A stretch of 62,916 bases of DNA from Microcaldota archaeon (GTDB taxonomy: Archaea; Micrarchaeota; Micrarchaeia; Micrarchaeales; Micrarchaeaceae). The notes beneath the pieces are model-generated. The model was not told the origin of the DNA, searched no databases, and saw only the letters and a program-made list of their open reading frames with translations. The DNA is taken from NCBI GenBank assembly GCA_021828155.1, contig JAKAST010000003.1, forward strand, positions 1-62,916, in the 5' to 3' direction. Position numbers and translations under genes: made by a program. Every line of letters begins with the position of its first letter. Position 1 is the first letter of the stretch. Shown here one piece after another: positions 1-62,916 of the stretch.

Positions 1-2
1 AC

Positions 3-404
3 CTTCACATTCAGAACATGGTAAGGAATCATCGCCTTGCGCAATCAATCCATAACGCTTCATGGAACAGGTTCATAAACATGCTTTCATACAAGGCTGA
101 AAGTGCTGGTATGAAGGTAATAAAGGTCGATGCAAGGAACACAACACAGGAATGCAGCAACTGCCATCACATAAAAGAAGGAGACGAAAGGCTGACTCTG
201 GAAGACCGAATTTACCACTGCAACATCTGCGGTCTTACCATGGACAGGGACATAAATGCATCAATAAATATACTCAACAGAGCTACCCTCGGACAGAGGG
301 GAAGTCACGCTCAGGGAGAGAGTGTAAGACCTCAAAGTGAGGCAGTTCTCGAGGAACTGAGAACCGATAAAACACATCCTTTGCTTGATGCAGTAATTGC
401 ATGA
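3..404 (+). CDS. tnpB: TnpB (IS200/IS605 family), C-terminal part; 5' end outside window
   Basis: This is the 3' end of an RNA-guided TnpB nuclease gene (OrfB, IS1341/IS605 group). The frame is open back to base 3, so the start lies before the window; the ATG at 18 is internal. Visible parts are the end of the RuvC-like domain (SWNRF, then VDARNTTQECSNC), an intact zinc finger (CSNC, then CNIC about 24 residues later) and the last RuvC acidic residue in the DRDINASIN motif. The tail after the finger is variable, as usual in the family. Directly downstream lies the right end of the element. Whether the nuclease is intact cannot be judged because the N-terminal half is missing. Confidence 0.93.
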   Translation, partial: LHIQNMVRNHRLAQSIHNASWNRFINMLSYKAESAGMKVIKVDARNTTQECSNCHHIKEGDERLTLEDRIYHCNICGLTMDRDINASINILNRATLGQRGSHAQGESVRPQSEAVLEELRTDKTHPLLDAVIA

Positions 405-448
405 ACGCAAAGGAAGCCCACACCGTTTAGGGATGGGAGGATGTCACG
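405..448 (+). mobile_element. Right end of the first TnpB element
   Basis: Just after the tnpB stop is an imperfect hairpin (CCCACACC pairing partly with GGGATGGG) followed by GGGAGGATGTCA. The same terminal GGGAGGATGTCA occurs, on the opposite strand, at the right end of the second TnpB element near 60723-60734, so this is very likely the subterminal hairpin and end of the IS. In TnpB elements the guide (omega) RNA overlaps this region; its exact limits cannot be seen. Confidence 0.7.
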
Positions 449-560
449 TATATGTTTAAACATCGAGGTTCTTTATGGACTCATAAAATATGCAAAGCCG
501 TCGGAATACCTTATGCAACTGCCGGTGTTCGAGGGTGTGAACCGGCTTGCGCTGTTTTAA
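441..560 (+). pseudogene. Possible 3' remnant of a host gene cut by the insertion sequence
   Basis: A 39-codon frame runs out of the IS right end and stops 1 nt before tRNA-Arg. The part beyond the IS end reads like the C-terminus of a real protein (LNIEVLYGLIKYAKPSEYL, ending in VNRLALF) and uses the GC-rich codons of the host rather than those of the AT-rich region downstream. The simplest reading is the tail of a gene whose 5' part was displaced by the TnpB element. The family was not recognised; a chance open frame is possible. Confidence 0.35.
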
Positions 561-561
561 A

Positions 562-635
562 GCTCCCATAGTATAGCTTGGATAGAATGTGGGCTTCCGG
601 AGCCTGAGACTCGGGTTCAAATCCCGATGGGAGCG
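562..635 (+). tRNA. tRNA-Arg (anticodon CCG)
   Basis: A complete cloverleaf without intron. The acceptor stem GCTCCCA pairs with TGGGAGC, with discriminator G. The anticodon stem is TGGGC/GCCTG with loop TTCCGGA, giving anticodon CCG for codon CGG. The T arm is TCGGG-TTCAAAT-CCCGA. The D stem is weak, with a mismatch. CCA is not encoded. The last 27 nt, plus the next base, are repeated 4.1 kb downstream, so this gene is probably also the attachment site of the element that follows. Confidence 0.92.
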
Positions 636-636
636 T
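609..636 (+). repeat. Left 28-nt direct repeat (attL-like) in tRNA-Arg 3' end
   Basis: The T arm, 3' acceptor strand and one flanking base of tRNA-Arg recur at 4726-4753 with one mismatch (G at 615, A at 4732). Archaeal integrases commonly use the 3' part of tRNA genes and leave such a duplication at both ends of the inserted DNA. That the repeat arose this way is inferred. Confidence 0.65.
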
Positions 637-819
637 TTGAGATTTTCGCCGACAGGCGGAGATGATAAGGCCGCCTGCAACGACCTCTATCGGGCCCATC
701 CTTTCCTTAGGCTGCCCCACATCCAAGAAAGCACCGATTAATATTAAAAAGAAAGAATTTTAAAGCGGTGCTACAAAAAACTTTTATAAATTCAATAAGT
801 TACATTTAATTGTGATTTT
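636..819. other. Non-coding stretch after tRNA-Arg with alternative hairpins and a promoter
   Basis: No convincing gene. Two mutually exclusive hairpins can form just after the tRNA: CGCC-GACA-GGCG, or GGCGG pairing with CCGCC around AGATGATAAGG. The GC-rich part ends near 735. A TATA box (CTTTTATAAA, 781-790) lies about 30 nt before the ATG at 820, so transcripts of the next gene would have only a very short leader. Confidence 0.45.
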
Positions 820-948
820 ATGAAAGCACAAAGCACCATGCAAACAATTGGAATGATAATAGTGCTTATAATTATTCTATATGTTTTTCTAGGTTTTGTT
901 TTTCCTGCAATGTGTAAAGCCGGAGTAACGGCGTTATGCGGACTTTAA
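820..948 (+). CDS. Small membrane protein with pilin-like N-terminus (42 aa)
   Basis: A 42-codon frame from ATG 820 to TAA 946-948. It begins MKAQSTM and continues into one long hydrophobic helix (MIIVLIIILYVFLGFVF), then a short tail with two cysteines. The start resembles archaeal class III (prepilin) signal peptides such as MKAQSAMEYL in the chromosomal protein at 17010-17495. A TATA box at 781-790 supports expression. The next gene starts 9 nt after the stop, so the two are probably co-transcribed. Function unknown: a minor pilin or small membrane subunit encoded by the element is possible. Confidence 0.6.
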   Translation: MKAQSTMQTIGMIIVLIIILYVFLGFVFPAMCKAGVTALCGL

Positions 949-957
949 GGCAATACG

Positions 958-1698
958 ATGTCTAAAAAACCTTACAGATATTTAGATGTTATTGGACTTA
1001 CGCAATCCGTAAAAATAATATTAGAATTATCACCGATAATAATAGCTTTGATAGGAATAATTGTTAATTTTTTGGTAGATGTTAAAGCATATTATAATAT
1101 CCTAATCTCGTATGTAATAATTGTAATAACCTTGATTTTTATAGCATTACTCATTTTTGCTACTACTTATCAAATAAAGTCTAATAGATTAAAGATTAGG
1201 TTGCTATCTATTGCATTATTTTTAACCCAGACTGCTTTATTGGTAGGCGTAATCGAATTTGCCATATTCGGGATTCGCTTATTTGGAATTTTATTTATTA
1301 TACTGGCGTATCTTTTTTTAGTAACAAATATGGTAATACGAAGAAAATTTATAAAATATCCTATGTATTTTTCGTATTCTAATTTTAGTGCATTCTTAAA
1401 ACATCCAAAAAAATATATAAATAGGAGCGTGGAGGGGCATAAACCAATCTATCATTTGCGACATAATTTTAGTGCATTCTTAAAACATCCCAAAAAATAT
1501 ATATGTACAATGTTAAAAAATAATATTCCTTATTTTTATATATTAGGTGAATACCTATCTATAATGCTTCTCCCGATCTTTTTTATTTATATAATAATAG
1601 TTAATAATTATACAATAATAAAAATCATAATTGATCTTTTATCAGGTCTTGGATTATCTGTTCTCATCTATTTAGTAGAATGGCGCTCTATTTTGTAA
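958..1698 (+). CDS. Polytopic membrane protein of unknown function (246 aa)
   Basis: AT-rich gene just downstream of the 42-aa gene. Hydrophobic segments lie at about residues 15-40, 45-72, 80-125 and 185-245, giving roughly six membrane helices. The middle (about residues 140-185) is polar and contains an internal duplication of the 13-residue stretch NFSAFLKHPKKYI, 28 residues apart and almost identical at DNA level. I do not recognise a family. Codon use is like the other element genes and unlike the surrounding chromosome. Confidence 0.7.
   Translation: MSKKPYRYLDVIGLTQSVKIILELSPIIIALIGIIVNFLVDVKAYYNILISYVIIVITLIFIALLIFATTYQIKSNRLKIRLLSIALFLTQTALLVGVIEFAIFGIRLFGILFIILAYLFLVTNMVIRRKFIKYPMYFSYSNFSAFLKHPKKYINRSVEGHKPIYHLRHNFSAFLKHPKKYICTMLKNNIPYFYILGEYLSIMLLPIFFIYIIIVNNYTIIKIIIDLLSGLGLSVLIYLVEWRSIL
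1381..1503 (+). repeat. Recent in-frame 39-nt duplication inside the membrane-protein gene
   Basis: Bases 1381-1419 recur at 1465-1503 with one difference. The 84-nt offset is exactly 28 codons, so the frame is kept. The near identity points to a recent event or to gene conversion. Confidence 0.85.
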
Positions 1699-1751
1699 AA
1701 TTTCAAAGATGTGGTCGCTACTGTAGAACACTGCAAAAAGTTTATTCTGAT

Positions 1752-2114
1752 TTATTCTATTAAGTAGTCGCGTCTTTCAAGCTTGCCTGTCTTAGATGCG
1801 TAATGCTCTACACCCACCTCTAATCCTGCTTCCTTCATAGATTTAAGAACATCCTGTTGATCTTCACTTAGTTTATCGTAGTCTCTTTTAACTTCTATAA
1901 AAAGAAGTCTGCCATGCCTATCTTTAAACATAAAATCAGGATAGCCTTTGCCCCAGGCTACAAGACTGTACCCATTTCTCTTATATTTATTAAGTGCTTT
2001 TCTTTCGGCTTCATTTAGTTTTTTGCTAACCTTTGTTTCGTAGGGAGTAAGCCCTAATACCTCATCTGGTTGGGGTCTATCTGATGGGTAGTATAGCCCC
2101 GGTTTTCCGCCCAT
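1752..2114 (-). CDS. VRR-NUC-like nuclease (120 aa)
   Basis: The C-terminal two thirds show the PD-(D/E)XK layout of VRR-NUC domains: GKGYPDFMF (Asp), then LFIEVKRDYDKLSEDQQ, that is E-x-K followed by the family's conserved Gln pair, then a helix and a strand (AGLEVGV). VRR-NUC proteins are structure-specific nucleases common in phages, viruses and plasmids, where they can act as Holliday-junction resolvases. The gene is opposite in direction to its neighbours. Start ATG at 2114; residues 1-50 are a basic helical extension. The fold assignment is fairly firm; the substrate is unknown. Confidence 0.75.
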   Translation of the reverse strand: MGGKPGLYYPSDRPQPDEVLGLTPYETKVSKKLNEAERKALNKYKRNGYSLVAWGKGYPDFMFKDRHGRLLFIEVKRDYDKLSEDQQDVLKSMKEAGLEVGVEHYASKTGKLERRDYLIE

Positions 2115-2238
2115 ACAAAATCAAATATTTTGTGCAGCTAGAACTTATTTAAATCTTCCTTTAGCCCAGCTCTATCGCTCGCTGCGCTCGCTCAAGAGGG
2201 GCACGCCCAAAACGATGAGCACATGCTCAGCATAAGGC

Positions 2239-2260
2239 TTTTATAAATCTTGAGATTTAT
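2239..2260 (+). promoter_or_regulatory. Promoter with overlapping palindromic operator-like site
   Basis: TATA box TTTTATAAAT (2239-2248) about 35 nt before the ATG at 2279. A perfect 8-bp inverted repeat, ATAAATCT-TG-AGATTTAT (2243-2260), overlaps and follows it. Such a site could bind a repressor that blocks TBP or RNA polymerase. The binding role is inferred from position. Confidence 0.45.
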
Positions 2261-2278
2261 ACTAATTAAGGTAATTTA

Positions 2279-2476
2279 ATGAAAGCGCAAGGAAGCTTAG
2301 AAGATCTAACACCTGCCGGTGGGATTGTAGCGATAATAGCAGGCATACTTCTTATGATAATGGTTCCACCTTCAATACCTTCTAGTGCACCACAATTAGA
2401 CTACATTATTGTATATGGAGCCGGCGTCTTCTTTATTGTACTTGGGATAGTGGCTATTGCGAAGGCCCTAAGGTAA
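2279..2476 (+). CDS. Pilin-like small two-TM protein (65 aa)
   Basis: Starts MKAQGSLEDL followed by a hydrophobic helix (residues about 13-30). This resembles the archaeal class III prepilin pattern K-G/A-Q-G-S-L-E-Y/D-L with the conserved Glu five residues after the cleavage site. A second hydrophobic helix (about 43-64) makes it more like a two-TM subunit than a classical pilin. A TATA box with a palindrome precedes it and the next gene begins 20 nt after its stop. Processing by a prepilin peptidase is a reasonable prediction only. Confidence 0.65.
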   Translation: MKAQGSLEDLTPAGGIVAIIAGILLMIMVPPSIPSSAPQLDYIIVYGAGVFFIVLGIVAIAKALR

Positions 2477-2496
2477 GCACGAAAAGGTAAGTAAAT

Positions 2497-2859
2497 ATGG
2501 CAGACCAAAAAGCTGAAGAAGAAAGACTTTTCTTCTCTAATATCATAGCAATCTTCACGATAGTTCTATCATTGTTATTGGTTGTCATATCTATAGTACT
2601 TAATTCAAACATAACGCTTAACGGGTCGACAAAACCAACCCCACAACAACTAAAAATGATACTGCAGTCTGCCCTAATTATTGTAAAGTACTTTATTGGT
2701 CTACTGGCATTATTAAGTCTTGCAAGCATTTCGAGGTTTATGGCTTCGTGGAGACATTTTAAAAGATTTAAAAAGGGGCTTCTTAGAGTGTCTTGGTTTA
2801 CCTTTATTGTGGTGCTAGTATATGTTTTGTGGATATTTCTACTTTATTTATATAAATAA
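2497..2859 (+). CDS. Three-TM membrane protein, unknown (120 aa)
   Basis: Acidic N-terminus (MADQKAEEERLFF), then helices at about 13-37, 55-82 and 98-118, with a basic loop (SWRHFKRFKKG) before the last. It follows the 65-aa pilin-like gene by 20 nt and precedes the 129-aa gene by 19 nt, so 2279-3268 looks like one operon. No family recognised. Confidence 0.65.
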   Translation: MADQKAEEERLFFSNIIAIFTIVLSLLLVVISIVLNSNITLNGSTKPTPQQLKMILQSALIIVKYFIGLLALLSLASISRFMASWRHFKRFKKGLLRVSWFTFIVVLVYVLWIFLLYLYK

Positions 2860-2878
2860 CTGATGCTTTGGTGTTATT

Positions 2879-3268
2879 ATGACAACAATAGATTTTCATT
2901 TCAACGAAATAGGTAATAAGCTAAAACAAAATTCAACAATACTTGGAAAACCTTATTATCATGAAGGTTTAGAAGTCAATCAATATATATTTGTAGCTCA
3001 TAGTGAGTATAAGGGTATAAACATATTACTCCCTGCTAACAAAATTAAAGTAGGTGGCACTATTTGTTTATACCTTAATGATAAAATTCTGGGTCGATTT
3101 AATATTAGTGAGCTTTCTACTACCACAACCGCACTTTCCAATCAACCCATACATACACGAGACCAAATACGCATGGAACTTGAATGCAATACTTTTGAAG
3201 GTAATGATATATTTAGAATACAGCTACAATTTATTAGCGATCCAAGCAATATAAATATATTACCTTAA
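2879..3268 (+). CDS. Hypothetical soluble beta-rich protein (129 aa)
   Basis: No membrane segment or signal peptide. Alternating polar and hydrophobic stretches (QYIFVAHSEYKGINILLPA, TICLYLNDKILGRF, IFRIQLQFI) suggest a beta-sandwich, as in capsid-like, adhesin-like or carbohydrate-binding folds. It is the third gene of the 2279-3268 operon. I do not recognise the family; a structure prediction would be informative because a small element of this kind might encode a virion protein. Confidence 0.6.
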   Translation: MTTIDFHFNEIGNKLKQNSTILGKPYYHEGLEVNQYIFVAHSEYKGINILLPANKIKVGGTICLYLNDKILGRFNISELSTTTTALSNQPIHTRDQIRMELECNTFEGNDIFRIQLQFISDPSNINILP

Positions 3269-3763
3269 GCTACGCCAGCACGTTCATTCGCTTTGCTCAT
3301 TCACGTGGGCTAACGTGCCAATGCACTGCAAGCTTGCAACCAAGCAGTTAAAGGCACCTAAGCTTCTTAGAAAGAAGTTTAATCAAGAAGGAGCCGCTTT
3401 TTGGAGGGGGGCAAAAAGCGGCTTTCTGGTAAAACTCTCTCTTATGGGGCTTTTTGATGAAACTTTTTCCGAAAGTTTCTGCCCGAGCCCGCCGGTCGCC
3501 GCCGAAGGCGGCTTTGGAGGCGGGCGACGGACATAAGATCCAAAACTTAAAAGCTGCGTTAATATTTAATGGTTAGAAGTATTGAAGGAGAGGAGAAAGT
3601 AAATAAAAGCATTATGAGAGAGTGCTACTTAATCTGAATTTTAAAGAGCAGATTAAGCCTTAAAATAGATTAAGAACTTTATACGGAAGTGAAAATAAAG
3701 ATTTCGTGAAGAAGAGCATAAAAATAAAAGCAACTATTTAATTTAATATGTCCAATCAATAAT
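3269..3763. other. Non-coding region with a cluster of hairpins
   Basis: No convincing gene: the short open frame at 3315-3536 is low-complexity and spans the hairpins. Palindromes in order: CTTCTT-AGA-AAGAAG (3363-3377); an 11-bp perfect stem GCCGCTTTTTG/CAAAAAGCGGC with loop GAGGGGGG (3393-3403/3412-3422); GAAACTTT-TTCCG-AAAGTTTC (3459-3479); and nested GC-rich stems (CCCGCC/GGCGGG around GCCGCC-GA-AGGCGGC, 3488-3524). This GC-rich island in AT-rich DNA may be a terminator array, a structured RNA or a dispersed repeat. From 3541 to 3763 the sequence is purine- and A-rich with nothing recognisable. Confidence 0.6.
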
Positions 3764-4459
3764 ATGGAGACTTTAGAAGAATTAAAGTTAGATAGTACAT
3801 TTTTTGATAAATTTGATAGAAATATAGAAAATGGATTTATAATAGACCCATCTGTTTTTATGTCTTTGAGTCATTTTAAATTTATAGAGCACATAGATAC
3901 ACATAAAAGAGAGGTATACATATCAAAAAGTTTTTTTAATTTTATTAGTGAGACAAACAAAATTGATAGTTTAGTAAGAGAATTTAGGTATAAGAAAACA
4001 CTACAAATTGAAGAAGCAGTAAGCATAAATAATACCATAAAAAGCATAGTTAATTCCAATAAAATAAAAGCATATAGCTATAAAGATTCGAAAAATGAGA
4101 TGATAGAGAAATTTGCTCTTCAATCACCAGATACTTTTAATAGTACAAAACTTATAGATAAAGTTACAATGGAAATAGCTCTTGACGAGCTTAGCTTTTT
4201 GCTTGACCATTCAGCAATATTATCTGCGAATAGAATATTTTTAAATAAATTTGATAGATTTCTAAATATCCCCGGCATAGTCTTGGATTATACAGGTAAG
4301 TTTAGAGCACATAAAAAACAAATACTCAACAATATTGGTATAAATGAAGAGCGGCGTAATAACCTTAAGTTTATTTTGGCAATAATTGCAAAGATAAACC
4401 CACATCTACTAATAGGAAAACTTGGGGCTGGACTTGTTATTATAGCATTAGACCCATGA
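3764..4459 (+). CDS. Hypothetical protein, possibly PIN-like (231 aa)
   Basis: Very AT-rich gene with lysine- and asparagine-rich product. Residues 25-33 (GFIIDPSVF) followed by VYISKSFFNFI resemble the first strand and helix of a PIN-type ribonuclease, and EIALDELSFLLDHSAILSANR (about 137-157) could carry further acidic residues. The C-terminus (about 205-229) is hydrophobic and may be a membrane helix. The PIN assignment is weak. Toxin, nuclease or unknown element protein are all open. Confidence 0.55.
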   Translation: METLEELKLDSTFFDKFDRNIENGFIIDPSVFMSLSHFKFIEHIDTHKREVYISKSFFNFISETNKIDSLVREFRYKKTLQIEEAVSINNTIKSIVNSNKIKAYSYKDSKNEMIEKFALQSPDTFNSTKLIDKVTMEIALDELSFLLDHSAILSANRIFLNKFDRFLNIPGIVLDYTGKFRAHKKQILNNIGINEERRNNLKFILAIIAKINPHLLIGKLGAGLVIIALDP

Positions 4460-4677
4460 AAATGATACCCCGATTGGATTTACTTTTATAACATCAAAGC
4501 TTCAATGCCGTTCTGCTTGCGCAGCTATTGGCATTTCGCCCAAGGTTTGATTGGCAAACAAAAGTGAACCCGATGCGCTTATAAATTTAAACTTGCTAAT
4601 GCTTAGTGAAAAAGCGGGTTCGATTACGTTGGAACGAGATTTAGGTGCTTGAAAATGGCTGGCAAAAATTCTGCGAA
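4460..4677. other. Intergenic DNA before the tRNA-Glu-like sequence
   Basis: No gene seen. A TATA-like motif, CTTATAAATTT, occurs at about 4579-4589, roughly 100 nt before the tRNA-like sequence. No GCTCCCA (the missing acceptor strand of the tRNA-like sequence) was found in this stretch. Confidence 0.5.
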
Positions 4678-4752
4678 TTTTAAGTCGTCTAGTCCGGTCA
4701 AGGACGCGGCCCTCTCAAGGCCGAAACTCGGATTCAAATCCCGATGGGAGCG
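4678..4752 (+). pseudogene. tRNA-Glu(CTC)-like sequence lacking its 5' acceptor strand
   Basis: From 4685 the sequence follows a tRNA-Glu: D arm GTCT...GGAC, anticodon stem CGGCC/GGCCG with loop CTCTCAA (anticodon CTC), T arm TCGGA-TTCAAAT-CCCGA with one broken pair, 3' acceptor TGGGAGC and discriminator G. The seven bases where the 5' acceptor strand should be are TTTTAAG and cannot pair with TGGGAGC, which needs GCTCCCA. The sequence from 4726 on is the right copy of the 28-nt repeat. Most likely it is an attachment-site remnant (attR), built from a tRNA-Glu fragment carried by the element plus the host tRNA-Arg end. A split or trans-spliced tRNA cannot be excluded. Confidence 0.7.
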
Positions 4753-4753
4753 T
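4726..4753 (+). repeat. Right 28-nt direct repeat (attR-like)
   Basis: Matches 609-636 at 27 of 28 positions. It contains the T arm, the 3' acceptor strand, the discriminator and one base beyond. The single difference (A at 4732) breaks the last T-stem pair, consistent with a non-functional copy. Confidence 0.65.
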
Positions 4754-4832
4754 GTGATTTTGGATCAGCCGGAATGCTGCCTGAAAGCGATTTGAATTAA
4801 TAATTTCGCGTCTATAACTATGGGGGGATTGA

Positions 4833-5444
4833 ATGAGAATTTCTATAATAGGTACGGGACACGTTGGAACCAGCATAGGTTCCGCGCTGACCAGAAAGGG
4901 ACACGAAGTCATCTACGGCTCCAGAAACCCTGACTCGGCCAGGGTGCCAAATGGCGCCAAGGTTGAGACGCAGGCTGACGCAGTCAAGAACTCCGACACG
5001 GTGATAATGGCCATACCGTATTCTGCACTTTCCGAAACCGTGAGCAGCTTGGGCGCGGCCGCGTTCTCAGGCAAGACGGTCGTGGACGTGAGCAACATTT
5101 ACAACAAGAACATGGAGTGGGCCTTTGGCTTCAGCACATCCGGTGCCGAGGAGTTCGCAAAGCTCGTGCCTGGCGCAAATGTAGTGAAGGCTTTCAACAC
5201 AGTGTTCGCAAAGCACATGAGCGCCGGCATGCTCAAGAACGAGAAGCTGACGCTCTTCATGGCAGGCGACAGCAAGGAGGCCAAGATGCGCGTACAGAAG
5301 CTCGGCGAGGACATAGGCTTCGATGTGGTTGATGCGGGCAGGCTGAAGAACGCCAGGTACCTGGAGGCGCTAGGCATGATGAACATCGACCTGGGGGCCA
5401 ACCAGAAGCTAGGAGAGGACATAGGCTTCAGGCTTGTGAAATGA
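4833..5444 (+). CDS. NADP/F420-dependent oxidoreductase family protein
   Basis: 203-aa cytosolic Rossmann protein of the F420-dependent NADP reductase family (Fno/NPD type). The N-terminus MRISIIGTGHVGTSIG is the dinucleotide-binding GxGxxG loop, and GSRNPDSA after the second strand fits NADP(H) selectivity. VKAFNTVFAKHM and ARYLEALGMMNIDLG are family motifs. The short C-terminus DIGFRLVK is normal for the group; the phrase QKLGEDIGF occurs twice near the end. It may transfer hydride between NADP and a deazaflavin or another acceptor; whether this organism has F420 is unknown. GGGGG lies 9 nt before the ATG. It is convergent with rtcB (1 nt between stops). Confidence 0.85.
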   Translation: MRISIIGTGHVGTSIGSALTRKGHEVIYGSRNPDSARVPNGAKVETQADAVKNSDTVIMAIPYSALSETVSSLGAAAFSGKTVVDVSNIYNKNMEWAFGFSTSGAEEFAKLVPGANVVKAFNTVFAKHMSAGMLKNEKLTLFMAGDSKEAKMRVQKLGEDIGFDVVDAGRLKNARYLEALGMMNIDLGANQKLGEDIGFRLVK

Positions 5445-5445
5445 G

Positions 5446-8376
5446 TCAGCCCTTCGCAACTCCGAGGGGCACGAGCCTGGCCACTATGTTAGATATCTTG
5501 GCGCCGGCCACGCTTGCCACCACGTCATCGACGTTCTTGTAGGCCCATGCAGCCTCTTCGCTGATGAGCTTCCGGCTCCTGACCCTGAATTCGACGTGCT
5601 TGCTGGCCAGATCGTTCATCGTCTTGGAAACGGGTATGTCGCGTATTGCCTGGTGCCTCGACATGAGCCTGCCTGAGCCGTGGCATGACGACCCGAAGCT
5701 CTCTTCCATTGCTTCCTGCCTGCCCGCGAGCACGTAGCTTGCGGTGCCCATGCTGCCCGGTATCAAAACAGGCTGGCCGACATCGCGGTATATTTTCGGG
5801 ACTGCCTCGTTGCCGGGGCCGAACGCCCTGGTAGCACCCTTCCTGTGCACGTAGAGCTTGGTGCGCTTCCCTTCCACTGTGTGCTCCTCCAGCTTCGCGA
5901 TATTGTGCGCCACGTCGTATACGAGTTCCATTCCCAGAGCATCGGCGCTCTTGCCGAACACCTCTGTGAAGCTCTTCCTTACCAAGTGAGTCATTATCTG
6001 CCTGTTAACGAACGCGAAGTTCACTGCGGAGCGCATAGCGGCGAGGTAGTTGTCTGCCTCCTTCGAGCCGATATATGCATAGAGCAGCTCCGGGTCGGGC
6101 AGGGTTATGTGCTCCTTTATCCTGTACTCCTCGAACGTGCGCAGATAGTCGCTGCACACCTGGTGGCCGTAGCCCCTGGAGCCGCTGTGGAGCATTACAA
6201 CCACCTGGTCCTTTTCAAGGGCGAAGGCCTCTGCTATGCCCTTGTCCATAATTTGCTCTACCTTTTGCACTTCCAGGAAGTGATTGCCTGCGCCGAGCGT
6301 GCCTAGCTGCGAAACCCCGCGCTTCTTTGCGAGGTCGCTCACCTTGTCGGGATTGGCGCCCTCCATAACGCCTGTTTCCTCGGTGCGGTCTGCGTCGTCC
6401 TCAAAGCCGAAACCCTTGGAGATTATATATGGCACACCCTCGGTCGCTACCCTCTCCAGGTCGTGCCTTGTGAAGCCCAAGCTTATCTTGCTGCCGACGC
6501 CACTCGGCACATTGTTGAACAGCCTGTCCATGAGCTGGGGAAGCTTGGGGCGCACGTCTTCCTCCTTCAGATTAGTTCTTATCAGCCTGACACCGCAGTT
6601 AGATACAACAATTCCATTCGCAATAAAATCGTGGTTTGGGTCGCCAACAGTGATATCGTATACATAGCCGTCATAGGGTTCTTCTGTTATTTTTATTATC
6701 TCGTCGAGCACAAAACCCTCGCTGATGTGTGAGGCTCTTGAAAACTCTTCGAAGTGTTCTTGTTTCCATATTCTGGCATCCCCGTTACGGCCCCACACCG
6801 AATGCTCGATGAAGCTAGCGTCTGTTTTTTCCACCTGCAGGGTTTGTATTATCTCTTCCGTGCTCCTGCCCGAATTATGCATCGCTATTGCAGTATATCT
6901 CATGTGGTTGCGGAGCTCCCTTTTGGCAAGTAGCCAATTTAGATATAGTGTTGCGAGACTCGCGAGAGTTGCTTTCGCTTTACAGTATTCGTATGACACT
7001 GTAGAGAAGAACTTTATCAGGTTACTGGTGTTCGATAGGACCTGGAGACGATGCCCGATTGTCCGCCCGTGTTTGCCATCGTACGCATAACCCTCTACTC
7101 TGGATATTGGAGAACATTCTATAGAAAGGGACTGCAACATCTCCTTCAAATCCTGCAGGAACTCTTTTGCGTTGTATGCGAGAGATTCAAGCTTGTTTAT
7201 ACCTACTGTGGGCGCCATAAAGTTGTATCCGTTATTTGTTATCGGCTTTGTCATCTCGGCGCCAAAATACGCTGCAAGGAAAAGGCGTTTCTGCCACCCC
7301 TCAGCCTTCTTAATCCAGTCTGGCACAGTATATGCTTGTATTGTTTTATTCCCAAGCGGCACACCCAGCACAGACATAAGAACGCCGAATGCACGCGAAG
7401 ATACATGCAGACTGTATTCTTCATTTTCGAATGTTTGCGTGCCGTATCTGGTTGTTATGCGGCAATGTCTCTTCCTTGAATGAATAGCTGATTTGACGCC
7501 TATGGAAAACAAATCTGCCTTCACGTCTTCTAAGTCCTCTCTCTTTCCATAGATGGAGGCTATCAACGTGGTCTTTGGTATTGTACCGTCCCCAAAAATA
7601 AGACCCATCACTTTAAGGAGCACAGGCACTTTCGGATCTGTAAGGCGCAAATCCACAAAACCAAGCCTTTTTAGCTTGTTCATGATCTGCGTCTTGGCAT
7701 GCCCGGCGCTGGTTATGCCTAAGTCGTCCAACGCTTTCCCCAGAGCGTCTGCACTCGCTAAAATGCTGTCTTTTGCTTTTGAGAATTCTACACCCTCGAA
7801 ACCTGTGACCATTACCCTTTTACCTATCGCAAGATGGTCCATGCGCACCATCCCCTCACCAGTTAGTATTGGGTGGTCGGCTGTTGCGGCCAGTTCCTTG
7901 CCGTGTTTGGTCTTTATCCTCAAAATTTTGCCTTCGTTTCCTTTCTTCAGAGATAGAAGCACATTTGCGGATGCGCCGATGCTCTTGGTTCTATCGTATA
8001 TCCTAACAGAATCTGACGAGATGGCGCTTATGCGCTCCCATGCACCGAATCTATTAAGCACCCTTGAGTCTTTGTGGAGGCAGTTAATATCGAAACCGAT
8101 TGCCCCGGGTGAAATTATGCCTCCGTCTGAAGGAAATGCCGCTACGCCGCCGATTGGTACAGAATATCCTTCGTGCCCATCCGGCATCACAAGCATCGCA
8201 TCTACTATGCTTGGAAGGGATGCCGTGTTTACTGCCTGGCTCAGCGTGCGGTCCTTACCCATCACCTTGATTACGTTATCGTTGGCGAAGATGCGCACCG
8301 GCACGTTCATGCCCTTTGACTGCTCTTTTCCTATCTCGTAAACAAAGTCGCTTACCTTTTTGAGCTCGAATCCCAT
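5446..8376 (-). CDS. rtcB: RtcB tRNA-splicing ligase precursor with intein
   Basis: 976-aa precursor. Residues 1-98 and 594-976 together form a normal RtcB of about 481 aa, the GTP- and Mn-dependent ligase that joins tRNA exons via 2',3'-cyclic phosphate/3'-phosphate ends. Motifs: GAIGFDIN and, after the intein, CGVRLIR (metal-binding Cys), GAGNHFLEV, HSGSRGYGHQ, AHNIAK, RKGATRAFG, and GSSCHGSGR with the guanylylated His. The intein sits between Asn98 and Cys594, directly before the catalytic metal ligand, so splicing is needed for activity. It is transcribed divergently from the ATPase operon. Start ATG 8376. Confidence 0.96.
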   Translation of the reverse strand: MGFELKKVSDFVYEIGKEQSKGMNVPVRIFANDNVIKVMGKDRTLSQAVNTASLPSIVDAMLVMPDGHEGYSVPIGGVAAFPSDGGIISPGAIGFDINCLHKDSRVLNRFGAWERISAISSDSVRIYDRTKSIGASANVLLSLKKGNEGKILRIKTKHGKELAATADHPILTGEGMVRMDHLAIGKRVMVTGFEGVEFSKAKDSILASADALGKALDDLGITSAGHAKTQIMNKLKRLGFVDLRLTDPKVPVLLKVMGLIFGDGTIPKTTLIASIYGKREDLEDVKADLFSIGVKSAIHSRKRHCRITTRYGTQTFENEEYSLHVSSRAFGVLMSVLGVPLGNKTIQAYTVPDWIKKAEGWQKRLFLAAYFGAEMTKPITNNGYNFMAPTVGINKLESLAYNAKEFLQDLKEMLQSLSIECSPISRVEGYAYDGKHGRTIGHRLQVLSNTSNLIKFFSTVSYEYCKAKATLASLATLYLNWLLAKRELRNHMRYTAIAMHNSGRSTEEIIQTLQVEKTDASFIEHSVWGRNGDARIWKQEHFEEFSRASHISEGFVLDEIIKITEEPYDGYVYDITVGDPNHDFIANGIVVSNCGVRLIRTNLKEEDVRPKLPQLMDRLFNNVPSGVGSKISLGFTRHDLERVATEGVPYIISKGFGFEDDADRTEETGVMEGANPDKVSDLAKKRGVSQLGTLGAGNHFLEVQKVEQIMDKGIAEAFALEKDQVVVMLHSGSRGYGHQVCSDYLRTFEEYRIKEHITLPDPELLYAYIGSKEADNYLAAMRSAVNFAFVNRQIMTHLVRKSFTEVFGKSADALGMELVYDVAHNIAKLEEHTVEGKRTKLYVHRKGATRAFGPGNEAVPKIYRDVGQPVLIPGSMGTASYVLAGRQEAMEESFGSSCHGSGRLMSRHQAIRDIPVSKTMNDLASKHVEFRVRSRKLISEEAAWAYKNVDDVVASVAGAKISNIVARLVPLGVAKG
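6598..8082 (-). mobile_element. Intein in RtcB with LAGLIDADG homing endonuclease
   Basis: About 495 residues (99-593 of the precursor). Block A starts with Cys (CLHKDSRVLNRFG); block B has TADHPILT with its His; block F/G reads VYDITVGDPNHDFIANG then VVSN, followed by Cys+1 of the C-extein. The penultimate residue is Ser instead of the usual His. The endonuclease has a clear first LAGLIDADG motif (VMGLIFGDG), but the second (LAAYFGAEM) has Glu where Asp is normal, so cleavage activity is uncertain. The intein is visibly less GC-rich than the exteins, consistent with transfer. Inteins at this DIN/CGVR site are known in other archaeal RtcB proteins. Confidence 0.92.
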
Positions 8377-8423
8377 CAGACCACTGCATTGAGGAAGAAT
8401 TATGACGAAAAAACGCCAGGCTT

Positions 8424-8456
8424 AACTATACATTCAGCCTGTGAGCCTATATAAAT
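8424..8456. promoter_or_regulatory. Divergent promoters for rtcB and the ATPase operon
   Basis: TATATAAAT (8448-8456) points rightwards, about 80 nt before atpK, predicting a leader of roughly 55 nt. On the minus strand GTATAGTTA (about 8424-8432) lies about 50 nt before the rtcB ATG. Assigned by position and archaeal TATA similarity only. Confidence 0.45.
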
Positions 8457-8536
8457 ATTGTGTTGCAAAATAATCTGAAGACTCTTTCAATCCGAGTCGT
8501 GCCTTCGTTTGGCTTTAACGCTTGATTGGTGAATTT

Positions 8537-8758
8537 ATGGCAGTAGATCCGTTGTATGCTGTCGCCGCTTCTATCGCGATAGCAGGAGGACTTATAGGCA
8601 CAGGAATGGCACAGCAGGGCATCGGCGCTGCGGGCATGGGCATAATTGCTGAGAGGCCGGAGAAGTTCGGACAGGTGCTGTTCTTCTTCGTTATACCAGA
8701 AACCCTCTGGATAATCGGCTTCGTGCTCGGCCTGATATTGCTGCTGCAGATACTTTGA
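8537..8758 (+). CDS. atpK: A-type ATPase proteolipid subunit K (c ring)
   Basis: 73-aa, two-helix proteolipid forming the membrane rotor ring. Helix 1 (about 6-36) is glycine- and alanine-rich (GGLIGTGMAQQGIGAAG); helix 2 (about 45-72) contains the ion-carrying carboxylate Glu55 in FVIPETLWIIGF. I chose the ATG at 8537 because GGTGA lies 4 nt upstream; an in-frame TTG at 8522 would add five residues before it. Unlike many archaea, this gene and not atpH/atpI opens the operon. Whether the ion is H+ or Na+ cannot be decided here. Confidence 0.95.
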   Translation: MAVDPLYAVAASIAIAGGLIGTGMAQQGIGAAGMGIIAERPEKFGQVLFFFVIPETLWIIGFVLGLILLLQIL

Positions 8759-8775
8759 CGCCACAGCGTGCTTAG

Positions 8776-9351
8776 ATGGGACTAGAAGACATCCTGGAAG
8801 GCATAGACAGGACAGCTAAGGAGAACGCGAAGCGCATAACCGACGAGGCCGAGCTTGAGGCAAACCGCATACGCGCAGACGCTGATGCCAAGGCGCGCGA
8901 CATCACGCAGGATTATTCCTCAAGGGCCGAGAGCGATGCGAAGCAGCTCGCAACAAGGGAGCTGTCGAAGGCCAGCATAGCCGCGAAGATGGCGTACAGC
9001 ATGAGGGTAAACGAACTGATAAGCGCGGCTATCGGTTCCATACGCAGCGGTTTACAGAAGTACGCGAAGAGCCCTACGTACAAGAAGCTGCTTGCGGTCC
9101 TGGCCGACAGGGCTGCGAGCGAACTTGGAGACGGATGCACGCTATACGTGCAGGCAAGCGACATGCAGCTGATTAAGAACGGAGGCGCCTTCGCAGCGGC
9201 GCAGGCGAAGGAGAAGTTCGCGGGTGGGCTTAAGGGCGTTTCTGCCGACGGCAAGCAGGAGGTAGACTACACGCTTGAGGCGATTCTCGATGGACTGCAC
9301 GGAAAAATCGCGCTGGAGCTCATGAAGCAGATAAAGGGCAGCAAGAAGTGA
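8776..9351 (+). CDS. atpE: A-type ATPase subunit E (peripheral stalk)
   Basis: 191 aa. Residues 1-80 are a charged alanine-rich coiled coil (EGIDRTAKENAKRITDEAE) typical of the stator stalk, which pairs with subunit H; the C-terminal part is the globular domain that caps the A3B3 head. Length and layout match archaeal subunit E. Starts 17 nt after atpK. Stop TGA 9349-9351 is followed 4 nt later by the GTG of atpC. Confidence 0.93.
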   Translation: MGLEDILEGIDRTAKENAKRITDEAELEANRIRADADAKARDITQDYSSRAESDAKQLATRELSKASIAAKMAYSMRVNELISAAIGSIRSGLQKYAKSPTYKKLLAVLADRAASELGDGCTLYVQASDMQLIKNGGAFAAAQAKEKFAGGLKGVSADGKQEVDYTLEAILDGLHGKIALELMKQIKGSKK

Positions 9352-9355
9352 GGCA

Positions 9356-10411
9356 GTGGACTCTACATACACTGGCAAATACGGCCAGCTCAGGGTGCTA
9401 AAGACGGGCTTCCTGTCCAGCGACTTCGTAGAGCAGCTGGAGCAGAAGGAGCCAGAAGACTTCCTTAGGGCGCTGAGCGGCACCGCTTACAGGAAGGAGA
9501 TAGACGCCTTTTCCGGGCTCTACAAGGGCGCTGATCTTGTCAGCGTGGTGCTCAATGCGCATGCAATGAACACGGTAAGGAATGCTTACATAGCATTGCC
9601 GCCGCTGGCGCGCGACTTCGTAGTCGCGTACACGAGCAAGTACGACGTAGAGAACATAAAGCTCATACTCTCCTCTAAGAAGCTAAACTACAGCGTGGAA
9701 AGCACAGAGATGTTCCTTATGGTGCACAGGAATGTGCCTGTGGGCGTTATCAGCGGCCCGATAAGCATGGAGGAGTACAAGACGATAATAGCACAAAAGG
9801 ACATAGAGGGCGTTGTAGACGCGCTTGCAAGGCACGGCTATGGCACTATACTGCTCAAGTTCCTTGACCAGACGCTGAAAACAGGCGACATATCGGAGAT
9901 GGTTGTTGCGCTCGACCTTGCGTACTATGAGAGGCTGAAGGCCGCGCTCCGCTTCTACACAGGCAACGAGGGGCTCCTATTCGAGTACGTCAAGGAGCTG
10001 ATAGACGTAAAGAACATCATGAGCGTGCTGAAGGCGATAGAGGCCGGCTACAAGGACGTTAGCTCATACCTTGTAAAAGGCGGCAACATGACGGACTCGA
10101 AGCTTGCTGAGATGGCCTCAAAGAGGGTCGACGAGCTGCGCAACGAAATGCCATACAGGATAGACGAGGCGTTCGACATGTACAGAAACGATCCTTACCT
10201 AACATACTTCGAGGCCGCGCTCAGGAGCGCGATGCTCAGGAAATACCTGAAGCTCTTCGACGAGTCCGCAATCTCGCTCGCTTACATAATGGCGTTCATA
10301 ATAAGAGCGGAGGTAGAGCGGGACGAGCTGAGGCTCGCATGGACGAACAGGTACTATGGCGTAAGCAAGGAGCGCATAGAGAACCTTAAGATACTCAAGC
10401 ACCTTCAATGA
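9356..10411 (+). CDS. atpC: A-type ATPase subunit C (d-type rotor cap)
   Basis: 351-aa, almost wholly helical protein (vacuolar d/AC39 family) that couples the central stalk to the membrane ring. Family signs include SGLYKGADLVSVVLNAHAMN, AYTSKYDVENIKLIL and the C-terminal FIIRAEVERDELRLAW. Starts with GTG at 9356, 4 nt after the atpE stop. Third gene of the ATPase operon. Confidence 0.92.
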   Translation: MDSTYTGKYGQLRVLKTGFLSSDFVEQLEQKEPEDFLRALSGTAYRKEIDAFSGLYKGADLVSVVLNAHAMNTVRNAYIALPPLARDFVVAYTSKYDVENIKLILSSKKLNYSVESTEMFLMVHRNVPVGVISGPISMEEYKTIIAQKDIEGVVDALARHGYGTILLKFLDQTLKTGDISEMVVALDLAYYERLKAALRFYTGNEGLLFEYVKELIDVKNIMSVLKAIEAGYKDVSSYLVKGGNMTDSKLAEMASKRVDELRNEMPYRIDEAFDMYRNDPYLTYFEAALRSAMLRKYLKLFDESAISLAYIMAFIIRAEVERDELRLAWTNRYYGVSKERIENLKILKHLQ

Positions 10412-10426
10412 GATTGGAGTGGAACT

Positions 10427-10750
10427 ATGCAGTTCGACAAGATAGCTGTCGTTGGCGAGCGCGAAATAGCCCTGGGCTTCGAGCTTGTAGGCGTGAGCGA
10501 CGTGTTCATAAGCTCCGGAGAGGAAGCAGTAAGGAAGCTCGGCGAGATCATGGAGGGCAAGGATTACGGGCTCGTAATAGTATCGGACAGCGTAAGACGC
10601 ATTATGGGCAGCGCAATGCGGCGCACCGCAGAGACAGTGCTGAGGCCGCTCGTCGTGTTCGTGCCCGCGTCTAACGCAGACGAAAATGAGGAGTCCGTAG
10701 AGGCCCTTGCGAAGAGGGTGCTTGGGGTAGACATCAAAAACGTGAAGTAG
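10427..10750 (+). CDS. atpF: A-type ATPase subunit F (central stalk)
   Basis: 107 aa, Rossmann-like alpha/beta protein of the rotor axle. The pattern KIAVVGEREIALGFELVGV, then YGLVIVSDSV, is typical, with a flexible C-terminal helix (SVEALAKRVLGVDI). The stop TAG is immediately followed by the atpA ATG at 10751 with no spacer, suggesting translational coupling. Confidence 0.94.
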   Translation: MQFDKIAVVGEREIALGFELVGVSDVFISSGEEAVRKLGEIMEGKDYGLVIVSDSVRRIMGSAMRRTAETVLRPLVVFVPASNADENEESVEALAKRVLGVDIKNVK

Positions 10751-12505
10751 ATGGCCGGAATAATATACAGGATATCTGGACCCGTAGTCACGGTGAACGG
10801 GCTCGACAATCCAAAGATGTATGACGTTGTCAAGGTAGGCGAAGCCGCACTCATAGGCGAGATAATAAAGCTGGAGGGCGGCAATGCTATAGTCCAGGTT
10901 TACGAGGACACGAGCGGCCTGCGCCCCGGAGAAAAGGTTGTCAACACCGGCGCGCCCCTCTCCGTGGAGCTGGGCCCGGGCCTTATAAGCTCAATATACG
11001 ACGGAATACAGCGCCCGCTCGACAAGATAATGGCCTCTGTGGGCGACTTCATAGCAAGGGGCGTGACAGCAGACCCTCTCGACACGAAGAAGAAATGGAG
11101 CTTCAAACCCACTGTAAAGAACGGCACAGAGGTGAAGGGCGGCGATGTGATAGGAGAGGTTGACGAGACCAGCCTGATAAAGCACCGAGTGCTGGTGCCG
11201 CCCGGCGTCGCAGGTAAGATATCCGGGCTTGGGGATGGCGACTTCACAGTAACGGACACCATAGCAAAGGTTGCTACTGGCAATGGCACTGTAGAGATCA
11301 GGCTGGCGCAGAAGTGGCCGGTGAGGGCGGCACGGCCTGTCGCCGAAAAGATAATGCTAGATGCGCCGCTTCTGACAGGACAGCGCGTAATAGACACGCT
11401 CTTCCCTGTGGCGAAGGGAGGCACAGCAGCAGTGCCGGGGCCCTTCGGGAGCGGGAAGACGATAATACAGCATCAGCTCGCCAAATGGTCTGATGCCGAT
11501 GTGATTGTATACTGCGGCACCGGGGAGCGCGGGAACGAGATGACTGAGGTACTTGCAACATTCCCGGAGCTCAAGGACCCGAAGACAGGCAGGCCTCTTA
11601 TGGACAGGACAGTCCTTATCGCGAACACCTCCAACATGCCTGTTGCAGCAAGAGAGGCCAGCATTTACACGAGCATAACCATAGCTGAGTACTACAGGGA
11701 CATGGGCTACAGCGTGGCCCTCATGGCCGACAGCACCTCGCGCTGGGCCGAGGCGCTCAGGGAGATATCCGGAAGGCTTGAGGAGATGCCCGGCGAGGAG
11801 GGCTATCCCGCGTATCTGGGGAGGAAGGTCGCTGAATTCTACGAGCGCGCTGGCAAGGTGCACACGCTTAACGGGAGCACGGGCTCGATTACCGCAATAG
11901 GCGCAGTGTCGCCCCCGGGCGGAGATACCTCCGAGCCGGTTTCGCAGAGCACGCTCAGGGTGACGCGCGTATTCTGGGCGCTCGACGCGGCGCTCGCGAA
12001 CAGCAGGCACTTCCCCGCGATCAACTGGCTCAACAGCTACTCGCTGTACGCTGATGATCTGGCTAAGTGGTATGCCGAAAACGTCGGCAATGACTGGCAC
12101 GATCTCTATCAGGGCGCAATGAGGACCCTGCAGAGGGACGCCGAGATAAATGAGATAGTGCAGCTCGTCGGCTACGACGCACTTCCTGAAATGGACAAGC
12201 TAACCCTTGACATAGCGAAGAGCATAAAGGAGGACTATCTGCAGCAGAGCGCTTTCGACGATGTTGATACCTACACCTCGATGCAGAAGCAGCACCTCAT
12301 GCTCAAGGCCATAATGGAGCTTGGAAATGAGGAAGCTGCGGCCGTGAAGAGGGGCGTCTCGACTGCGCAGCTCTCGGGGCTGCAGGTGAAGCAGAAGATA
12401 GCCAGGATGAAGTTCGTAAAGGAGGAGGCCGTGAAGGCGTACTACGATGATATCATGAAAGACATAGCCGCAGTTAAGGACATGAAGCCAGAGACTATGC
12501 AGTAG
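10751..12505 (+). CDS. atpA: A-type ATPase catalytic subunit A
   Basis: 584 aa. The P-loop GPFGSGKT at residues 230-237 includes the archaeal subunit-A version of Walker A; GERGNEM and [18 protein letters not shown] carry the catalytic Glu and Walker B regions. The long insertion between the N-terminal barrel and the nucleotide domain (about 110-200), typical of A subunits, is present. No intein, although this gene is a frequent intein host in archaea. Adjacent to atpF with zero spacing and 8 nt before atpB. Confidence 0.97.
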
Positions 12506-12513
12506 GTGATTCT

Positions 12514-13902
12514 ATGAGCGATGTTTACTACAAAACAGTGAACCAGATAACTAATGTGCTGCTGTTCGTCGAGGGCGTCAAGGATGCGGCCTACAGCGAG
12601 CTCGTCGAGGTGCAGCTCGAGGACGGCCGCAGGGTTACCGGCCAGGTGCTGGACACGCGCGACGGGCTCGCCATAGTGCAGTCGTTCGGCGAGACCAGCG
12701 GCATGAACACGCAGCAGACACGCGTCAGGTTCCTTGGCACGACCGCCAGGCTGAACGTGAGCACTGACATGCTCGGCAGGGTATTCGACGGCATGGGAAG
12801 GCCGAGGGATGGGGGCCCGCAGATATACAGCAACGAGAGCCTCGACATAACCGGCGCTGCGATCAACCCCTATGCGAGAGAGGAGCCCTCAGAGTTCATA
12901 CAGACTGGCATATCTGCGATAGACGGGATGAACACGCTGGTAAGGGGGCAGAAGCTGCCGATATTTTCGGGCTCTGGGCTTCCGCACAACAGGCTCGCGG
13001 CGCAGATAGCGAGGCAGGCCAAGCTGCTCAACGATTCGGAGGGCTTCGGAGTTGTTTTTGCGGGCATAGGCATAAACAGCGAGGAGGCCAACTTCTTCAA
13101 GAGGGAATTCGAGGAAACTGGTGCGCTAGATAAGTCCGTGATGTTCCTTAACCTGTCATCAGAGCCGTCCATGGAGAGGATAATACTGCCAAGGCTGGCG
13201 CTCACCGCTGCCGAATATCTGGCCTACAGCCAGAACATGCACGTGCTTGTCATACTTACAGACATGACGAACTACTGCGAATCGCTGCACGAGATCAGCG
13301 CCGCAAGGAACGAGGTGCCAGGCAGGCGCGGCTACCCCGGCTATATGTACACCGACCTTGCCACGATATACGAAAGAGCGGGGAAGATACATGGCCGGAA
13401 GGGCTCGATAACGCAGTTGCCCATACTGACAATGCCGGGCGACGACATAACACACCCCATACCTGACCTTACCGGCTACATCACTGAGGGCCAGATAGTG
13501 CTGAGCAGGGACCTTCACAGGAAGGGAGTGTATCCGAATATCGACGTGCTGCTCTCGCTCTCGAGGCTCATGAACCAGGGCATAGGCAAGGGCAGGACAC
13601 GCGAGGACCATCGCGGAGTGGCTGACCAGCTCTATGCCGCGTACGCGAGGGGCAAGGAGCTCAGGAGCCTCACAGAGATAGTTGGCGAGGAGGCGCTGAG
13701 CGCAAACGATAAGCAGTTCCTTGCATTTGCTGACAAGTTCGAAGACGGCTTCGTAAACCAGGGCTACAGCGAGGACAGGGACATAGAGAAGACGCTCTCC
13801 ATAGGCTGGGAGCTCTTCAAGGACCTCGATGTCAGGGAGATGAAGCGCCTGAAGGACGAGCACATTGCCAAGTACGGCAAGTGGGATAATGCCGCAAAGT
13901 AG
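12514..13902 (+). CDS. atpB: A-type ATPase subunit B (non-catalytic)
   Basis: 462 aa. Alternates with A in the hexameric head. It lacks a functional P-loop ([15 protein letters not shown] in its place), as expected for B. Family motifs: [57 protein letters not shown] precedes the ATG. Its last 14 nt overlap atpD. Confidence 0.97.
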
Positions 13903-14509
13903 CATCAAGACCACCAGGATAGAGCTCATACGCACACGGGCAAGGATAGCCATGGCCAGGAAGGGGCTCAATTTGCTCAAGATGAAGCGCTCGAGCCTTG
14001 TGATTGCGTTCTTTGAGCTGGCGAGGCAGATAAAGCTTATGAGAGGGGGCATGCGGAAGGCTGTGCAGGCGGCCATGGAGAGCTCGCAGCTCGCAGAGCT
14101 GCACGCGGGCCGCATAACCCTGGACCGCATAGCAATGGAGCAGAGCCGCATAAGCGCGGGCATAGAGGCCAAGAATGTCATGGGGGTGCGCATACCAAAC
14201 GTGGGTTTATCAAAGGCCGCATCGCTCTCTGAGGCCTACGAGCTCATATCCGTGCCGACCGCGGTAGAGGATGCGAAGCGCAGCTACCTGAAGCTGTTCA
14301 ACATGCTGATAGAGATAGCCGAGAAGGAGAACTCGCTCAGGCTCCTGCTCTACGAGATAGAGAAGATAAACAGGCGCGCAAACGCGATAGAGAACTTCGC
14401 AATACCCAGCATGATAAGCAAGGCGACGTACATAAAGGGCAGGCTGGACGACATGGAGCGCGACCAGATCGTGTCTGTGAAATTCATAAAGGGTAAGATC
14501 AGTGGATAG
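13889..14509 (+). CDS. atpD: A-type ATPase subunit D (central shaft)
   Basis: 206 aa, long antiparallel coiled-coil shaft turning inside the A3B3 head: N-terminal helix [21 protein letters not shown] and C-terminal helix [16 protein letters not shown], both characteristic. I take ATG 13889 ([13 protein letters not shown]), overlapping atpB by 14 nt, because the conserved N-terminus starts there; earlier in-frame codons would add eight residues without family support. Confidence 0.94.
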
Positions 14510-14678
14510 CGCAAACGATTACATAAGGAGGAAGTACCTTCACGCACAGCAAGGCATGCCGATCCGCATGAACGACAAGACAGCAAGATTCTCGCGGCTC
14601 AGGCTGGCCGTATTGGCATTCAACATCGCTGCGTCAATCGCACTGGTGGCCTATGCGGTGATGGTTGTACTGTCATAG
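14502..14678 (+). CDS. Small single-TM protein inside the ATPase operon (58 aa)
   Basis: A GTG-initiated frame overlaps the atpD stop by 8 nt and ends 9 nt before atpH, so it fills the only gap in the operon. The product has a basic N-terminal half (DYIRRKYLHAQQG, then RFSRLR) and one hydrophobic helix at about residues 36-57. An AGGAGG occurs inside the frame at 14525-14530, so initiation at internal ATG 14556 or 14568 is also possible. It is not a standard archaeal ATPase subunit. It may be a small membrane accessory or assembly factor for the V1/Vo interface. I do not recognise a family. Confidence 0.65.
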   Translation: MDSANDYIRRKYLHAQQGMPIRMNDKTARFSRLRLAVLAFNIAASIALVAYAVMVVLS

Positions 14679-14687
14679 GGAGATACG

Positions 14688-15005
14688 ATGAGCGACATAG
14701 ATACGCTTGAGAAGATCAAGAAGAAAGAAAGTGAGGCGCAGGAGCAGCTGGACAAGGCAAACAAGCAGGCTGTGGCACGCATTGAGGAAGCGAAGAGCTT
14801 CGCCGAAAAGAGCCTAAGGGATGCAGAGAGGAAGGCCAAGGCTGCGTACGACAATGCAATGAAATCCGCTGGCAATGATGCCGCCAAGCGCGCGGCTGAG
14901 ATAAAAGCCGAATGGGAAAAGAAAATTGCCGCGCTGACTGACATCGACGATAAGGATGCAATAGATCTCTTTGCGAAGGTAGTGAGCAAGGAATTTGGTG
15001 TATGA
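14688..15005 (+). CDS. atpH: A-type ATPase subunit H (stalk coiled coil)
   Basis: 105 aa, nearly all coiled coil (KKKESEAQEQLDKANKQAVA onward) with a short C-terminal helix (DAIDLFAKVVSKEFGV). This matches AhaH/G-type peripheral stalk subunits that dimerise with E. Placement after atpD instead of at the head of the operon is unusual. Its TGA is followed directly by the ATG of atpI. Confidence 0.88.
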   Translation: MSDIDTLEKIKKKESEAQEQLDKANKQAVARIEEAKSFAEKSLRDAERKAKAAYDNAMKSAGNDAAKRAAEIKAEWEKKIAALTDIDDKDAIDLFAKVVSKEFGV

Positions 15006-16964
15006 ATGCTCAAGCCTGCGAAGATGCAGAGGCTCAGGATAGTCTTCTCTAAGGAATACTCTGCAAAGGTGCTCACTGCGCTGCACGACATGGGCGTGAT
15101 GCAGATAGAGTACGTGCCCGAGAACATATCAGCCTTGCTTGGCCACGGTGAGAGCGCCACCTATGCGAGGCTCGGAGATTACGCGCAGAGGTTCAGGGGC
15201 CTTGAGAGCCTGCTCTACCCAAGCGATTCGGGAAAGCGCTACGCCTTCGCAAGCATCGAGGAGCTCACGACCAAGGCCGACTCCATATTCATAGATGGCA
15301 GGGTAGCCGATATAAGGAAGGAGCTGGACGAGCTGGACGCGAAAAGGAACGCGCTTAACGAGAGCGTTGAAGTGCTGAAGAACCTTCCGGAGCAGTTCGC
15401 CAGCGACGTCAGCATACTGAGCACAACAGGCGTCGCGTCGTTCGTCATTACTGGCCCTGGGCTGAAGGAGTTCAATTCATCGGCAGAGAAAAGGCTGGGC
15501 GGCGCTGTGATAGTGGAGGGCAGGCGCTCCACGCTGGTTTCGATAGACAAGGCCGACGAAGGCACGTTCAGCTCTGTTGCCGAGGGGCTGAAGCTGTACG
15601 TAGAGGCCGTGCCGAAACTTTCCGGAATGGTGCATGAGGAACTCACGCGGCTCGATTCAGAAATAAACGAGGCGAAACGCAGAAGCCGTGCCCTCGAAGA
15701 CGAGCTCAGGCACATATCTGCAGAGTACTACCCGCTCGTAAGCGCGATAAGGGAGCAGCTCGACATAGAGGTCGAGAAGCAGGAGATAACAACCAGGCTT
15801 GGCGTTGGCAAGTCAGTAGTCGCGGTAGACGGATGGGTGCCCAGCAGCAAGCTCGACCTGCTTAGGGCTGAGCTCAAAAGGGCAACCGGCAACTCTTACG
15901 TAATAGACAATGTAAGTACAGACGCCCTGCCGCCCACCAAGCTCGAGAATCCCGCATCTGCAAAGCTCTTCGAGTTCTTCATAAGGTTCTATTCGCTGCC
16001 GAGAAGCGACGAGTTCGACCCCACGCTTATATTCGCGCTTGCCTTCCCGATATTCTTCGGCTTCATGATAGGCGACGTGGGCTACGGCATAGTGATGCTG
16101 CTTGGCGCGCTCTGGCTCATACACAGGATAGCGCATCCTCCGGAAAGGAGCAGGATACCCAAGGCGCTCAAGAACTTCATCCACACCATAATAAGCAACA
16201 ACGGCCTGAACGTGATAGCCAGGTCGATAATCCCGGGCGCGCTCATTGCGATAGTGCTTGGGGTTCTGTTCAACGAGTACTTCGGCTTCCAGCTTCCTTA
16301 CGCCACGCCGTTCAATGTCGAGGTGCACCTCTCGACGCTTCTTGTCATATCGGGCTGGATAGGAGTATTCATGGTCTCGTTCGGATTCGTGCTCGGCTTC
16401 CTGAACAGGCTTCTGGACGGGGAGCGCAAGCACGCGATGGCGAAGCTCGGCTGGCTCGCAGCCGCGTGGGGCATAATCATAATAGGGCTTGCCGTGCTGC
16501 ACAAGCAGCCCATAGGCATTGGCAATCCGTTTGCGCTGCTCTCGTACGTGCTGCTTGCAGGCGGCGTGCTGACCGTGCTCTACGGCGAGGGCTTCCAGGC
16601 GCTGATGGAGCTGCCGTCGCTGATAAGCCACATACTCTCATATACCAGGCTTGTGGGCATACTGCTAGCCTCAGTGATACTTGCGCAGGTCATAGACTAC
16701 GTGTTCATGCGCGGATGGTACCACTCGATTTGGCTGGGTTTACTGGGCACGCTCATACTAGTGATAGGGCAGCTCTTCAACATAGTCATAGCGCTGTTCG
16801 AGCCGGGCATACAAGGCGCGAGGCTCATATACGTTGAGTTCTTCTCGAAGTTCTTCACTGGCAACGGCAGGGAGTTCAGGCCCTTTGCCAGCAGGCGCAG
16901 GCGCACGCTGAGCAGCTTCGAGCTGAGGACCGGAGAGCCTAAAGCCCAATCGGGCCGCGCCTGA
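15006..16964 (+). CDS. atpI: A-type ATPase subunit I (a, membrane stator)
   Basis: 652 aa. The N-terminal half (about 1-320) is soluble and coiled coil; the C-terminal half has about eight membrane helices. FGFMIGDVGYGIVM and SHILSYTRLVGILLASV are signature segments, the latter with the essential Arg facing the c ring. The gene closes the operon and uses an ATG abutting the atpH stop. The C-terminal tail (about 615-652) is basic and cytoplasmic. Confidence 0.95.
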   Translation: MLKPAKMQRLRIVFSKEYSAKVLTALHDMGVMQIEYVPENISALLGHGESATYARLGDYAQRFRGLESLLYPSDSGKRYAFASIEELTTKADSIFIDGRVADIRKELDELDAKRNALNESVEVLKNLPEQFASDVSILSTTGVASFVITGPGLKEFNSSAEKRLGGAVIVEGRRSTLVSIDKADEGTFSSVAEGLKLYVEAVPKLSGMVHEELTRLDSEINEAKRRSRALEDELRHISAEYYPLVSAIREQLDIEVEKQEITTRLGVGKSVVAVDGWVPSSKLDLLRAELKRATGNSYVIDNVSTDALPPTKLENPASAKLFEFFIRFYSLPRSDEFDPTLIFALAFPIFFGFMIGDVGYGIVMLLGALWLIHRIAHPPERSRIPKALKNFIHTIISNNGLNVIARSIIPGALIAIVLGVLFNEYFGFQLPYATPFNVEVHLSTLLVISGWIGVFMVSFGFVLGFLNRLLDGERKHAMAKLGWLAAAWGIIIIGLAVLHKQPIGIGNPFALLSYVLLAGGVLTVLYGEGFQALMELPSLISHILSYTRLVGILLASVILAQVIDYVFMRGWYHSIWLGLLGTLILVIGQLFNIVIALFEPGIQGARLIYVEFFSKFFTGNGREFRPFASRRRRTLSSFELRTGEPKAQSGRA

Positions 16965-17009
16965 ACTGCGCATGACGCATGAGGCGCCTGGGCATTAAGC
17001 TCCTGGCGG

Positions 17010-17495
17010 TCACGTAACCTTCTGAGAAAGCAGTGCCGCCACTGTGTGCGGAAAACCGGTCTGGGTATCGGTATAGTTGACTACCACATAGCCGTTGAAC
17101 AGAGAGCCAATGCCACCGGAGAAGACCGTGCTGTTGCTCCAGCATTGCAGCTTTGCGGTTGAGTTGCCGCTTATTGTAACGTTTGAACCTATCTGCAACA
17201 CTATCTGGTTTGAAGCGAAGCTTATCATGTGGCCCACGTTGTCTGACGAGTCACAGCCTATCGCGGTTATGTTTATCGGGGCGCTGGTGTCCTGCTCCAC
17301 GTTTATAGTGAGATTGCCGCCCATGTCCATCTGACTGTTGAGGCAGTAGAAGCCTGCAGGAAAGACGCAGGTCGTGTGGGTGAAGGTTGCCGGGCTGAAC
17401 AGTCCAAGTGAATACAGAGCCGCGAGCGCGATCGACACTATGAGTATGGCCCAGCCATATGTCATCAGGTATTCCATTGCGCTTTGCGCTTTCAC
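17010..17495 (-). CDS. Archaeal type IV pilin-like protein
   Basis: 161 aa from GTG 17495, with GGTGAT just upstream; longer in-frame starts run into the MoxR gene and are unlikely. The N-terminus VKAQSAMEYLMTYGWAI is a class III prepilin signal: short basic leader, predicted cut after Gln/Ala, Glu at +5, then a hydrophobic helix. The rest is an extracellular beta-rich head with several NxT/NxS sites and two CxF/C pairs (TTCVFPAGFYC). It probably forms or decorates a pilus or adhesive filament. It lies 14 nt downstream of the MoxR ATPase gene and is likely co-transcribed with it. Confidence 0.8.
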   Translation of the reverse strand: MKAQSAMEYLMTYGWAILIVSIALAALYSLGLFSPATFTHTTCVFPAGFYCLNSQMDMGGNLTINVEQDTSAPINITAIGCDSSDNVGHMISFASNQIVLQIGSNVTISGNSTAKLQCWSNSTVFSGGIGSLFNGYVVVNYTDTQTGFPHTVAALLSQKVT

Positions 17496-17509
17496 AACAT
17501 CACCATTAT

Positions 17510-18442
17510 CTATACACGGCCGGACGCCTGCAGCGTGGCCACTATACCGTCTATGATTCCGTTCACTCCTACGCCGCCCGTCGAGCGCACCACTATCCTG
17601 TGGCTGAGCACCGGCCTGGCAAGATATTTTATGTCGTCGATATTTACCGTGTCGCGACCCTCGATGAGGGCCTTCGCCTTGGCGCACATCATGAAACTTA
17701 TCTCGGCTCTTGGGCTGGCACCCATTACTACATGGATGTCTTTCCTGGTGGCGTTTACAACCGTGGTTATGTAGTCTATAACTGGGTCGGGCACCTTCAC
17801 GGCCTTGGCCAGCCTCTGCAGCTCGAGCACATCTGTAGTTGAGATGACGCGCTCTACCGACGTGCTGGCCTCGCTCTCCTTCAGGTGCAGCATCTGCTGC
17901 TCAGCTTCGATCGGAGCGTAATCCACGGCTATGCGCATAAGAAACCTGTCGGCCAGCACCTTCGGCAACTGGGAGGTGCCCTCTATGTTGAGCGGGTTCT
18001 GCGTGGCCATCGCTATGAATGGTTTTGCCAGTGGCAATGTCGAATCTGCAATAGTTACCTGGTGCTCCTCCAGAGCCTCCAGGAGAGCAGTAGTGGTCTT
18101 GGGAGGTGCTCTGTTGAGCTCGTCTATTAGCAGGATGTTCGAGAATATAGGGCCCTTCTTGAGCTGCATCGCCTTAGCCGCTTCGTCGAAGTATGAATAG
18201 CCCACTATATCCTTGAACTCCAAGTCGGGGGTGCCCTGTATGCGTCCGAACGTGGCCTGAACCGTCTCTGCGAGGGTCTTGGCCATGGTTGTCTTGGCCA
18301 CACCAGGCACACCCTCCAGGAGCACGTGGCCGTTGGCCACCATCGCTATGAACATGAGCCGTATTATCTCTTCGTTGCCCGCAATGCGCTTCCCGACCTC
18401 GGCAAGGATCCTTTCATACACGGCTTTGGCATCCATCGTCAT
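17510..18442 (-). CDS. MoxR-family AAA+ ATPase
   Basis: About 310 aa. Walker A in LLEGVPGVAKTTMAK (near residue 45), Walker B NILLIDELNRAPPKT, sensor I MATQNPLNIEGTSQLP, arginine-rich lid RPVLSHRIVVRSTGG. MoxR proteins act as chaperone-like remodelling ATPases, often for surface or metal-containing complexes and often next to von Willebrand A proteins; here the partner gene is a pilin. A TATA-like CTATAAAG at 18454-18462 would give a transcript starting at or next to the ATG codons at 18442/18436, so the message may be leaderless. Confidence 0.92.
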   Translation of the reverse strand: MTMDAKAVYERILAEVGKRIAGNEEIIRLMFIAMVANGHVLLEGVPGVAKTTMAKTLAETVQATFGRIQGTPDLEFKDIVGYSYFDEAAKAMQLKKGPIFSNILLIDELNRAPPKTTTALLEALEEHQVTIADSTLPLAKPFIAMATQNPLNIEGTSQLPKVLADRFLMRIAVDYAPIEAEQQMLHLKESEASTSVERVISTTDVLELQRLAKAVKVPDPVIDYITTVVNATRKDIHVVMGASPRAEISFMMCAKAKALIEGRDTVNIDDIKYLARPVLSHRIVVRSTGGVGVNGIIDGIVATLQASGRV

Positions 18443-18540
18443 ACCCACAAAAGCTTTATAGATGTATTTTACACATAGGAGCCTGAAGGCTTACGGTTAT
18501 ATTGAAAAGTATAGATTAATAAGGTTAAAGGGGGGTGCAA

Positions 18541-18876
18541 GTGATAGGCAAAAGCGCTGAGGAAAAGGGTACAGTATCGATAGACGAGGTATACGAGATC
18601 CTCAAGGAGCGCAAGAAGAGCGCGAAGCCGATGACGTACGAGCAGCAGATAGCGTTCGAGCACTCCGAGAAGTTCAAGGTGCCCAAGAAGCAGTACGACA
18701 AGGTCAAGGCGGCAATCAAGGCTACCGGCCTGCTGAGCGATGCATCGCTCGATAACGTGCTTAGCGTGTGGCCGAAGAGCCTGACGCTGCTCAAGCAGAT
18801 ACTGACTAAGGAGAAGAACATGCCGAGCGACGACGATCTCAAGAGACTGCTCGGCATTATAAACGAGAAGGCTTAA
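18541..18876 (+). CDS. rpoF: RNA polymerase subunit F (Rpb4)
   Basis: About 111 aa. Archaeal Rpo4/RpoF pairs with Rpo7 to form the stalk of RNA polymerase. Family pattern: VSIDEVYEILKERKK, MTYEQQIAFEHSEKF, then the HRDC-like C-terminal helices ending LLGIINEKA. I favour GTG 18541 because GGGGGG lies a few bases upstream; GTG 18535 is also in frame. DUF655 follows 20 nt downstream, the usual archaeal neighbour. Confidence 0.88.
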   Translation: MIGKSAEEKGTVSIDEVYEILKERKKSAKPMTYEQQIAFEHSEKFKVPKKQYDKVKAAIKATGLLSDASLDNVLSVWPKSLTLLKQILTKEKNMPSDDDLKRLLGIINEKA

Positions 18877-18896
18877 GCGCTGATGTATGCAAGTGG

Positions 18897-19472
18897 GTGG
18901 TCAGGGTGGAAGGCGAGAGACGAGAAGAGTATGCGGTTGTGCTTGACTTTCTTGCCAGCGGCAAGTCTTTCTCGATGCGTTCTGAGCCCGTGGCGCAGCT
19001 GATAGGCGAGGAGTGGTTCACCCTGCTGGAGGCAACCCCGAAGGCCGGAACCCAGCTAAGCATAGGCGAGCGCGTATACATAGGCAGGGACGAACGCAAC
19101 AAGATAGAGATCATAAAGTACAGGATAGGCTACGACGAGCTGACCCAGACGGCCAAGAGCAATATTGACAGGCTGGTACTGCAGATAATCAAGACAAACG
19201 AGAAGAGGTTCGTAGACGTATTCAACAACGCCGGGCCGCTGAACATTAGGGAGCACTCGCTGGAGCTATTGCCAGGCGTAGGCAAGAAGCACCTCCAGGC
19301 AATACTCAAGGCCAGGGAGGCGAAGAAGTTCGAGAGCTTTGAGGACATAAGCGCAAGGGTTACCCTGCTCCAGGATCCGGCCAAGCTCATAACTGAGAGG
19401 ATAATAATGGAGCTCAAGGGCAATGAGCGCTTCTACATGTTCACCAAGCCCTATGTAAAGAGGGCCAGGTAG
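18897..19472 (+). CDS. DUF655 family RNA-binding-like protein
   Basis: 191 aa, GTG start. It matches the archaeal DUF655 layout: N-terminal beta-barrel-like part (EYAVVLDFLASGKSFSM, then GERVYIGRDERNKIE) and C-terminal helix-hairpin-helix (LELLPGVGKKHLQAILKARE). The family is almost always next to rpoF and L21e and is thought to be linked to transcription or rRNA metabolism. No catalytic motif is visible. Confidence 0.88.
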   Translation: MVRVEGERREEYAVVLDFLASGKSFSMRSEPVAQLIGEEWFTLLEATPKAGTQLSIGERVYIGRDERNKIEIIKYRIGYDELTQTAKSNIDRLVLQIIKTNEKRFVDVFNNAGPLNIREHSLELLPGVGKKHLQAILKAREAKKFESFEDISARVTLLQDPAKLITERIIMELKGNERFYMFTKPYVKRAR

Positions 19473-19475
19473 GAT

Positions 19476-19763
19476 TCACGCCTTCTCCAGGTGCGTTGCC
19501 GCTACAACGAGCTGCCGCTTTGCATCCATGACATTTAGCTCTACGACATATGCTGCGCCGCGCTTCTCTATCACCCTGCCGACCTTGCCCCTGTAGCGCG
19601 GGTGTGGTATGTCGCGGAAGTTGCCCTTAGGCACTATAGCCACTTTGTCTCCTACGTTGAAGTCCTTTATTACGTTGCGCACTCCCTGCTTTGAGGGCAT
19701 GTGGTGCCTGGCCAGGTGCCTTGTGCGCCCAGAAAAGAGGCCTGAAGATCTTTTGGTCATCAT
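19476..19763 (-). CDS. rpl21e: 50S ribosomal protein L21e
   Basis: 95 aa. KQGVRNVIKDFNVGDKVAI and PHPRYRGKVGRVIEKRGAAY are typical of L21e (SH3-like barrel binding 23S rRNA). In many archaea L21e precedes rpoF on the same strand; here it is inverted and convergent with DUF655, with stops only 3 nt apart, so the usual cluster has been rearranged. Confidence 0.94.
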   Translation of the reverse strand: MMTKRSSGLFSGRTRHLARHHMPSKQGVRNVIKDFNVGDKVAIVPKGNFRDIPHPRYRGKVGRVIEKRGAAYVVELNVMDAKRQLVVAATHLEKA

Positions 19764-19853
19764 AGCTCACCGAACTAGCATCGTAATTTGATGCACAACC
19801 TATTTATGCCTTCTTGACGAATACCTCCGTGACGAAAGGGTTATGGTGCTTAT

Positions 19854-20201
19854 ATGGCAAGGTCAGCAGGTATAGTGCATGTGCGCCGCGCACACGTTGT
19901 GCTCAGGCCCACTTACAGGGTAGAGAATATAGTTGCAAGCGCAGACCTCAACACCGAGCTTGACCTTTATGGTCTGGCCAAACTCTCGTATGACGTCGAC
20001 TACGAGCCCGAGCAGTTCCCCGGAGCGATATTCAAGGTGCACGAGCCCAAGAGCGCGCTCTTGCTCTTCAAGAACGGCAAGATCATATGCACGGGTGCGC
20101 GCACCACTGCTGATGTGAAGCGTGCAATAAGCCAGGCTGTCGAGCTTATAAAGCGCTACTCTCGATCCTCGAAATCCAGGGCGCTGCCTACAGCAAAGTG
20201 A
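19854..20201 (+). CDS. Single-repeat TATA-binding-protein-like protein
   Basis: 115 aa with only one TBP repeat (about residues 18-100), whereas archaeal TBP is normally about 180-200 aa with two. Key positions are kept: VENIVASADLNTELDL, YEPEQFPGAIF (intercalating Phe of FPG), SALLLFKNGKIICTGA (second Phe, DNA-contacting TG). It mixes features of repeat 1 (ENIVAS) and repeat 2 (YEPEQFPG). No second repeat follows in any frame before 20365. A homodimer could rebuild the saddle. It may be the organism's TBP or a paralogue beside a normal one. ATG 19854 has GGTG upstream. Confidence 0.88.
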   Translation: MARSAGIVHVRRAHVVLRPTYRVENIVASADLNTELDLYGLAKLSYDVDYEPEQFPGAIFKVHEPKSALLLFKNGKIICTGARTTADVKRAISQAVELIKRYSRSSKSRALPTAK

Positions 20202-20231
20202 ATTCCAGAAATTTGGGCCAAAAAGGATAAG

Positions 20232-20348
20232 CTTTTTATACCCTTCCATTCTAATCTTAGCTGCCCGTCGGATTAGGATTACGCTAATTCTGCAACAACC
20301 CTATTCTCATCCACCCGGGGCGTATGGAAACATACGCCTCATTGTTTT
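20232..20348 (+). ncRNA. Candidate small structured RNA (or terminator region)
   Basis: Between two convergent genes. TATA-like CTTTTTATA (20232-20240) would start transcription near 20264. Downstream are hairpin GGATTAG/CTAATTC with a 7-nt loop (20270-20290), then a single-stranded CAACAACCC segment, then a perfect 8-bp stem GGCGTATG-GAAA-CATACGCC with GNRA loop (20319-20338), followed by TCATTGTTTT. The last hairpin could simply terminate the TBP-like gene or TrmI. The separate TATA box makes a small RNA plausible. No tRNA, C/D or clear H/ACA signature was found. Confidence 0.35.
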
Positions 20349-20364
20349 ACCTTCCAGCGGAAGC

Positions 20365-20925
20365 TCACTTCTGCGCAAACGTCAGGTAGGCTGTATGCCA
20401 TACTCCTTTGGTTGAGGGGCGCATGCCCTCTTTCCTGACAAGCATGTCGCGCACTATGGCCTCAACAGTGAAGATGTTCCTGAACTTGCGCTTCTCGAGC
20501 GCCGCGACGAACTTCTTCACCTGCTCCATGTGCGGCAGGTAGCCTGCAACGAAGCCCTCCGGCTTCAGCGCTTTGTACACGTGCTTAAGCGCCTTCTCCG
20601 AATCCGCCATGTCAAGCGTGACAAGGTCGAGGTCGCGCTCGCTTATGCCTTTGGTGATGTCGCGGTTGACGAGCTCGAGGTTATCCAGACCCTCAAGCTC
20701 CTTGTTCCTATTGGCTATCTTCAGGAAATCGTCGCGCACGTCATAGCTTACCACGCGCCTGCATATGCGGGCGAGCGACACCGCCAGCCAGCCGCTCCCG
20801 GTGCCAGCGTCGACGCAGACGCTGTTCTTGCCTATGCCGGTATAGGCCACTATGAGCCCTATATCCTTGGGAAGTATGACCTGCGGCCCCCTCTTCAGGC
20901 GCCTGTAGCTTGGCGGGACTAGCAT
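20365..20925 (-). CDS. trmI: tRNA (adenine-57/58-N1) methyltransferase TrmI, short form
   Basis: 186 aa, SAM-dependent Rossmann methyltransferase. Motifs: RGPQVILPKD, VCVDAGTGSGWLAVSLA (SAM loop), DLVTLDMADSEKALKHV, GFVAGYLPHMEQV and the C-terminal RPSTKGVWHTAYLTFA typical of TrmI. Archaeal TrmI is usually near 250 aa; here the small N-terminal beta domain (about 60 aa) is missing and the protein starts right at the linker. No open frame upstream encodes it. Confidence 0.85.
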   Translation of the reverse strand: MLVPPSYRRLKRGPQVILPKDIGLIVAYTGIGKNSVCVDAGTGSGWLAVSLARICRRVVSYDVRDDFLKIANRNKELEGLDNLELVNRDITKGISERDLDLVTLDMADSEKALKHVYKALKPEGFVAGYLPHMEQVKKFVAALEKRKFRNIFTVEAIVRDMLVRKEGMRPSTKGVWHTAYLTFAQK

Positions 20926-21036
20926 AACATCGCTCTACAATGCCTAGACAAACTATTTATGCTGTGTTATACATCGCTTCGCGATTTACAGGCCGAATAA
21001 TTAAAAAGAAAACTACCAAGTACTAGCGGGATATGC

Positions 21037-21666
21037 ATGGAAGAGATAACAGGATTGAAGAGGTATGAGTTGAAGCCCCTGCCTTACAAGGTAGACGGCC
21101 TGGAGCCTTACATAAGCAAAGATATAGTGGACGTGCACTACAACGGGCACCACAAGGGTTATGTCAACACCTCAAACGCGCTCATAGACAGGCTCAACGG
21201 CATAGTCAAAGGCGACGTGACAAGCTACGACCTGCACGGAGTGCTAAGGAACCTGACGTTCAACATCAGCGGCAACAAGCTGCACACCATGTACTGGAAC
21301 AACATGGCGCCAAGCGGCAAAGGCGGAGGTGCGCCCGGAGGGAGGATCGCCGACATGATAAACAAGCAGTACGGCTCATTCGATAGGTTCAAGAAGCTCT
21401 TTACGGAGGCTGCCAACTCCAATCCAGGGAGCGGGTGGGCTGTGCTTAACTACGACAGGGAGAACGGCAACCTGCAGATAATGACGATAGAGAACCACTT
21501 CATGAACCATCTTGCTGAGATGCCGGTGCTTCTCATCATGGACGAATTCGAGCACGCGTATTACCTCCAGTACAAGAACAAGCGCGCTGATTACGTGGGC
21601 AACTGGTGGAACATAGTCAACTGGGACGACGCCGATAAGAAGCTCGGCGATTACATAGAGAAGTGA
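21037..21666 (+). CDS. sod: Superoxide dismutase (Fe/Mn family)
   Basis: 209 aa, cytosolic. The four metal ligands are visible: His in [12 protein letters not shown], His in KLHTMYWNN, Asp in MDEFEHAYY and the His just after it. The N-terminal helical hairpin and the C-terminal alpha/beta domain have normal lengths. It detoxifies superoxide and implies at least intermittent oxygen exposure. Metal (Fe or Mn) cannot be told safely. It is transcribed divergently from trmI. Confidence 0.96.
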
Positions 21667-21675
21667 GCGGCCCCG

Positions 21676-23859
21676 TCAGGCCTTCGGCTTCGTTGCAGGC
21701 TTAGTTGCGGGCTTCTTGGCCGGCCTCTTGGCAGACCTGGCAGTTTTCTTGGCAGGGGCCTTCTTCACTTTCGGGGGATTCGCGTTATCGGCCTTCTTCG
21801 CAGCAGCCTGGGTCCTCTTCTCGGCAAGCTTGGCCATGAATTCCTTCTTGGAGATGCAGGAGGGATCGAGGTCTATCTCGAACGGCGGCCTGCCGCGCCT
21901 TATCACCTTTACTATCGGAGTGTGGCAGTACTGACATACATTGCCGGTCGGGACTATCTTGGCATTCTGCGGCAATGGATATGATACCGTGCACTTAGGG
22001 TAGTTTGAGCATGATACGAACTGCTTGCCGATCCTCGAGCGCCTTATCACCAGGTCGCCGCCGCACTTCGGGCACTTGCCAACGGTGCTGGCGCTGATCA
22101 GGCTGGTCTTCATAGCTTCGGCTATCTGCGCCTTGTTCGTGTCGAATGCCTTTATGGCCTCGAGAAGCATCGACTTGCCCTCCTCTATGACTTCGCTCTC
22201 GCTCTTCTTCCCCTGCGCTATGGCTTCCATGTCCTCTTCGAGCCTGCGCGTGGTTTCCTCTCTCACTATCATCTCGCAGTTCTTCTCGAGCGCCTTGTAG
22301 ACCGTCATGCCGAACTCCGTAACCTTTATCTGGGAGCCCTCGACATAGTTGCGCCTGAAGAGCGTGTCTACGATTCCCGCACGTGTTGCCTTGGTGCCCA
22401 GGCCATGCTTCTCAAGCTCGGATATTATGCTTGCTTTGGTGTAGCGCCTCGGTGGCTGGGTTTCCAGGTGGCGCTGCTCTACGCTGTCAGCGGACACGCT
22501 AGCATTCTGCGCGAATGCCGGCAGTTCCTTCTCGTTCACCCTCGCAAACGGATAGTATTCCATCCAGCCCTTCTTCTTTATCCTGGTGCCGGTTGCGCCG
22601 AACGTCTCACCGCCGAAATCTATGGTGACCTTCGAAGTTGCTATCAGCGCCTCCTCGGCGAAGCATGCCATGAAGCGCCGTGCAACAAGATCATAGAGCT
22701 TCGCCTCCTGCGCTGAAAGAGCCTTCGGCATGACGCCAGTGGGGAATATTGCTGGATGCGCCTCGTCGACCTTCGCGCCCTCGACCGGCCTGAAACGCTT
22801 TGCGCTGACGAGCCTTGAGGCTAGGTCGGAATACGCCGGATTCTTTGACATATCCTCAAGTATCCGTGGCAGTCCCAGCGATGGGGGGAGCTTCTGCGAC
22901 GACGTCCTGGGATACGAGAGGTATGAGCGCTCGTATAGAGACTGCGCTAGCGACAGCGTTACCGAAGGATCGAGGTGCAGGGACCTGCTGGCCTCTATCT
23001 GCAGCGACGTCAGGTCGAATGGCGGGAAGGCGCGCCTGTAGTCCTCGTGCTCCTCAACAGACAGGACCCTGCCGGTGCTCTTGTGGGAGTCCGCGGCCTT
23101 GTAGGCCTTCTCGGCAACGCCCTCGTCGAATATGTCGCCCTTTACGTCAACAAACTCTACACCGTTAACTGTAGCCACAATCTTCCAGAACGGCTTTGGT
23201 ATGAACGATGTGATCTCGAGCTCGCGCTTTGCGAGAAGCGCAAGCGACGGCCCCTGCACGCGCCCTATGCTGAGCGGCATGTGCACAGAGCCGCTTAGCG
23301 CGGATGTGAGGGCTCTGCTCAGGTTTATTCCCCAGAGCCAGTCGAGCATGTGGCGCGCCTCGCCGGCATAGAAATTGTCCATGTCAAGCGGCGAAAGCCC
23401 GTTGTATGCTGCTATAAGATCAGGAGTTGTTGTGGTTGAGAACTTCATGCGCCTTGACACGCCTGCCAGGCGTTCGGCAGGAAGGGCACTCAGCTCCTTT
23501 ATTATGTTCGTGCCTATGACAGTGCCTTCGGTATCGTAGTCGCAGGCGTTGACGAATGCGTTGCACTCTTTTGCAATCGCCTTGAGGGTGTCCAGGTATT
23601 CCTTCGTGAAGTATGAGCTCTTGCTGACAAGGTACGACGGGGCCCATTCGACGTCCAGTATTGGATAGCCGTGGCCGGCGCCCTTCTGCCTGATCGTGAA
23701 CAGATGGCCGACTGCAGCAGCCACATATGTGCGCTCCTCACCGTCGATCTCGAAATACCCGACGCGGCCCTTCTGTATGCGCCGCTGCGCTCCGTTGCCC
23801 AGCGCTATAGCTATCCTGAGCGCGACGCTTGGCTTCTCGGCTATTATGAGCGTGCCCAT
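21676..23859 (-). CDS. topA: DNA topoisomerase IA
   Basis: About 727 aa from ATG 23859 (MGTLIIAEKPSVALRIA); an upstream in-frame ATG at 23907 adds 16 residues without family support. Toprim domain with NACDYDTEGTVIG; catalytic Tyr in SYLSYPRTSSQKLP; RVQGPSLALLA is a core motif. The C-terminus carries zinc ribbons (CPKCGGDLVIRRS...CSNYPKC and CQYCHTP) and a K/A/P-rich tail likely to bind DNA non-specifically. It relaxes negative supercoils. No helicase domain, so it is not reverse gyrase. Confidence 0.94.
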   Translation of the reverse strand: MGTLIIAEKPSVALRIAIALGNGAQRRIQKGRVGYFEIDGEERTYVAAAVGHLFTIRQKGAGHGYPILDVEWAPSYLVSKSSYFTKEYLDTLKAIAKECNAFVNACDYDTEGTVIGTNIIKELSALPAERLAGVSRRMKFSTTTTPDLIAAYNGLSPLDMDNFYAGEARHMLDWLWGINLSRALTSALSGSVHMPLSIGRVQGPSLALLAKRELEITSFIPKPFWKIVATVNGVEFVDVKGDIFDEGVAEKAYKAADSHKSTGRVLSVEEHEDYRRAFPPFDLTSLQIEASRSLHLDPSVTLSLAQSLYERSYLSYPRTSSQKLPPSLGLPRILEDMSKNPAYSDLASRLVSAKRFRPVEGAKVDEAHPAIFPTGVMPKALSAQEAKLYDLVARRFMACFAEEALIATSKVTIDFGGETFGATGTRIKKKGWMEYYPFARVNEKELPAFAQNASVSADSVEQRHLETQPPRRYTKASIISELEKHGLGTKATRAGIVDTLFRRNYVEGSQIKVTEFGMTVYKALEKNCEMIVREETTRRLEEDMEAIAQGKKSESEVIEEGKSMLLEAIKAFDTNKAQIAEAMKTSLISASTVGKCPKCGGDLVIRRSRIGKQFVSCSNYPKCTVSYPLPQNAKIVPTGNVCQYCHTPIVKVIRRGRPPFEIDLDPSCISKKEFMAKLAEKRTQAAAKKADNANPPKVKKAPAKKTARSAKRPAKKPATKPATKPKA

Positions 23860-23908
23860 TTGATCATCTCTGATGCGCAGTGCCGGGCCTGACCATCTGC
23901 CAGACAAT

Positions 23909-24151
23909 TTACGGTTTCTGTTTTCTCTGCCTGCGACCAGATGCGCCTGCCAACCGGGAACGCGGCTGCGCTGGTTGGCTCGGAGGTGGCTCCCTGGATA
24001 TGAACCACGTATTCAGCATGCCGACGACAATTGCCACTATGACAAGCGCGTAGAAGAACAACGTGCCGCCAAAGGCTATAAATACAGATATAGCAATTAT
24101 AACCAGCACTATCGTCGCTAACGACAGGGCAATACCAGCGAATCTGGCCAT
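23909..24151 (-). CDS. Small two-TM membrane protein (80 aa)
   Basis: Two hydrophobic helices (about 6-28 and 31-50) followed by a basic, proline-rich cytoplasmic tail (SREPPPSQPAQPRSRLAG then RRQRKQKP). It sits upstream of topA on the same strand with a 49-nt gap and divergent from the transporter pair. No family recognised. Confidence 0.6.
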   Translation of the reverse strand: MARFAGIALSLATIVLVIIAISVFIAFGGTLFFYALVIVAIVVGMLNTWFISREPPPSQPAQPRSRLAGASGRRQRKQKP

Positions 24152-24169
24152 TTGGCTTACCGTGATTGA

Positions 24170-24529
24170 TTGATTAGCATATATTTGGTCATATTTATAA
24201 CACTTGTTGCTGCGCTCATAGCGTCGTTCTCGCAGATCCTATTCAAGAAGAACATGCGCGGAAGCTACAGCATATTGGGAGTAGTGCGCCTCATGTTGAC
24301 AAACAAAAAGATACTGGCGGGGCTCGCGGGTTATATACTGAGTCTCGTGATATACCTGTTCGCGCTTGACAATGCGCCGCTCTCAGTCGTATACCCGCTC
24401 TTCGCCAGCACGTTCATCTTCATAGCCCTTCTCTCGAGGGCCATGCTGAAGGAGCATCTGTCTATGATAAGACTGGCCGGCATCGGCGCAGTGTTCGTCG
24501 GCATTGTGATTATTGCATTTACCGTATGA
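24170..24529 (+). CDS. Four-TM EamA/SMR-like transporter half, first of a pair
   Basis: 119 aa, four hydrophobic helices. FSQILFKKNMRG in the N-terminal helix and the C-terminal PLFASTFIFIALLSRAMLKEHLSMIRLAGIGAVFVGI are typical of EamA-type (drug/metabolite transporter superfamily) half-units. Starts with TTG. It ends 1 nt before the next gene, which encodes a second half; together they probably form a heterodimer. Substrate unknown (small amphiphile, lipid-linked sugar or metabolite). Confidence 0.8.
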   Translation: MISIYLVIFITLVAALIASFSQILFKKNMRGSYSILGVVRLMLTNKKILAGLAGYILSLVIYLFALDNAPLSVVYPLFASTFIFIALLSRAMLKEHLSMIRLAGIGAVFVGIVIIAFTV

Positions 24530-24530
24530 G

Positions 24531-24872
24531 GTGCTTGGAGTGGCGGCAATAAGTGGAAAAACCAGGAACATACTGATGCTGCTGCTCTCCACGGGACTGG
24601 CCGCGATCGGCCAGCTCTTCTTCAAGGCCTCGCTCGCGCCATTCGCTCCAGCTATCTTCGCAGTAGGGTTCCTGTCTTATGTTGCATCTACGGTAGCATA
24701 TTTCTACGTTCTTAGCAGGGCGCACCTGAGCTGGACGTACGGCATCGGAGGTCTGAGCTACATATTCACTGTTGTACTTGCGTATTTTGTGCTGCGCGAG
24801 AGCATACCGCCGCTGAGATGGCTGGGCGTGCTAATAATAACGTTCGGCGTGCTGCTCGTAGGCGCTAGCTGA
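24531..24872 (+). CDS. Four-TM EamA/SMR-like transporter half, second of a pair
   Basis: About 113 aa. AAIGQLFFKASLAP in helix 1 mirrors the QxxFK motif of the first half, and LSWTYGIGGLSYIFTVVLAYFVLRESIPPLRWLGV is the usual EamA C-terminal segment. The start is GTG 24531 or 24540. Gene spacing implies co-translation with the first half. Two divergent halves side by side recall paired SMR transporters with fixed opposite topology. Confidence 0.78.
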   Translation: MLGVAAISGKTRNILMLLLSTGLAAIGQLFFKASLAPFAPAIFAVGFLSYVASTVAYFYVLSRAHLSWTYGIGGLSYIFTVVLAYFVLRESIPPLRWLGVLIITFGVLLVGAS

Positions 24873-24894
24873 CTGGACTGAGGGCACAGCCTGC

Positions 24895-25473
24895 TTAAGC
24901 GGGACTGGCCTGGGCAATTTCCAGCTTCTTTACCTCGACCTTGTTTATCGGGGTTATGTGGCGCAGCTTAGCCGCGAGCTCGCCCTGCAGCTTGCCCTCT
25001 ATTATAGAGCTGATAACCGAATCAGCGTCGTTCGATGAGAAATAGTCTGCTATGAACTTGCCGGTTTCCTCCCTTATACCCTTTATCTTTGTGTGCGCCA
25101 CGCGGGCCTGGGTAACGACCAGCATCTTTGCCACCATTCCGACATTGTCCTTTGTGGTTATGCTGCTGACAGATGATGCTATGCCCCTGTAGCGCCTGAC
25201 GAGCGAGTGTATGTAGCTGTAGAGCTGCTCTATCATGACGAGCCTCGTCTGGGCGGCCTCGCCGTTAACGCCTGTAATCCTTAGCGTGACATTGGTGTAG
25301 GCATGCGCCGGGTTCTTCGTAAGAGTGTTCAGGCCTACGCGTATGTTCCTGCCTATCACGGTGCTGTCCTCGTTGGCAGGCATCTCGCATATCTGCGCCT
25401 CGTTAAATAGCTTAGGAGCATAAACTGTGAACCACTTCTTAAGTTTCCATTTGTCAGCCTTTTGCACAGCCAC
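24895..25473 (-). CDS. rps3ae: 30S ribosomal protein S3Ae (eS1)
   Basis: 192 aa. WKLKKWFTVYAPKLFNEAQI, VIGRNIRVGLNTLT, and RYRGIASSVSSITTKD are characteristic. Binds near the mRNA exit of the small subunit. Lies 4 nt after the S15 stop on the same strand. Confidence 0.95.
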   Translation of the reverse strand: MAVQKADKWKLKKWFTVYAPKLFNEAQICEMPANEDSTVIGRNIRVGLNTLTKNPAHAYTNVTLRITGVNGEAAQTRLVMIEQLYSYIHSLVRRYRGIASSVSSITTKDNVGMVAKMLVVTQARVAHTKIKGIREETGKFIADYFSSNDADSVISSIIEGKLQGELAAKLRHITPINKVEVKKLEIAQASPA

Positions 25474-25477
25474 TCAA

Positions 25478-25948
25478 TCACGCCCTTCCCTTTATCAGGA
25501 GCTCCGCCTGCTGCGGATCGTAGCGCCAGGTTCCTGGCAGCGCTCCGGACTGAATATAATACCTTGTCAGGCGCCATATCTTCGACTCTATGCGCTTGAG
25601 CCTGAGCGAGTTGCTCAGGTCTTTCTTGTTCCTGCCGAGATGATGGCGCAGGTTGACGGCCTTGGCCATCAGGTCCATCATGTCAGGAGGTATGTCACCC
25701 GCAAGTTTGTGCTCCTTGAGTATGTGCATGAGGCGCTTTCCTGTGATTTGCTCTACATTGAGCACGCCGTGCTCCTTCTTGAGCAGCTCGCCTATAAGCG
25801 CGGGCTTGACTCCCTGCTTTGAGTAATCGACTATGAGCTTCTCTACCTGCTCCTTCGTGAGCGGGAAGCCCTCGGGTATGACGCCCTTCTCGACTATGGG
25901 CTTCCTTGACTTCGACTTGCCCTTGCTCTTGGTATGCATTTTTGCCAT
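25478..25948 (-). CDS. rps15: 30S ribosomal protein S15 (uS15)
   Basis: 156 aa, the long archaeal/eukaryal form with an N-terminal extension (MHTKSKGKSKSRKP then PEGFPLTKEQVEKLI). The core motif is LRHHLGRNKKDLSNSLRLKRIESKIWRLTRYY. Start ATG 25948; a second ATG at 25939 would remove three residues. In operon with S3Ae. Confidence 0.95.
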   Translation of the reverse strand: MAKMHTKSKGKSKSRKPIVEKGVIPEGFPLTKEQVEKLIVDYSKQGVKPALIGELLKKEHGVLNVEQITGKRLMHILKEHKLAGDIPPDMMDLMAKAVNLRHHLGRNKKDLSNSLRLKRIESKIWRLTRYYIQSGALPGTWRYDPQQAELLIKGRA

Positions 25949-25994
25949 TCGAACATCTGCCTAGCCATTAGGAGGCGGAAAGGTGCGCGCCGCG

Positions 25995-28424
25995 CTATAT
26001 CTGTACGCTCACAGAATACTCCTTGCCTCGCTCTACCTTGACCTCGGCCGCTTTGCATATTTCATGCAATTCTTCCTTTGCGGCGAGGACTGTATTATAG
26101 TATGCGTCAGGAACATTTATATTTATTAGCGTTATCGGTTTGTTGAGGGCGAGCTTGTGGCTTGCCTTGACCTTCCTGACGTCGCTTATGATATCATTCA
26201 GCACTGCTCCCGCGTTCTCATAGTCGACATCGACCACCGCGCTCTTGAACACTAATCCATTTATGACGTAGTCAGAGCCCTCGTTCCGCTCCGCATGTGC
26301 AGGAAACCTTGACAAAAATATGCTGCTGGTGCTGAAGAGCGAGTTTACTTCTTCGGCCGCGTGCGGTATTATGGGTGCGAGCGCCTTGAGCGACTCGTTC
26401 AGCACGTGCATGAGCGTGAACAGCGCAGCCTGCCTGCTCTCGGCCTTGCCCTCGGCGTATATCCTGTGCTTCACGTCCTCCAGGTAATAGTCGCAGAACT
26501 CATGCCAGTAAAATTGGGTGAGCGAGCTAGCGGCGCCATAGAGGTCGTACCTCTCGTATGCCGCGTCCGACTCCTTGATTGCGTGATTGAGCCTGTTGAG
26601 TATCCAAAGATCGAACACGTTGAAATGCTTATGCGGCTCCTCGCTTGGAGGCTTAGCATCTGCAAGCGCGCCCTTGACGAAAAGTGCCGAATTGTACAGC
26701 TTCACTATGAAGGCCTTCGCGTGCTCTACATCTTCAAACGAGAAGGGCTTGTCCTTGCCCGCGCTGCCGCTCAGCGCCACCCACAGCCTGACAGAATCGA
26801 TCGAATATTTCTCGATGAGCTCGTCTGGCGACACGCCGTTGCCCCAGCTCTTGTGCATCTCGCGGCCGTCTGGGCCAAGTATCATTCCGTGCGCTATTAT
26901 GCTCTCGAACGGCTTGTTCGCAGTGAGCGCCCAGGTCCTGAAGGTGGTGTAGAAAGCCCACGTGCGTATTATGTCAGTACCCTGTATGCGCACCGATGCA
27001 GGATAGGCGCGGTTGAAGAGCTTCATGTCGGTTGGCCATCCAGCTATGACCATCGGTGTTATCGAGGAATCGACCCAGCAGTCCAGCGTGTCTGTTTCTC
27101 CGGTGAGCTTGCTGGAACCACACTTTGGACATTTATCAACAGGCGCCTTCTCAAGCGCGGGGTTGACAGGCAGGCTGTCCTTTGAGGGTGCTGTGATGTG
27201 GCCGCATTCCTCGCAGACCCAGAACGGTATGGGCGTGCCGAATACCCTGTTGCGCGAGATATTCCAGTCCCACTCTATGAAGTTGCTCCAGTCGTAGAGG
27301 CGCTGCACTGCAGAGTCTGGCACCCAGTTTATCTGGCGCGCCTGCTCCTTTATGCGTTCAGCGTGCTCCTTTATCTTTATGAACCACTGCATGGCTGATA
27401 TGAACTCGGCCTTGTGTCCGCACCTGTCGTGCACCTTCACCGTGTGCTTGACCTGCTCCTGCTTCCTTATCAGGCCCATCTCAGTCAGTCGGCTTAGTAT
27501 CGCTTTCTTGGCCTCGTCTATGCTAAGGCCGTCGTACTTGCCTGCGTTCTTGAGCCTGCCGTCCTTGGTAAGCGAGTCGACAAGCTTGAGGCTGTGCTTG
27601 TAGTAGAGTGCGATGTCCTGCTTGTCGCCGAACGTGCAGACCATCTCGGCTCCTGTGCCGAAGCCCTGCTCTACTGATTCGTCCGCTATTATCTTCACGC
27701 TCTTTTCGAATATCGGTACATCGACATACTTGCCGACGAGCTGCGTATAGCGCTCGTCTTTAGGGTTTACCGCTATGGCCACGCACGCGTGCAGAAGCTC
27801 GGGGCGCGTAGTAGCTATGACGAACTCGTCGCCAGTATCCTTGAGTCTGAAGGCAACATAGTTGAGCGTGGTGCTTTCCTCCTTGTCCTCGGCCTCCTCC
27901 CTGGATATAGAGGCGCCGCAGTAGGGGCACCATTCCACAGCGTGCTCGGCCCTGTAGACCATGCCCTTCTCAAACATCTCAAGCATCGACTGCTGCACCT
28001 TGCGCCTGTAATCGTCAGACATTGTTATGTATTCATGGCTCTCGTCGAACGAGGCCCCGAACAGCAGCATCTGCGCCCTCATCTTGGCTATGTTGGCATT
28101 TGCCATCTCTACGCAGCGTCTGTAGAACTCCTCTCTCCCAAGGCCCTTGCCGTACTGCGTCTCCACAGCGATTTCTATAGGATAGCCCTGCGCATCCCAG
28201 CCCTGCGGGTATAGCACATTGAAACCCTTCATGCGCTTGTAGCGCGCTATCGAATCTATGTATATGACCCAGTAGGCCTGGCCCATGTGCAGTTCGCCAT
28301 TGGGAAACGGTGGCGGCGTGTCTATCACGAACAAAGGTCGTTCATCGTCGTCAGGATCGAAGTGGAAAAGCATGCGCTCATGCCAGTAGTCGTTCCACCT
28401 GTATTCCGCCTTCGAGTCGTACAT
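25995..28424 (-). CDS. valS: Valyl-tRNA synthetase
   Basis: 809 aa class I synthetase. HIGH-type motif in PFPNGELHMGQAYW; a KMSKS variant MHKSWGN; editing-domain residues in FVIATTRPELLHACVA; LDCWVDSSITPM and GTDIIRTWAFYTTFRTW are valine-type rather than isoleucine-type. The C-terminal anticodon domain is present but lacks a long coiled coil, giving a compact protein. A 10-bp inverted repeat flanks its presumed TATA box. It follows the TRAM-domain gene on the same strand. Confidence 0.93.
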   Translation of the reverse strand: MYDSKAEYRWNDYWHERMLFHFDPDDDERPLFVIDTPPPFPNGELHMGQAYWVIYIDSIARYKRMKGFNVLYPQGWDAQGYPIEIAVETQYGKGLGREEFYRRCVEMANANIAKMRAQMLLFGASFDESHEYITMSDDYRRKVQQSMLEMFEKGMVYRAEHAVEWCPYCGASISREEAEDKEESTTLNYVAFRLKDTGDEFVIATTRPELLHACVAIAVNPKDERYTQLVGKYVDVPIFEKSVKIIADESVEQGFGTGAEMVCTFGDKQDIALYYKHSLKLVDSLTKDGRLKNAGKYDGLSIDEAKKAILSRLTEMGLIRKQEQVKHTVKVHDRCGHKAEFISAMQWFIKIKEHAERIKEQARQINWVPDSAVQRLYDWSNFIEWDWNISRNRVFGTPIPFWVCEECGHITAPSKDSLPVNPALEKAPVDKCPKCGSSKLTGETDTLDCWVDSSITPMVIAGWPTDMKLFNRAYPASVRIQGTDIIRTWAFYTTFRTWALTANKPFESIIAHGMILGPDGREMHKSWGNGVSPDELIEKYSIDSVRLWVALSGSAGKDKPFSFEDVEHAKAFIVKLYNSALFVKGALADAKPPSEEPHKHFNVFDLWILNRLNHAIKESDAAYERYDLYGAASSLTQFYWHEFCDYYLEDVKHRIYAEGKAESRQAALFTLMHVLNESLKALAPIIPHAAEEVNSLFSTSSIFLSRFPAHAERNEGSDYVINGLVFKSAVVDVDYENAGAVLNDIISDVRKVKASHKLALNKPITLININVPDAYYNTVLAAKEELHEICKAAEVKVERGKEYSVSVQI

Positions 28425-28481
28425 CGTATCATCAGCAATCGGGCATCAATTGGACACAGTTGCCACTAGGCACTGGATATG

Positions 28482-28514
28482 ATGTAAGCGTACATAAATA
28501 AAAAACGCTTACAT
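28482..28514 (-). promoter_or_regulatory. valS promoter with 10-bp inverted repeat
   Basis: ATGTAAGCGT (28482-28491) and ACGCTTACAT (28505-28514) form a perfect inverted repeat. The 13 nt between them contain the minus-strand TATA-like TTTTTATTTATGT, about 70 nt before the valS ATG. A dimeric regulator could grip both sides of the TATA box. A transcription terminator for the upstream TRAM gene is the alternative. Confidence 0.45.
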
Positions 28515-28548
28515 ATAACGGCCATCTATGCAATGGCGGGCTATGCGC

Positions 28549-28836
28549 TTATACAGGCTCGCCTACAGCGAACCTGGCCTTGACGTCGGTTATGCGCACC
28601 TTCAGCTTGTCACCTTCCTTGGCGCCCTTCACGAAGACAACGAAGCCGTTAACCTTGGCTATGCCGTCGCCCTTCGACGCGGTCGCCTCGATTGTAACAT
28701 CTACTTCGTCGCCGACCTTCACAGGCTTCTGTAGGAAGTACGATGGCTTTATAGACATGCCACGCCTTCCGCGCTCCATTCCTTCCTCTCTTCCTTCTCC
28801 TTCGAAATTCTCGTCACTCATCTGATCTGTACTCAT
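28549..28836 (-). CDS. TRAM-domain RNA-binding protein
   Basis: 95 aa from ATG 28836; earlier in-frame sequence does not look coding. N-terminus is acidic and RG-like (EGEGREEGMERGRRG); the C-terminal 60 residues form a TRAM domain (VKVGDEVDVTIEATASKGDGIAKVNGFVVFV through KARFAVGEP). Stand-alone TRAM proteins of archaea act as RNA chaperones. Upstream of valS, same strand. Confidence 0.88.
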   Translation of the reverse strand: MSTDQMSDENFEGEGREEGMERGRRGMSIKPSYFLQKPVKVGDEVDVTIEATASKGDGIAKVNGFVVFVKGAKEGDKLKVRITDVKARFAVGEPV

Positions 28837-28999
28837 ACGTAGGATTAGCGATTCCCGCCTTACTCCGTATTTATTGGTATTATGAAAATGCTGTATTAAA
28901 AACCTTTGCATCTGGGCTCTTTACATGACGTCGGAGCCTGGGCCGGAAGCGCACAAAAGCTTATTATTACTAGGCTTGGAAACATAGGTGGTGCAGAAT

Positions 29000-29773
29000 A
29001 TGATTCCGCGTGCCCTGCTGCTGCTGTCCATATTGCTCATTGCAATGGTGCCAGCCAGCAGCTTTGCCTCATACACCGTAGCGTATCTGAACACCACCGT
29101 TACGCTAAATACCAATTCAAGCGCACAGGTGACTGAGGTGCTTACGGTTAGGGTAACGGGCAACACCTCAGTCAGCCAGTATGAGACCGACAGGCTTGCC
29201 CTGAACCTGACGCTCAGCAGCTGGCAGCAGCTCATCGGGCCAATGCTCGTGCAGCACATAATTAACCCTGGCGCAAGTGTGTACGGCTTCAAGTTCCTGC
29301 CCGGGCCGCTCATACGCAACGCCGATGGTGGAATAGCTTACTTAGTAATGACCTATTACACGAACAACGTGACTTACGTTAACCAGACCGCGCCTAGAAC
29401 CTATCTTTACACATTCAACCCAAAGGTGTTCAATTTCGAACATGGAGTTAGCGGCGAATTCCTGCCGCAGAACGCCACGCTTGAGATGGTGCTGCCCAGC
29501 GGCGCGACCATAAAGAGCGTATATCCGGTGCCTGATGCACCGGCTGGCGCTATAACCAACGGCTATGCCAACGTAACGCAGCTGATGTGGTTTGCGGGCG
29601 AGCCGCTCTCGAAGTTTACCTTGGTGTTCGAGACCCACCAGAGCCTGAGCAGTGAGGTGGCACAGTTCTTCGGCGCAGTATACACAGCGTTCGGCCTATT
29701 CGCTTATGTGCTTATAGCGCTCATAGTCATAGGGATAATAATCTACACTTATTTCAGGGCATCATCAAAGTAG
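29000..29773 (+). CDS. Secreted, C-terminally anchored protein, unknown
   Basis: 257 aa. N-terminal signal peptide (RALLLLSILLIAMVPASSFA), an extracellular beta-rich domain of about 205 residues with many Asn-X-Thr/Ser sites, and one C-terminal membrane helix (AYVLIALIVIGIIIYTYF) with a short cytoplasmic tail. ATG 29000 preferred; upstream GTG 28988 would add four residues. The layout resembles archaeal surface proteins of DUF2207 type, but I do not assign a family. Ends 9 nt before pheS. Confidence 0.65.
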   Translation: MIPRALLLLSILLIAMVPASSFASYTVAYLNTTVTLNTNSSAQVTEVLTVRVTGNTSVSQYETDRLALNLTLSSWQQLIGPMLVQHIINPGASVYGFKFLPGPLIRNADGGIAYLVMTYYTNNVTYVNQTAPRTYLYTFNPKVFNFEHGVSGEFLPQNATLEMVLPSGATIKSVYPVPDAPAGAITNGYANVTQLMWFAGEPLSKFTLVFETHQSLSSEVAQFFGAVYTAFGLFAYVLIALIVIGIIIYTYFRASSK

Positions 29774-29782
29774 GCGATCTGA

Positions 29783-31252
29783 TTGGAGGAGCGTGACCTG
29801 CAGCTGCTCAGGTATGTATCGACGCACGGTGGAGTTACCTTAAGGGACGCTGGGCGCGCGCTCGGGCTCTCAAGCAGGGACGCGCAAAGCACCCTCGACA
29901 GGCTTGAGCATGATAAGCTGGTCACGGTAGAGCGCAGGCGCGTGCGCACTGTAAGGATAATGGCCGAGGCCAACAGGTACATTGACAAGTTTCCAGAGGA
30001 GGAGCTCAGGAACTCACTGCTCGTAAAAGGCAGGAGGCCTGATGATATACGCAACAGCATAGCCCTGGGCTGGGCGGTAAAGAATGGCTGGGCAATAGTC
30101 AGCGAGGGTTTGGCAAAGATCACACAGGCAGGCAGGGAGTCTGTGGGCAGACCGTATAAAGTGCGAGAGCTGCTGATTAAGCTTAAGGATGCGCAGAGCG
30201 ATGAGCAGGACAGGCTTGTCAGGAGCGAGGCTGACGCCGCAGAGACGCTCGTGAAGAGGAAACTGATTGCTGTGGAAGAGGGCAGCATCGTTGAAGGCAT
30301 AGCAGTTACCCGCGAGGGCGAGGCTGCTTTGGGAAGCAAAACCGCCAAAGATGGGCATGAGATAGGCCAGCTCAGCAAGGAGCTACTGCTCTCTAAGGGC
30401 TGGAAGGGCATGCGCTTCAAGAGCTACAATGTCAACGCACCTTCTGAAACAGTATACCCTGCGAGGCTGCACCCTATGCACCAGCTCCTTGACAAAGTGC
30501 GTAGGATATGGCTCGACATGGGTTTTACAGAGGTAGAGGGCCCGATAATAGAGTCTGCGTTCTGGAACTTCGACGCGCTCTTCTCGCCGCAAGACCATCC
30601 AACTAGGGAGATGCAGGATACATTCTACCTGGCGGAACCGAAAAGCCTGGACATAGGGAACAGGAAGCTCGTGGCAAGGGTAAAGGCGATGCACGAGAAC
30701 GGCTGGAAGGGGGCATGGGACGAATACATGGCAAGGCAGGCTGTGCTCAGAACCCACGCAACCAGCGTCTCGGCCAGGCAGATATACAGGTATGCGAAGT
30801 ACGATGGCAATGACCCGCTAAAGCTGGTCTCGATAGGCAGGGTATTCAGGAACGAGAGCATAGACTACAAGCACCTGGCGGAGCTTCACCACAGCGACGG
30901 CATAATAATAGGGAAGGGGCTGAGCCTCGCAAACCTGATTCACACGCTCAAGGAGTTCTACGCGCGGCTTGGCTTCGAGGTCAGGATGAAGCCCTCATAC
31001 TTCCCGTTCGTTGAGCCGGGCATGGAGGTCACTTATTACAACGAGAAGGTCGGGGACTGGATAGAGCTGTGCGGTTCGGGGGTGATACGCAAGGAGATAA
31101 CCAGAGCGCTAGGCTCCAGAAACACTGTGCTGGCATGGGGGGCGGGGCTCGACAGGTTGGCGTTCAACGAGCTTGACATAGGTTCGCTCACCGAACTCTA
31201 CAGGAACGACATGGACTGGCTTAGGACAAGGAAGGAACTGGGTGCACGCTGA
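29783..31252 (+). CDS. pheS: Phenylalanyl-tRNA synthetase alpha subunit
   Basis: 489 aa, archaeal type with N-terminal winged-helix tRNA-binding region (1-180; RYVSTHGGVTLRDAGRALGL) and class II catalytic core: HPMHQLLDKVRRIWLDMGF (motif 1), FRNESIDYKHLAELHHSDG (motif 2), LAWGAGLDRLAF (motif 3), and WIELCGSGV for Phe binding. Start TTG 29783. Its TGA overlaps the pheT ATG by one base. Confidence 0.95.
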   Translation: MEERDLQLLRYVSTHGGVTLRDAGRALGLSSRDAQSTLDRLEHDKLVTVERRRVRTVRIMAEANRYIDKFPEEELRNSLLVKGRRPDDIRNSIALGWAVKNGWAIVSEGLAKITQAGRESVGRPYKVRELLIKLKDAQSDEQDRLVRSEADAAETLVKRKLIAVEEGSIVEGIAVTREGEAALGSKTAKDGHEIGQLSKELLLSKGWKGMRFKSYNVNAPSETVYPARLHPMHQLLDKVRRIWLDMGFTEVEGPIIESAFWNFDALFSPQDHPTREMQDTFYLAEPKSLDIGNRKLVARVKAMHENGWKGAWDEYMARQAVLRTHATSVSARQIYRYAKYDGNDPLKLVSIGRVFRNESIDYKHLAELHHSDGIIIGKGLSLANLIHTLKEFYARLGFEVRMKPSYFPFVEPGMEVTYYNEKVGDWIELCGSGVIRKEITRALGSRNTVLAWGAGLDRLAFNELDIGSLTELYRNDMDWLRTRKELGAR

Positions 31253-32859
31253 TGCCGAACGTAACATTCGATTCAAAGGACATAGAGAGGCTCTTTCCTG
31301 GCAAGGAGTTCGATAAGCTGATAGATAGTATTGGCATGGAGGTCGAGGAACGGAAGGGCGGCAGCGTCACAATATCTGTTACCCCTAACAGACCCGACAT
31401 GCTCTCTTTCACGGGCCTGATGAGGGCGCTTGGCCTGCATGCCGGCAAGGCAAAGCCAAAAACCTATGCAGTCGCTGGAAGGCCTGCGTTAAGCATCGCG
31501 GTAACACCCGCAGTAATGAGAGTAAGACCGTTCATCGCAGCATTGGTCGCCAGGAACATAAGCCTGAAGGGCAATGCCCTCAGATATGTGATAGACTTCA
31601 CGGAGAAGCTCAGCGACAACTACGGCAGGAAGCGCAACAAGCTTGCGATGGGCATGCACGATCTCAGCGCAATAAACGGCGCGGTCGTTTACGACGCGAA
31701 GCACGATGAACGCTTTGTGCCCCTGAATGGCGCGAGGCCGATGAGTTTCGAGGAAATACTGAAAGGACATGCCAAGGGCGAGGAATACGGCTATACGATA
31801 AGCAGGAACGGGAACGCGAACTACCCGTTCCTGAGGGACTCCGAGAAGGTACTGTCGCTCATACCAATAATAAACTCAGACGCGACGAAAACGACAGAGC
31901 ATACAACGGCAATGCTTGTCGACGTTACAGGCACCGACAGGAATGCGGTAGAAGACGCCGCGAGGATGACCGTGTGCATGCTCATAGACATGGGTGCGGA
32001 AGTGCATCCGGTCAACATAGAGTACCCAGACCGCAATGAAATCACTCCCTCCATGAGGGTCAAGCGCGTAACGGTAGCACTCGAAGATTTCGAAAATATC
32101 ATCGGAGTGCGATCCACCGCAAAGAAAATGGCGGATTTTGCGGCACGCGAGGGTTACATCGCCAGGACCGCTGGCAAAGGCATAGCCGTTGAGGTGCCAC
32201 CGTACCGCACTGACATTTTCAACGAACAGGACGTCATAGAGGATCTCGCCATAGCGCACGGCTACGCCTCGATAGCGCCGATGCCCGTAGTGGGGCACTC
32301 GGTCGGCAAAGAGAGCGAGTCAAACATGCGCAGGAATGGGATAGCAATGCTTATGGTAGGGCTTGGATACTCAGAAGCGATGAATTATTATCTGTCGAAC
32401 GAAAGGCTGCAGTTCGAGATGATGCACAGAAAGCGCGGCGAGGGCGTGATAAAGGTCGCGAAATCCAAGACTGAAGCGATAACCATGCTGAGGCAGCAGG
32501 TGCTGCCGGGGCTGCTGCAGAACCTCAGCGACTCCGCGCACGAGCGCATGCCCCAGAGGCTCTTCGAGATTGGCAGCGTCTTCAGGCTCGAGAATGGAAA
32601 GCCTGTAGAGGAGACACACGTGGCGTTCGTCAGCGAGCATTCAAAGGCAAACTTCGCCGAGGCGAAGAGCGTGGTCGACGCGCTGGCAAGATACACTGGC
32701 ATGAGGATCGGCTACAAGGCGCACAAGGACGGCGCGTTCATAGATGGGAGGTGTGCCTCATTCGTTGATGGACTAGTCGGAGAGATAACCCCGGAGGTTT
32801 TGGAGAGCTTCAAAATCGAGGAACCTGTGGTCGGCGGAGAGATTGTGCTTGAACCTTAG
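31252..32859 (+). CDS. pheT: Phenylalanyl-tRNA synthetase beta subunit
   Basis: 535 aa, archaeal/eukaryal length. N-terminal MPNVTFDSKDIERLFPG, then SVTISVTPNRPDMLSFTGLMRALGL; B3/B4 editing region (about 80-270), B5 domain (VPPYRTDIFNEQDVIEDLAIAHGY) and catalytic-like fold (QRLFEIGSVFRLENG). Translationally coupled to pheS. Confidence 0.95.
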   Translation: MPNVTFDSKDIERLFPGKEFDKLIDSIGMEVEERKGGSVTISVTPNRPDMLSFTGLMRALGLHAGKAKPKTYAVAGRPALSIAVTPAVMRVRPFIAALVARNISLKGNALRYVIDFTEKLSDNYGRKRNKLAMGMHDLSAINGAVVYDAKHDERFVPLNGARPMSFEEILKGHAKGEEYGYTISRNGNANYPFLRDSEKVLSLIPIINSDATKTTEHTTAMLVDVTGTDRNAVEDAARMTVCMLIDMGAEVHPVNIEYPDRNEITPSMRVKRVTVALEDFENIIGVRSTAKKMADFAAREGYIARTAGKGIAVEVPPYRTDIFNEQDVIEDLAIAHGYASIAPMPVVGHSVGKESESNMRRNGIAMLMVGLGYSEAMNYYLSNERLQFEMMHRKRGEGVIKVAKSKTEAITMLRQQVLPGLLQNLSDSAHERMPQRLFEIGSVFRLENGKPVEETHVAFVSEHSKANFAEAKSVVDALARYTGMRIGYKAHKDGAFIDGRCASFVDGLVGEITPEVLESFKIEEPVVGGEIVLEP

Positions 32860-32953
32860 AAGGAGTCTTTACAGTTCACGATGCGAATCTCTGGACGTTT
32901 ACCATACCATTTTCTGGTGCAGCAAGATTCCTCTTCCTGCTGCTGGGCCATAG

Positions 32954-33640
32954 TTACTTGACGTCCTTCTTCGTTCCGAAGATCTTCTGAAGAATAGGCT
33001 TCCTGCCGCCTTGCTGCACTGCAGACTCAACTCCGAGCTCCTTCGCGAGCGCAGGGTGCTGGGCAAGGTAATTCACCTGGAACTCCGCAAACCTGTCCTG
33101 CTTGAGCTTGCGGCCCTCGGTCATCTTCTTCTCCCATCCGGGCTTCATCCTGCGCCACTCCTCGATTGTATAGCCGTATGGAGGGTGCTCGCGCACTGCC
33201 GGGGGGTTGAACGCATATGAGTAGAAGTTCTTGTAGTAGTCGTAATCCGCGTCTACTGTGCTGGCGCTGTCCACGTGCACGCCCTCCTTTGCGAGCAGCT
33301 CCTTCAGCCCTTCAAGGCTTATCTTCTCGCGGAGGTTGTTGGCATTCGGCGGGTTGTAGATTATGGTTATGGTGCCTCTCGCGTAGTGCACCCTTGCCTT
33401 GAGCACTGCGTCATTGAGCATGAGCCTGTACTGCAGGCGCGCAGCATGTTCCAAGTCCTTGAGCTCTGCCTGCTTGACCTTCGAGAATACCGCCTGGCGG
33501 ACTATCCTGTATGGCACGCGGAACTTGTTCCCGTTCTCCTCTATGTACTGATTCTCCAGGCTTGCCGCGTCGAGCGACGCTGTGCTTATCAGGTCCTGCT
33601 GGTACTCGCTCATCTGCGGCTGCTTATCGGTTCTGTCCAT
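32954..33640 (-). CDS. Hypothetical partner of the tetraether-synthase-like protein
   Basis: 228 aa, soluble. A central segment (about 68-130) resembles a ferredoxin-like beta-alpha-beta fold of the heavy-metal-associated type (ARVHYARGTITIIYNPP, then ISLEGLKELLAKEGVHVD) but without the CxxC metal site. The C-terminal third is rich in aromatic and basic residues (YYKNFYSYAFNPPAV, GYTIEEWRRMKPGWEKK). It starts 9 nt after the upstream radical SAM gene, so they are probably co-expressed. It may bind the lipid substrate or help maturation of the enzyme. Function inferred only from context. Confidence 0.65.
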   Translation of the reverse strand: MDRTDKQPQMSEYQQDLISTASLDAASLENQYIEENGNKFRVPYRIVRQAVFSKVKQAELKDLEHAARLQYRLMLNDAVLKARVHYARGTITIIYNPPNANNLREKISLEGLKELLAKEGVHVDSASTVDADYDYYKNFYSYAFNPPAVREHPPYGYTIEEWRRMKPGWEKKMTEGRKLKQDRFAEFQVNYLAQHPALAKELGVESAVQQGGRKPILQKIFGTKKDVK

Positions 33641-33649
33641 GCAATGGCC

Positions 33650-35494
33650 TCAATTCTTGATTTGCTCGTTCGCGAAATTGGCGACGGCCTTGCCGCCGTT
33701 CACAGGAAGTGCGAAGTAGTCCTTCATCGCGCCATACGTCCTGCGGTACGGCTCGCTAGCCTCGAGCTCCTTTATGTTCCTGACGTACTTGTCCTTGGAG
33801 TAGTTCCAATCGGGGTGCGTCTGCTGCCACTCCTTGGCCGGTATGCTGTACTGCCTCTGTATCTTGTCCCTGTATACTTCGGGGAAGACGTTGAACGTGC
33901 AGAACGGCAGAACCTCGCCGTCGGGCATCGCGTAGTGTATGTCGCACTTCTCCACGCGGTGGATGTCGTATGTGTACTCGTCTTGGAAGTGCATCATGCC
34001 AAGGAATATGGACTTCATCTGGAGCTTGCCCATGCTGGCGAAGTCGTGCTTCATGAATATGCCTGTCAGCAGCTTCATGAAGTTGACGGACTTCGGCTGG
34101 TTCTTCTTGTCTATGAACTTGCGGAATCCGAGCAGCGCATTGTAGGCTATTAGCTTGCGCTCCAGCCTGTTCTTGCCGCTCATCGAGTCTATGGCGCGCT
34201 GCAGGTGCTCCACCAGCCCAGCGGCGTCGATGAACCTCGTTATCGGTATGATCTTGTTGTCGCTGTCAAGGAATATGTATGTGCCCGCGCCACATGCGAA
34301 GTGTATGGACATGTCGTACTTGTACTCGCCAGTGAGCGCCTCTATGAACTTGTTTATCCCCCCTATGTAAGGCACGGAGAACCAGTCCTCCTTCTTTATG
34401 GCACCGTTTGTCTGCTCCTCTATGAGCTTTATTGCCCCTGGGATCGTGATGCGCTGCTTCTCCCTCAGCCTGGATGGCATGCGTCCTACCAGCGAGACCG
34501 GCTGGAAGTTGACCGCCCTCACCACGTCCGAATTGTTGAGAGCAAAGTTTATCATTGCACCTAGCTCGTGCTCGTTGACCGTGCGTATGACGGTCGGCAC
34601 AAGCACTACACCTATGCCCGCCTTTCTCGCGGCGTCGAGCGCCAATGGCGTCTCCCAGTGGTTCTTAGGGTTGGCGCGCTTGCTGACGCCATCGAAGCTC
34701 ATGTAGAGCGTGCTAACTCCGGCATATCTCAGCCTCACCGCTAGGTCAGGGTTCAGGCCGAGGTTTATGCCTGTGGTGTTGAGCTGTATCTGGTCGAAGC
34801 CGGCCTTCTTCGCAAGCTCCACCACCTCCACTATGTGCGGGTGCATCGTCGGCTCGCCGCCCGTTATCTGCAACGCGTTCGCAGGTATAGGCTTCTGGCT
34901 CCTCAGGTTCTTCAGTATCTTGTCTATCTCTGCCAGGCTTGGCTCGTATATGGCCTCGCCCTCCTTGGCGTAGAAGAAGCAGTACCAGCACGATAGGTGG
35001 CACCGGTTGGTAACCACTATGTTGGCCAGGCCCGTATGGGACTTGTGCCTCTCGCACATACCACAGTCGAATGGGCAGTTTGCACCCTTCGTGTCTGTTA
35101 TGTAATTAGGATTGTCGAAACCACGACCGAAGTAGTTGTACCTGCGCATCTTCATGTACATGTCGTAGTCCTCCCAGTATTTTTCCACGGTCCAGCCGTG
35201 CTCCGGGCAGTACTTCCTTATCATGACGTTGTCCCCGTCACGGTATATCGTGCCGTCTACTATGAGCTTGCACTCCGGGCACACGGTCTTGGTCTGCTCT
35301 ATCACTGGCATGCGCTCTATCTCCTCGATAGTGCGGTGGTAAGGCGCCAGCACAGGGTCTATCGCGGGCACGGCCGGCTTAATCGGCTGCGAGGCATCAT
35401 GCTGCGCCCCAGTGCCTATGCTCTCGGTGACCTGCAGTTCCATAGCGCCTACCTTGGCGCCCAGTGAGCCTTTTTTATCCCCTATATCAGTCAT
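33650..35494 (-). CDS. tes: Radical SAM protein, probable tetraether lipid synthase (Tes)
   Basis: 614 aa. Radical SAM motif CHLSCWYC (Cys 165, 169, 172) followed by TGGEP (211-215). Additional cysteines before it, CPEC at 72-75 with C96, and C140/C144/C147 in ANCPFDCGMC, plus later CGAG and CDIHY...FCTF, fit the multi-cluster architecture of Tes (MJ0619/MA1486 family), which joins archaeol tails into tetraether (GDGT) or macrocyclic lipids. Residues 1-60 are a variable extension. Tetraether membranes suit acidophilic or thermophilic archaea. Family assignment good; product inferred. Confidence 0.82.
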   Translation of the reverse strand: MTDIGDKKGSLGAKVGAMELQVTESIGTGAQHDASQPIKPAVPAIDPVLAPYHRTIEEIERMPVIEQTKTVCPECKLIVDGTIYRDGDNVMIRKYCPEHGWTVEKYWEDYDMYMKMRRYNYFGRGFDNPNYITDTKGANCPFDCGMCERHKSHTGLANIVVTNRCHLSCWYCFFYAKEGEAIYEPSLAEIDKILKNLRSQKPIPANALQITGGEPTMHPHIVEVVELAKKAGFDQIQLNTTGINLGLNPDLAVRLRYAGVSTLYMSFDGVSKRANPKNHWETPLALDAARKAGIGVVLVPTVIRTVNEHELGAMINFALNNSDVVRAVNFQPVSLVGRMPSRLREKQRITIPGAIKLIEEQTNGAIKKEDWFSVPYIGGINKFIEALTGEYKYDMSIHFACGAGTYIFLDSDNKIIPITRFIDAAGLVEHLQRAIDSMSGKNRLERKLIAYNALLGFRKFIDKKNQPKSVNFMKLLTGIFMKHDFASMGKLQMKSIFLGMMHFQDEYTYDIHRVEKCDIHYAMPDGEVLPFCTFNVFPEVYRDKIQRQYSIPAKEWQQTHPDWNYSKDKYVRNIKELEASEPYRRTYGAMKDYFALPVNGGKAVANFANEQIKN

Positions 35495-35713
35495 GATTTT
35501 ACACCAGCATTTTTCTGAATTATGCGCTACTTTCTTAATTGGAAGGTTTTTAAAAGCTATCCGAACAGAACTTTACACTGTTTCGCAAATTGCAGAGCTC
35601 TTTTCAGGCGATAAAATTGGTTTGTTTTGCATAATGCAGCGCCCTAATAGATATTTATATTTTGAGGGGCAAAAGGAAGGGCGGACGGTTTTGCTGCGTT
35701 TTCGGGTAACTCG

Positions 35714-36226
35714 ATGCAGGAAGTCTACATACCCAGTGAGAGGGCCAGGCTGCTGGCCAGTAAGGGCGGCGCAATAAAGAGGCTGGAAAAGCTGTGCGGC
35801 TGCAAGGTAAGGATAGCTGCAGGCATGGCCATCGAGCTCGCGGGCGACGCATACGGGGAATACGTAGCAAGAAACATAGTGCACGCGTTCGGCAGGGGTT
35901 TCGGCATTGAGACCGCGGAGAGGCTCATCGGCGACGAGGTGTACTTTTCCTCCATAGACTTCGGCTCGGCCGGCAAGAACCGCGTCAGGGGCATAAGGGC
36001 TAGGCTAATAGGTGAAAACGGCAGGGCCAAGAGTTACATAGAGCGCGTGAGCGGTGCACACATCAGCGTGTATGGCGACACCATCAGCTTCATAGGCAAG
36101 GCCAGCGAGATAGAAGAGGCTGAAACGGCCGCGCGCACAATTATAGAGGGCGGCTCCCACAGGCTCGCGTATACAAGGATGGAGGCCGCGCACAGGAAGA
36201 ACCGGCGCCTTGCAGAGACGGTGTGA
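35714..36226 (+). CDS. KH-domain rRNA-processing protein (Dim2/Pno1-like)
   Basis: 170 aa with two KH domains: YIPSERARLLASKGGAIKRLE and RARLIGENGRAKSYIERVSGA (GxxG loops). In archaea this protein binds the 3' end of 16S rRNA and partners aIF2-alpha/Rio kinases during small-subunit maturation. Overlaps or abuts top6B, a commonly conserved neighbour. Confidence 0.88.
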   Translation: MQEVYIPSERARLLASKGGAIKRLEKLCGCKVRIAAGMAIELAGDAYGEYVARNIVHAFGRGFGIETAERLIGDEVYFSSIDFGSAGKNRVRGIRARLIGENGRAKSYIERVSGAHISVYGDTISFIGKASEIEEAETAARTIIEGGSHRLAYTRMEAAHRKNRRLAETV

Positions 36227-36228
36227 GC

Positions 36229-37857
36229 ATGGAGGAGAAAAAGGCCAACGATATATTCAAAGAGTTCAAGGAGCACTCGATAGCAGAGTTCTTCAAGAAG
36301 AACAAGCAGATGCTGGGCTATGCAGGGCTGGTCAGGTCGCTGGTAACTGTGGTGCACGAGTACATCACCAACTCGATCGACGCGTGTGAGGAGGCCGACA
36401 TACTGCCTGACATATCAGTCAAGCTTATCCAGGCTGGAGATAACAGGTACAGGGTTATTGTAAGTGACAACGGCCCAGGCATACCAAAGAAGTTCGTGGG
36501 CAGGGCCCTGGCCACCATACTCGCGGGCACGAAGTTCCACAGGTACATACAGCAGCGCGGCCAGCAGGGCATAGGTGCATCGGGTTGCACGCTCTTCTCG
36601 CAGGTAACAACGGGCAAGCCGATCCATGTAGAGTCCAGAACTGCCAATGGCGAAAGCTACTCATGCAACGTATCGATAGACACTCTGCACAACAAGCCCA
36701 TAGTTACCGATCTCAACGGCACTGACAGGACAACGAACGGTCTGACGGTAGATGCTGAGTTTGCAGAGGTCAAATACGAGAACAGCGACCACGGGGTATA
36801 TGAGTACATAAGGCGCACAGCTCTCGCAAACCCGCACGTGCAGATACTGTTCACAGATCCCGAGGGCAAGGAGTACAGGTTTGTGCGCGCGGTTGATAGC
36901 ATGCCGACTAGGCCAAAGCCGACGAAACCACATCCTCTCGGCTTAAGCATCAACGACCTGCTGGAGTTCGCGCACAAAAGCGACAGCAGGAAGGTGTCGT
37001 CGTTCCTGATGGAGAACTTTGCGAGAGTGTCGCAGGGCAAGGTGGAGGAGCTCAGGGATATCGTAGAGGACATGCTCGACAAGGATCCAGGCAGGCTCGA
37101 GTGGGGCGATGCAGAGCAGCTCCTCAATGCGATAAAGAAGCTCAAGTGGATGGCTCCCGACCCAAGCGTTATAAGCGCGATAGGCGAGGAGCACATAAAG
37201 CTGGCACTGAAGAACATACTGAACCCCGACTTCATGCACGTGGTGGAGCGTAAGGCGGCACTGTTCTACGGCGGCATACCCTTTGTTGTAGAGGCGGCCA
37301 TAGCGTACGGAGGCGCAGCTGGCAAGAAGATTGAGGAGGATATTTACGAGGGCAACGTGCTAAGGTTCGCCAACAGGGTGCCGTTGCTGTTCGACAGTGG
37401 GAGCTGCGCGATAACCGTGGCGGCGAAGAGCACGCAGTGGAAGCGCTACGGCATAGACATGGAGTCGCAGCCTGTCAGCGTGTTTGTGAATGTTTCATCG
37501 GTGTACATACCCTATTCAGGAGTCGGAAAGGAGGCCATAGCGCAGGAGGATGAGATAATAGACGAGATAAAGCTTGCGCTCATGGAGGCTGCGAGGGGCG
37601 TGCAGCGCTACATACGCGGCAAGCAGCAGCTCGGCCTCGAGACCAGCAAGTACAGGACTATAGAGAGGTACGCGAAGCAGCTTGCCAAGGACGTGAGCAC
37701 GCTGACCGGCACCGACGGGAGCGAGGTGGAGAAAAAGCTCGAGACGCTCATCTCCAAGCATTATCCGAGGGCCTCTGAGGGCCACAGCGAGGAAGATGAT
37801 GGAGACGCTGAGGGAAGCACTGGAGCAGCGGTCAGCACTGCCACAAAGGAAGAATAG
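36229..37857 (+). CDS. top6B: DNA topoisomerase VI subunit B
   Basis: 542 aa. GHKL ATPase motifs: VHEYITNSIDACEE (N box), VSDNGPGIP (G1) and RGQQGIGASGC (G2); transducer domain with the conserved Lys region AAKSTQWKRYGID. Start ATG 36229, 2 nt after the KH gene stop; an overlapping GTG at 36223 is less likely. The C-terminus is acidic. The partner gene top6A, usually next door, is not in this window; the downstream gene is on the opposite strand. Confidence 0.94.
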   Translation: MEEKKANDIFKEFKEHSIAEFFKKNKQMLGYAGLVRSLVTVVHEYITNSIDACEEADILPDISVKLIQAGDNRYRVIVSDNGPGIPKKFVGRALATILAGTKFHRYIQQRGQQGIGASGCTLFSQVTTGKPIHVESRTANGESYSCNVSIDTLHNKPIVTDLNGTDRTTNGLTVDAEFAEVKYENSDHGVYEYIRRTALANPHVQILFTDPEGKEYRFVRAVDSMPTRPKPTKPHPLGLSINDLLEFAHKSDSRKVSSFLMENFARVSQGKVEELRDIVEDMLDKDPGRLEWGDAEQLLNAIKKLKWMAPDPSVISAIGEEHIKLALKNILNPDFMHVVERKAALFYGGIPFVVEAAIAYGGAAGKKIEEDIYEGNVLRFANRVPLLFDSGSCAITVAAKSTQWKRYGIDMESQPVSVFVNVSSVYIPYSGVGKEAIAQEDEIIDEIKLALMEAARGVQRYIRGKQQLGLETSKYRTIERYAKQLAKDVSTLTGTDGSEVEKKLETLISKHYPRASEGHSEEDDGDAEGSTGAAVSTATKEE

Positions 37858-40227
37858 TCATTCAAAGCCCTCCATGTGTTCCGCGTCTATGAGCGTTATG
37901 CGGCCCGATGTTATGTACATCTTGAGGATTTCGTTGGTGCCTGATGGCGTGCGGTACAGCGTGTTCTTGAACTCGTCCAGCCTGTCGGTGTTCATGAAAA
38001 CAAGGTATGTCTTCGCACCCTTGTACACCGGCACCTTCTTGAACTTGCTCGTCTGCGAGTATATCACTAGGTAAGTGCGCGCGCCGTGCAGTGCGACCAC
38101 CATGTCTGCTACGGGGCTCATGTCGAAATCGGTGAACACGTAGGCGTGCGTTACCATATACATCCTGAGTTTCTTGAACGTGACTAGGTACTCAAGGTCG
38201 TGGCCGCTCTGCGTTATCCATGCCTTTGGCGCATACAGATCGTCGGCAGTTACAAGGTCGCCGTGCACCACCAGCTGGTCGAGTATAGCATTGAGGTTGT
38301 TGTAGGTTAGGTTTACAGGCATGCCGTTGCTGCGTATGTTGTTTGCTATGCCCGCACGGATCTCGGCCTTTGAGAGGGGCATGTAGCGCCAGTGGTAATA
38401 CACGTTGAGCTTGTCGAATATGGATATTATGTCCCTGTACGGGAGCTTCACCTTTATGACATCGTGCTTTGGGAGGTGGGGCACGTCTATGTAAAAGTCG
38501 TCGCGATTGGGGGCGCGCACCAGAGTTACAAGCGCAACCACGATCACAAGCACTATGGCGAGTATTATGTACTGACTGTTTACTGCTACGGTTGGTTGGG
38601 GATGGCTTACCTTGTATATGAACGAACCTGAGAGCATGCTTATGTTGAACGCGAGGGTGCCGTAGAGCTCTGGCGAGCCGCTGGGCAGCGAGTAGTTTAT
38701 GATGCCATTGCTCACCATGCCGCTGGTCTTGTAGAGGTTGTTAAGGTTTATCGAATAGCTTATGCCTGAAAGAGGCTGACCCTCAGACTTCAGAAGCAAC
38801 GAGTACCTATTTGACGGGTAGTCGGCGCCGACGAGCGTTATTGTTATAGGAGACACATTGAACAGCGAACTCGCGTAGAGCTGGCCGGAGAAGCCCTGCA
38901 GCTCTGCTATGTATGAGCCGGGAGGCACAGGGAATAGCAGCGAGGTCAGGAATGTGAAGTTGCCGGAAGCGCTCAGGTACTGCAGCGGCAGCTCTGTTAC
39001 GTAGCTCATGTTTATTGTGTATACGCTGATGTGGGGCTGTATGTTTACAGGCACCTGAGAGCCAGTGAAAATTGACATTGTGAGCTGGGCGCTCTTGCCT
39101 GGTATAATGCTGCCGGGCATCGAGATGAATCCATGGTTGGCGTATGAAGGCACGGCGCTTAGCGTGACGTACCTGCTCTGCGGCGAAAGGCTGTAGTTGG
39201 CCGAATTGTATGCTACGGCGCGCAGGAACCCGCTTTCGAGCTTTGATTGGAGCGAGGCCGAATACAGGAGCGGTGGAGAGCTGAGCAGAACCCCTACACT
39301 GCTGTCAGTTGTTTTGTATTGATTGAGCTTCACAGTGGAAGTGCCCTGCGCGTAAGCCGGCAGCCAGAACATCAGCGACGCAGCGTGCGCTATGTCGGCC
39401 GCAGCATATGATGCACCAGGCCAGCTGCCAAGCACGTTGGAGAACGCAACTATTGAGCCGTTGGCAACATTCGTGTATGTTACGGGGCCATAGATGGAGC
39501 CCCCTACAAACGTGAACGTCGAGTTGGTGAAATAGAATCCGCTAGCGGGAGAGCGCTGCACTGTCTGCGTCATCAGGTAGGGCGGCACGGAGGGGTTCGG
39601 CACTATCACGCCATTGGTCAGCAGCATGTTCGCGAATCCCTGGCCGACGTATATTATGCTGTCGCCTTTGTTGAGGAGGTACTGCAGGAGCGTGGCATTT
39701 GTGCCGCTTACCGTCTGGAACATGAATTGGGGCATGAGCCCGTTCAGCATTATCAGCATCGAGTCGCCCGGCATTGACTGCAAACCGGCCGGCGTTACAT
39801 TATACAGGTCGGCTGAAGATCCTATTACGCCATAGCTGGCCAGATCCCGCGCAAGATATGTATAGGCCTGGCTTGCGGAAGCACAACCGGTGCACTCTGG
39901 GTAAGGATCAAGCAGGTATGTGCTCTGCGGAGGCCGCGATTTAAGCAGCGTGGCGTTGATTGTTATGGAGGTGGAGTTGGCCGACGAATACGAGAACAGC
40001 GCATACGGCACCTCTGTGGAGTTGAGGTCGTAGATCAGGAGGTTCTGGCCTGAAACAGCCGCGCTGAGGTACGTGGCGGGCGCCACAATGGGCTTAGGCG
40101 GATGTATGGTGGCAGCGTAACTGTGCAGCATCAGCCCGATATAAATCAGCGATCCCAGCAGCACCACTGCTAGTACCGCTATGACAATCAGTATGCGCTT
40201 TATGTTGGGCACGCGAAAGCACCGCAT
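37858..40227 (-). CDS. Large anchored surface protein at the end of the secretion locus
   Basis: 789 aa. One N-terminal helix (about 10-34), a large extracytoplasmic part (35-555) with many Asn glycosylation-type sites and a CxxC (PECTGCAS), a second helix (about 557-580, IILAIVLVIVVALVTLV), then a cytoplasmic domain of about 210 residues with alternating alpha/beta segments and a possible winged helix (NNLNAILDQLVVHGDLVTADDLY). Section 60-215 (LLIYDLNS, SMLIMLNGLMP, GDSIIYVGQGFANML) recalls a glutamine-amidotransferase-like fold. It follows the 47-aa gene by 6 nt. It could link an outside event to the cytoplasmic ATPase. No family named. Confidence 0.6.
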   Translation of the reverse strand: MRCFRVPNIKRILIVIAVLAVVLLGSLIYIGLMLHSYAATIHPPKPIVAPATYLSAAVSGQNLLIYDLNSTEVPYALFSYSSANSTSITINATLLKSRPPQSTYLLDPYPECTGCASASQAYTYLARDLASYGVIGSSADLYNVTPAGLQSMPGDSMLIMLNGLMPQFMFQTVSGTNATLLQYLLNKGDSIIYVGQGFANMLLTNGVIVPNPSVPPYLMTQTVQRSPASGFYFTNSTFTFVGGSIYGPVTYTNVANGSIVAFSNVLGSWPGASYAAADIAHAASLMFWLPAYAQGTSTVKLNQYKTTDSSVGVLLSSPPLLYSASLQSKLESGFLRAVAYNSANYSLSPQSRYVTLSAVPSYANHGFISMPGSIIPGKSAQLTMSIFTGSQVPVNIQPHISVYTINMSYVTELPLQYLSASGNFTFLTSLLFPVPPGSYIAELQGFSGQLYASSLFNVSPITITLVGADYPSNRYSLLLKSEGQPLSGISYSINLNNLYKTSGMVSNGIINYSLPSGSPELYGTLAFNISMLSGSFIYKVSHPQPTVAVNSQYIILAIVLVIVVALVTLVRAPNRDDFYIDVPHLPKHDVIKVKLPYRDIISIFDKLNVYYHWRYMPLSKAEIRAGIANNIRSNGMPVNLTYNNLNAILDQLVVHGDLVTADDLYAPKAWITQSGHDLEYLVTFKKLRMYMVTHAYVFTDFDMSPVADMVVALHGARTYLVIYSQTSKFKKVPVYKGAKTYLVFMNTDRLDEFKNTLYRTPSGTNEILKMYITSGRITLIDAEHMEGFE

Positions 40228-40233
40228 CGTGGG

Positions 40234-40377
40234 CTAGGCACCGCCCTCTCTGTTGCCACGGGCGAATATCTTGATAAACAGATTGGTGAGCGGGTTGGGC
40301 TGGTGCCCGAGGCGCTTCACTATTGTGTAGACGCGCACGTACTTCAGGCGCTTGCTCACCCTGACGTTGTATTTCAT
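40234..40377 (-). CDS. Small basic protein (47 aa)
   Basis: Starts 1 nt after the coiled-coil gene stop and ends 6 nt before the 789-aa gene, filling the gap. Product MKYNVRVSKRLKYVRVYTIV continues through PNPLTNLFIKIFARG; strongly basic, no membrane helix. Position and lack of spacing argue for a real gene. Function unknown; nucleic-acid or ATPase binding are possibilities. Confidence 0.5.
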   Translation of the reverse strand: MKYNVRVSKRLKYVRVYTIVKRLGHQPNPLTNLFIKIFARGNREGGA

Positions 40378-40378
40378 G

Positions 40379-41107
40379 CTATCCCTTGAGCTCCAGATAG
40401 CCCATCGACACCATCTTATTGAGCATCTGCTCCACTCTCGGAGCTGTGATCCGGTAGGTCTTTGAAAACTCCATTATGTCCATTGTGTCGCTGTGCGACT
40501 CTATCCAGTCCTCTATCATCACCATGAGGGATTCATCTGAATACGTCTCCAGCGCTGAGAGCCTTGCTGAGAGGTCTTTGTTTTCTTCGCTCAGCTGCGA
40601 GGCCTGCACCGTGAGGCCCTTGTTAGCGGCGGCGAGCTCTATGTTCAGGCGCTTTATCTCCCGGTACTCATTGAAGAGCGAATCGTAGTTGTTGAACAGG
40701 GAGCTGTAGCTCTGCGAGAGCGATGACAGCACGTCGTCTATCGCAGAATCCGCGTATTGGTATAGGTCGGAGGCATCGGCCGCATATAAGTCCGTTATGA
40801 GCGAGAGCACGCTGAGTAGGTTCTTAACCACGGCAAGCCTGCGCATCTTCTCGCTCGTGTCCAAGGCTATGGAGTACTGCACCTCAATCTGCTTTGGCTC
40901 CAGCGTTATTATGAAGAACAGGTACGGCTTCTTCTGTATGTCCCTGCTCTCGACAGAGAGCAGCACAAGCTTGTCGGGGCTTTCCTCTATGGAGAACATC
41001 TGTAGCGCTGAGAGCCTGGATGAGATGGCTGAGAAATTTCCGAGTAGTGTACCGCCGATGACAATCTCGGCTATTCTGGGCTCGATTATGCCAGTTACCT
41101 CAGCCAT
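40379..41107 (-). CDS. Coiled-coil protein with C-terminal winged helix
   Basis: 242 aa. Residues 1-90 are alpha/beta (EIVIGGTLLGNFSAI, PYLFFIITLEPKQIEVQYSIAL); about 110-195 form a coiled coil (LNIELAAANKGLTVQASQLSEE); the last 50 look like a winged helix (SKTYRITAPRVEQMLNKMVSMGYLELKG). It may be an adaptor or regulator. A TATA-like TAAAAAGATA precedes it (about 41133-41142), so the last three genes could also be transcribed separately. Confidence 0.6.
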   Translation of the reverse strand: MAEVTGIIEPRIAEIVIGGTLLGNFSAISSRLSALQMFSIEESPDKLVLLSVESRDIQKKPYLFFIITLEPKQIEVQYSIALDTSEKMRRLAVVKNLLSVLSLITDLYAADASDLYQYADSAIDDVLSSLSQSYSSLFNNYDSLFNEYREIKRLNIELAAANKGLTVQASQLSEENKDLSARLSALETYSDESLMVMIEDWIESHSDTMDIMEFSKTYRITAPRVEQMLNKMVSMGYLELKG

Positions 41108-41175
41108 CCTATCAACACATATCCATCTCCGCTTATCTTTTTAGCCTTTGCGTGCCTTTCTTGACCCTCGGAAAG

Positions 41176-41556
41176 TTAGGCTGCCTGCTCGGGCTTGCCT
41201 GCCAGCGCCGGCATGTAGCTCAGAAGCGACAGCAGGTACATCAGCACTATTATTGCCAGGCCGGCAAGCACCGCCATCAGGGAGCGTCCGGCAGCTATCA
41301 GCAGGCCCGCGAACAGCACGCCTATTACAACGTACGCTATCTGCTTCCTGACATAGGAGTCGCGCGCCTTTTTGTACTTCACATAGCACTCCTTGCACAC
41401 AACCAGCCTGTAGTTCTTCGCGTTCCTCGTTACGTTGCGCTTGAACCAGCGTATAGCCCGTATGACGTAGTCTTCCTGCACCTCTAGGCCATCAACGGCC
41501 CCGCCGCATATTATGCACCGCGGCTCGCTGGAAGCACGCTTTGAGTTTCTTGCCAT
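41176..41556 (-). CDS. Zinc-ribbon membrane protein
   Basis: 126 aa from ATG 41556 (in-frame TTG 41568 also possible). N-terminal zinc ribbon CIICGGAV and VCKECYVKYKK, then two helices (about 74-95 and 98-118). The cytoplasmic zinc domain plus membrane hairpin suggests an adaptor at the base of a membrane complex. Same strand, overlapping or touching the preceding gene. Confidence 0.6.
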   Translation of the reverse strand: MARNSKRASSEPRCIICGGAVDGLEVQEDYVIRAIRWFKRNVTRNAKNYRLVVCKECYVKYKKARDSYVRKQIAYVVIGVLFAGLLIAAGRSLMAVLAGLAIIVLMYLLSLLSYMPALAGKPEQAA

Positions 41557-41560
41557 AGCA

Positions 41561-41869
41561 TCAACCAAAATCTATAGTTGCCTCGTATATACGGCCCGAC
41601 TCTGCCAGCGCCTTCTGCTCGTCCGCCATGTTCATTGCGTCGTTTATCATTAGGTCGTCCATGCCGAGGCGCCTGAAAATGTTTGTCATGTCGGCCCTGC
41701 TCACGCCCGCCTTCTCCAGCATCGCCGCGAATGCCACTACGTTTATGTGCCGGTGGGCCTTCTCCATATCAGCGAAGAGCTTCTGTATGGAGCCCTCACT
41801 CAGCTTGTAGGCGATGAGCACGCGCCTCAGCTCAAGCCTGCTTATCGAGAACGTATCTTTGGCTGCCAT
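41561..41869 (-). CDS. Small helical protein coupled to the VirB4-like gene
   Basis: 102 aa from ATG 41869, chosen because GGAGGTG lies 6 nt upstream within the end of the ATPase gene. All-helical, charged (SISRLELRRVLIAYKLSEGS, VSRADMTNIFRRLGM), reminiscent of EF-hand-like or adaptor domains but without clear calcium loops. Notably, the C-terminus of the ATPase (LLISGGAQTNDIVGFLKSL) has a similar helical repeat style. Probably an ATPase partner. Confidence 0.6.
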   Translation of the reverse strand: MAAKDTFSISRLELRRVLIAYKLSEGSIQKLFADMEKAHRHINVVAFAAMLEKAGVSRADMTNIFRRLGMDDLMINDAMNMADEQKALAESGRIYEATIDFG

Positions 41870-41870
41870 T

Positions 41871-43385
41871 TCATGCACCTCCGGTCGCCGCAGATATTAT
41901 GCGGGTTATGAGCATATCCTCTATGCTCAGGCTCTTGAGGAAGCCGACTATGTCGTTGGTCTGCGCGCCGCCGCTTATCAGCAGCCGCACGAAGTCCAGC
42001 ATCTTTATCGACCTGCCCTGCGAGTCCACTGTGCTGAATATAGAAGTTATAGCGTCGCCGGGCACGTTGTACTCTATGAGCTTGTTCTTGAGCTCGTCGC
42101 CCTCGAACTGGTAGTCGCGCTGTATGAGCGCCGCTGAAAGCTCGCTCTGAGTGAGCACATCTGACATGTCGACGGTGTACACATATAGCGGTTCCTCGCC
42201 TTTTATGCGGTCCAGGACGAATACCTCCGGGAAGCGCAGCGCCGTCTGGAACGCCATGTCTACTGCGGCCTGGCCCACGCCGAACCTGCTTATCTCAGAC
42301 TTTATGAACTCCGAGAAGTTGAGCGATCCTTGCAGGTAGTTCATGAACTTCTCGAAGCGTATGCGGAGTATGAATGTGGTGCCCACATTCGAGAATATCG
42401 CCTCGTTTATGTCGGTGGGGTTCTGTGACGCGACTATGAGCCCGAACTGGTACTTCCTTCCCTCCCTTACTATTGTAACCGCGTCGCTTTTCTCGTCGCT
42501 CGCAACCTTCCAGGCCTCGTCGAGCACTACCAGCGTCTTCAGACCCTTGCCCTCGGCATAACCCTCGAAGCGCATGCGCTCCTTCAGGGTCTGCAGTATG
42601 AAGAGCGCAGCCAGCGCCCTGAATTTCTCGTCAGGCAGGTTCGACAGGTCTATGTCTACGAGGCCGGAGTTGGCAAGCTCCACCATGTCGAGCGTGCTCT
42701 TCCTGGCAAAGTAGTCTTCGCCCTCGCGCGCGAACTGCCTGAGCCTGTAAATCGCGTTCTCGAGCTCGGCCGGGTACTCGTAAGTGCCGTCCTGCAGGTG
42801 CTCCTCGAGTAGAGATATTGCATCTTTGAGCGTCGGCGCATCTTTGTTGGGAGGCGGCTTCTCTGATATTATGAAGCCGGCGTTGACGTATGCCTGCTCG
42901 AGCGCCTCCTCGGTGAGCCTGCGCTGCTCAGGGTATTCGCTTATGTCGGTAAGTATGTCGAACGAGGTTATTATCTGCTTCACGCGGTCTAAGGGCTTCA
43001 TGCCCGAGAGGTCCATTATGTTCAGGTAGTCGCCCTTGCCGAGCGAGATCACGGTGCCTCCGCTCTGGCGCACCCATGCCTTGTATTCCGAAGCCCAGTC
43101 TATTATCACGGCATTCGTGCCCCAGATGTAGCTGGCGCGTATCAGGAACGTCTTGACGAAGTAGCTCTTGCCCGCGCCTGTTATTCCGACTACCGCCATG
43201 TGCGGGTTGGTTAGATTTGCGAATGACCAGCTGAACGGCACCTTGAATATCTTAGTGGTGCCTATGAATATTGCCTTGAGCGGCTCGTTTATCAGTATGT
43301 TGGCCGGCGGCTCAGGCGGCCTCGAGAAGAAGGCGCGCTTCGCTATCTCGTTGCTCATTATGTGCTGGAACTTGAGCAGCGTCAT
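41871..43385 (-). CDS. VirB4/HerA-type secretion ATPase
   Basis: 504 aa. Walker A GITGAGKS at 67-74, Walker B TLVVLDEAWK at 284-293, followed by REGRKYQFGLIVASQNPTDI, the arrangement of VirB4/TraC/CedB ATPases of the HerA-FtsK superfamily. It lacks a membrane segment and the long VirB4 N-terminal domain; its first 60 residues are short. It likely drives DNA or protein transfer through the membrane components encoded upstream. A C-terminal helical part (about 410-504) may bind the small helical protein. Confidence 0.88.
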   Translation of the reverse strand: MTLLKFQHIMSNEIAKRAFFSRPPEPPANILINEPLKAIFIGTTKIFKVPFSWSFANLTNPHMAVVGITGAGKSYFVKTFLIRASYIWGTNAVIIDWASEYKAWVRQSGGTVISLGKGDYLNIMDLSGMKPLDRVKQIITSFDILTDISEYPEQRRLTEEALEQAYVNAGFIISEKPPPNKDAPTLKDAISLLEEHLQDGTYEYPAELENAIYRLRQFAREGEDYFARKSTLDMVELANSGLVDIDLSNLPDEKFRALAALFILQTLKERMRFEGYAEGKGLKTLVVLDEAWKVASDEKSDAVTIVREGRKYQFGLIVASQNPTDINEAIFSNVGTTFILRIRFEKFMNYLQGSLNFSEFIKSEISRFGVGQAAVDMAFQTALRFPEVFVLDRIKGEEPLYVYTVDMSDVLTQSELSAALIQRDYQFEGDELKNKLIEYNVPGDAITSIFSTVDSQGRSIKMLDFVRLLISGGAQTNDIVGFLKSLSIEDMLITRIISAATGGA

Positions 43386-43427
43386 GATGATGCACCTCTT
43401 TCCGTAATTATCTTTCCATTCATAACA

Positions 43428-44255
43428 TCACATCTGCTGGTCGAACGCCGACGCTATATCTGCGAACGAGTTCGGCATAGAGAAGTTGTACCTGAATAGG
43501 GTGTACAGCTCCCTGCCCACTATGCGGCTTAGCTGTAGGTCAAGCGAGCTCAGGGCTATCTGCAGCTGCTTTATCTGCGCGTCAAGCGCGTCCGTTGCCG
43601 CCTTCTCGGTTATGCCTACAGCCGTAGTCTCTGTATACATGAGCGTTGCTATCGGCTTCTCGCCCTGCGATATGCGGTCCATCTTAGCCTGCTCTATGTT
43701 TACGCGCCGCTGAAGGTCCGTAACAGTGACCTCGTTTGAGCCGCTCTGCAGTGCCCTTGACAGCTGGAACTCCTGGAACGAGCGCCTGCCCTCTATCTCA
43801 TCGCGCACCTTCTGCACGTCCATGCCGCACGAGAGCACGTGGAACTTGTATGGAAATCCTAGGCTCATTACAGCCCTCTCCCACATCTCCGGCGCTGCTG
43901 CCAGGCGTACCTCATCTTCCTCGGCAGCAGTTTCCTCCTTGAATGTGTATGCGAACAGGTTTGCGGTGATGTAGCCCGTGGCGTAGAACAGCCCGTTGAC
44001 GTTCTTGATTATTGCATTCTGGCCCTTCGTTATCGTGTAGTTCCTTGCAGGCTGGAACGTCATTCCCAGCACAGAGGTCAAAGCAGGCATGAGCAGGAAG
44101 TCGGCCCAGTTCATGGCTATGATGAATACGAGAGCGATGACAACCAGCACGAGCCCTATTATGGTGTATATGCCGTGCAGTGAGGTTAGTATGGCGAAGC
44201 TCAGCACTATTATCACGAGCGAGAAGATGAGGTATATTATGCCTTCCTCGTCCAT
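43428..44255 (-). CDS. Two-TM membrane protein with cytoplasmic domain (first paralogue)
   Basis: 275 aa. Two N-terminal helices (about 7-26 and 29-50), then a cytoplasmic part with an alpha/beta segment (NYTITKGQNAIIKNVNGLFY, ATGYITANLF) and coiled coil (TDALDAQIKQLQIALSSLD). Layout and neighbour resemble the VirB3 plus VirB4-N-terminal module of type IV systems, here separate from the ATPase. Its ATG abuts the stop of the 272-aa gene. Confidence 0.7.
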   Translation of the reverse strand: MDEEGIIYLIFSLVIIVLSFAILTSLHGIYTIIGLVLVVIALVFIIAMNWADFLLMPALTSVLGMTFQPARNYTITKGQNAIIKNVNGLFYATGYITANLFAYTFKEETAAEEDEVRLAAAPEMWERAVMSLGFPYKFHVLSCGMDVQKVRDEIEGRRSFQEFQLSRALQSGSNEVTVTDLQRRVNIEQAKMDRISQGEKPIATLMYTETTAVGITEKAATDALDAQIKQLQIALSSLDLQLSRIVGRELYTLFRYNFSMPNSFADIASAFDQQM

Positions 44256-45074
44256 TCACACCACCTGCTCCTCAAGACCCTTGCTTATCTGCTCGGTCAT
44301 AGTCGAGAACGGTATGAGCGCCTCCGGCTCTATGAACTTCAGTATGTTCTCGCCCGTTATCAGGCTGGGCGAGACGCCGAACACGGATCCGATGCCAGAC
44401 ATAAGCTCGCGCGCCTTCTGCTGCGCTGCGCTTATGGCTTCGTACTCCTTGCTGCCCGTTGCCGATATACTGGCATAGGACACCATCTCGAACGACATGC
44501 CTTTCGATATGCTGTCGAGCATGTTGTGGAGCATTGCCAGCTTGCCCTTGACTCGCTCCAGCTCCGCTGCAGGCGCGTTCTTGAACGTTAGATCGGCCTG
44601 CTCGTTCTCTGTGGCGCTTATAGTGTCGCGCAGCGTCTGTATGTAGGCGTCCTTGTTCATCACGTACATCTCGGTTGTGAAGCGCACCGGGTCACGGCTC
44701 ACGCCTATCAGCCTGCTCACCTGCCTCGAGAACTCGAGCCTCTCTGAGTCTGACATCTCGGTTGACGATCTGTATAGTGGTATAAGCACGTACACTGTAG
44801 CAACTATGTCGTCGCCCGACTTGTGGAGTATGGAATCGGCCGTGCTCGATATCCAGTAAGCGTCTTCGCTGCTCAGCACCACGTGCTTCTTAAGCCTCAG
44901 CAGCGGTCTGAACATGTAGAGGTAGTACCTCGAAGAGAAGCCCGCCACATCGAGTACGAGCGCCACTGCTAGTAAAACTATCTTCGCATACTGCGGCAAT
45001 GGCAGGGCGGCCGCTGCGGCAAGCACGAGCGCCGAGGCGAGGAAGAATGCTATCATGACATAGAGCTTGTTCAT
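44256..45074 (-). CDS. Two-TM membrane protein with cytoplasmic domain (second paralogue)
   Basis: 272 aa, same plan as the neighbour: two helices (about 5-25 and 29-47), then VVLSSEDAYWISSTADSILH, IVATVYVLIPLY and a helical region with MTEQISKGLEEQVV at the end. Likely the other half of a VirB3/VirB4-N-like membrane platform. A TATA box at 45126-45135 suggests that transcription of the ATPase half of the locus begins here. Confidence 0.7.
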   Translation of the reverse strand: MNKLYVMIAFFLASALVLAAAAALPLPQYAKIVLLAVALVLDVAGFSSRYYLYMFRPLLRLKKHVVLSSEDAYWISSTADSILHKSGDDIVATVYVLIPLYRSSTEMSDSERLEFSRQVSRLIGVSRDPVRFTTEMYVMNKDAYIQTLRDTISATENEQADLTFKNAPAAELERVKGKLAMLHNMLDSISKGMSFEMVSYASISATGSKEYEAISAAQQKARELMSGIGSVFGVSPSLITGENILKFIEPEALIPFSTMTEQISKGLEEQVV

Positions 45075-45125
45075 TAGGGTTACCCGATGGATTTTGGCAT
45101 GCCCTTAGGTAATTTGCACGTTCCG

Positions 45126-45135
45126 CTTTTTATAC
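45126..45135 (-). promoter_or_regulatory. Internal promoter of the secretion locus
   Basis: GTATAAAAAG on the minus strand lies about 52 nt before the ATG at 45074, in one of the few longer gaps (94 nt) of the locus. It would separate a platform/ATPase unit from the polytopic-protein unit. Confidence 0.45.
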
Positions 45136-45168
45136 ATTATGATTCTGGGTTCACACCCTCGGCACGGC

Positions 45169-46329
45169 TCATATGAAGCCGCGCATGCGTCCGCCCATCC
45201 TGCTCGCTCCGCCTATAAGGTCAGCGATCTGCACAACGAAAGCGTATGTGACCGCTATGATAAGGCTGGGATAGAACAGTATAAGGAGCCAGAAGCTGCT
45301 CATTGCGGACTGCACCTCCTGTATGGCTGTCACCTCTGGGCTCGATGCTGATATAGTAGTCTGGAAGTTGCTGGGTGAGGAGGCGAAGCGCTGCAGCTGC
45401 ACCGAAGCGCCGTAGAGTGCCGACGTAACTTGCGGCGAGGTGAAGTAGTATGCCACCGAGAACAGCGTGGGCATTATCAGGTAGAAGCCAAGAGCCAGCG
45501 CGATCATCATGCCGCCCAGCGCGCGCGTAGGTATGAGCATGCGCAGCACAATTCCGGGTATCAGAAACACGGGTATGGCCGCTACGGCGAAGAATATTAT
45601 AAGGTAGTATTCAGCATACAGAGCCAGGATACCGTCGTTTATGAAGCCTGATATGGTTGCGATCGGCTCCACTACGAACATGTCAAGCGGAAGTTGCACG
45701 GCCTGGACTATCGAACCGATTGTACTCTTTGGAATTGGTAGTTCAGGTACAAACACGGTCACATCGATGGACGATATATAGAACCAGAAGTAGTATGTGT
45801 CGTACATTGCGGTGTAGACGCTCTCAGCCGACCCTATGGTGTTTGTTATCAGGTAAAGCGATGTGGCGTAGGGGTTTATGGGCCCTACTATCATCGATGG
45901 TACGAGGCCGAACATCACCGCGCTGATGTACAGAAATAATCCAACTATTATCATGCTGGCCACGGCCTCGTACATCTCGCCTATGCCGAAGTTCCTGAGC
46001 CTGTCGTTCTTGAACCCCGCTCCCACTGCGAATATCGAGGCCGCAAGAAGCATGGCTATCAGCACTACGATTATCGCTATGGGCGCGTCGCCCTTCCAGG
46101 CGTTGTAGACCTGGGTGTTTATCGGGCAGTACCATGGTGCGTTCACGCTTATGTTATGCGCAAGCGATGGAGTCAGCAGGCCGCAACCTGTTGCACTGGT
46201 AGACGACCCGGACGGCCCAGTAAGCGGCGATGTCGGGATCCTTGCACTGGCGTATGGCGCACTGATCAGCATGGCCAGAAGTGCAGCTGCGAGGAGCGCC
46301 GCAACCAGTGCAAGTTTCGTCTTATCCAT
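45169..46329 (-). CDS. VirB6/CedA-like polytopic membrane protein 6
   Basis: 386 aa. Signal-like N-terminus (LALVAALLAAALLAML), external loop, then six or more helices. Shared features: amphipathic Glu-containing helix FGIGEMYEAVASMII and the signature GIVLRMLIPTRALGG followed 13 residues later by Pro. Last of the six tandem paralogues and 8 nt from the previous one. The C-terminal tail is basic (RMGGRMRGF). Comparable in topology to VirB6/TrbL of type IV secretion and CedA of the archaeal Ced system; that identity is inferred. Confidence 0.75.
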   Translation of the reverse strand: MDKTKLALVAALLAAALLAMLISAPYASARIPTSPLTGPSGSSTSATGCGLLTPSLAHNISVNAPWYCPINTQVYNAWKGDAPIAIIVVLIAMLLAASIFAVGAGFKNDRLRNFGIGEMYEAVASMIIVGLFLYISAVMFGLVPSMIVGPINPYATSLYLITNTIGSAESVYTAMYDTYYFWFYISSIDVTVFVPELPIPKSTIGSIVQAVQLPLDMFVVEPIATISGFINDGILALYAEYYLIIFFAVAAIPVFLIPGIVLRMLIPTRALGGMMIALALGFYLIMPTLFSVAYYFTSPQVTSALYGASVQLQRFASSPSNFQTTISASSPEVTAIQEVQSAMSSFWLLILFYPSLIIAVTYAFVVQIADLIGGASRMGGRMRGFI

Positions 46330-46336
46330 AATATCA

Positions 46337-47968
46337 CTATACGAAGCTGGTCATCATGCTCATGAAGTCTATTCTCTCGCCTATCGCTTTCGAGAAGTCA
46401 ACTATAAAAGCGTCTACTATTATGAAGTTCAGGAAGGGCACGAACGTGAGGCCCATTATCAGATAGCCGAGCTTCGTAACGAATGCAGACAGGTATGCAG
46501 GTATGGAGTTAGTGAAGACTATCCCCACAATCAGCTGCACCGCGTTTGATATGTCAACTGCAAGGTTCGCAGTCATAAGCTGCGGGTCTATGAATCCGTA
46601 AGTGATGGTAACTAGCATGGGGTATATCAGGCCCACGCCGAGCCCTATGGCTATCATCGCCCCGCCGAAGGTGCGCGTGAACCCGAAGGTGCGCGCCACT
46701 ATGCCTATAGTGACGAAGAGCGATAGGAACAGCAACGAGCTCGAGAGCAGTATGACCTGCACCTGGTTGAGGACCAGCGCAGTCAGAAGGGCCGAAGCCG
46801 CAATGCTCAAGATGTCTGCCGTACCGCCGGGCACCAGGCTGTCCAGCTTGGTGCTTATCCCTACATTCGGCTGGGTTGGTATGTGGAAGTCCAACGCTAT
46901 GCCAGGAGAGAAGCCGATTATGTAGCCCGATATTATGAACGTGTACAGGTAGCCATATGCACTGTTGGTGAACACTCCGATGTCGCACTGCGAGAGATTG
47001 AATATTGTGTTTATGTTAGGGGCAGCGCATGTGCCAGGTAGAAGACCAACGCTGGCGTACGCGTGCTGCGGGTTCAGGAAGAACATGTAGGAAAGAGCGG
47101 CGAAGGCCAGCAGCAGCACTATCGATAATATGGCCTCATATATCTGCAGGCGCGCCCAGCCCTTTGCATTCTGGCTTGCTATCAGGCCGCTCAGGGCGTA
47201 GACCAGCGCGGCCACGGATATTATTAGGAGCGTGGCTATCAGCGCTATGCCGAACCAGTCCATTGGATTGAACGGCAGATTCGTATGCTGTGCGGTTCCG
47301 GTGCCAGATGCTGCATAGACCACGAGCGTGGTGGATGTTGAATAGCCTGTAGCTGTGTCTAGCGACGTGATGTTGTAGCTGCCTGCTGCAGCGTCAGGTA
47401 TCGTATACGAAACAACACCGGTGCCTGCACCGAACAGCTGGCCGTTGATCTCAAGCTCGTCGAAGTCCGTGCTCGGGTTGCCAGTTGCCTGCAGGAGAAT
47501 GTTGGTTCCCTGCGCTGCTGGATTGGGGCTCACGGAAAGCGAGGGTGCATTGGTGGCGCTCTGGGCCGCTGTGCTATTCACTATAAGCGCTATCGTGTTT
47601 GCGATTCCGGCGGATAGGTCACGGCTCGTGATGACGTAGCTGCCGTACGGTGCGCCGGCTGTCAGTGTAGTCACTACAGAGCCGGTGCCAGATTTCAGGA
47701 TTTGCGGAGTTGAAGCACCAGGCGGAGTCTCAAGGAGCTCAAGGCTGTCGGCGGGATTGCTGGCTATCGCTTGTATTGCCACGGTCTGGCCGGGCGCCGC
47801 TGGATTCGGGTATACTATCAAGGAGGGCGGAGCCTGCGCCGATGCCAACTGGAAGACCAGCAGCGCTGTGACCAGCATTGCAAGGAGCAGCGCCGCATGA
47901 CCTGCAGGGCTAAGCCTGGACAAGCGCGCACCGCGCACTGTAACAGGTTCCGCTGCGTAAGCAATCAT
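46337..47968 (-). CDS. VirB6/CedA-like polytopic membrane protein 5 with two Ig-like domains
   Basis: 543 aa. N-terminal helix, then two external Ig-like repeats (each beginning with the SVSPNPAAQG/IVYPNPAAPG pattern, about 50-140 and 143-222), then the polytopic part with LQIYEAILSIVLLLAF and signature GIVARTFGFTRTFGG plus Pro 13 residues on. The extracellular domains could contact another cell or a pilus. Overlaps the previous gene by 4 nt (ATGA type). Confidence 0.77.
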   Translation of the reverse strand: MIAYAAEPVTVRGARLSRLSPAGHAALLLAMLVTALLVFQLASAQAPPSLIVYPNPAAPGQTVAIQAIASNPADSLELLETPPGASTPQILKSGTGSVVTTLTAGAPYGSYVITSRDLSAGIANTIALIVNSTAAQSATNAPSLSVSPNPAAQGTNILLQATGNPSTDFDELEINGQLFGAGTGVVSYTIPDAAAGSYNITSLDTATGYSTSTTLVVYAASGTGTAQHTNLPFNPMDWFGIALIATLLIISVAALVYALSGLIASQNAKGWARLQIYEAILSIVLLLAFAALSYMFFLNPQHAYASVGLLPGTCAAPNINTIFNLSQCDIGVFTNSAYGYLYTFIISGYIIGFSPGIALDFHIPTQPNVGISTKLDSLVPGGTADILSIAASALLTALVLNQVQVILLSSSLLFLSLFVTIGIVARTFGFTRTFGGAMIAIGLGVGLIYPMLVTITYGFIDPQLMTANLAVDISNAVQLIVGIVFTNSIPAYLSAFVTKLGYLIMGLTFVPFLNFIIVDAFIVDFSKAIGERIDFMSMMTSFV

Positions 47969-49071
47969 ATCAATCCCTTCAGCGTATTTTTAGACGACAG
48001 GCTCGGTGCCCCGAGGAAGTCGCCAACCGTTTCAGCGAAATCAAACGCTATTATTAAGCTGAGGGCCAGCGCGAACACAGTGTAGAACGAAGGCTCCAGC
48101 ACGTTCTGCACAAACATCGATATGAAGTACGTGGCTGTAATCGATTGCACCCCCGAATTCGCGAGCGCGGCGAGCGGGCTGAACGGGCTGAACTGGCTGG
48201 TCAGCTGGCTCACTGCGCTGCTTAGGCCTACGGACGACACCGCCGCCAGGGCAACGCTGTTCACAGAGAGCGAAAAGTAGAGCAGTAAAGGGAACAGCAC
48301 GTAGAAGCCGAGGAACATGCCCAGGAAGGCGCCGCCAGCTGCACGCGTCCAGGGAATCGTCCTTAGCACTATGCCCAGATAAAGGAAGACCGGAAACACA
48401 GAATAGATGAGCGACAGGAAGAATACGATTCCGAGGCTGAACGCGATGAGGGCGCCGGTAACTGACATGAGTATGTTGAGCAATCCCACGAGAGTCAAGT
48501 AACCGGCGAGCGGCTTGAACGACACGCCGAAAAGGTCCGGCTCTAGATTGATTGCCAGGTTGCCAAGAAGGTCTGTGAGGTCGTACGTCGCTCCGATCTC
48601 TATCAGCGGATATACCAGGTTCAGGGAGGTGTCAGTCAGCCTTGTGCATGCGCCGTAGAATATGCTGCTATTGAACGCATTGCCTGCTATATGTAGCACG
48701 CTGGCCGGCCCCGACACTGTGCCGTTTGAAGCCGACACTGTGCCGATGAATATAAGCACTATGAGCGCCGTTATGAGTATCTCGCCGAGCTCTGTCCTGC
48801 TGAACCTTGTCAGCTTGTCTATCTTCAGCGCAGCGCCCAGCGCATATGTGATCCCTGCCACAGTGACCATGATTAGTATCAGTATCAGCGCCACAGGCAG
48901 GAGGCTGCCTAGCGCCGATGGGTACGAGAGCACGGTCGGGACGTTTGATATTGCAGTGTTGCAGAAGCCTGCTGCGCTTGCCGAATTTGCCCCTGGAAGC
49001 AGAGCTGTGATTGCAAGAAGCGCGGCCAAGGCGCCGATTGCGATGCGAACCTTTCCATTCATGCAGCTCAC
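47965..49071 (-). CDS. VirB6/CedA-like polytopic membrane protein 4
   Basis: 368 aa. Signal-like start (IGALAALLAITALLPG), helix at 55-80, Glu helix SRTELGEILITALIV at about 91-105, signature GIVLRTIPWTRAAGG at 233-247, then Pro 13 residues later. No large external domain, so it may represent the basic form of the family. Overlaps both neighbours by 4 nt. Confidence 0.76.
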   Translation of the reverse strand: MSCMNGKVRIAIGALAALLAITALLPGANSASAAGFCNTAISNVPTVLSYPSALGSLLPVALILILIMVTVAGITYALGAALKIDKLTRFSRTELGEILITALIVLIFIGTVSASNGTVSGPASVLHIAGNAFNSSIFYGACTRLTDTSLNLVYPLIEIGATYDLTDLLGNLAINLEPDLFGVSFKPLAGYLTLVGLLNILMSVTGALIAFSLGIVFFLSLIYSVFPVFLYLGIVLRTIPWTRAAGGAFLGMFLGFYVLFPLLLYFSLSVNSVALAAVSSVGLSSAVSQLTSQFSPFSPLAALANSGVQSITATYFISMFVQNVLEPSFYTVFALALSLIIAFDFAETVGDFLGAPSLSSKNTLKGLI

Positions 49072-50525
49072 ACTAGTCTCGATAGCCCGGCGAGGGCCGT
49101 GTCGCCCCCGAGCACCCCGGAAAGCCCTATTATGCCTGTAAGCACCACGAGTAAGTTTATCAGGGGCAGGAAGTACGCAGCAATGCCGTCAACACCGTAA
49201 ATCCTCACGAAGTCGTATAGCAAATTGAGCGACTGGTCGCGGCTGCAGTCAATCGGGGCGTCGAGGAACGAGGGCACAGAATTCGGCGAAGCTCCTCTGA
49301 TTATTGCAATAACCTGCGTTCCCGGAAGCAGGAAGTAGCCGATGACCGCAAGTTCCGCGTCTGTAAGCTTGCCCTGATAGGGCCAGCAGCCGTCATGCTG
49401 CGCCACAGTAGACATGCTCGGCAGAGAGTAGAAGTTCGTCAGGTAGGGCGTCTCGTTGGACGGATCGGCGCTGGCCGGGATGAATGTCAGGTTTGACGTG
49501 AATATGTCGTTGAATCCGTATGCGGCCGGCGTGCTGTTGGCCGCGAACGTGTATGGCGCGCTAGACTGCTGGGAGTTGTACCCCATGAGGCCCGCGAGGC
49601 CGTTGCCCAGAGCAAGGTACTCTATTGAGAACAGGGCAGGATAGAAGAGTATGCCGCCGACAGCGAACGCTATCAGCAGGCCGCCCAGCCTGCGCGTGAG
49701 GAACACTGCCCGCAGTATTATGCCGCCGAACAGCAGGAAGGGCCATGCATACAGGAATATGGCCGTGATTGTGAGCTGCGCCATGAAGGATTCGACTGCC
49801 GTAATCATCAGAGTGCCCAAGGCGCCAAAGCCGTCGTATATCATCTTGAGGCCCGCGAACGGAGTTATGCTGAACTTCATGGTCAGTAAGGGCGGGACTA
49901 CCGGTATGAGGCATTGTATTGGAATCAGCTCGCCTGGCGCTATGCATAGATTTATGTTGGGGCTCATAGTTGAAAGAAATCCCAGCCATCCGTCGACCAG
50001 GAAGGCGTCGTTCAGTTGCGTCGCGGTCTGGTTGGTAAGGTTGGCGAGCACCACGCCCGTAGCAGCGAGCGGGTAGTCTATCATGCTGGTGAAAGAGGGC
50101 GAGCTGGACTGCGCCTGGCCTGCTATGGAGCAGAGGCCCGGGAACGAACCAGAGCTAATAAGCAGTGAGGTTGAAGACGACAGCGCATCCAAATTGGAGT
50201 TCGCGTGCAGGCCGTTGCATAGGCCGGTTATGGTAGAGGTGTTGAGCAGCGTGTACGAATTGGCGACAGAGAAGAACATGTAGCCGACGACCAGGAGCAG
50301 CGCCAGCATGGCCATCACCATGATGCCTGTGCCGATCAGCTGGTACCCCTCGCTGCGCGCTGCGGCCTTGACGGTGTTGTTGTTCAGCAGCGAGCCAATC
50401 ATGTACCATGCCCCGACCAGCACGGCATCTATCAGCAATGCCAGGCCCACAAGCGGCATGAGCGCGGATTTTACGGAACTGTATGAGGTTATTGAAAGCA
50501 TCGCTGCAATAATTGTCGGTAGCAT
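49068..50525 (-). CDS. VirB6/CedA-like polytopic membrane protein 3
   Basis: 485 aa. N-terminal helices, Glu helix AARSEGYQLIGTGIMVM, two long external loops (about 85-200 and 320-445) with Cys pairs, signature GIILRAVFLTRRLGG followed 13 residues later by Pro, and C-terminal helix. The external loop after the signature (PYTFAANSTPAAYGFNDIF onward) is absent from the shorter paralogues. The next gene overlaps its end by 4 nt. Confidence 0.75.
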   Translation of the reverse strand: MLPTIIAAMLSITSYSSVKSALMPLVGLALLIDAVLVGAWYMIGSLLNNNTVKAAARSEGYQLIGTGIMVMAMLALLLVVGYMFFSVANSYTLLNTSTITGLCNGLHANSNLDALSSSTSLLISSGSFPGLCSIAGQAQSSSPSFTSMIDYPLAATGVVLANLTNQTATQLNDAFLVDGWLGFLSTMSPNINLCIAPGELIPIQCLIPVVPPLLTMKFSITPFAGLKMIYDGFGALGTLMITAVESFMAQLTITAIFLYAWPFLLFGGIILRAVFLTRRLGGLLIAFAVGGILFYPALFSIEYLALGNGLAGLMGYNSQQSSAPYTFAANSTPAAYGFNDIFTSNLTFIPASADPSNETPYLTNFYSLPSMSTVAQHDGCWPYQGKLTDAELAVIGYFLLPGTQVIAIIRGASPNSVPSFLDAPIDCSRDQSLNLLYDFVRIYGVDGIAAYFLPLINLLVVLTGIIGLSGVLGGDTALAGLSRLV

Positions 50526-50533
50526 TGTTCCAC

Positions 50534-51697
50534 CTACAGGCTGCTCCAGAAGCTTGCCGCGCCCTCTATGCCAGAATCAAGAGCCCTTGTGAGCCCCATT
50601 GCGAAACCTATCGTTATCGAGATGTTGACCGCGAAGAGCACCACCGCTATGAATATGAACTGGGATATCTGCGTTATGAGCGTATGCAACTGGCTCATCA
50701 TGACAGGAGGCGAGAGGCTCGTCAGATAGGTGCCCGCGGAGCTGCCGAGGAAGTTGCTGAGCACGCTTAACGGCACGGCGACCGGCCCGAGCGTCACCTC
50801 CCCAGATAGCGGTATATTGGAGAACAGGCTGGTTGGCAGCGATGCCAGAGCGTAGGTGCTGCCGAGGCAGCTGGTGCATCCGTATTCCGGATTTGAGGGA
50901 CTGAAGATCCACGACACAGCATAGCTGTCGAAAGCTATAGTCAGCGGGTAGATTATGTAGAGCGCAATTGCTATGGCGAGCACAGCATTGGCGGTTGAGC
51001 GCAGGCGCCCGCCGGTAAACGAGAGCGAGCGCAGGGCTATTGCTATGGGCAGTAGCACTACGAACGCGGTATACTGTATTATGGGAAGGGCAAGGTACTG
51101 GAGGAACAGCATGCCTACGGTGAGAGTCACTAAAGGCGCGAGCACTGCAAAGAAGTCATCAGCCATAATTCCATAGGTTATGCCTGCGTCATAGCCGTAC
51201 GTGACATTGGCTTCGAAGATCGGCGTGTCTATCACTGAAATGTCTGGTATATCAAGCTGGGTGCCCAAGGCCTGGAATATGCGCGCGTCTATCGAGTAGG
51301 TTATGCCCAGCGAGTATATCGTAGTGAGAAGCCGCAGGCCAGTGTTGAGCGCGAGGTTGCCCACGTAGTAATCGGCGAACCCGAACGGAGACAGCCCGGA
51401 GGGCACCCCTGCCGCGGGTATCAGGCTCCGCGCCATCGACGTGCTGACGCTGCATGCGATTTGCGATGTCGCAAGGAGCGCGGCTATGATGATTACGCTG
51501 ATAAGCAGTTGTGGTATCTCGGCCCTTGCGGCCTCGGTCAGCTTGCCCCTTGTGGCTCCTGGAAGGAGCTTGCCGAGCATGTAGATTAAAGCGAGCACCA
51601 TGAACGAGACGAGTATAACTATGTAATTGATGCCTAGGAAGCCGGTCACGTAGCTGCCGCCACCGCCGTACGCGCAGGTGCTGGCTATCAGAGTCAT
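50534..51697 (-). CDS. VirB6/CedA-like polytopic membrane protein 2 (divergent)
   Basis: 387 aa. Same topology: Glu helix AARAEIPQLLISVIII, then the signature region in altered form AIALRSLSFTGGRLRS with the later YIIYPLT proline kept. It is the only one of the six without the full GG motif. CxxC in the external loop (GCTSCLG). Probably a paralogue with a distinct role in a hetero-oligomer. Confidence 0.72.
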   Translation of the reverse strand: MTLIASTCAYGGGGSYVTGFLGINYIVILVSFMVLALIYMLGKLLPGATRGKLTEAARAEIPQLLISVIIIAALLATSQIACSVSTSMARSLIPAAGVPSGLSPFGFADYYVGNLALNTGLRLLTTIYSLGITYSIDARIFQALGTQLDIPDISVIDTPIFEANVTYGYDAGITYGIMADDFFAVLAPLVTLTVGMLFLQYLALPIIQYTAFVVLLPIAIALRSLSFTGGRLRSTANAVLAIAIALYIIYPLTIAFDSYAVSWIFSPSNPEYGCTSCLGSTYALASLPTSLFSNIPLSGEVTLGPVAVPLSVLSNFLGSSAGTYLTSLSPPVMMSQLHTLITQISQFIFIAVVLFAVNISITIGFAMGLTRALDSGIEGAASFWSSL

Positions 51698-51706
51698 TCC
51701 ATCAAC

Positions 51707-53308
51707 TCATGCGATTTTGAACTTGCCTATGCCCAGCTTCAGGCTGCCGCCGAGCATGCGCGCTATCGCGTCGCCCACGGCAAACGTTATCACTATATCA
51801 AATATGAGCAGTATAAGCTGTATGACCAAAGGAAAGACGTAGCCCAGTATGAGGTTCAGCGATGGGAAGATGCTGGCAGTGGGCAGCACTGTGTGCCACC
51901 CTGCATCGAAGCCGTATATGCCGTAGGTTCCGCCTGTGAAAACCGATACAACAGTAAGCACGGCGTTTACCGGGGTGCAGAGCGTTATGTCCAGGAAGCC
52001 GCTGGCTATGTTAACGCCTGTGCTGGCTGTGTTGGTTGCGAAGTTGCATGCCAGGGTGGTGGGAGTAGGCTCGATGCTCGGCAGGTAGTTCGATATAGGA
52101 AGGTTGAACATCAGTAGCAATGCCGGGAACACCAGCGATATGGATATGCCTATGGCCAGCATTGTGCCGCCGATCCCGCGCATGAACGGTATGGCGCGAA
52201 GCACTATGCCGAGCGGCACGAAGAAGGTCAGGCCGAGGAGCGCGAACTCAACCAGCTTGTCGTACAGCAGCTGGAATATTGTGAGTATTGGTATGACAAC
52301 AACGCCAAGGATGTCCTTCACGAACGACGATCCAGGCAGCGCGAGACTAGATTCTACGTAGCTGGACTTGAACAGCGTGTACGTGCCCCCGAACTGCACC
52401 GAGCCGACGAACGGTATTGGCAGATATGGTATCCAGAGCTCTGCCGTGAAGCTCTTGGCGAAGGATATGCCCTCCGCAAGCCCGAATATGGCAGAGAATG
52501 CGTTGTTCGCGTTTGTCAGCTGCTGGCCGATATAGCTGTTCAGGTCTGCGCTGTAGACGCCGGCCAAGTTGGCGGAAGCATAAGCACTCAGTGTGCTTGA
52601 ACTGCCGGCCACCGGCTGATTGCCGGTAAAGGCATACGCAACTGCGCTGAGCACAGCCAGCACAGCGAATATCGACATAACTATGAGGACGCTCTTCGTC
52701 ACCTCCCAGAGCTCGGCCTTGTACCAGCCCTTGAAGCCGCTGATGTTTATCACCTCGCCTATCATGAACGCTAGCCCTATGAGCAGGAACGAGAGCATCA
52801 GCCCTATGAGCGCTATCGGCACAGAGTTGGTTATGCACGAGACCGCATCGCGCATCGGAAACGTGCTTGCGGTCGAAGTTGGCATCGCCGATATCGTGGT
52901 AGTGTTTGAGGTGCCGCTGCTGACCAGATAAAGCACAGTCGGAGAACCTGCGGCATAGTTGCCTATGTAAAAGTTAATCTGCGTCTTGCCTGACGCTATC
53001 GGCGAGGTTATGGTTATTTCAGGCGGAGGCACGAGCGTAGGCGGCGGCGGTGCAGGCGGTACCGATGTATACGCTGTGAACAGCTCGCTCACCATTGTGG
53101 GTGATGATACATGGCCCACTGTGTACGCAACATGGTATTCGCCCACGGGCAGGCTGGACGACGCGGAGTACGATACATTAACGGCGGGCGAGGGCGCAAT
53201 ATGGCCGAATAAGGGACAGAACGGCACTTGCAGCGACTGGGCGCCCGCGCTGGGCACTAGAACGAAAAGAAGTGCAGTGAGCAAGAGGATCGGCGCGACC
53301 TGTTTCAT
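51707..53308 (-). CDS. VirB6/CedA-like polytopic membrane protein 1 with Ig-like domain
   Basis: 533 aa. Signal peptide (PILLLTALLFVLVPSAGA), external beta-sandwich with a proline hinge (about 25-150, VPPAPPPPTLVPPPE at 83-97), membrane part from 162. Glu helix KAELWEVTKSVLIVM at 197-211; signature GIVLRAIPFMRGIGG at 367-381 with Pro395. The first of the series. TATA box ATTTATAAAT at 53331-53340 would place the transcript start at about the ATG, so the mRNA is probably leaderless. Confidence 0.78.
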   Translation of the reverse strand: MKQVAPILLLTALLFVLVPSAGAQSLQVPFCPLFGHIAPSPAVNVSYSASSSLPVGEYHVAYTVGHVSSPTMVSELFTAYTSVPPAPPPPTLVPPPEITITSPIASGKTQINFYIGNYAAGSPTVLYLVSSGTSNTTTISAMPTSTASTFPMRDAVSCITNSVPIALIGLMLSFLLIGLAFMIGEVINISGFKGWYKAELWEVTKSVLIVMSIFAVLAVLSAVAYAFTGNQPVAGSSSTLSAYASANLAGVYSADLNSYIGQQLTNANNAFSAIFGLAEGISFAKSFTAELWIPYLPIPFVGSVQFGGTYTLFKSSYVESSLALPGSSFVKDILGVVVIPILTIFQLLYDKLVEFALLGLTFFVPLGIVLRAIPFMRGIGGTMLAIGISISLVFPALLLMFNLPISNYLPSIEPTPTTLACNFATNTASTGVNIASGFLDITLCTPVNAVLTVVSVFTGGTYGIYGFDAGWHTVLPTASIFPSLNLILGYVFPLVIQLILLIFDIVITFAVGDAIARMLGGSLKLGIGKFKIA

Positions 53309-53330
53309 CGGTAGGGATTAGCACGAATGA

Positions 53331-53340
53331 ATTTATAAAT
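53331..53340 (-). promoter_or_regulatory. Promoter of the six-gene membrane-protein unit
   Basis: ATTTATAAAT, centred 27 nt before the ATG at 53308. Spacing fits leaderless transcription. It lies only 11 nt past the stop of the upstream gene, so it allows separate control of the polytopic proteins. Confidence 0.5.
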
Positions 53341-53351
53341 GCACTCTGGGG

Positions 53352-54113
53352 TCAGTGCTTCAGCATTGCAAAGCGCTTCATGTACATCTCGCTCTGCACG
53401 ACAACCAGGAAGGGCAGCACGAAGAGCGAGTCTATTACAAGCACGATATACCTAGAGAGCTGCGTGCCGCTCGCCGCCACGAATATCAGGTCTATGGCGC
53501 TGAGGAGCAGTACAGCTATGACAAGCCACAGCAGGAAGTAGTCGAGGCGCCTAACGAAGAATGCTGCGCTGGCGCGCATGGCGCGAACAATCCTGCGGTC
53601 ATCTATCACTATAGATGCTGGGGCATAGAAGAATAATGGCGTAAGCAGCAGGCCGGCTACGGCCGTGATCACGCCCGAGTACCTTAAGCTGTAGGTTGCG
53701 GCATTTACGACTATCAGTATGAACGTGAACAGGAGCAGCACGATGAAGACCCTGCCGGTGTAGGCCTCGAGTCCCCGCATTACCTCTTGCGTAACGCGGG
53801 TGCGGGTCCTGCTGTGCTTCACTATGATGTTTATAGCCACAATCGCGAAGCTCAGGAATATGAGCGAGAATAGCACGGCAATGACCACCACGGCCACGTC
53901 TATTATATTAAGGTTCAGGTAGACGCTGGCGGTGCGCAGGAATATGGCGCCCAGGTCGTTGTACGTGGGGAACGATGCGAATACCGGGATAAGGAACGCT
54001 ATGATGAACGCGAGCGAGAATGCGAGTATGAGCTTTAGGTGCTTCGTGTATGTGTCTGCAGCGTACTTCAGCACGTTTGTCAATTTAATCGCCGTTTCAA
54101 CGCTAACGCTCAA
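53352..54113 (-). CDS. Six-TM membrane protein of the secretion locus
   Basis: 253 aa with about six helices. Between helices lies a basic amphipathic loop (KHSRTRTRVTQEVMRGLEAYTG) and ASIVIDDRRIVRAMRASAAF, features of the membrane domain found in glycerophosphodiester phosphodiesterases and DUF7544-like archaeal proteins. No enzyme domain. TTG start at 54113. Sits between the VirB2-like gene and the polytopic series. Role unknown; possibly assembly or lipid interaction. Confidence 0.65.
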   Translation of the reverse strand: MSVSVETAIKLTNVLKYAADTYTKHLKLILAFSLAFIIAFLIPVFASFPTYNDLGAIFLRTASVYLNLNIIDVAVVVIAVLFSLIFLSFAIVAINIIVKHSRTRTRVTQEVMRGLEAYTGRVFIVLLLFTFILIVVNAATYSLRYSGVITAVAGLLLTPLFFYAPASIVIDDRRIVRAMRASAAFFVRRLDYFLLWLVIAVLLLSAIDLIFVAASGTQLSRYIVLVIDSLFVLPFLVVVQSEMYMKRFAMLKH

Positions 54114-54175
54114 TGCTCAGCAAAGGAATAAAAGGCATGCGCAGGCGATTGCTGGCTGAATTGCGGCTCATGGCT

Positions 54176-54595
54176 TCATGGTGCGGTAACATTGTGGCAG
54201 ATACTGCTATAGAACGCCGAGGTAGAGGTAAAGCCCTGACCTGTTATAGCGCCGAGTATCGGCCCTGCGAGCATTGAGATTATAACTCCTATTATGCCTC
54301 CGAATATCAGGCCCATGCCGTAGCCCTGTAGTGTGCCCTTGCTCTGGCCTGGCAGGACGTGCCCAATGGCGTACATCACAGCCCCGACAAGCAGCAGCAC
54401 CAGGCCAAGGATGAACACGCCGGTGTGCACCGCGCCGTAAAGCTGGCATAGCGGATATGCTATAGTAGAATTAGTTATGTTGAGGCTTGTTGTGCCGCCT
54501 GCTGCCAGAAGAGAGGTAAATGATCCAAACACTGCAAGTAAGTATACAAGTTTTAGCATTCTGCCAAACCATGTCCTAAGTTCAAGTACGGTCAC
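54176..54595 (-). CDS. VirB2/TrbC/CedA1-like small two-TM protein
   Basis: 139 aa from GTG 54595, or 127 aa from ATG 54559, which begins directly with a signal peptide (MLKLVYLLAVFGSFTSLLAA). Mature part: two hydrophobic helices (GVFILGLVLLLVGAVMYAIG and LIFGGIIGVIISMLAGPIL) joined by a short polar glycine-rich loop (HVLPGQSKGTLQGYG), flanked by Cys residues. This is the layout of conjugative pilins VirB2/TrbC and of archaeal CedA1. First gene of the locus. Assignment rests on topology and context. Confidence 0.68.
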   Translation of the reverse strand: MTVLELRTWFGRMLKLVYLLAVFGSFTSLLAAGGTTSLNITNSTIAYPLCQLYGAVHTGVFILGLVLLLVGAVMYAIGHVLPGQSKGTLQGYGMGLIFGGIIGVIISMLAGPILGAITGQGFTSTSAFYSSICHNVTAP

Positions 54596-54633
54596 GATAT
54601 ACGCCTGTTTGCTTAACTTTTATTGTAGCACTT

Positions 54634-54645
54634 CATTTATATATC
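54634..54645 (-). promoter_or_regulatory. Promoter of the VirB2-like gene
   Basis: GATATATAAATG on the minus strand, about 40-45 nt before GTG 54595. Predicted start near 54613. Supports the view that the locus begins here. Confidence 0.45.
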
Positions 54646-54804
54646 TTTCGAAAAAGTTGAGAGTTAAGCCTGACTGCGCTCCGTGCCGTGCTTATACGCA
54701 TGACATGACCAGGCATGCAAAGCATATTTAAGACTAAATTTTCTATCTATTGGCTGAGCGGGCGGGCATGCGCCCATCGCCCTGCTTTTATTTGAGGGCA
54801 TGTA

Positions 54805-56511
54805 ATGTACGTACTTGGAGTATGGGACGGGCACGATGCTGGCGCAGCCCTGATAGATGGCGATAAGATAGTTTACGCTGCGAACGAGGAACGCTTTACG
54901 CGCCGCAAGCTGGAGATGAAGTTCCCTTTCAACTCAATAATGGGAGCGCTCGCATACGCCAACATAAAGCCCACCGACATAGAGCACGTGGCCTTCAGCA
55001 CCACAGAGCTCACGAAGACCACGGAGAGGGTATTCCCGTACATGCGCGAATATTACTACCTGTTCAGGCGCAGGAAGATCCCGCAGCCGAGGTTCGAGAA
55101 CTTCAGGCACAACCTCAAGTACACGCTCACGCCGATAGGCATACTTCCATTGTGCAACACCATAAGCGCCTCGTACATAGCCAGGAACCTGAGGCACATG
55201 GGGTTCAGGAACTTCAAGCTCCACAGGGTGGAGCACCATGTGGCGCACGCTGCCACAGCTGCGTTTACCGCCCCCTTCAGGAAGGGCCTTATAATAACGC
55301 TTGATGGTCTTGGCGACGGCCTCTCCGGCTCTATCAGCGTACTTGAGAACGGCGAGCTCGACAGGCGCCTGAAGATAAAGGCGAAGGACTCGCTAGGCAT
55401 ATTCTTCGAGCAGGTAACCAACATAGTCGGCATGCGCGAACTTGAGGATGAGGGCAAGGTCATGGCTATGGCTGATTACTCGTACCCGTTCGACTACGAG
55501 AGCAACAAGTTCAAGGACTTCTTCCGTGTAGAGGGCACCGTGCTGCGTGCCATCCACTCCCCAGTCAAGCAGTTCGCCATGCTGCGCAGGGCTGCCTGGC
55601 AGATGCCGAGGGAGCAGTTCGCTTACATGGCGCAGCAGGTGCTCGAGAACACCATGGTGAAGCTCATCAGCAACGCGACAGACAGGTACAGCATAGGCGA
55701 TGTCGCGTTCGCAGGCGGCATTTTCGCTAATGTAAAGGCGAACATGAGGGTGCGCAGGCTCGAGACCGTAAAGCACTGGTATGTGTTTCCGCACATGGGC
55801 GACGGTGGAATAGCCATGGGTGCTGCGCTATGGGCCGCACATGAGCTTACCGGGAGTTCCTCGTTCCAGTTCGATGCTTATCTAGGCCATGACTACAGCG
55901 AGGATGAAACCGAATCAATTGTAAAGGCAGACAGGCAGTTCACATCTGCCAGAGAGGACAGGAGCGAGCAGGCAAAGCACGCCGCGGAGCTCATCAATGA
56001 GGGCAACTACGTGCTGTGGTTCCAGGGGCGCATGGAGTATGGGCCAAGGGCGCTGGGCAACAGGAGCATACTGGCGCCAAGCTCATCAGAGGCTGTAAAG
56101 GACAAGCTAAACATGTATGTCAAGAAGCGCGAATGGTTTCAGCCATTTGCCCCATCGCTTCTGGAGAGCGATGCCGGAGTGCTCCTTGAGTACGATGACA
56201 AGGGTGCAGACAGGTACATGACAATGACTTACATCGTAAGGCCGGGGATGTATGATGTGACAAGGTCCGTAGTAAACGTCGACCATTCTGCGAGGCCACA
56301 GATGGTAGAAGGAGAGAACAAACTTTACATGGAGCTGCTTAAAAGCGTGAAGAGACACACCGGCCATGGGATAGTGCTGAACACGAGCTTCAATCTCCAT
56401 GGCTATCCAATAGTGATGAACCCCGCAGACGCGCTGAAGGTAATGAAAGAGACGGGCACGAAGCATATGTTCATAAACGGCATCACAGTTACAAACAGGA
56501 AGGGGATCTAA
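54805..56511 (+). CDS. NodU/TobZ-type carbamoyltransferase
   Basis: 568 aa. N-terminal ASKHA domain with LGVWDGHDAGAALIDG, HVAHAATAAF (metal His) and LDGLGDGLSGSI; C-terminal domain with MEYGPRALGNRSILA and FNLHGYPIVMNPADAL. These enzymes transfer a carbamoyl group from carbamoyl phosphate via ATP, usually to a sugar hydroxyl of a polysaccharide or antibiotic. Overlaps the GT-C gene by 1 nt, so the carbamoylated product is probably a surface glycan. A TATA-like GCATATTTAAG lies at about 54721. Confidence 0.92.
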   Translation: MYVLGVWDGHDAGAALIDGDKIVYAANEERFTRRKLEMKFPFNSIMGALAYANIKPTDIEHVAFSTTELTKTTERVFPYMREYYYLFRRRKIPQPRFENFRHNLKYTLTPIGILPLCNTISASYIARNLRHMGFRNFKLHRVEHHVAHAATAAFTAPFRKGLIITLDGLGDGLSGSISVLENGELDRRLKIKAKDSLGIFFEQVTNIVGMRELEDEGKVMAMADYSYPFDYESNKFKDFFRVEGTVLRAIHSPVKQFAMLRRAAWQMPREQFAYMAQQVLENTMVKLISNATDRYSIGDVAFAGGIFANVKANMRVRRLETVKHWYVFPHMGDGGIAMGAALWAAHELTGSSSFQFDAYLGHDYSEDETESIVKADRQFTSAREDRSEQAKHAAELINEGNYVLWFQGRMEYGPRALGNRSILAPSSSEAVKDKLNMYVKKREWFQPFAPSLLESDAGVLLEYDDKGADRYMTMTYIVRPGMYDVTRSVVNVDHSARPQMVEGENKLYMELLKSVKRHTGHGIVLNTSFNLHGYPIVMNPADALKVMKETGTKHMFINGITVTNRKGI

Positions 56512-58286
56512 TGCTTTCATTATCAAGCGGCGCGCAGGAATACCTGTATACCATAAGCGCTGCAACAGCATTCATCGGCATGCTAGTGGCGCTTTTCCTT
56601 GCCAGAAGGGACATAGCAGGCATTTTCAGACGCCTGAAAGTAAAAAGGGCGCATATGGTAGCGGCGCTGGCGGTGCTTGCACTCTTCATCGCAATAGAGT
56701 TTTTTGCAGTACCCGCAATGCAGCAGCTGTTCTTCGACGACGTTATTTACCAGGGCATGGCAGTCGACCTCCTGCATACAGGGCAGGCATGGATGTGCAA
56801 CTTCGGCACTCCGATTGCGTGCTATGCCGGCGAGATATTCCATGAGCCGATAGGCACGGCGTTCAACCTGGCCATAGCATTCGGAGCTTTCGGGGTCAGC
56901 CGCGCTACAGCCTTCGGCACGGAGTTCGCGCTAAGCGGGCTTGCCGTATTACTGACGTTTCCGCTGGCCCTCCTCTTCCTGAAGAACGTGAGGGGGGCGC
57001 TCTTCGCTGAGCTTTTCATTGCCCTCTCACCGGTTCTGCTCGTATGGGCAAAATCAACGACGTCAGATACACCAATGCTCGCCTATTCTGTTGTCTCGAT
57101 GCTGGCTCTGCTCATATTCATAAACAGGCGCAGCACGCGCACTCTCGCCTTTGCGCTGTTCGCGCTGGCATTTGTGTTGTACACCAAGGTCGATGCGCTT
57201 TTGTATCTGCCTGTGGTGCTGATTGTGTATCTGCTGCTGAGCGATAGTAGCATCAAGCAGTCCATAAAGCGCAACACGAAGAGGTTATACGAGAGCCTGT
57301 TCAGCACCAGGGCGCTCGTAATGGCTTTGGTATTCGTGCTGCTCACCGCGCCGGAAGCGGGCTATGCGCTCAACGAGCTGCACAATGGCAACTACGGCTA
57401 CAGCGGGTCGTTCATCAGTGAAACATGCGCCAACCCGGTCATTAGCACTGTAGCCAAATCATCGATAAGCCTCACTAACCTGAAGTACAACATATGCAGC
57501 AACGTGCTGTTCTGGTTCAACAGTTATGATAACATCTTGATTCCGCAGCCGCTCATATTCACTGCATTCGCGCTGCTCGGCGCAGCGCTCATGATTGTTT
57601 ACGGCAGGAGACGGGAGCTTGCCGCGCTGGCAGTGTGGTTCCTAGCGTTCTTCCTGCTATATGCCGCATTCTATGCTGGAAGCGTCACATATGGCGTAGA
57701 CTGGCGCTTCATGCTTGCTGCGATTGTACCCATGGCGATCATGGGAGGGGCCGGGGCCTCATATGCGATTGGGTGGTTCGGAAACCTGCACCGCAAAAGG
57801 CCGAAGCACTTTGCAGTGGTAGCAAGGGCAATAGCGACAATTGCAGTAATTGCGCTGATAATCTTCGGATTCAGCTCCACAATACCAGCAATAACCGCAA
57901 ATCCCGCAACTATGGAGCAGGCTGGCGGTGCGCGTTTCTACGAGAACTTCGTGTACAACTCTATTTCCGCAATACCAAAGTCATGCATAGTGTACAGCTA
58001 TGATCCAACGCTCTTCAACATAAACGGCAGGACCGCCGCACAGATGAGTTACCTATACAATACCTCGGTATACACGCAAAACAACGCAGCTTATGGCTGC
58101 TCAGTGATCGATTACGGCTACTGGTGCGGTACTCCGAACAGCATCTGCAGCTCCATCATGAACATGTACAACACCACACTCATAGCGAAGGCAACATACA
58201 GCTCGCCATTCAACGCGTTCACGTATGGCTTCTATAGGATAGACGGCATCAGGAATAATACGAATAGTATTACGCAGCCGGGCTAA
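56511..58286 (+). CDS. Membrane glycosyltransferase (GT-C, GT39-like)
   Basis: 591 aa, about eleven helices, then a C-terminal external domain (from about 470) with Cys residues. The first external loop has the acidic pair FFDDVIYQGMAVDLL and, further on, FHEPIG, typical catalytic loops of lipid-phosphate-sugar-dependent GT-C enzymes. It probably transfers a sugar from a dolichyl/polyprenyl donor outside the cell. Coupled to the carbamoyltransferase gene; its end overlaps the convergent GT2 gene by 4 nt. Confidence 0.82.
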   Translation: MLSLSSGAQEYLYTISAATAFIGMLVALFLARRDIAGIFRRLKVKRAHMVAALAVLALFIAIEFFAVPAMQQLFFDDVIYQGMAVDLLHTGQAWMCNFGTPIACYAGEIFHEPIGTAFNLAIAFGAFGVSRATAFGTEFALSGLAVLLTFPLALLFLKNVRGALFAELFIALSPVLLVWAKSTTSDTPMLAYSVVSMLALLIFINRRSTRTLAFALFALAFVLYTKVDALLYLPVVLIVYLLLSDSSIKQSIKRNTKRLYESLFSTRALVMALVFVLLTAPEAGYALNELHNGNYGYSGSFISETCANPVISTVAKSSISLTNLKYNICSNVLFWFNSYDNILIPQPLIFTAFALLGAALMIVYGRRRELAALAVWFLAFFLLYAAFYAGSVTYGVDWRFMLAAIVPMAIMGGAGASYAIGWFGNLHRKRPKHFAVVARAIATIAVIALIIFGFSSTIPAITANPATMEQAGGARFYENFVYNSISAIPKSCIVYSYDPTLFNINGRTAAQMSYLYNTSVYTQNNAAYGCSVIDYGYWCGTPNSICSSIMNMYNTTLIAKATYSSPFNAFTYGFYRIDGIRNNTNSITQPG

Positions 58287-58969
58287 CCGATGTTTTCGAA
58301 TATTGTCCTAAGTATTGAGTAGCCGTCGCGGAACGCTCTGAGCTTGCCTCTCCCGGCGCTCCGCCGCTTCTCGTAGCTCGGCACCTCGAGCACGCGGAGG
58401 CCGGCCTTCTTTGCTTTTATGTTTATCTCGGCTTCTATGCCGAAGCCGACTGACGAAAGATGCAGCCGTCTTACGGCATCGCGCGTCATGCTGCGGTAAC
58501 CGTAGCACAGGTCACTGTAGTGCGTGCCGTACACCAGGTTGACCAGGGCTATGAACACCTTGTTGCCGAACTTGCGGAAGAGGGGCATGTCCTCTGTGCC
58601 TCCTCCGACCAGAAAACGCGAACCCATGCAGACGTCGTAACCCACCTCTATCCCTGATATCAGGAGCCGCAACTCGTCCGGCCTGTGAGACATGTCTGCG
58701 TCCATGGATATTATTATGCGGCCACGCGCCTTTGAGAAACCAATGCGCAGTGCGTTGCCCTTGCCTTTGTCCTCGTATATTATCCTGGCACCCATGGAGC
58801 GTGCGATTGCAGCTGTGCCGTCATCCGAATGTCTGTCCACAACTATGATCTCGTACGGGATGCCGCGCAGCGAGTTCATCACCCCTACTATCATGCGCCG
58901 AATATTAGTGTGCTCGTTGAAGGTTGGCACCACTATGCTGACGTAGGGCCTGCGGCTTTTGGAGTTCAT
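58283..58969 (-). CDS. Glycosyltransferase family 2, dolichol-phosphate mannosyltransferase-like
   Basis: 228 aa. VSIVVPTFNEHTNIRRMI, IIVVDRHSDDGT, KGKGNALRIGF and ISMDADMSHRPDELRLL (DxD) match DPM1-type enzymes. No membrane helix. It would load a sugar from a nucleotide donor onto a lipid carrier, supplying the GT-C enzyme encoded beside it. Start ATG 58969. Confidence 0.93.
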   Translation of the reverse strand: MNSKSRRPYVSIVVPTFNEHTNIRRMIVGVMNSLRGIPYEIIVVDRHSDDGTAAIARSMGARIIYEDKGKGNALRIGFSKARGRIIISMDADMSHRPDELRLLISGIEVGYDVCMGSRFLVGGGTEDMPLFRKFGNKVFIALVNLVYGTHYSDLCYGYRSMTRDAVRRLHLSSVGFGIEAEINIKAKKAGLRVLEVPSYEKRRSAGRGKLRAFRDGYSILRTIFENIG

Positions 58970-58978
58970 GCTGTCAGC

Positions 58979-59839
58979 CTATCGCGTCCTAGACCTCTGC
59001 TTGGCGAAACGCGCTTCGGCATGCGTTCGCCGCCTGCGCCTTCCAAACGTTGCAGAAAATAGAATCAAAGCCACTAGCGCTGCGATCACTGCAATTACCG
59101 TGTACTCGAACCACTGGGATGACAAACCCTTGGAAGCGCCCTGCTCCACCAGCACGGTTGAATAGCCGGAAACGCTTGTGTTGTTTGTTACATACGACGT
59201 GGAAACCGCAACGGCATACGTTGCATTAGTCACGCCTGAAGGAGGGTACAGCGTTACATTGAATGTGCTGTTGAGCGGCACACCGGGCTCGAGAGTCGCG
59301 TTGAAGGAACTGCCGCGCACGAACACACCGTATGGCGCCATAACATATATGCTGACTGGCAGGGCCATGCTCGCAAAATTAATGAACGACGCCTTTATTC
59401 TGCCTCTTGAATAGTTCAGGTAGCTTATGTCTACATAGTTCTGCTGCTGCTGGCCAATAGTTATTGTGCAGGGGTAGAGTGTAGTGATCTCTGCAGGGCC
59501 CTGCGTGTACTGCGCAGCGAACCCCACCACATAGCTGCCTGGGTATGTGTAGGAAGAAACGTTGAAGCTTGCGGTCGCGTTGGTTCCTGGGTGCAGCGAG
59601 CCTATCTGCGTGCTCTGTGGGTTCAGCGACAGCCCGACCGAATGTGGTTGCGGAGTTATTGTGACGTTGGCCGCAGTGCCGTTGCCTGTGTTAGCAATAT
59701 GGAACACAGCCTGCGTGCCTGATGGCGTCTGGCCAATCGAGCAGTGCGCGTTGAGAGTTACCGTTGTGACTGCGCTTGCGAAAGACGGAGCGATGACAAG
59801 GAGAACGGCGAGAACCAGCAGCGCTGTATGCAGCTTCAT
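58979..59839 (-). CDS. Secreted anchored protein with NEW3/CARDB-like domains
   Basis: 286 aa from ATG 59839; the longer open frame upstream has no support. Signal peptide (LLVLAVLLVIAPSFASA), two beta-sandwich units (about 25-125 with HIANTGNGTAANVTI and GTNATASFNVSSYTYPGSYVV; about 130-240), then a C-terminal helix (YTVIAVIAALVALILF) and a basic tail (GRRRRRTHAEARF). Likely a surface-exposed glycoprotein. It is 9 nt upstream of the GT2 gene. Confidence 0.72.
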   Translation of the reverse strand: MKLHTALLVLAVLLVIAPSFASAVTTVTLNAHCSIGQTPSGTQAVFHIANTGNGTAANVTITPQPHSVGLSLNPQSTQIGSLHPGTNATASFNVSSYTYPGSYVVGFAAQYTQGPAEITTLYPCTITIGQQQQNYVDISYLNYSRGRIKASFINFASMALPVSIYVMAPYGVFVRGSSFNATLEPGVPLNSTFNVTLYPPSGVTNATYAVAVSTSYVTNNTSVSGYSTVLVEQGASKGLSSQWFEYTVIAVIAALVALILFSATFGRRRRRTHAEARFAKQRSRTR

Positions 59840-59927
59840 CTCATGCACCCACCCGAAATTGGCATCAAGAGGTGCATTGTGGTTAGGCGTATTTATTCCT
59901 TGTGGCACAAATGCATACTGTGGTTTA

Positions 59928-60497
59928 TTGGGGGACAGATTAGAGCAGGGCATAGATGACATAGCCGCGCACCTCTCGGCGAGGCAGAGAGACCTCGACG
60001 CGGTTATTGAGCTTTCGCGCAGGGTAATAAGGGAGGCAGGGCAGGCCATAACGCTGCTCCACAATGGCAGGAGGGGCGATGCCAAAGCAGCCATAAGCGC
60101 GCTAAGGAAGCAGGTAGCTGGCCTGAAGAGCCACGATGCGGAGTTCAGACATGTATCGCTCCAGGCCTACCAAGAGTATGCGGAAGCCGTCCTTTTCTAC
60201 CACATGACCGAGAAGGACACCATACTCGGCGCAGATGATGTAGGAGTCGGCGAGGAGGCATACCTGCTGGGCCTCATGGATGTGGTGGGCGAGCTGAAGC
60301 GCGAGGTAATTGACAAGCTGCGTGAGGGAGGGAAGGACGAAGCGGAGCGCCGCTACGAGATGATGCAACGCATATATGATACGACGCGCGGCCTCAAGTT
60401 CGCTGAAAGCGTGCTGCCGGGCTTCAGGCGCAAGCAGGACGTGGCGCGCATACAGCTTGAGAGTGCAGGCGGAGAGCTGCTCCATGCGTCGCACTGA
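59928..60497 (+). CDS. Translin/TRAX family protein
   Basis: 189 aa from TTG 59928, all-helical. LEQGIDDIAAHLSARQRDLD, VIELSRRVIREAGQAI, FYHMTEKDTILGADDVGV and LMDVVGELKREVIDKLREG correspond to translin helices; archaeal members bind nucleic acid and can have RNase activity (eukaryotic C3PO). The acidic residues used by TRAX are partly present (E and D in the AEAVLFYHMTEKD region). TATA-like GTATTTATT at about 59889. Confidence 0.78.
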   Translation: MGDRLEQGIDDIAAHLSARQRDLDAVIELSRRVIREAGQAITLLHNGRRGDAKAAISALRKQVAGLKSHDAEFRHVSLQAYQEYAEAVLFYHMTEKDTILGADDVGVGEEAYLLGLMDVVGELKREVIDKLREGGKDEAERRYEMMQRIYDTTRGLKFAESVLPGFRRKQDVARIQLESAGGELLHASH

Positions 60498-60547
60498 TTT
60501 GCTGCATTGCAGCAATGTTTTTTAGAGTTAGACTGAGCCATAGTAGT

Positions 60548-60742
60548 ATGGGCAGAAGAGAGAAGCCGGCAAGCTTCAGCAGAACCGAATTCCTGGATAA
60601 TCTATTTAGTGCAAACGGAGCAACAGCCGAGCAGCTTTTCGGCAGTCTGATGAAGGCCGCCGAGGCGGAGCGCAGAAATGGTCCTGCAGGCAAATTCTTC
60701 GGTGACATAATCAGCGACATACTGACATCCTCCCACGAATAA
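60548..60742 (+). pseudogene. 5' part of a gene split by the second TnpB element
   Basis: ATG 60548 begins MGRREKPASFSRTEFLDNLF; 58 host codons run to the IS edge at 60722, after which the frame enters the IS right end and stops at 60742, giving a 64-aa product with a foreign tail. If the IS (about 60723-62069) is removed, codon 59 becomes CCT and the frame continues without interruption into the frame at 62075-62302, giving about 135 aa. The family is not recognised; the product is helical and charged. Confidence 0.6.
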
Positions 60743-62069
60743 ATTCGTGGGGTTCCTCACGGTTTCAAGGTTTGTTTCAATCATTGGCATCATTACACCA
60801 TCTGTGCTCATTCCAATGATATACTGCGGGGTGTGCCAGGACACCCACTACTCCTATCCCACTGCCTTGCTGCAGCGGGATTTGGAGATACCTTTTCATT
60901 ATGTTCAACGCACCATTTGCGTCTGCGTTGAACTGCTTGCCGTATAGTTTACATCTATACAATCCCCTGTGCACTCTCCCGTTTGTCTCTTGACCGCACA
61001 GCGCGCACGTCCTTGACGTATCCTTCTCCGATATTTTCGTTATCCTTACCCCAAACTCTTTTGCCTTGTAGAAGAGCTGTTTCGTTATCTCGGCAAACTG
61101 CCATTGGTGTATCTTCTGGTTGGCATTATCATTATACTTGGTGTTGTCTGTTATATGCGATAGATCACCGACGACTATTCCTTTGTTCTCAACTTTTGCT
61201 GTCTGTACAATCGCCTTTGTCATCGAATGCAGTTGCTGCTGCAATTGATGCAATGCCTTTTTCGCAATTTGCCTCTTCTCCTTGCTTGACCTTTTCCCTA
61301 TTGTTGAAAGAATGGCCTGTTGTTCTGCGTTCTTTTTGTTTCTATACCTGTTCGTAGAACTGACTCTTCCCCCTGAATAAATTGCAACCTTTTTGCCGTC
61401 GAATATTGTTGCGAGGTTTCTCACTCCGAGATCGATGTAGAGATTACCTTTTGGCACAGATTCCTGTTGTTCTTTTGCGTCAATTACTATTGATGCATAC
61501 CATCTGTCTTTTCTATACAGTTCAATGTATTTTACAATTCCATCATACCGCAGATTGGGGATTTTGAGATTTAGATGCGACAGCCCTTTCTCTTCCCTAT
61601 ACCTCATGGACAGTGGAACTGTCAACGTGTTTCCATCAATTTTTATCTGCTGCGATTTGAACGGTATTATCCAAGTTGTGTTCTTTTTGTGGTATCTTGG
61701 ATATGCTGCATTTGCATTGTTTCTGCGAAGTTTCAGGAACGACTTTATTGCACCTTCTACTTTCTGGAGTACCGCCTGGGCTGTCTGGGAAGGCAATAAG
61801 GCATAGAGTATATTTTCCTTTAGAATATTGCAGAGATCGTAGTAGAAGTAGAATTTTTGCTCTCTATTGTATCTCTGACTGCTTTCATACAATGCAGAAT
61901 TATACAACCCATTGGTTATCCTTGCAAGATTGTCCAATATTTCATAATCACCTTCTATCTTTACAATCTGCGTTAATTTCATTTACTTCACTACCATATG
62001 ATATATTTAGTTACAATTAACAAATTTATGTATTTCGCATTCATCCCACGATTGAAAATCGTGGGCTTT
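60723..62069 (-). mobile_element. TnpB-only insertion sequence (IS1341/IS605 type)
   Basis: The right end, read on the minus strand, is a perfect 9-bp hairpin (CCCACGAAT/ATTCGTGGG, 60732-60751) followed by GGGAGGATGTCA. The left end hairpin is CCCACGATT/AATCGTGGG (62045-62065) next to AAAGCC. No inverted terminal repeats and no target duplication, as expected for single-strand transposition. No tnpA in the element. Limits are inferred from the hairpins and from reading-frame restoration. Confidence 0.75.
60777..61982 (-). CDS. tnpB: TnpB RNA-guided nuclease homologue
   Basis: 401 aa, near full length. RuvC-like acidic residues: Asp in YIDLGVRNLAT, the GIVVGDLSHI segment (Gly-Asp in place of the more usual Glu-Asp), and Asp in FNADANGALNIM. 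Zinc finger: first half CALC, second half CKLY, so one of the four cysteines is replaced by Tyr. N-terminal RNA-binding region normal (KLTQIVKIEGDYEIL; TNGLYNSALYESSQRY). Lower GC than the chromosome. Its guide RNA would overlap the 3' end and the right end (about 60723-60850). Confidence 0.9.
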   Translation of the reverse strand: MKLTQIVKIEGDYEILDNLARITNGLYNSALYESSQRYNREQKFYFYYDLCNILKENILYALLPSQTAQAVLQKVEGAIKSFLKLRRNNANAAYPRYHKKNTTWIIPFKSQQIKIDGNTLTVPLSMRYREEKGLSHLNLKIPNLRYDGIVKYIELYRKDRWYASIVIDAKEQQESVPKGNLYIDLGVRNLATIFDGKKVAIYSGGRVSSTNRYRNKKNAEQQAILSTIGKRSSKEKRQIAKKALHQLQQQLHSMTKAIVQTAKVENKGIVVGDLSHITDNTKYNDNANQKIHQWQFAEITKQLFYKAKEFGVRITKISEKDTSRTCALCGQETNGRVHRGLYRCKLYGKQFNADANGALNIMKRYLQIPLQQGSGIGVVGVLAHPAVYHWNEHRWCNDAND

Positions 62070-62074
62070 CTGCT

Positions 62075-62302
62075 ATGCATTCTGTAAAGAGGGCAGGCGA
62101 CTACAGGCTTGGCGGCGATACCGGAAGCTACATGTCCACAATTTCTAGGGCGGTTAGGCTTGTGGAGCTGATACTCGAGCAAGGTATAAGCGATGCAGAG
62201 GCGGAGCGCAGCGCAATATCCATACATGCTGCGCTGATGAATTCTATGCCGAAAAGGATGGAAACTGCGCTGATAGGCTTCCTTAGGAAACACGAATCTT
62301 GA
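62075..62302 (+). pseudogene. 3' part of the gene split by the second TnpB element
   Basis: 75 codons from an ATG just beyond the IS left end. MSTISRAVRLVELILEQ and MPKRMETALIGFL suggest a small helical protein. It is open upstream into the IS and is in the right phase to continue the frame broken at 60722. It might still be translated alone from ATG 62075. Confidence 0.55.
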
Positions 62303-62313
62303 GAGCTGCGGCA

Positions 62314-62637
62314 TCAGTTCCCCATTGCCATTCCAACGAGCCTTGCAGAGGATGCGGCTTCCTCGACATTCTTTGATATTACAGCAGTGCCCCTGCCGCT
62401 CAGGGCAAGCCTCACAATGTGCTTGTGGATGCCGCTCCGCTCCACGCCGATGCGCAGGCGCCTCACCCTGGCGGAATACCTTCCGTTTAGGTATTTGCTT
62501 ACCTCGGCTTGAGCCACGCCGAGCACGCGGGCCGCCTCAGCCTGCCTGAACTTGTGCTCCCCTACCAATGCTGAAGCTACGGCTATGCGCACAGCTGGCA
62601 GCGTGAACTTTATGGCCTTCTCGCAGTCGGCCAGCAT
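62314..62637 (-). CDS. HTH transcriptional regulator
   Basis: 107 aa from ATG 62637, with GTGATC just upstream (a GTG at 62652 is also in frame). Helix-turn-helix: FRQAEAARVLGVAQAEVSKYL. The rest is helical (VRLALSGRGTAVISKNVEEA). It resembles small archaeal regulators with an N-terminal HTH of the XRE/Trp-repressor style. Target unknown. It overlaps or abuts the upstream gene. Confidence 0.75.
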   Translation of the reverse strand: MLADCEKAIKFTLPAVRIAVASALVGEHKFRQAEAARVLGVAQAEVSKYLNGRYSARVRRLRIGVERSGIHKHIVRLALSGRGTAVISKNVEEAASSARLVGMAMGN

Positions 62638-62641
62638 TCGA

Positions 62642-62914
62642 TCACTCGACACCGAAGATGTTCTTTATGTTCTTCGTTATGCCCTTCTTCCTGTCCCAGA
62701 GAGGGGAGCGGTCATCCTCGTACTGCTCTTGCTCTGGAGTGCGCTGCACTTGCTGCTGGCGCTGCTGCTGGCGCTGAGGCCTCTGCTGTGGCTTAGGTTG
62801 GGGCATTGGGGCAAGACGCCTCTGCTGCGCTCGCACTCCCACAACCGGTCCGAGCAGTTCTGGTGTGTCGCGGCCTAGCGCCGAGGGGCTGAAAATTACC
62901 ACGTTAGCACCTGC
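62642..62914 (-). CDS. Partial gene at window edge, glutamine-rich C-terminus
   Basis: The frame is open to the window end, so the 5' part is missing. The visible end starts with a strand-like GANVVIFSPSALG, then a Q/P/R-rich linker (MPQPKPQQRPQRQQQRQQQ) and a basic C-terminus (WDRKKGITKNIKNIFGVE). The GTG at 62902 is probably internal. Not enough is visible to name it; a P-loop or regulatory domain upstream is possible. Confidence 0.6.
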   Translation of the reverse strand, partial: AGANVVIFSPSALGRDTPELLGPVVGVRAQQRRLAPMPQPKPQQRPQRQQQRQQQVQRTPEQEQYEDDRSPLWDRKKGITKNIKNIFGVE

Positions 62915-62916
62915 GC

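Follow-up and report, generated by a model that had tools for sequence, protein, structure and literature searches.

A chromosomal machine that is related to Ced and T4SS and occurs throughout a phylum is an obvious candidate for the means by which DPANN archaea draw on their hosts. Such a locus lies at positions 37858 to 54595 of contig JAKAST010000003.1 from a Microcaldota archaeon (Micrarchaeota), a tiny cell that depends on a host; the window analyzed here is the whole stretch from position 1 to 62,916 (62,916 nucleotides). Our favored reading, which we consider quite probable, is that these genes specify a domesticated translocation machine, chromosomally encoded and akin to Ced/Ted and T4SS, with six noninterchangeable channel subunits, probably serving exchange with a host or between cells.

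The cluster comprises 15 codirectional genes, designated A to O. Every named open reading frame lies on the minus strand, which bears out the initial annotation of a one-strand cluster. A gene for a two-transmembrane (two-TM), pilin-like protein (A) is followed by genes for a six-TM protein (B), six polytopic proteins (C to H), two two-TM proteins (I and J), an ATPase (K), and the accessory proteins L to O. The initial gene list, which sums to 16, had counted five accessory genes; only four were found after K. Neighboring genes overlap by 4 to 8 bp at E/F, F/G, K/L, and L/M, as expected for a single operon. Both flanking genes lie on the plus strand. The gene for topoisomerase VI subunit B (36223 to 37857) is convergent with the cluster, as it is in most relatives, and a carbamoyltransferase gene (54805 to 56511) is divergent from it.

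The initial annotation had staked its reading on conservation of the cluster in relatives, and the same 15 genes were found in the same order in about 45 genera belonging to two families of the taxonomic order. The cluster is real, far beyond chance. Homologs of K were detected in 245 of 295 genomes across the phylum, including 89 of the 96 high-quality ones. The phylum itself, Micrarchaeota, agrees with the earlier guess of a DPANN archaeon. Codon-level comparison with one congener indicated purifying selection on every gene (dN/dS of 0.04 to 0.20), and no positive selection at the host interface was seen in this comparison. The locus is also present on the chromosome of the cultivated symbiont "Ca. 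Micrarchaeum harzensis" (CP060530, near 806 to 826 kb). The machine is therefore directly testable in a cultivated coculture. Few transporters, incomplete synthesis of DNA, RNA, and lipids, and filaments where the symbiont touches its host have been reported for this organism (PMC8975820).

C to H, the six polytopic proteins, are paralogous and show a clean VirB6 topology of five helices. They occupy array positions 1 to 6 in the order C (51707 to 53308), D (50534 to 51697), E (49068 to 50525), F (47965 to 49071), G (46337 to 47968), and H (45169 to 46329), all on the minus strand, and G carries an N-terminal outer extension with repeats. Lysine and arginine make up 16% of residues on the inner side of these five-TM proteins versus 1% on the outer side, where a cysteine is conserved. 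The predicted topology of F consists of a signal peptide and five TM segments with the N terminus outside, the C terminus inside, and a large cysteine-bearing outer loop. Exactly six channel genes were present in all 35 complete loci of the order, and exactly six were counted in 13 of 13 contiguous arrays from eight genomes of other families. On a tree of 132 proteins, the array positions required 7 changes, compared with a minimum of 6 and a mean of 89 for shuffled positions. Each position behaves as a single lineage across the phylum in this tree, C among them. Constraining position 3 (E) to one clade gave a likelihood higher than that of the free tree, and the same constraint on position 4 (F) also raised it. 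Because each position corresponds to one lineage, the six-gene array with its fixed order looks ancestral. The initial annotation had listed the six VirB6/CedA-like genes and missed that they form a fixed, apparently ancient array, which is the telling feature of the locus. A channel built from six ordered paralogs would be a new architecture for the superfamily, and one would have to ask why a single pore protein gave way to a fixed set of six. No published description of a machine with six channel genes was found in the literature searched.

CedA is the named family that comes closest to F. In a search of the whole genome with the NCBIfam CedA model, the sole match was F (positions 48184 to 48504; E value, 4.2e-5), a significant match whose score of 21 bits is nevertheless far below the family cutoff of 330. 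Among 36 members of the channel family, the model matched two (E value, 5.3e-6), and it was the only NCBIfam model to match more than one of them; E values for other members reached 4.9e-7, none of them above the curated cutoff. Sulfolobus acidocaldarius was the only control genome matched by the model. The possibility that C to H belong to an unrelated family such as transporters, which would have undermined the initial reading, was rejected, as no consistent Pfam family emerged among the 36 members and CedA recurred instead. The TrbL/VirB6 Pfam models had no match in this genome, no link between the channel proteins and VirB6 of bacteria emerged with Foldseek or with hhalign, and comparison of the fold of F with the PDB returned only noise.

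A second type of locus coexists with the array. It is compact, with the order pilin-VirB6-J-ATPase and one channel gene, whose product forms one superfamily with C to H (hhalign probability, 98 to 100). The pilins of the compact loci and A (54176 to 54595, minus strand) likewise belong to the same family (hhalign probability, 98). A is a protein of 139 amino acids with an N-terminal signal or TM segment followed by a two-TM hairpin, a putative VirB2- and CedA1-like pilin. Among 126 plasmid proteins, the R388 VirB2 protein TrwL ranked first against A (probability, 64), compatible with the two-TM VirB2-like protein initially annotated. A had no NCBIfam pilin match; a compact-locus pilin aligned with nearly the full Pfam T4SS_pilin profile at an E value of 0.2. 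The N-terminal TM pair of D resembles A (hhalign probability, 85), and a kinship of pilin and channel protein has similarly been reported for CedA1 and CedA (PMC9905601).

K (41871 to 43385, minus strand) contains the C-terminal ATPase domain of VirB4/CedB, with the P-loop GITGAGKS at residues 67 to 74. Its best NCBIfam match was CedB (E value, 7.9e-19), and the K protein of the compact locus matched the same model at 1.7e-29, both below the equivalog cutoff. VirB4 models aligned with K through their C-terminal half only, and K lacks the N-terminal half. Membership of K in a HerA-NurA repair operon was considered and rejected, since NurA was not found in 41 genomes of relatives and the best match is CedB. 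J (43428 to 44255, minus strand) adjoins K in nearly all loci and is a paralog of I (44256 to 45074, minus strand), which consists of a TM hairpin and a cytoplasmic alpha/beta domain. The five best PDB matches of the predicted fold of J (model m149a8748d561) were all VirB4 TrwK, with probabilities of 0.93 to 1.00 and a Foldseek E value of only 0.035. A fold match between J and VirB4 had been recorded as an expectation before this result came in. Because the fold of J best matches TrwK, our interpretation is that J/I and K each carry a part of VirB4. A VirB4-class motor encoded by two genes is well supported, with J/I predicted to provide a membrane hairpin and a VirB4-N-like domain and K the ATPase domain. 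The earlier description of I and J as VirB3-like may apply to the hairpin only; both are too long for a plain VirB3, and the fold is VirB4-like. In a profile comparison of J/I with the 126 plasmid proteins, the VirB3 proteins PrgI and TrwM ranked 1 and 3, at probabilities below 10.

The remaining genes are all on the minus strand. Conservation of B (53352 to 54113; 253 amino acids) extends over 35 loci of the order and to family f11, and the protein gave a weak, subcutoff match to the NCBIfam model BPSS1780. L (41561 to 41878) duplicates, as a separate gene, the small domain at the C terminus of K, and their profiles cross-matched in 51 of 51 loci. M (41176 to 41568), found phylum-wide, has two TM segments and a zinc-ribbon-like CxxC...CxxC pattern. 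N (40379 to 41107) combines an alpha/beta domain, a coiled coil, and a C-terminal winged-helix-like segment, and it is present in compact loci too. O (37858 to 40227; 789 amino acids) adjoins N throughout the phylum and has an N-terminal TM segment, a large outer domain, a second TM segment, and a cytoplasmic C-terminal domain. Pfam and PDB sequence searches with B, N, and O returned nothing usable.

Taken as one machine, C to H would be noninterchangeable subunits of a single hetero-oligomeric membrane channel, most simply one copy of each arranged around a sixfold motor. Their variable N-terminal outer domains may face the partner cell, A may form a short pilus or collar, O and M could add components to the membrane or the surface, and the motor could have N and L as its cytosolic partners. 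Most likely, the machine would carry macromolecules to or from a cell attached to the micrarchaeon, and the cargo could be protein or, as in Ced, DNA. The phylum is poor in transporters, and its synthesis of DNA and RNA is incomplete. We infer an exchange of DNA or protein as well as contact with a host, in line with the initial suggestion.

The presence of VirB4-, VirB2-, and VirB6-like parts within one operon could also point to an integrated conjugative plasmid or ICE. Pfam Relaxase was found in none of 41 genomes of relatives, and VirD4 gave two marginal matches in these genomes, one exactly at the cutoff, and none in the present genome. VirB11-family (T2SSE) ATPases are encoded elsewhere in all 41 genomes; the proteins of the locus had no Pfam T2SSE match. 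No relaxase, clear VirD4, or VirB11 was recognized in the locus, as the initial annotation had stated. A flanking gene is conserved across genera, and no close relative of the locus was found in plasmids, phages, or viral contigs. An integrated conjugative element is already contradicted by these results and is extremely improbable, in keeping with the initial judgment on a plain conjugative plasmid. A strict Ced-type importer, which would take up host or kin DNA for repair or nucleotides through six variants of the same DNA pore, is a serious possibility that we consider somewhat less likely than not. Among named families, F is matched best by CedA and K by CedB, and the cultivated relative is reported to have incomplete DNA and RNA synthesis (PMC8975820). 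However, NurA was found in 0 of the 41 genomes, and DprA was almost absent (three weak or partial matches, none convincing), which speaks against the DNA-processing routes tied to import elsewhere. The locus itself has no DNA-processing gene, and a plain importer of the Ced type would be sought more readily in the parallel, simple pilin-VirB6-J-K locus.

We lean somewhat against, but take seriously, a machine for protein export or host contact that delivers proteins or docks, as T4SS-like machines do in other obligately associated microbes. The outer parts of the machine are its most variable in length and sequence, large single-TM proteins follow several arrays, the Rickettsia rvh T4SS also has five divergent VirB6-like copies (PMC2653234), and T4SS genes were reported to be essential for epibiont life in Patescibacteria (PMC12102498). 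Against this reading, no convincing VirD4 coupling protein was found, no candidate substrate emerged, and dN/dS is not elevated. The near-universal chromosomal core, its strong purifying selection, and its fixed neighborhood would suit a housekeeping envelope machine that retained a T4SS-type core but has ceased to move cargo between cells, for example one that assembles lipids, membrane proteins, or the surface layer. J, K, M, N, and O are kept even in genomes whose arrays lie elsewhere. We regard this explanation as unlikely, given the retention of a VirB2-like pilin and a Ced-like compact relative and the great variability of the outer extensions. Finally, the locus might represent a new class of T4SS/Ced-type machine ancestral to Micrarchaeota, with an obligate heterohexameric channel from six genes in fixed order, often two versions per cell, and a dedicated role in exchange with the host; we judge this bolder proposal somewhat less likely than not.

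The reading as a domesticated machine related to both Ced and T4SS, a relationship already proposed from the initial annotation, draws on F as the lone CedA match, CedB as the best match of K, TrwL as the top match of A, and the TrwK-like fold of J. Similarly to the locus, the Ced system of Sulfolobales (CedA, CedA1, CedA2, and CedB) is chromosomal, lacks a relaxase, and combines a CedB-type ATPase with a CedA-like channel protein; its two-TM pilin, CedA1, may have a counterpart in A. In contrast to the six ordered CedA-like genes described here, Ced has one CedA (plus CedE in Saccharolobus). The micrarchaeal locus further differs in its motor split between J/I and K and in its additional conserved genes B and L to O. 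It belongs to a different phylum in which NurA, part of the HerA-NurA processing proposed to feed Ced, was not found in the 41 genomes, and DNA import, the role of Ced, would be a putative function here. The Ted system of Thermoproteales (TedA, TedB, and TedC), with its three-part plan of pilin, channel protein, and VirB4, is most like the compact Micrarchaeota locus; it has a single channel gene and no six-gene array.

Among bacterial machines, the inner-membrane complex of the R388 T4SS (TrwL, TrwM, TrwK, and TrwI) shares the VirB6-type five-TM topology, its VirB4 corresponds to J plus K, and TrwL is the plasmid protein that ranked closest to A. Unlike R388, the locus has no relaxase, clear VirD4, recognizable VirB8, VirB9, or VirB10, or VirB11, and its channel proteins have no sequence or fold link to TrwI. 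The Patescibacteria T4SS is likewise kept in reduced, host-dependent cells (PMC12102498), but it is of the bacterial MPF_FATA type and has the coupling protein TrsD. The rvh T4SS of Rickettsia has five VirB6-like copies and is a bacterial diderm machine, and common descent of the duplication finds no support here. It nevertheless resembles the array in that a microbe obligately tied to its host carries several divergent VirB6-like paralogs whose flanking domains vary (PMC2653234).

The cluster comprises 15 minus-strand ORFs running from 54595 down to 37858, several of which overlap by 4 to 8 bp. In order of transcription, these encode a pilin-like protein (A), a protein with six transmembrane (TM) segments (B), six polytopic VirB6/CedA-like channel proteins (C to H), two two-TM hairpin paralogs (I and J), a VirB4/CedB-type ATPase (K), and four further proteins (L, M, N, and O). 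The flanking genes are those for topoisomerase VI B, which is convergent, and a carbamoyltransferase, which is divergent. The arrangement on one strand described in the initial annotation was thus borne out, whereas its tally of five accessory genes and 16 genes in total has to be corrected to four, all of them following K, and 15, respectively.

The gene-order survey proposed in the initial annotation covered Micrarchaeota, together with plasmids, phages, and viral contigs, and demonstrated wide conservation of the cluster within the phylum. A copy of K with 63 to 96% identity, nearly always full length, was present in 56 of 60 close relatives. When 50 loci were fetched and compared using iterative profiles, about 45 genera showed the order A to O, and those loci that were shorter mostly ran up to the end of a contig or of the retrieved region. 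All carriers are Micrarchaeota; among them is the cultivated Ca. Micrarchaeum sp. A_DKE, which is represented by a complete chromosome. A strong match to K was found in 245 of 295 genomes across the phylum and in 89 of the 96 high-quality ones, counts which are lower bounds for fragmented genomes and may miss distant members, as the profiles were seeded from the window's own order. Other families retain a J-K-M-N-O block, and their pilins and channel genes may sit elsewhere. Comparison with a congener indicated purifying selection on all 15 genes, the slowest being K (dN/dS of 0.04) and the fastest A, C, F, G, M, and O (0.14 to 0.20). Length variation was greatest in the channel proteins, with a coefficient of variation of up to 0.26 versus 0.01 for K. 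In one family, the K gene (L178:2710-5757, G086:C37) is interrupted in frame by an intein (Pfam Intein_splicing, 5e-16) that includes a LAGLIDADG-like endonuclease domain. M (41176 to 41568), which lies beside K phylum-wide, has a zinc-ribbon-like CxxC...CxxC N terminus followed by two TM segments.

The distinctive feature of the locus is its fixed array of channel genes. Exactly six were present in all 35 loci of the order that hold both flanking genes, B and I, the window being one of them. Arrays of other families were counted by coordinates in nine genomes: five contain two arrays of six genes each (G060, G062, G063, G126, and G151), two contain one array of six and one apparently broken over contigs (G115 and G066), one has a single array of six (G069), and one has the compact single gene only (G094). 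In a tree of 132 channel domains, position labels required 7 changes, compared to a minimum of 6 and a mean of 88.9 after shuffling. Positions 1, 2, 5, and 6 and the compact group each fell on one side of a branch, with support of 89, 84, 98, 57, and 96, respectively. Positions 3 and 4 did not do so in the quick tree; trees holding either together had likelihoods higher by 24.6 (position 3) and 15.0 (position 4). These results are most simply explained if the six positions are ancestral and have been kept distinct. The VirB4 motor is usually hexameric, the same number as that of the channel genes, and we infer that the six proteins may form one ring. Directly after several six-gene arrays lie genes for one-TM proteins of 1,084 to 1,640 aa with no Pfam match (L206:10673-15595, L209:16332-19901, L211:12750-16001, and L213:212-4123), which are possibly surface proteins or substrates.

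Proteins C to H and the channel protein of the compact locus form one superfamily (hhalign probability of 98 to 100). No Pfam family recurred among 36 members, which leaves no sign of an unrelated family, such as transporters. The NCBIfam CedA model matched two of these 36 (best E value, 5.3e-6) and, in a search of this whole genome, gave one match, inside F (48184 to 48504; E value, 4.2e-5). It matched in 40 of 116 genomes, inside members of the channel superfamily wherever coordinates could be placed, and Sulfolobus acidocaldarius was the only control genome matched. Because every CedA score was far under the family cutoff, the channel proteins appear, at the sequence level, to be distant kin of CedA rather than its equivalents. 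Direct links to bacterial VirB6 failed with the TrbL Pfam model, Foldseek, and hhalign. The predicted topology comprises a signal peptide, an outside N terminus, five TM segments, of which the second and third are separated by a large outer loop, and an inside C terminus, as in the five-TM VirB6 model. Lysine plus arginine account for 16.5% of the two inner loops versus about 1% of the three outer loops, and outer loops 1 and 2 each hold one conserved cysteine. Ahead of the channel domain, G (46337 to 47968) has an N-terminal extension with two similar Ig-like-looking repeats and C (51707 to 53308) one with a proline-rich stretch; both proteins differ greatly in length among relatives.

K corresponds to the ATPase half only, aligning to residues about 390 to 830 of VirB4-type models and beginning about 66 residues ahead of its P-loop, and L is a stand-alone copy of its C-terminal domain. 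That J combines a VirB3 hairpin with the N-terminal part of VirB4 was an expectation recorded before the result of the fold search was collected. All of the top five PDB hits for the predicted J model (pLDDT of 83) were chains of the VirB4 protein TrwK of R388, with probabilities of 0.93 to 1.00 but E values of 0.035 to 0.28 and TM-scores of about 0.3 to 0.4. With the J/I profile, the VirB3 proteins PrgI and TrwM took first and third place among 126 plasmid proteins, at low probability. The pilin profile, searched against 126 proteins of pKEF9, pNOB8, R388, and pCF10, ranked the VirB2 protein TrwL first (probability of 64), followed by a small TM protein of pKEF9 (probability of 4).

In a second, compact locus, a pilin and a single channel protein are accompanied by I/J and a divergent K, and N or another small gene usually follows. 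It also occurs within the window's order in the four genera checked (L201 to L204), including the chromosome of cultivated Ca. Micrarchaeum; in these loci, the pilin, channel protein, J, and divergent K precede a 213-aa protein, a 2-TM protein, a 3-TM protein, and a P-loop protein. The genome that contains the window, only about 85% complete, showed no such locus. A and the compact pilins form one family (probability of 98).

In line with the initial annotation, which saw no relaxase, none was found in 41 genomes. Its claim that VirD4 is missing holds apart from two marginal matches in the same set, and VirB11 is absent from the locus: T2SSE ATPases occur in 41 of 41 genomes, none being among the locus proteins. 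DprA gave three weak or partial matches. The plasmids, phages, and viral contigs searched held no close relative of the locus. NurA was likewise missing from all 41 of these members of the order, which is unusual for archaea, even though HerA-like ATPases (about 590 aa) occur there.

According to PMC8975820, a cultivated relative has incomplete DNA, RNA, and lipid synthesis and few transporters, and filaments are present at its host contacts; VirB, secretion, and pili go unmentioned in the main text of that paper. Cell-cell exchange with a host is the most likely putative function of the machine, for which DNA import and protein transfer are about equally plausible. Similarity to A was seen in the first two TM segments of D (probability of 85), whereas A scored below 20 against B, I, J, M, and O; the same kinship of pilin and channel has been reported for CedA1/CedA and VirB2/VirB6 (PMC9905601). 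The nearest parallel for the multiplied channel genes is the rvh system of Rickettsia, with its five VirB6-like copies (PMC2653234).

What the first reader, a model, noticed from the sequence alone, without database searches (positions are those of the whole stretch)
45169..53308. Six tandem channel-like paralogues with an exact shared signature
Five of the six proteins contain G-I-[VI]-[LA]-R-x5-R-x2-G-G-x13-P at the same place between membrane helices (for example GIVLRAIPFMRGIGG and GIVLRTIPWTRAAGG); the sixth has a degenerate form but keeps the proline. All have an earlier helix with a conserved Glu (AELWE, TELGE, GEMYE). Two carry Ig-like external domains. This points to repeated duplication and perhaps a hetero-hexameric pore, in contrast to the usual single VirB6.
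Basis: seen in the sequence. Interest (0 to 1): 0.82.

Follow-up and report, generated by a model that had tools for sequence, protein, structure and literature searches.

The report
Six-different-subunit secretion pore in Micrarchaeota
Nearly every member of the Micrarchaeota, a phylum of tiny archaea whose cultured members live on other cells, carries a DNA/protein-transfer machine whose membrane pore part is encoded by exactly six different sister genes in a fixed order, which suggests a pore built from six non-interchangeable parts where related machines use many copies of one part.

Summary
The window is from a Candidatus Micrarchaeota genome. The six ORFs at 45169-53308 are full-length paralogues that align along their whole length, not only at the motif. 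They sit in one operon with a VirB4/CedB-like ATPase, a VirB2-like pilin candidate, and two paralogous proteins (B and C): two-helix anchors plus, in the B model, a fold resembling the VirB4 N-terminal domain, which the ATPase itself lacks. All 48 complete arrays examined across the phylum (41 genomes, at least 16 families) hold exactly six copies. In a 294-protein tree the array position needs only 6 label changes, the minimum possible, so the slots are ancient orthologous groups in a fixed order. Several families carry two six-gene arrays, and some genomes with arrays also have a compact second system with a single copy. Arrays tend to be inherited as blocks. The predicted P1 fold resembles R388 VirB6, but no sequence test ties it to VirB6. 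Best reading: a domesticated T4SS/Ced-like translocon whose VirB6-type pore became an obligate hetero-oligomer, most simply a hetero-hexamer. Stoichiometry, substrate and direction are inferred, not shown. New variant of a known kind; no earlier description found.

The parts
54176..54595 (-). VirB2/CedA1-like pilin candidate (139 aa, signal-like helix plus two TM helices), first gene of the operon
   Evidence: Same family by iterated HMM as short proteins in the same place in relatives; L107:10123-10437 (HMM family member) and L064:13329-13643 match Pfam TrbC/VirB2 (1.8e-5) and T4SS_pilin (2.8e-5), all below the Pfam cut-offs; several pilin-like relatives match the N-terminal third of the six-paralogue profile (E to 3e-8). 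The window protein itself has no direct pilin hit.
53352..54113 (-). Conserved polytopic membrane protein (253 aa, about 6-7 TM), role unknown
   Evidence: Same place in most f1 and f2 loci; elsewhere in f11 and f8
51707..53308 (-). P6 = slot 1 of the VirB6-like array; extracellular N-terminal domain
   Evidence: motif GIVLRAIPFMRGIGG
50534..51697 (-). P5 = slot 2; the degenerate-GG member (Arg, Arg and Pro kept)
49068..50525 (-). P4 = slot 3; motif GIILRAVFLTRRLGG
47965..49071 (-). P3 = slot 4; motif GIVLRTIPWTRAAGG; 4-nt overlaps with P4 and P2
46337..47968 (-). P2 = slot 5; motif GIVARTFGFTRTFGG; N-terminal tandem repeat of about 90 aa (Ig-like candidate)
45169..46329 (-). P1 = slot 6; motif GIVLRMLIPTRALGG at the turn between two long predicted helices (202-264 and 266-317)
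   Evidence: AlphaFold2, pLDDT 78; resembles R388 TrwI/VirB6
44256..45074 (-). C: two TM helices plus cytoplasmic domain, paralogue of B
43428..44255 (-). B: two TM helices (VirB3-like place) plus domain resembling the VirB4 N-terminal domain
   Evidence: R388 TrwK/VirB4 residues 219-384, Z 8.2-11.2 over 152-163 residues, rmsd 3.2-3.5
41871..43385 (-). VirB4/CedB/HerA-like ATPase; P-loop near residue 66, no room for a VirB4 N-terminal domain
   Evidence: Pfam DUF87 2.5e-15, AAA_10, P-loop_TraG; NCBIfam CedB 7.9e-19; solved VirB4-like 4ag5 2.1e-11, HerA; in 248 of 295 phylum genomes
41561..41878 (-). Small conserved soluble protein (105 aa), weakly like the ATPase in profile searches only
   Evidence: pairwise BLASTP negative
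41176..41568 (-). CxxC-type zinc-finger-like N-terminus plus two TM helices (130 aa), conserved in the six-copy system
40379..41107 (-). Coiled coil plus winged-helix-like C-terminus (242 aa), conserved in six-copy systems and most single-copy systems

Best explanation
The operon encodes a chromosomal ('domesticated') T4SS/Ced-like envelope translocon of Micrarchaeota. A VirB4/CedB-like ATPase ring works on the cytoplasmic face. Proteins B and C anchor it to the membrane: each is a two-helix anchor plus the domain that is the N-terminal part of VirB4 in bacteria. A VirB2-like pilin forms the outer conduit. The six P proteins are one VirB6-like pore subunit that was copied to six, each copy now holding its own fixed place, most simply one of each in a hetero-hexameric ring that faces the six-fold ATPase. 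The two near-invariant Arg of each copy probably line the cytoplasmic mouth of the pore, gating it or gripping the passing polymer, and the variable, sometimes Ig-like, outer domains probably touch the partner cell. Shown: six homologous genes, invariant count and order, orthologous slots, a tendency to block inheritance, the ATPase family. Predicted: the folds of P1 and B. Inferred: ring, stoichiometry, cytoplasmic side of the motif (short K/R-bearing loops against long S/T-rich loops), pilin role, and translocation. Substrate (DNA or protein) and direction are unknown.
For: All 48 complete arrays have exactly six copies, in 41 genomes and at least 16 families. Slot labels need 6 changes on a 294-protein tree, the least possible; the 261-protein set needs 7 against 169 in shuffles; IQ-TREE on 99 proteins needs 9 against 65. 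Seven genomes of families f3, f5, f6, f8, f14, f19 and f21 hold two arrays of six each. Block inheritance: the split of seven arrays of one type is found in all six single-slot trees; 7 of 21 genome pairs agree at all six slots against 0.65 by coin. Single-copy systems exist with one V6, one B/C and one ATPase, usually with a pilin-like gene, in f17, f18, f7 and f4, in the last three beside six-copy arrays in the same genome; the six single copies form one clade. ATPase. B fold like VirB4 N-terminal domain. P1 fold like R388 VirB6, 236 of 261 residues, Z 10.6, rmsd 6.2. Pilin-like Pfam matches. Topology.
Against: No sequence tie to VirB6: no Pfam TrbL hit for the six copies or five single copies, and HHalign against eight plasmid VirB6 gives under 1%. 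The VirB6 fold match lies below the level that is safe for helical bundles, and Foldseek gave E near 0.2 for it. The B fold match has E 0.17 in Foldseek. Solved VirB6 rings are pentamers (PMC9259494, PMC12857230), so six copies do not map simply. No assembly was predicted. In families outside f1, f2 and f11 (and in G017 of f1) the arrays are not next to the ATPase, so their pairing is inferred.
Confidence: 0.62

Rival explanations
1. Five copies form a VirB6-type hetero-pentamer, as in solved T4SS, and the sixth (slot 2, window P5) is a dedicated partner outside the ring, such as a plug, adaptor or assembly factor.
For: Slot 2 is the slot that mostly lacks the GG of the motif; solved VirB6 rings are pentamers (PMC9259494, PMC12857230); Rickettsia has five VirB6 paralogues (PMC2653234).
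Against: Slot 2 keeps both Arg and the Pro and aligns in full length with the others; its within-slot identity is like that of the other slots. VirB3 and the VirB4 ring are six-fold in T4SS (PMC9259494, PMC12857230).
Confidence: 0.16
2. The six proteins each form their own homo-oligomeric channel, giving six channels of different specificity that share one ATPase.
For: Rickettsia VirB6 paralogues were once suggested to seed diverse uptake channels (PMC2653234); slots are far diverged (about 18% identity between slots); outer domains differ by slot.
Against: Independent channels should be gained and lost one at a time; instead 48 of 48 arrays keep all six in order and blocks tend to be inherited together.
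Confidence: 0.12
3. A multi-subunit membrane platform for a surface structure (pilus or cell-cell attachment organelle) that does not move DNA or protein.
For: Pilin-like gene, large outer domains, no true VirD4-type coupling protein seen (mostly P-loop-sized matches), no DprA.
Against: ATPase belongs to the CedB/VirB4/HerA group of translocases; Ced, described as VirB2/VirB4/VirB6 homologues only, moves DNA (PMC11868833, PMC9905601).
Confidence: 0.08

Closest known systems
Ced/Ted DNA-exchange systems of Thermoproteota (CedA, CedA1, CedB; TedA, TedC, TedB; CedD, CedE)
   Same: Chromosomal archaeal T4SS relative with VirB4-like ATPase (NCBIfam CedB is the best match), VirB6-like polytopic protein and two-helix pilin; the pilin resembles the N-terminus of the pore protein in both (PMC9905601; here)
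   Different: Ced has one or two VirB6-like proteins (CedA, CedE; PMC11868833), here six fixed ones; B and C (VirB4-NTD-like) have no described counterpart: VirB3 and VirB8 homologues are stated absent in archaea (PMC11868833); no NCBIfam Ced model hit the pore proteins tested
Rickettsiales T4SS (rvhB6a-e; virB6-1 to -4)
   Same: Tandem, highly diverged VirB6 paralogues in one cluster with virB3 and virB4, conserved in a reduced host-dependent lineage, with large extensions (PMC2653234, PMC7648143)
   Different: Four or five copies with some loss (virB6e), against an invariant six here; bacterial VirB6/TrbL domain detectable by profile there, not here
R388/Trw conjugation T4SS (TrwI/VirB6, TrwK/VirB4, TrwM/VirB3, TrwL/VirB2)
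   Same: Predicted folds of P1 and B resemble TrwI and the N-terminal domain of TrwK
   Different: VirB6 is a homo-pentamer there (PMC9259494); VirB4 is one polypeptide there, split here into ATPase and B/C; no outer-membrane parts found here
Patescibacteria (CPR) T4SS
   Same: Near-universal VirB4-type system in an episymbiotic phylum with small genomes (PMC12102498)
   Different: Related to the MPF-FATA class, with VirB6 found by VirB6/PrgH profiles; no six-copy array seen in the passages read
Nanohaloarchaea giant VirB4/TraG-domain proteins (SPEARE)
   Same: DPANN system proposed to be a T4SS that acts on a host (PMC10266531)
   Different: ATPase domain fused to a giant Ig-domain protein; the paper does not mention VirB6

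Membership tests
Type IV secretion / Ced-like translocon | VirB4/CedB-type ATPase | tested here: met
   DUF87, AAA_10 and P-loop_TraG over Pfam cut-offs; NCBIfam CedB 7.9e-19, below its strict equivalog cut-off, so a relative, not CedB itself; VirB4-like 4ag5
Type IV secretion / Ced-like translocon | VirB2/CedA1-type two-helix pilin | tested here: inconclusive
   Pilin-like relatives match TrbC (1.8e-5) and T4SS_pilin (2.8e-5), just under the cut-offs; window protein itself only by family membership
Type IV secretion / Ced-like translocon | VirB6/CedA-type polytopic pore protein | tested here: inconclusive
   Fold resembles TrwI but within the range seen for unrelated helical bundles; no sequence match
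Type IV secretion / Ced-like translocon | VirD4-type coupling protein (conjugative systems) | tested here: inconclusive
   PF10412 gives short, mostly P-loop-sized matches in 11 genomes; Ced is described without one
VirB6 / TrbL protein family (Pfam PF04610) | Match to the family's sequence profile | tested here: not met
   No hit at E up to 1 for P1-P6 and five single copies; HHalign against eight plasmid VirB6 proteins under 1%. Hence 'VirB6-like in place and predicted fold', not filed as VirB6
VirB6 / TrbL protein family (Pfam PF04610) | Pentameric ring | not testable with these tools
   No multimer prediction offered
VirB4 N-terminal domain (for B) | Fold of VirB4 residues about 220-384 | tested here: met
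   VIA-align Z 8.2-11.2, rmsd 3.2-3.5 over 152-163 residues in five R388 TrwK entries; Foldseek ranks 5-7 (E 0.17); no sequence match. A predicted model, so moderate evidence
Rickettsiales-type VirB6 array | Tandem diverged VirB6 paralogues | tested here: inconclusive
   Tandem diverged paralogues are shown, but their VirB6 identity is not shown by sequence; copy number differs

The most novel reading that the evidence does not exclude
Micrarchaeota evolved an obligate hetero-hexameric translocation pore, one each of six subunits in a fixed order, from a single-copy ancestor whose like is still carried by some members of the phylum. It would be the T4SS counterpart of MCM2-7 or the proteasomal Rpt ring: a six-fold pore matched to a six-fold ATPase, against the pentameric VirB6 of bacteria.
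Probability: 0.55. Interest if true: 0.92.

Novelty: new variant of a known kind. Interest (0 to 1): 0.84.

Why it matters
How DPANN archaea exchange DNA, metabolites or proteins with their hosts is an open question. A machine of the VirB4/CedB kind in at least 84% of sampled genomes of the phylum (248 of 295, many incomplete) is a prime candidate for that link. The six-slot array is also a clear natural case of a homo-oligomer turning into a hetero-oligomer: the phylum holds single-copy, six-copy and two-times-six-copy genomes, so the transition can be tested by ancestral reconstruction and biochemistry. It also questions whether five-fold symmetry of VirB6 is universal.

Tried and rejected
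Sequence search of the six-paralogue profile against PDB: no relevant hit. ATPase in plasmids: only distant TraC-like and similar ATPases, none covering 80%, so no sign of a mobile element. Profile comparison of A3 with TrwI and of A4 with TrwK single sequences: nothing. My first gene models showed five copies in some arrays; this was an artefact of greedy ORF choice and vanished with stop-to-stop ORFs (against 41). The phylum-wide count of 'six per genome' was rejected as evidence, because that search scored at most six candidates per genome; counts rest on arrays read one by one. DprA was not found in any of 11 genomes tested, which neither proves nor excludes DNA uptake. Similarity of the 105-aa protein to the ATPase did not hold in a pairwise test.

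Full report
Observation. The signature is exact in P1, P2, P3, P4 and P6 and degenerate in P5, which keeps Arg, Arg and Pro. Identity to P1 is only 19-27%, but profiles of the slots align with one another and with the single-copy relatives over about 280-305 columns with about 100% probability, while an unrelated membrane family from the same operon gives 0.2%. So they are true full-length paralogues.

Source. In named genomes the ATPase next to the array finds only MAGs labelled Candidatus Micrarchaeota (a few labelled Marsarchaeota), at 57-88% identity. In 295 genomes sampled from the phylum, 248 have the ATPase at E under 1e-20.

Count and order. I read stop-to-stop ORFs in fetched regions with a profile of the family. 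All 48 complete arrays, from 41 genomes and at least 16 family codes (f1-f9, f11, f14, f18, f19, f21, f23, f25), have exactly six copies. Arrays cut by a contig or locus end show fewer or a partial copy and were not counted. In f1 and f2 the operon order is, in most loci, pilin-like, T, P6, P5, P4, P3, P2, P1, C, B, ATPase, S, Z, H; in f11 the array has the same order and T lies elsewhere. In other families the array lies away from the ATPase, and seven genomes (G003, G005, G009, G060, G119, G141, G215) hold two arrays of six each. G017 (f1) also has its array apart from the ATPase. Some families (f10, f13, f15 in the listed genomes) show no copy.

Orthologous slots. I labelled each protein by its place in transcription order and asked how many label changes the tree needs. 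For 261 proteins: 7, against 169 on average in shuffles, least 160. For 99 proteins in IQ-TREE: 9, against 65. For 294 proteins: 6, the minimum for seven labels. Slots 1, 2, 3, 5 and 6 and the single copies each need one change; slot 4 needs three, as expected if other slots or the root lie inside it. The duplication to six thus happened before the sampled families split, and order has not changed since. Many branches are long, so finer relations are unsure.

Block inheritance. In 21 arrays outside f1, f2 and f11, the split that unites seven arrays of one type (from G003, G005, G009, G141, G202, G178, G023) is found in all six single-slot trees. Comparing two-array genomes pairwise, 7 of 21 pairs agree at all six slots (0.65 expected from coins), and 99 of 126 slot calls side with the majority. 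Pairs are not independent and distant pairs are noisy, so this is support, not proof, that a set works together.

Single-copy systems. In f17 (G073, G075) the family has one copy per genome beside one B/C-like gene and the ATPase, in G073 also a pilin-like gene. In G078 and G023 a compact second system (pilin-like, one V6, one B/C, a second ATPase, H), and in G004 the same at a contig end, occurs in genomes that also have six-copy arrays. All six single copies examined form one clade. Whether single copy is ancestral depends on the root, which I cannot place.

Folds. P1 (AlphaFold2 on 35 sequences, pLDDT 78, pTM 0.69): R388 TrwI/VirB6 chains are ranks 6, 7 and 9 of Foldseek among 350,542 chains, though with E near 0.2; VIA-align gives Z 10.6 over 236 of 261 residues at 6.2 A. 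This is suggestive only, as unrelated helical bundles reach such Z. The motif lies at the turn between helices 202-264 and 266-317. B (29 sequences, pLDDT 79): R388 TrwK/VirB4 N-terminal domain, residues 219-384, five entries at Z 8.2-11.2 over 152-163 residues, rmsd 3.2-3.5. I looked for this because the ATPase ORF begins about 60 residues before its P-loop, too short for the VirB4 N-terminal domain. B and C are paralogues, and their two N-terminal TM helices sit where VirB3 would be in a VirB3-VirB4 fusion (inference from knowledge of T4SS).

Other parts. ATPase: DUF87, AAA_10, TraG P-loop; best NCBIfam match CedB. Pilin candidate: relatives match TrbC and T4SS_pilin just below cut-off, and some match the N-terminal third of the V6 profile, echoing the CedA/CedA1 relation reported for Ced (PMC9905601). 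No DprA was found in 11 genomes; PF10412 gives short, mostly P-loop-sized matches.

Topology and mechanism. Loops with the motif and with the Glu are short and carry K/R; the alternate loops are mostly long and rich in S/T/N. By the positive-inside rule the motif is cytoplasmic. Two Arg per subunit, kept in nearly all members of all slots, would give up to twelve Arg at the inner mouth; binding of a phosphate backbone and contact with the ATPase/B/C collar are both possible.

Comparison. Bacterial VirB6 rings are pentamers (PMC9259494, PMC12857230). Rickettsiales have four or five VirB6 paralogues (PMC2653234, PMC7648143). Ced has CedA and CedE (PMC11868833). No paper found in the searched open library describes a Micrarchaeota T4SS or a six-copy array; subscription literature and preprints were not searched. 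Because sequence tests for VirB6 failed, I call the six proteins VirB6-like in place and predicted fold, not members of the VirB6 family.

Verdict. A chance motif, recent duplication or an assembly artefact is excluded by the counts in 48 arrays and by slot orthology. That the pore is a hetero-hexamer is the best inference and remains to be tested.

Noticed in passing
window 5446-8376 (-): RtcB tRNA ligase interrupted by an intein (Pfam Intein_splicing, residues 119-593).
   Followed up: no
L131:2626-5829 (+) (genome G060): The VirB4/CedB-like ATPase of this relative carries an in-frame intein with a LAGLIDADG domain (residues about 320-827).
   Followed up: yes
window 1-4000: G+C is 0.36 here against about 0.55 in most of the window, with a tRNA-Arg at 562-635: possible integrated element.
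   Followed up: no
window 4687-4744 (+): Rfam finds a partial tRNA that ARAGORN misses; possibly intron-containing.
   Followed up: no
L091, L100, L106: In several families one of the six-gene arrays lies next to or near a class I (leucyl-type) tRNA synthetase gene.
   Followed up: partly
L092:1224-5519, L095:10673-15595, L096:12939-18542, L097:14750-18850: Giant proteins (1366-1867 aa, one or two TM helices) with no Pfam match flank the six-gene arrays; possible adhesins or effectors of the system.
   Followed up: partly
window 46337-47968 (-), residues 41-232 of P2: Tandem repeat of about 90 aa, 40% identical, in the outer N-terminal part.
   Followed up: yes
L056, L071: ATPase loci without the six-gene array alongside in the held DNA, although such arrays are the rule in close relatives.
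   Followed up: partly
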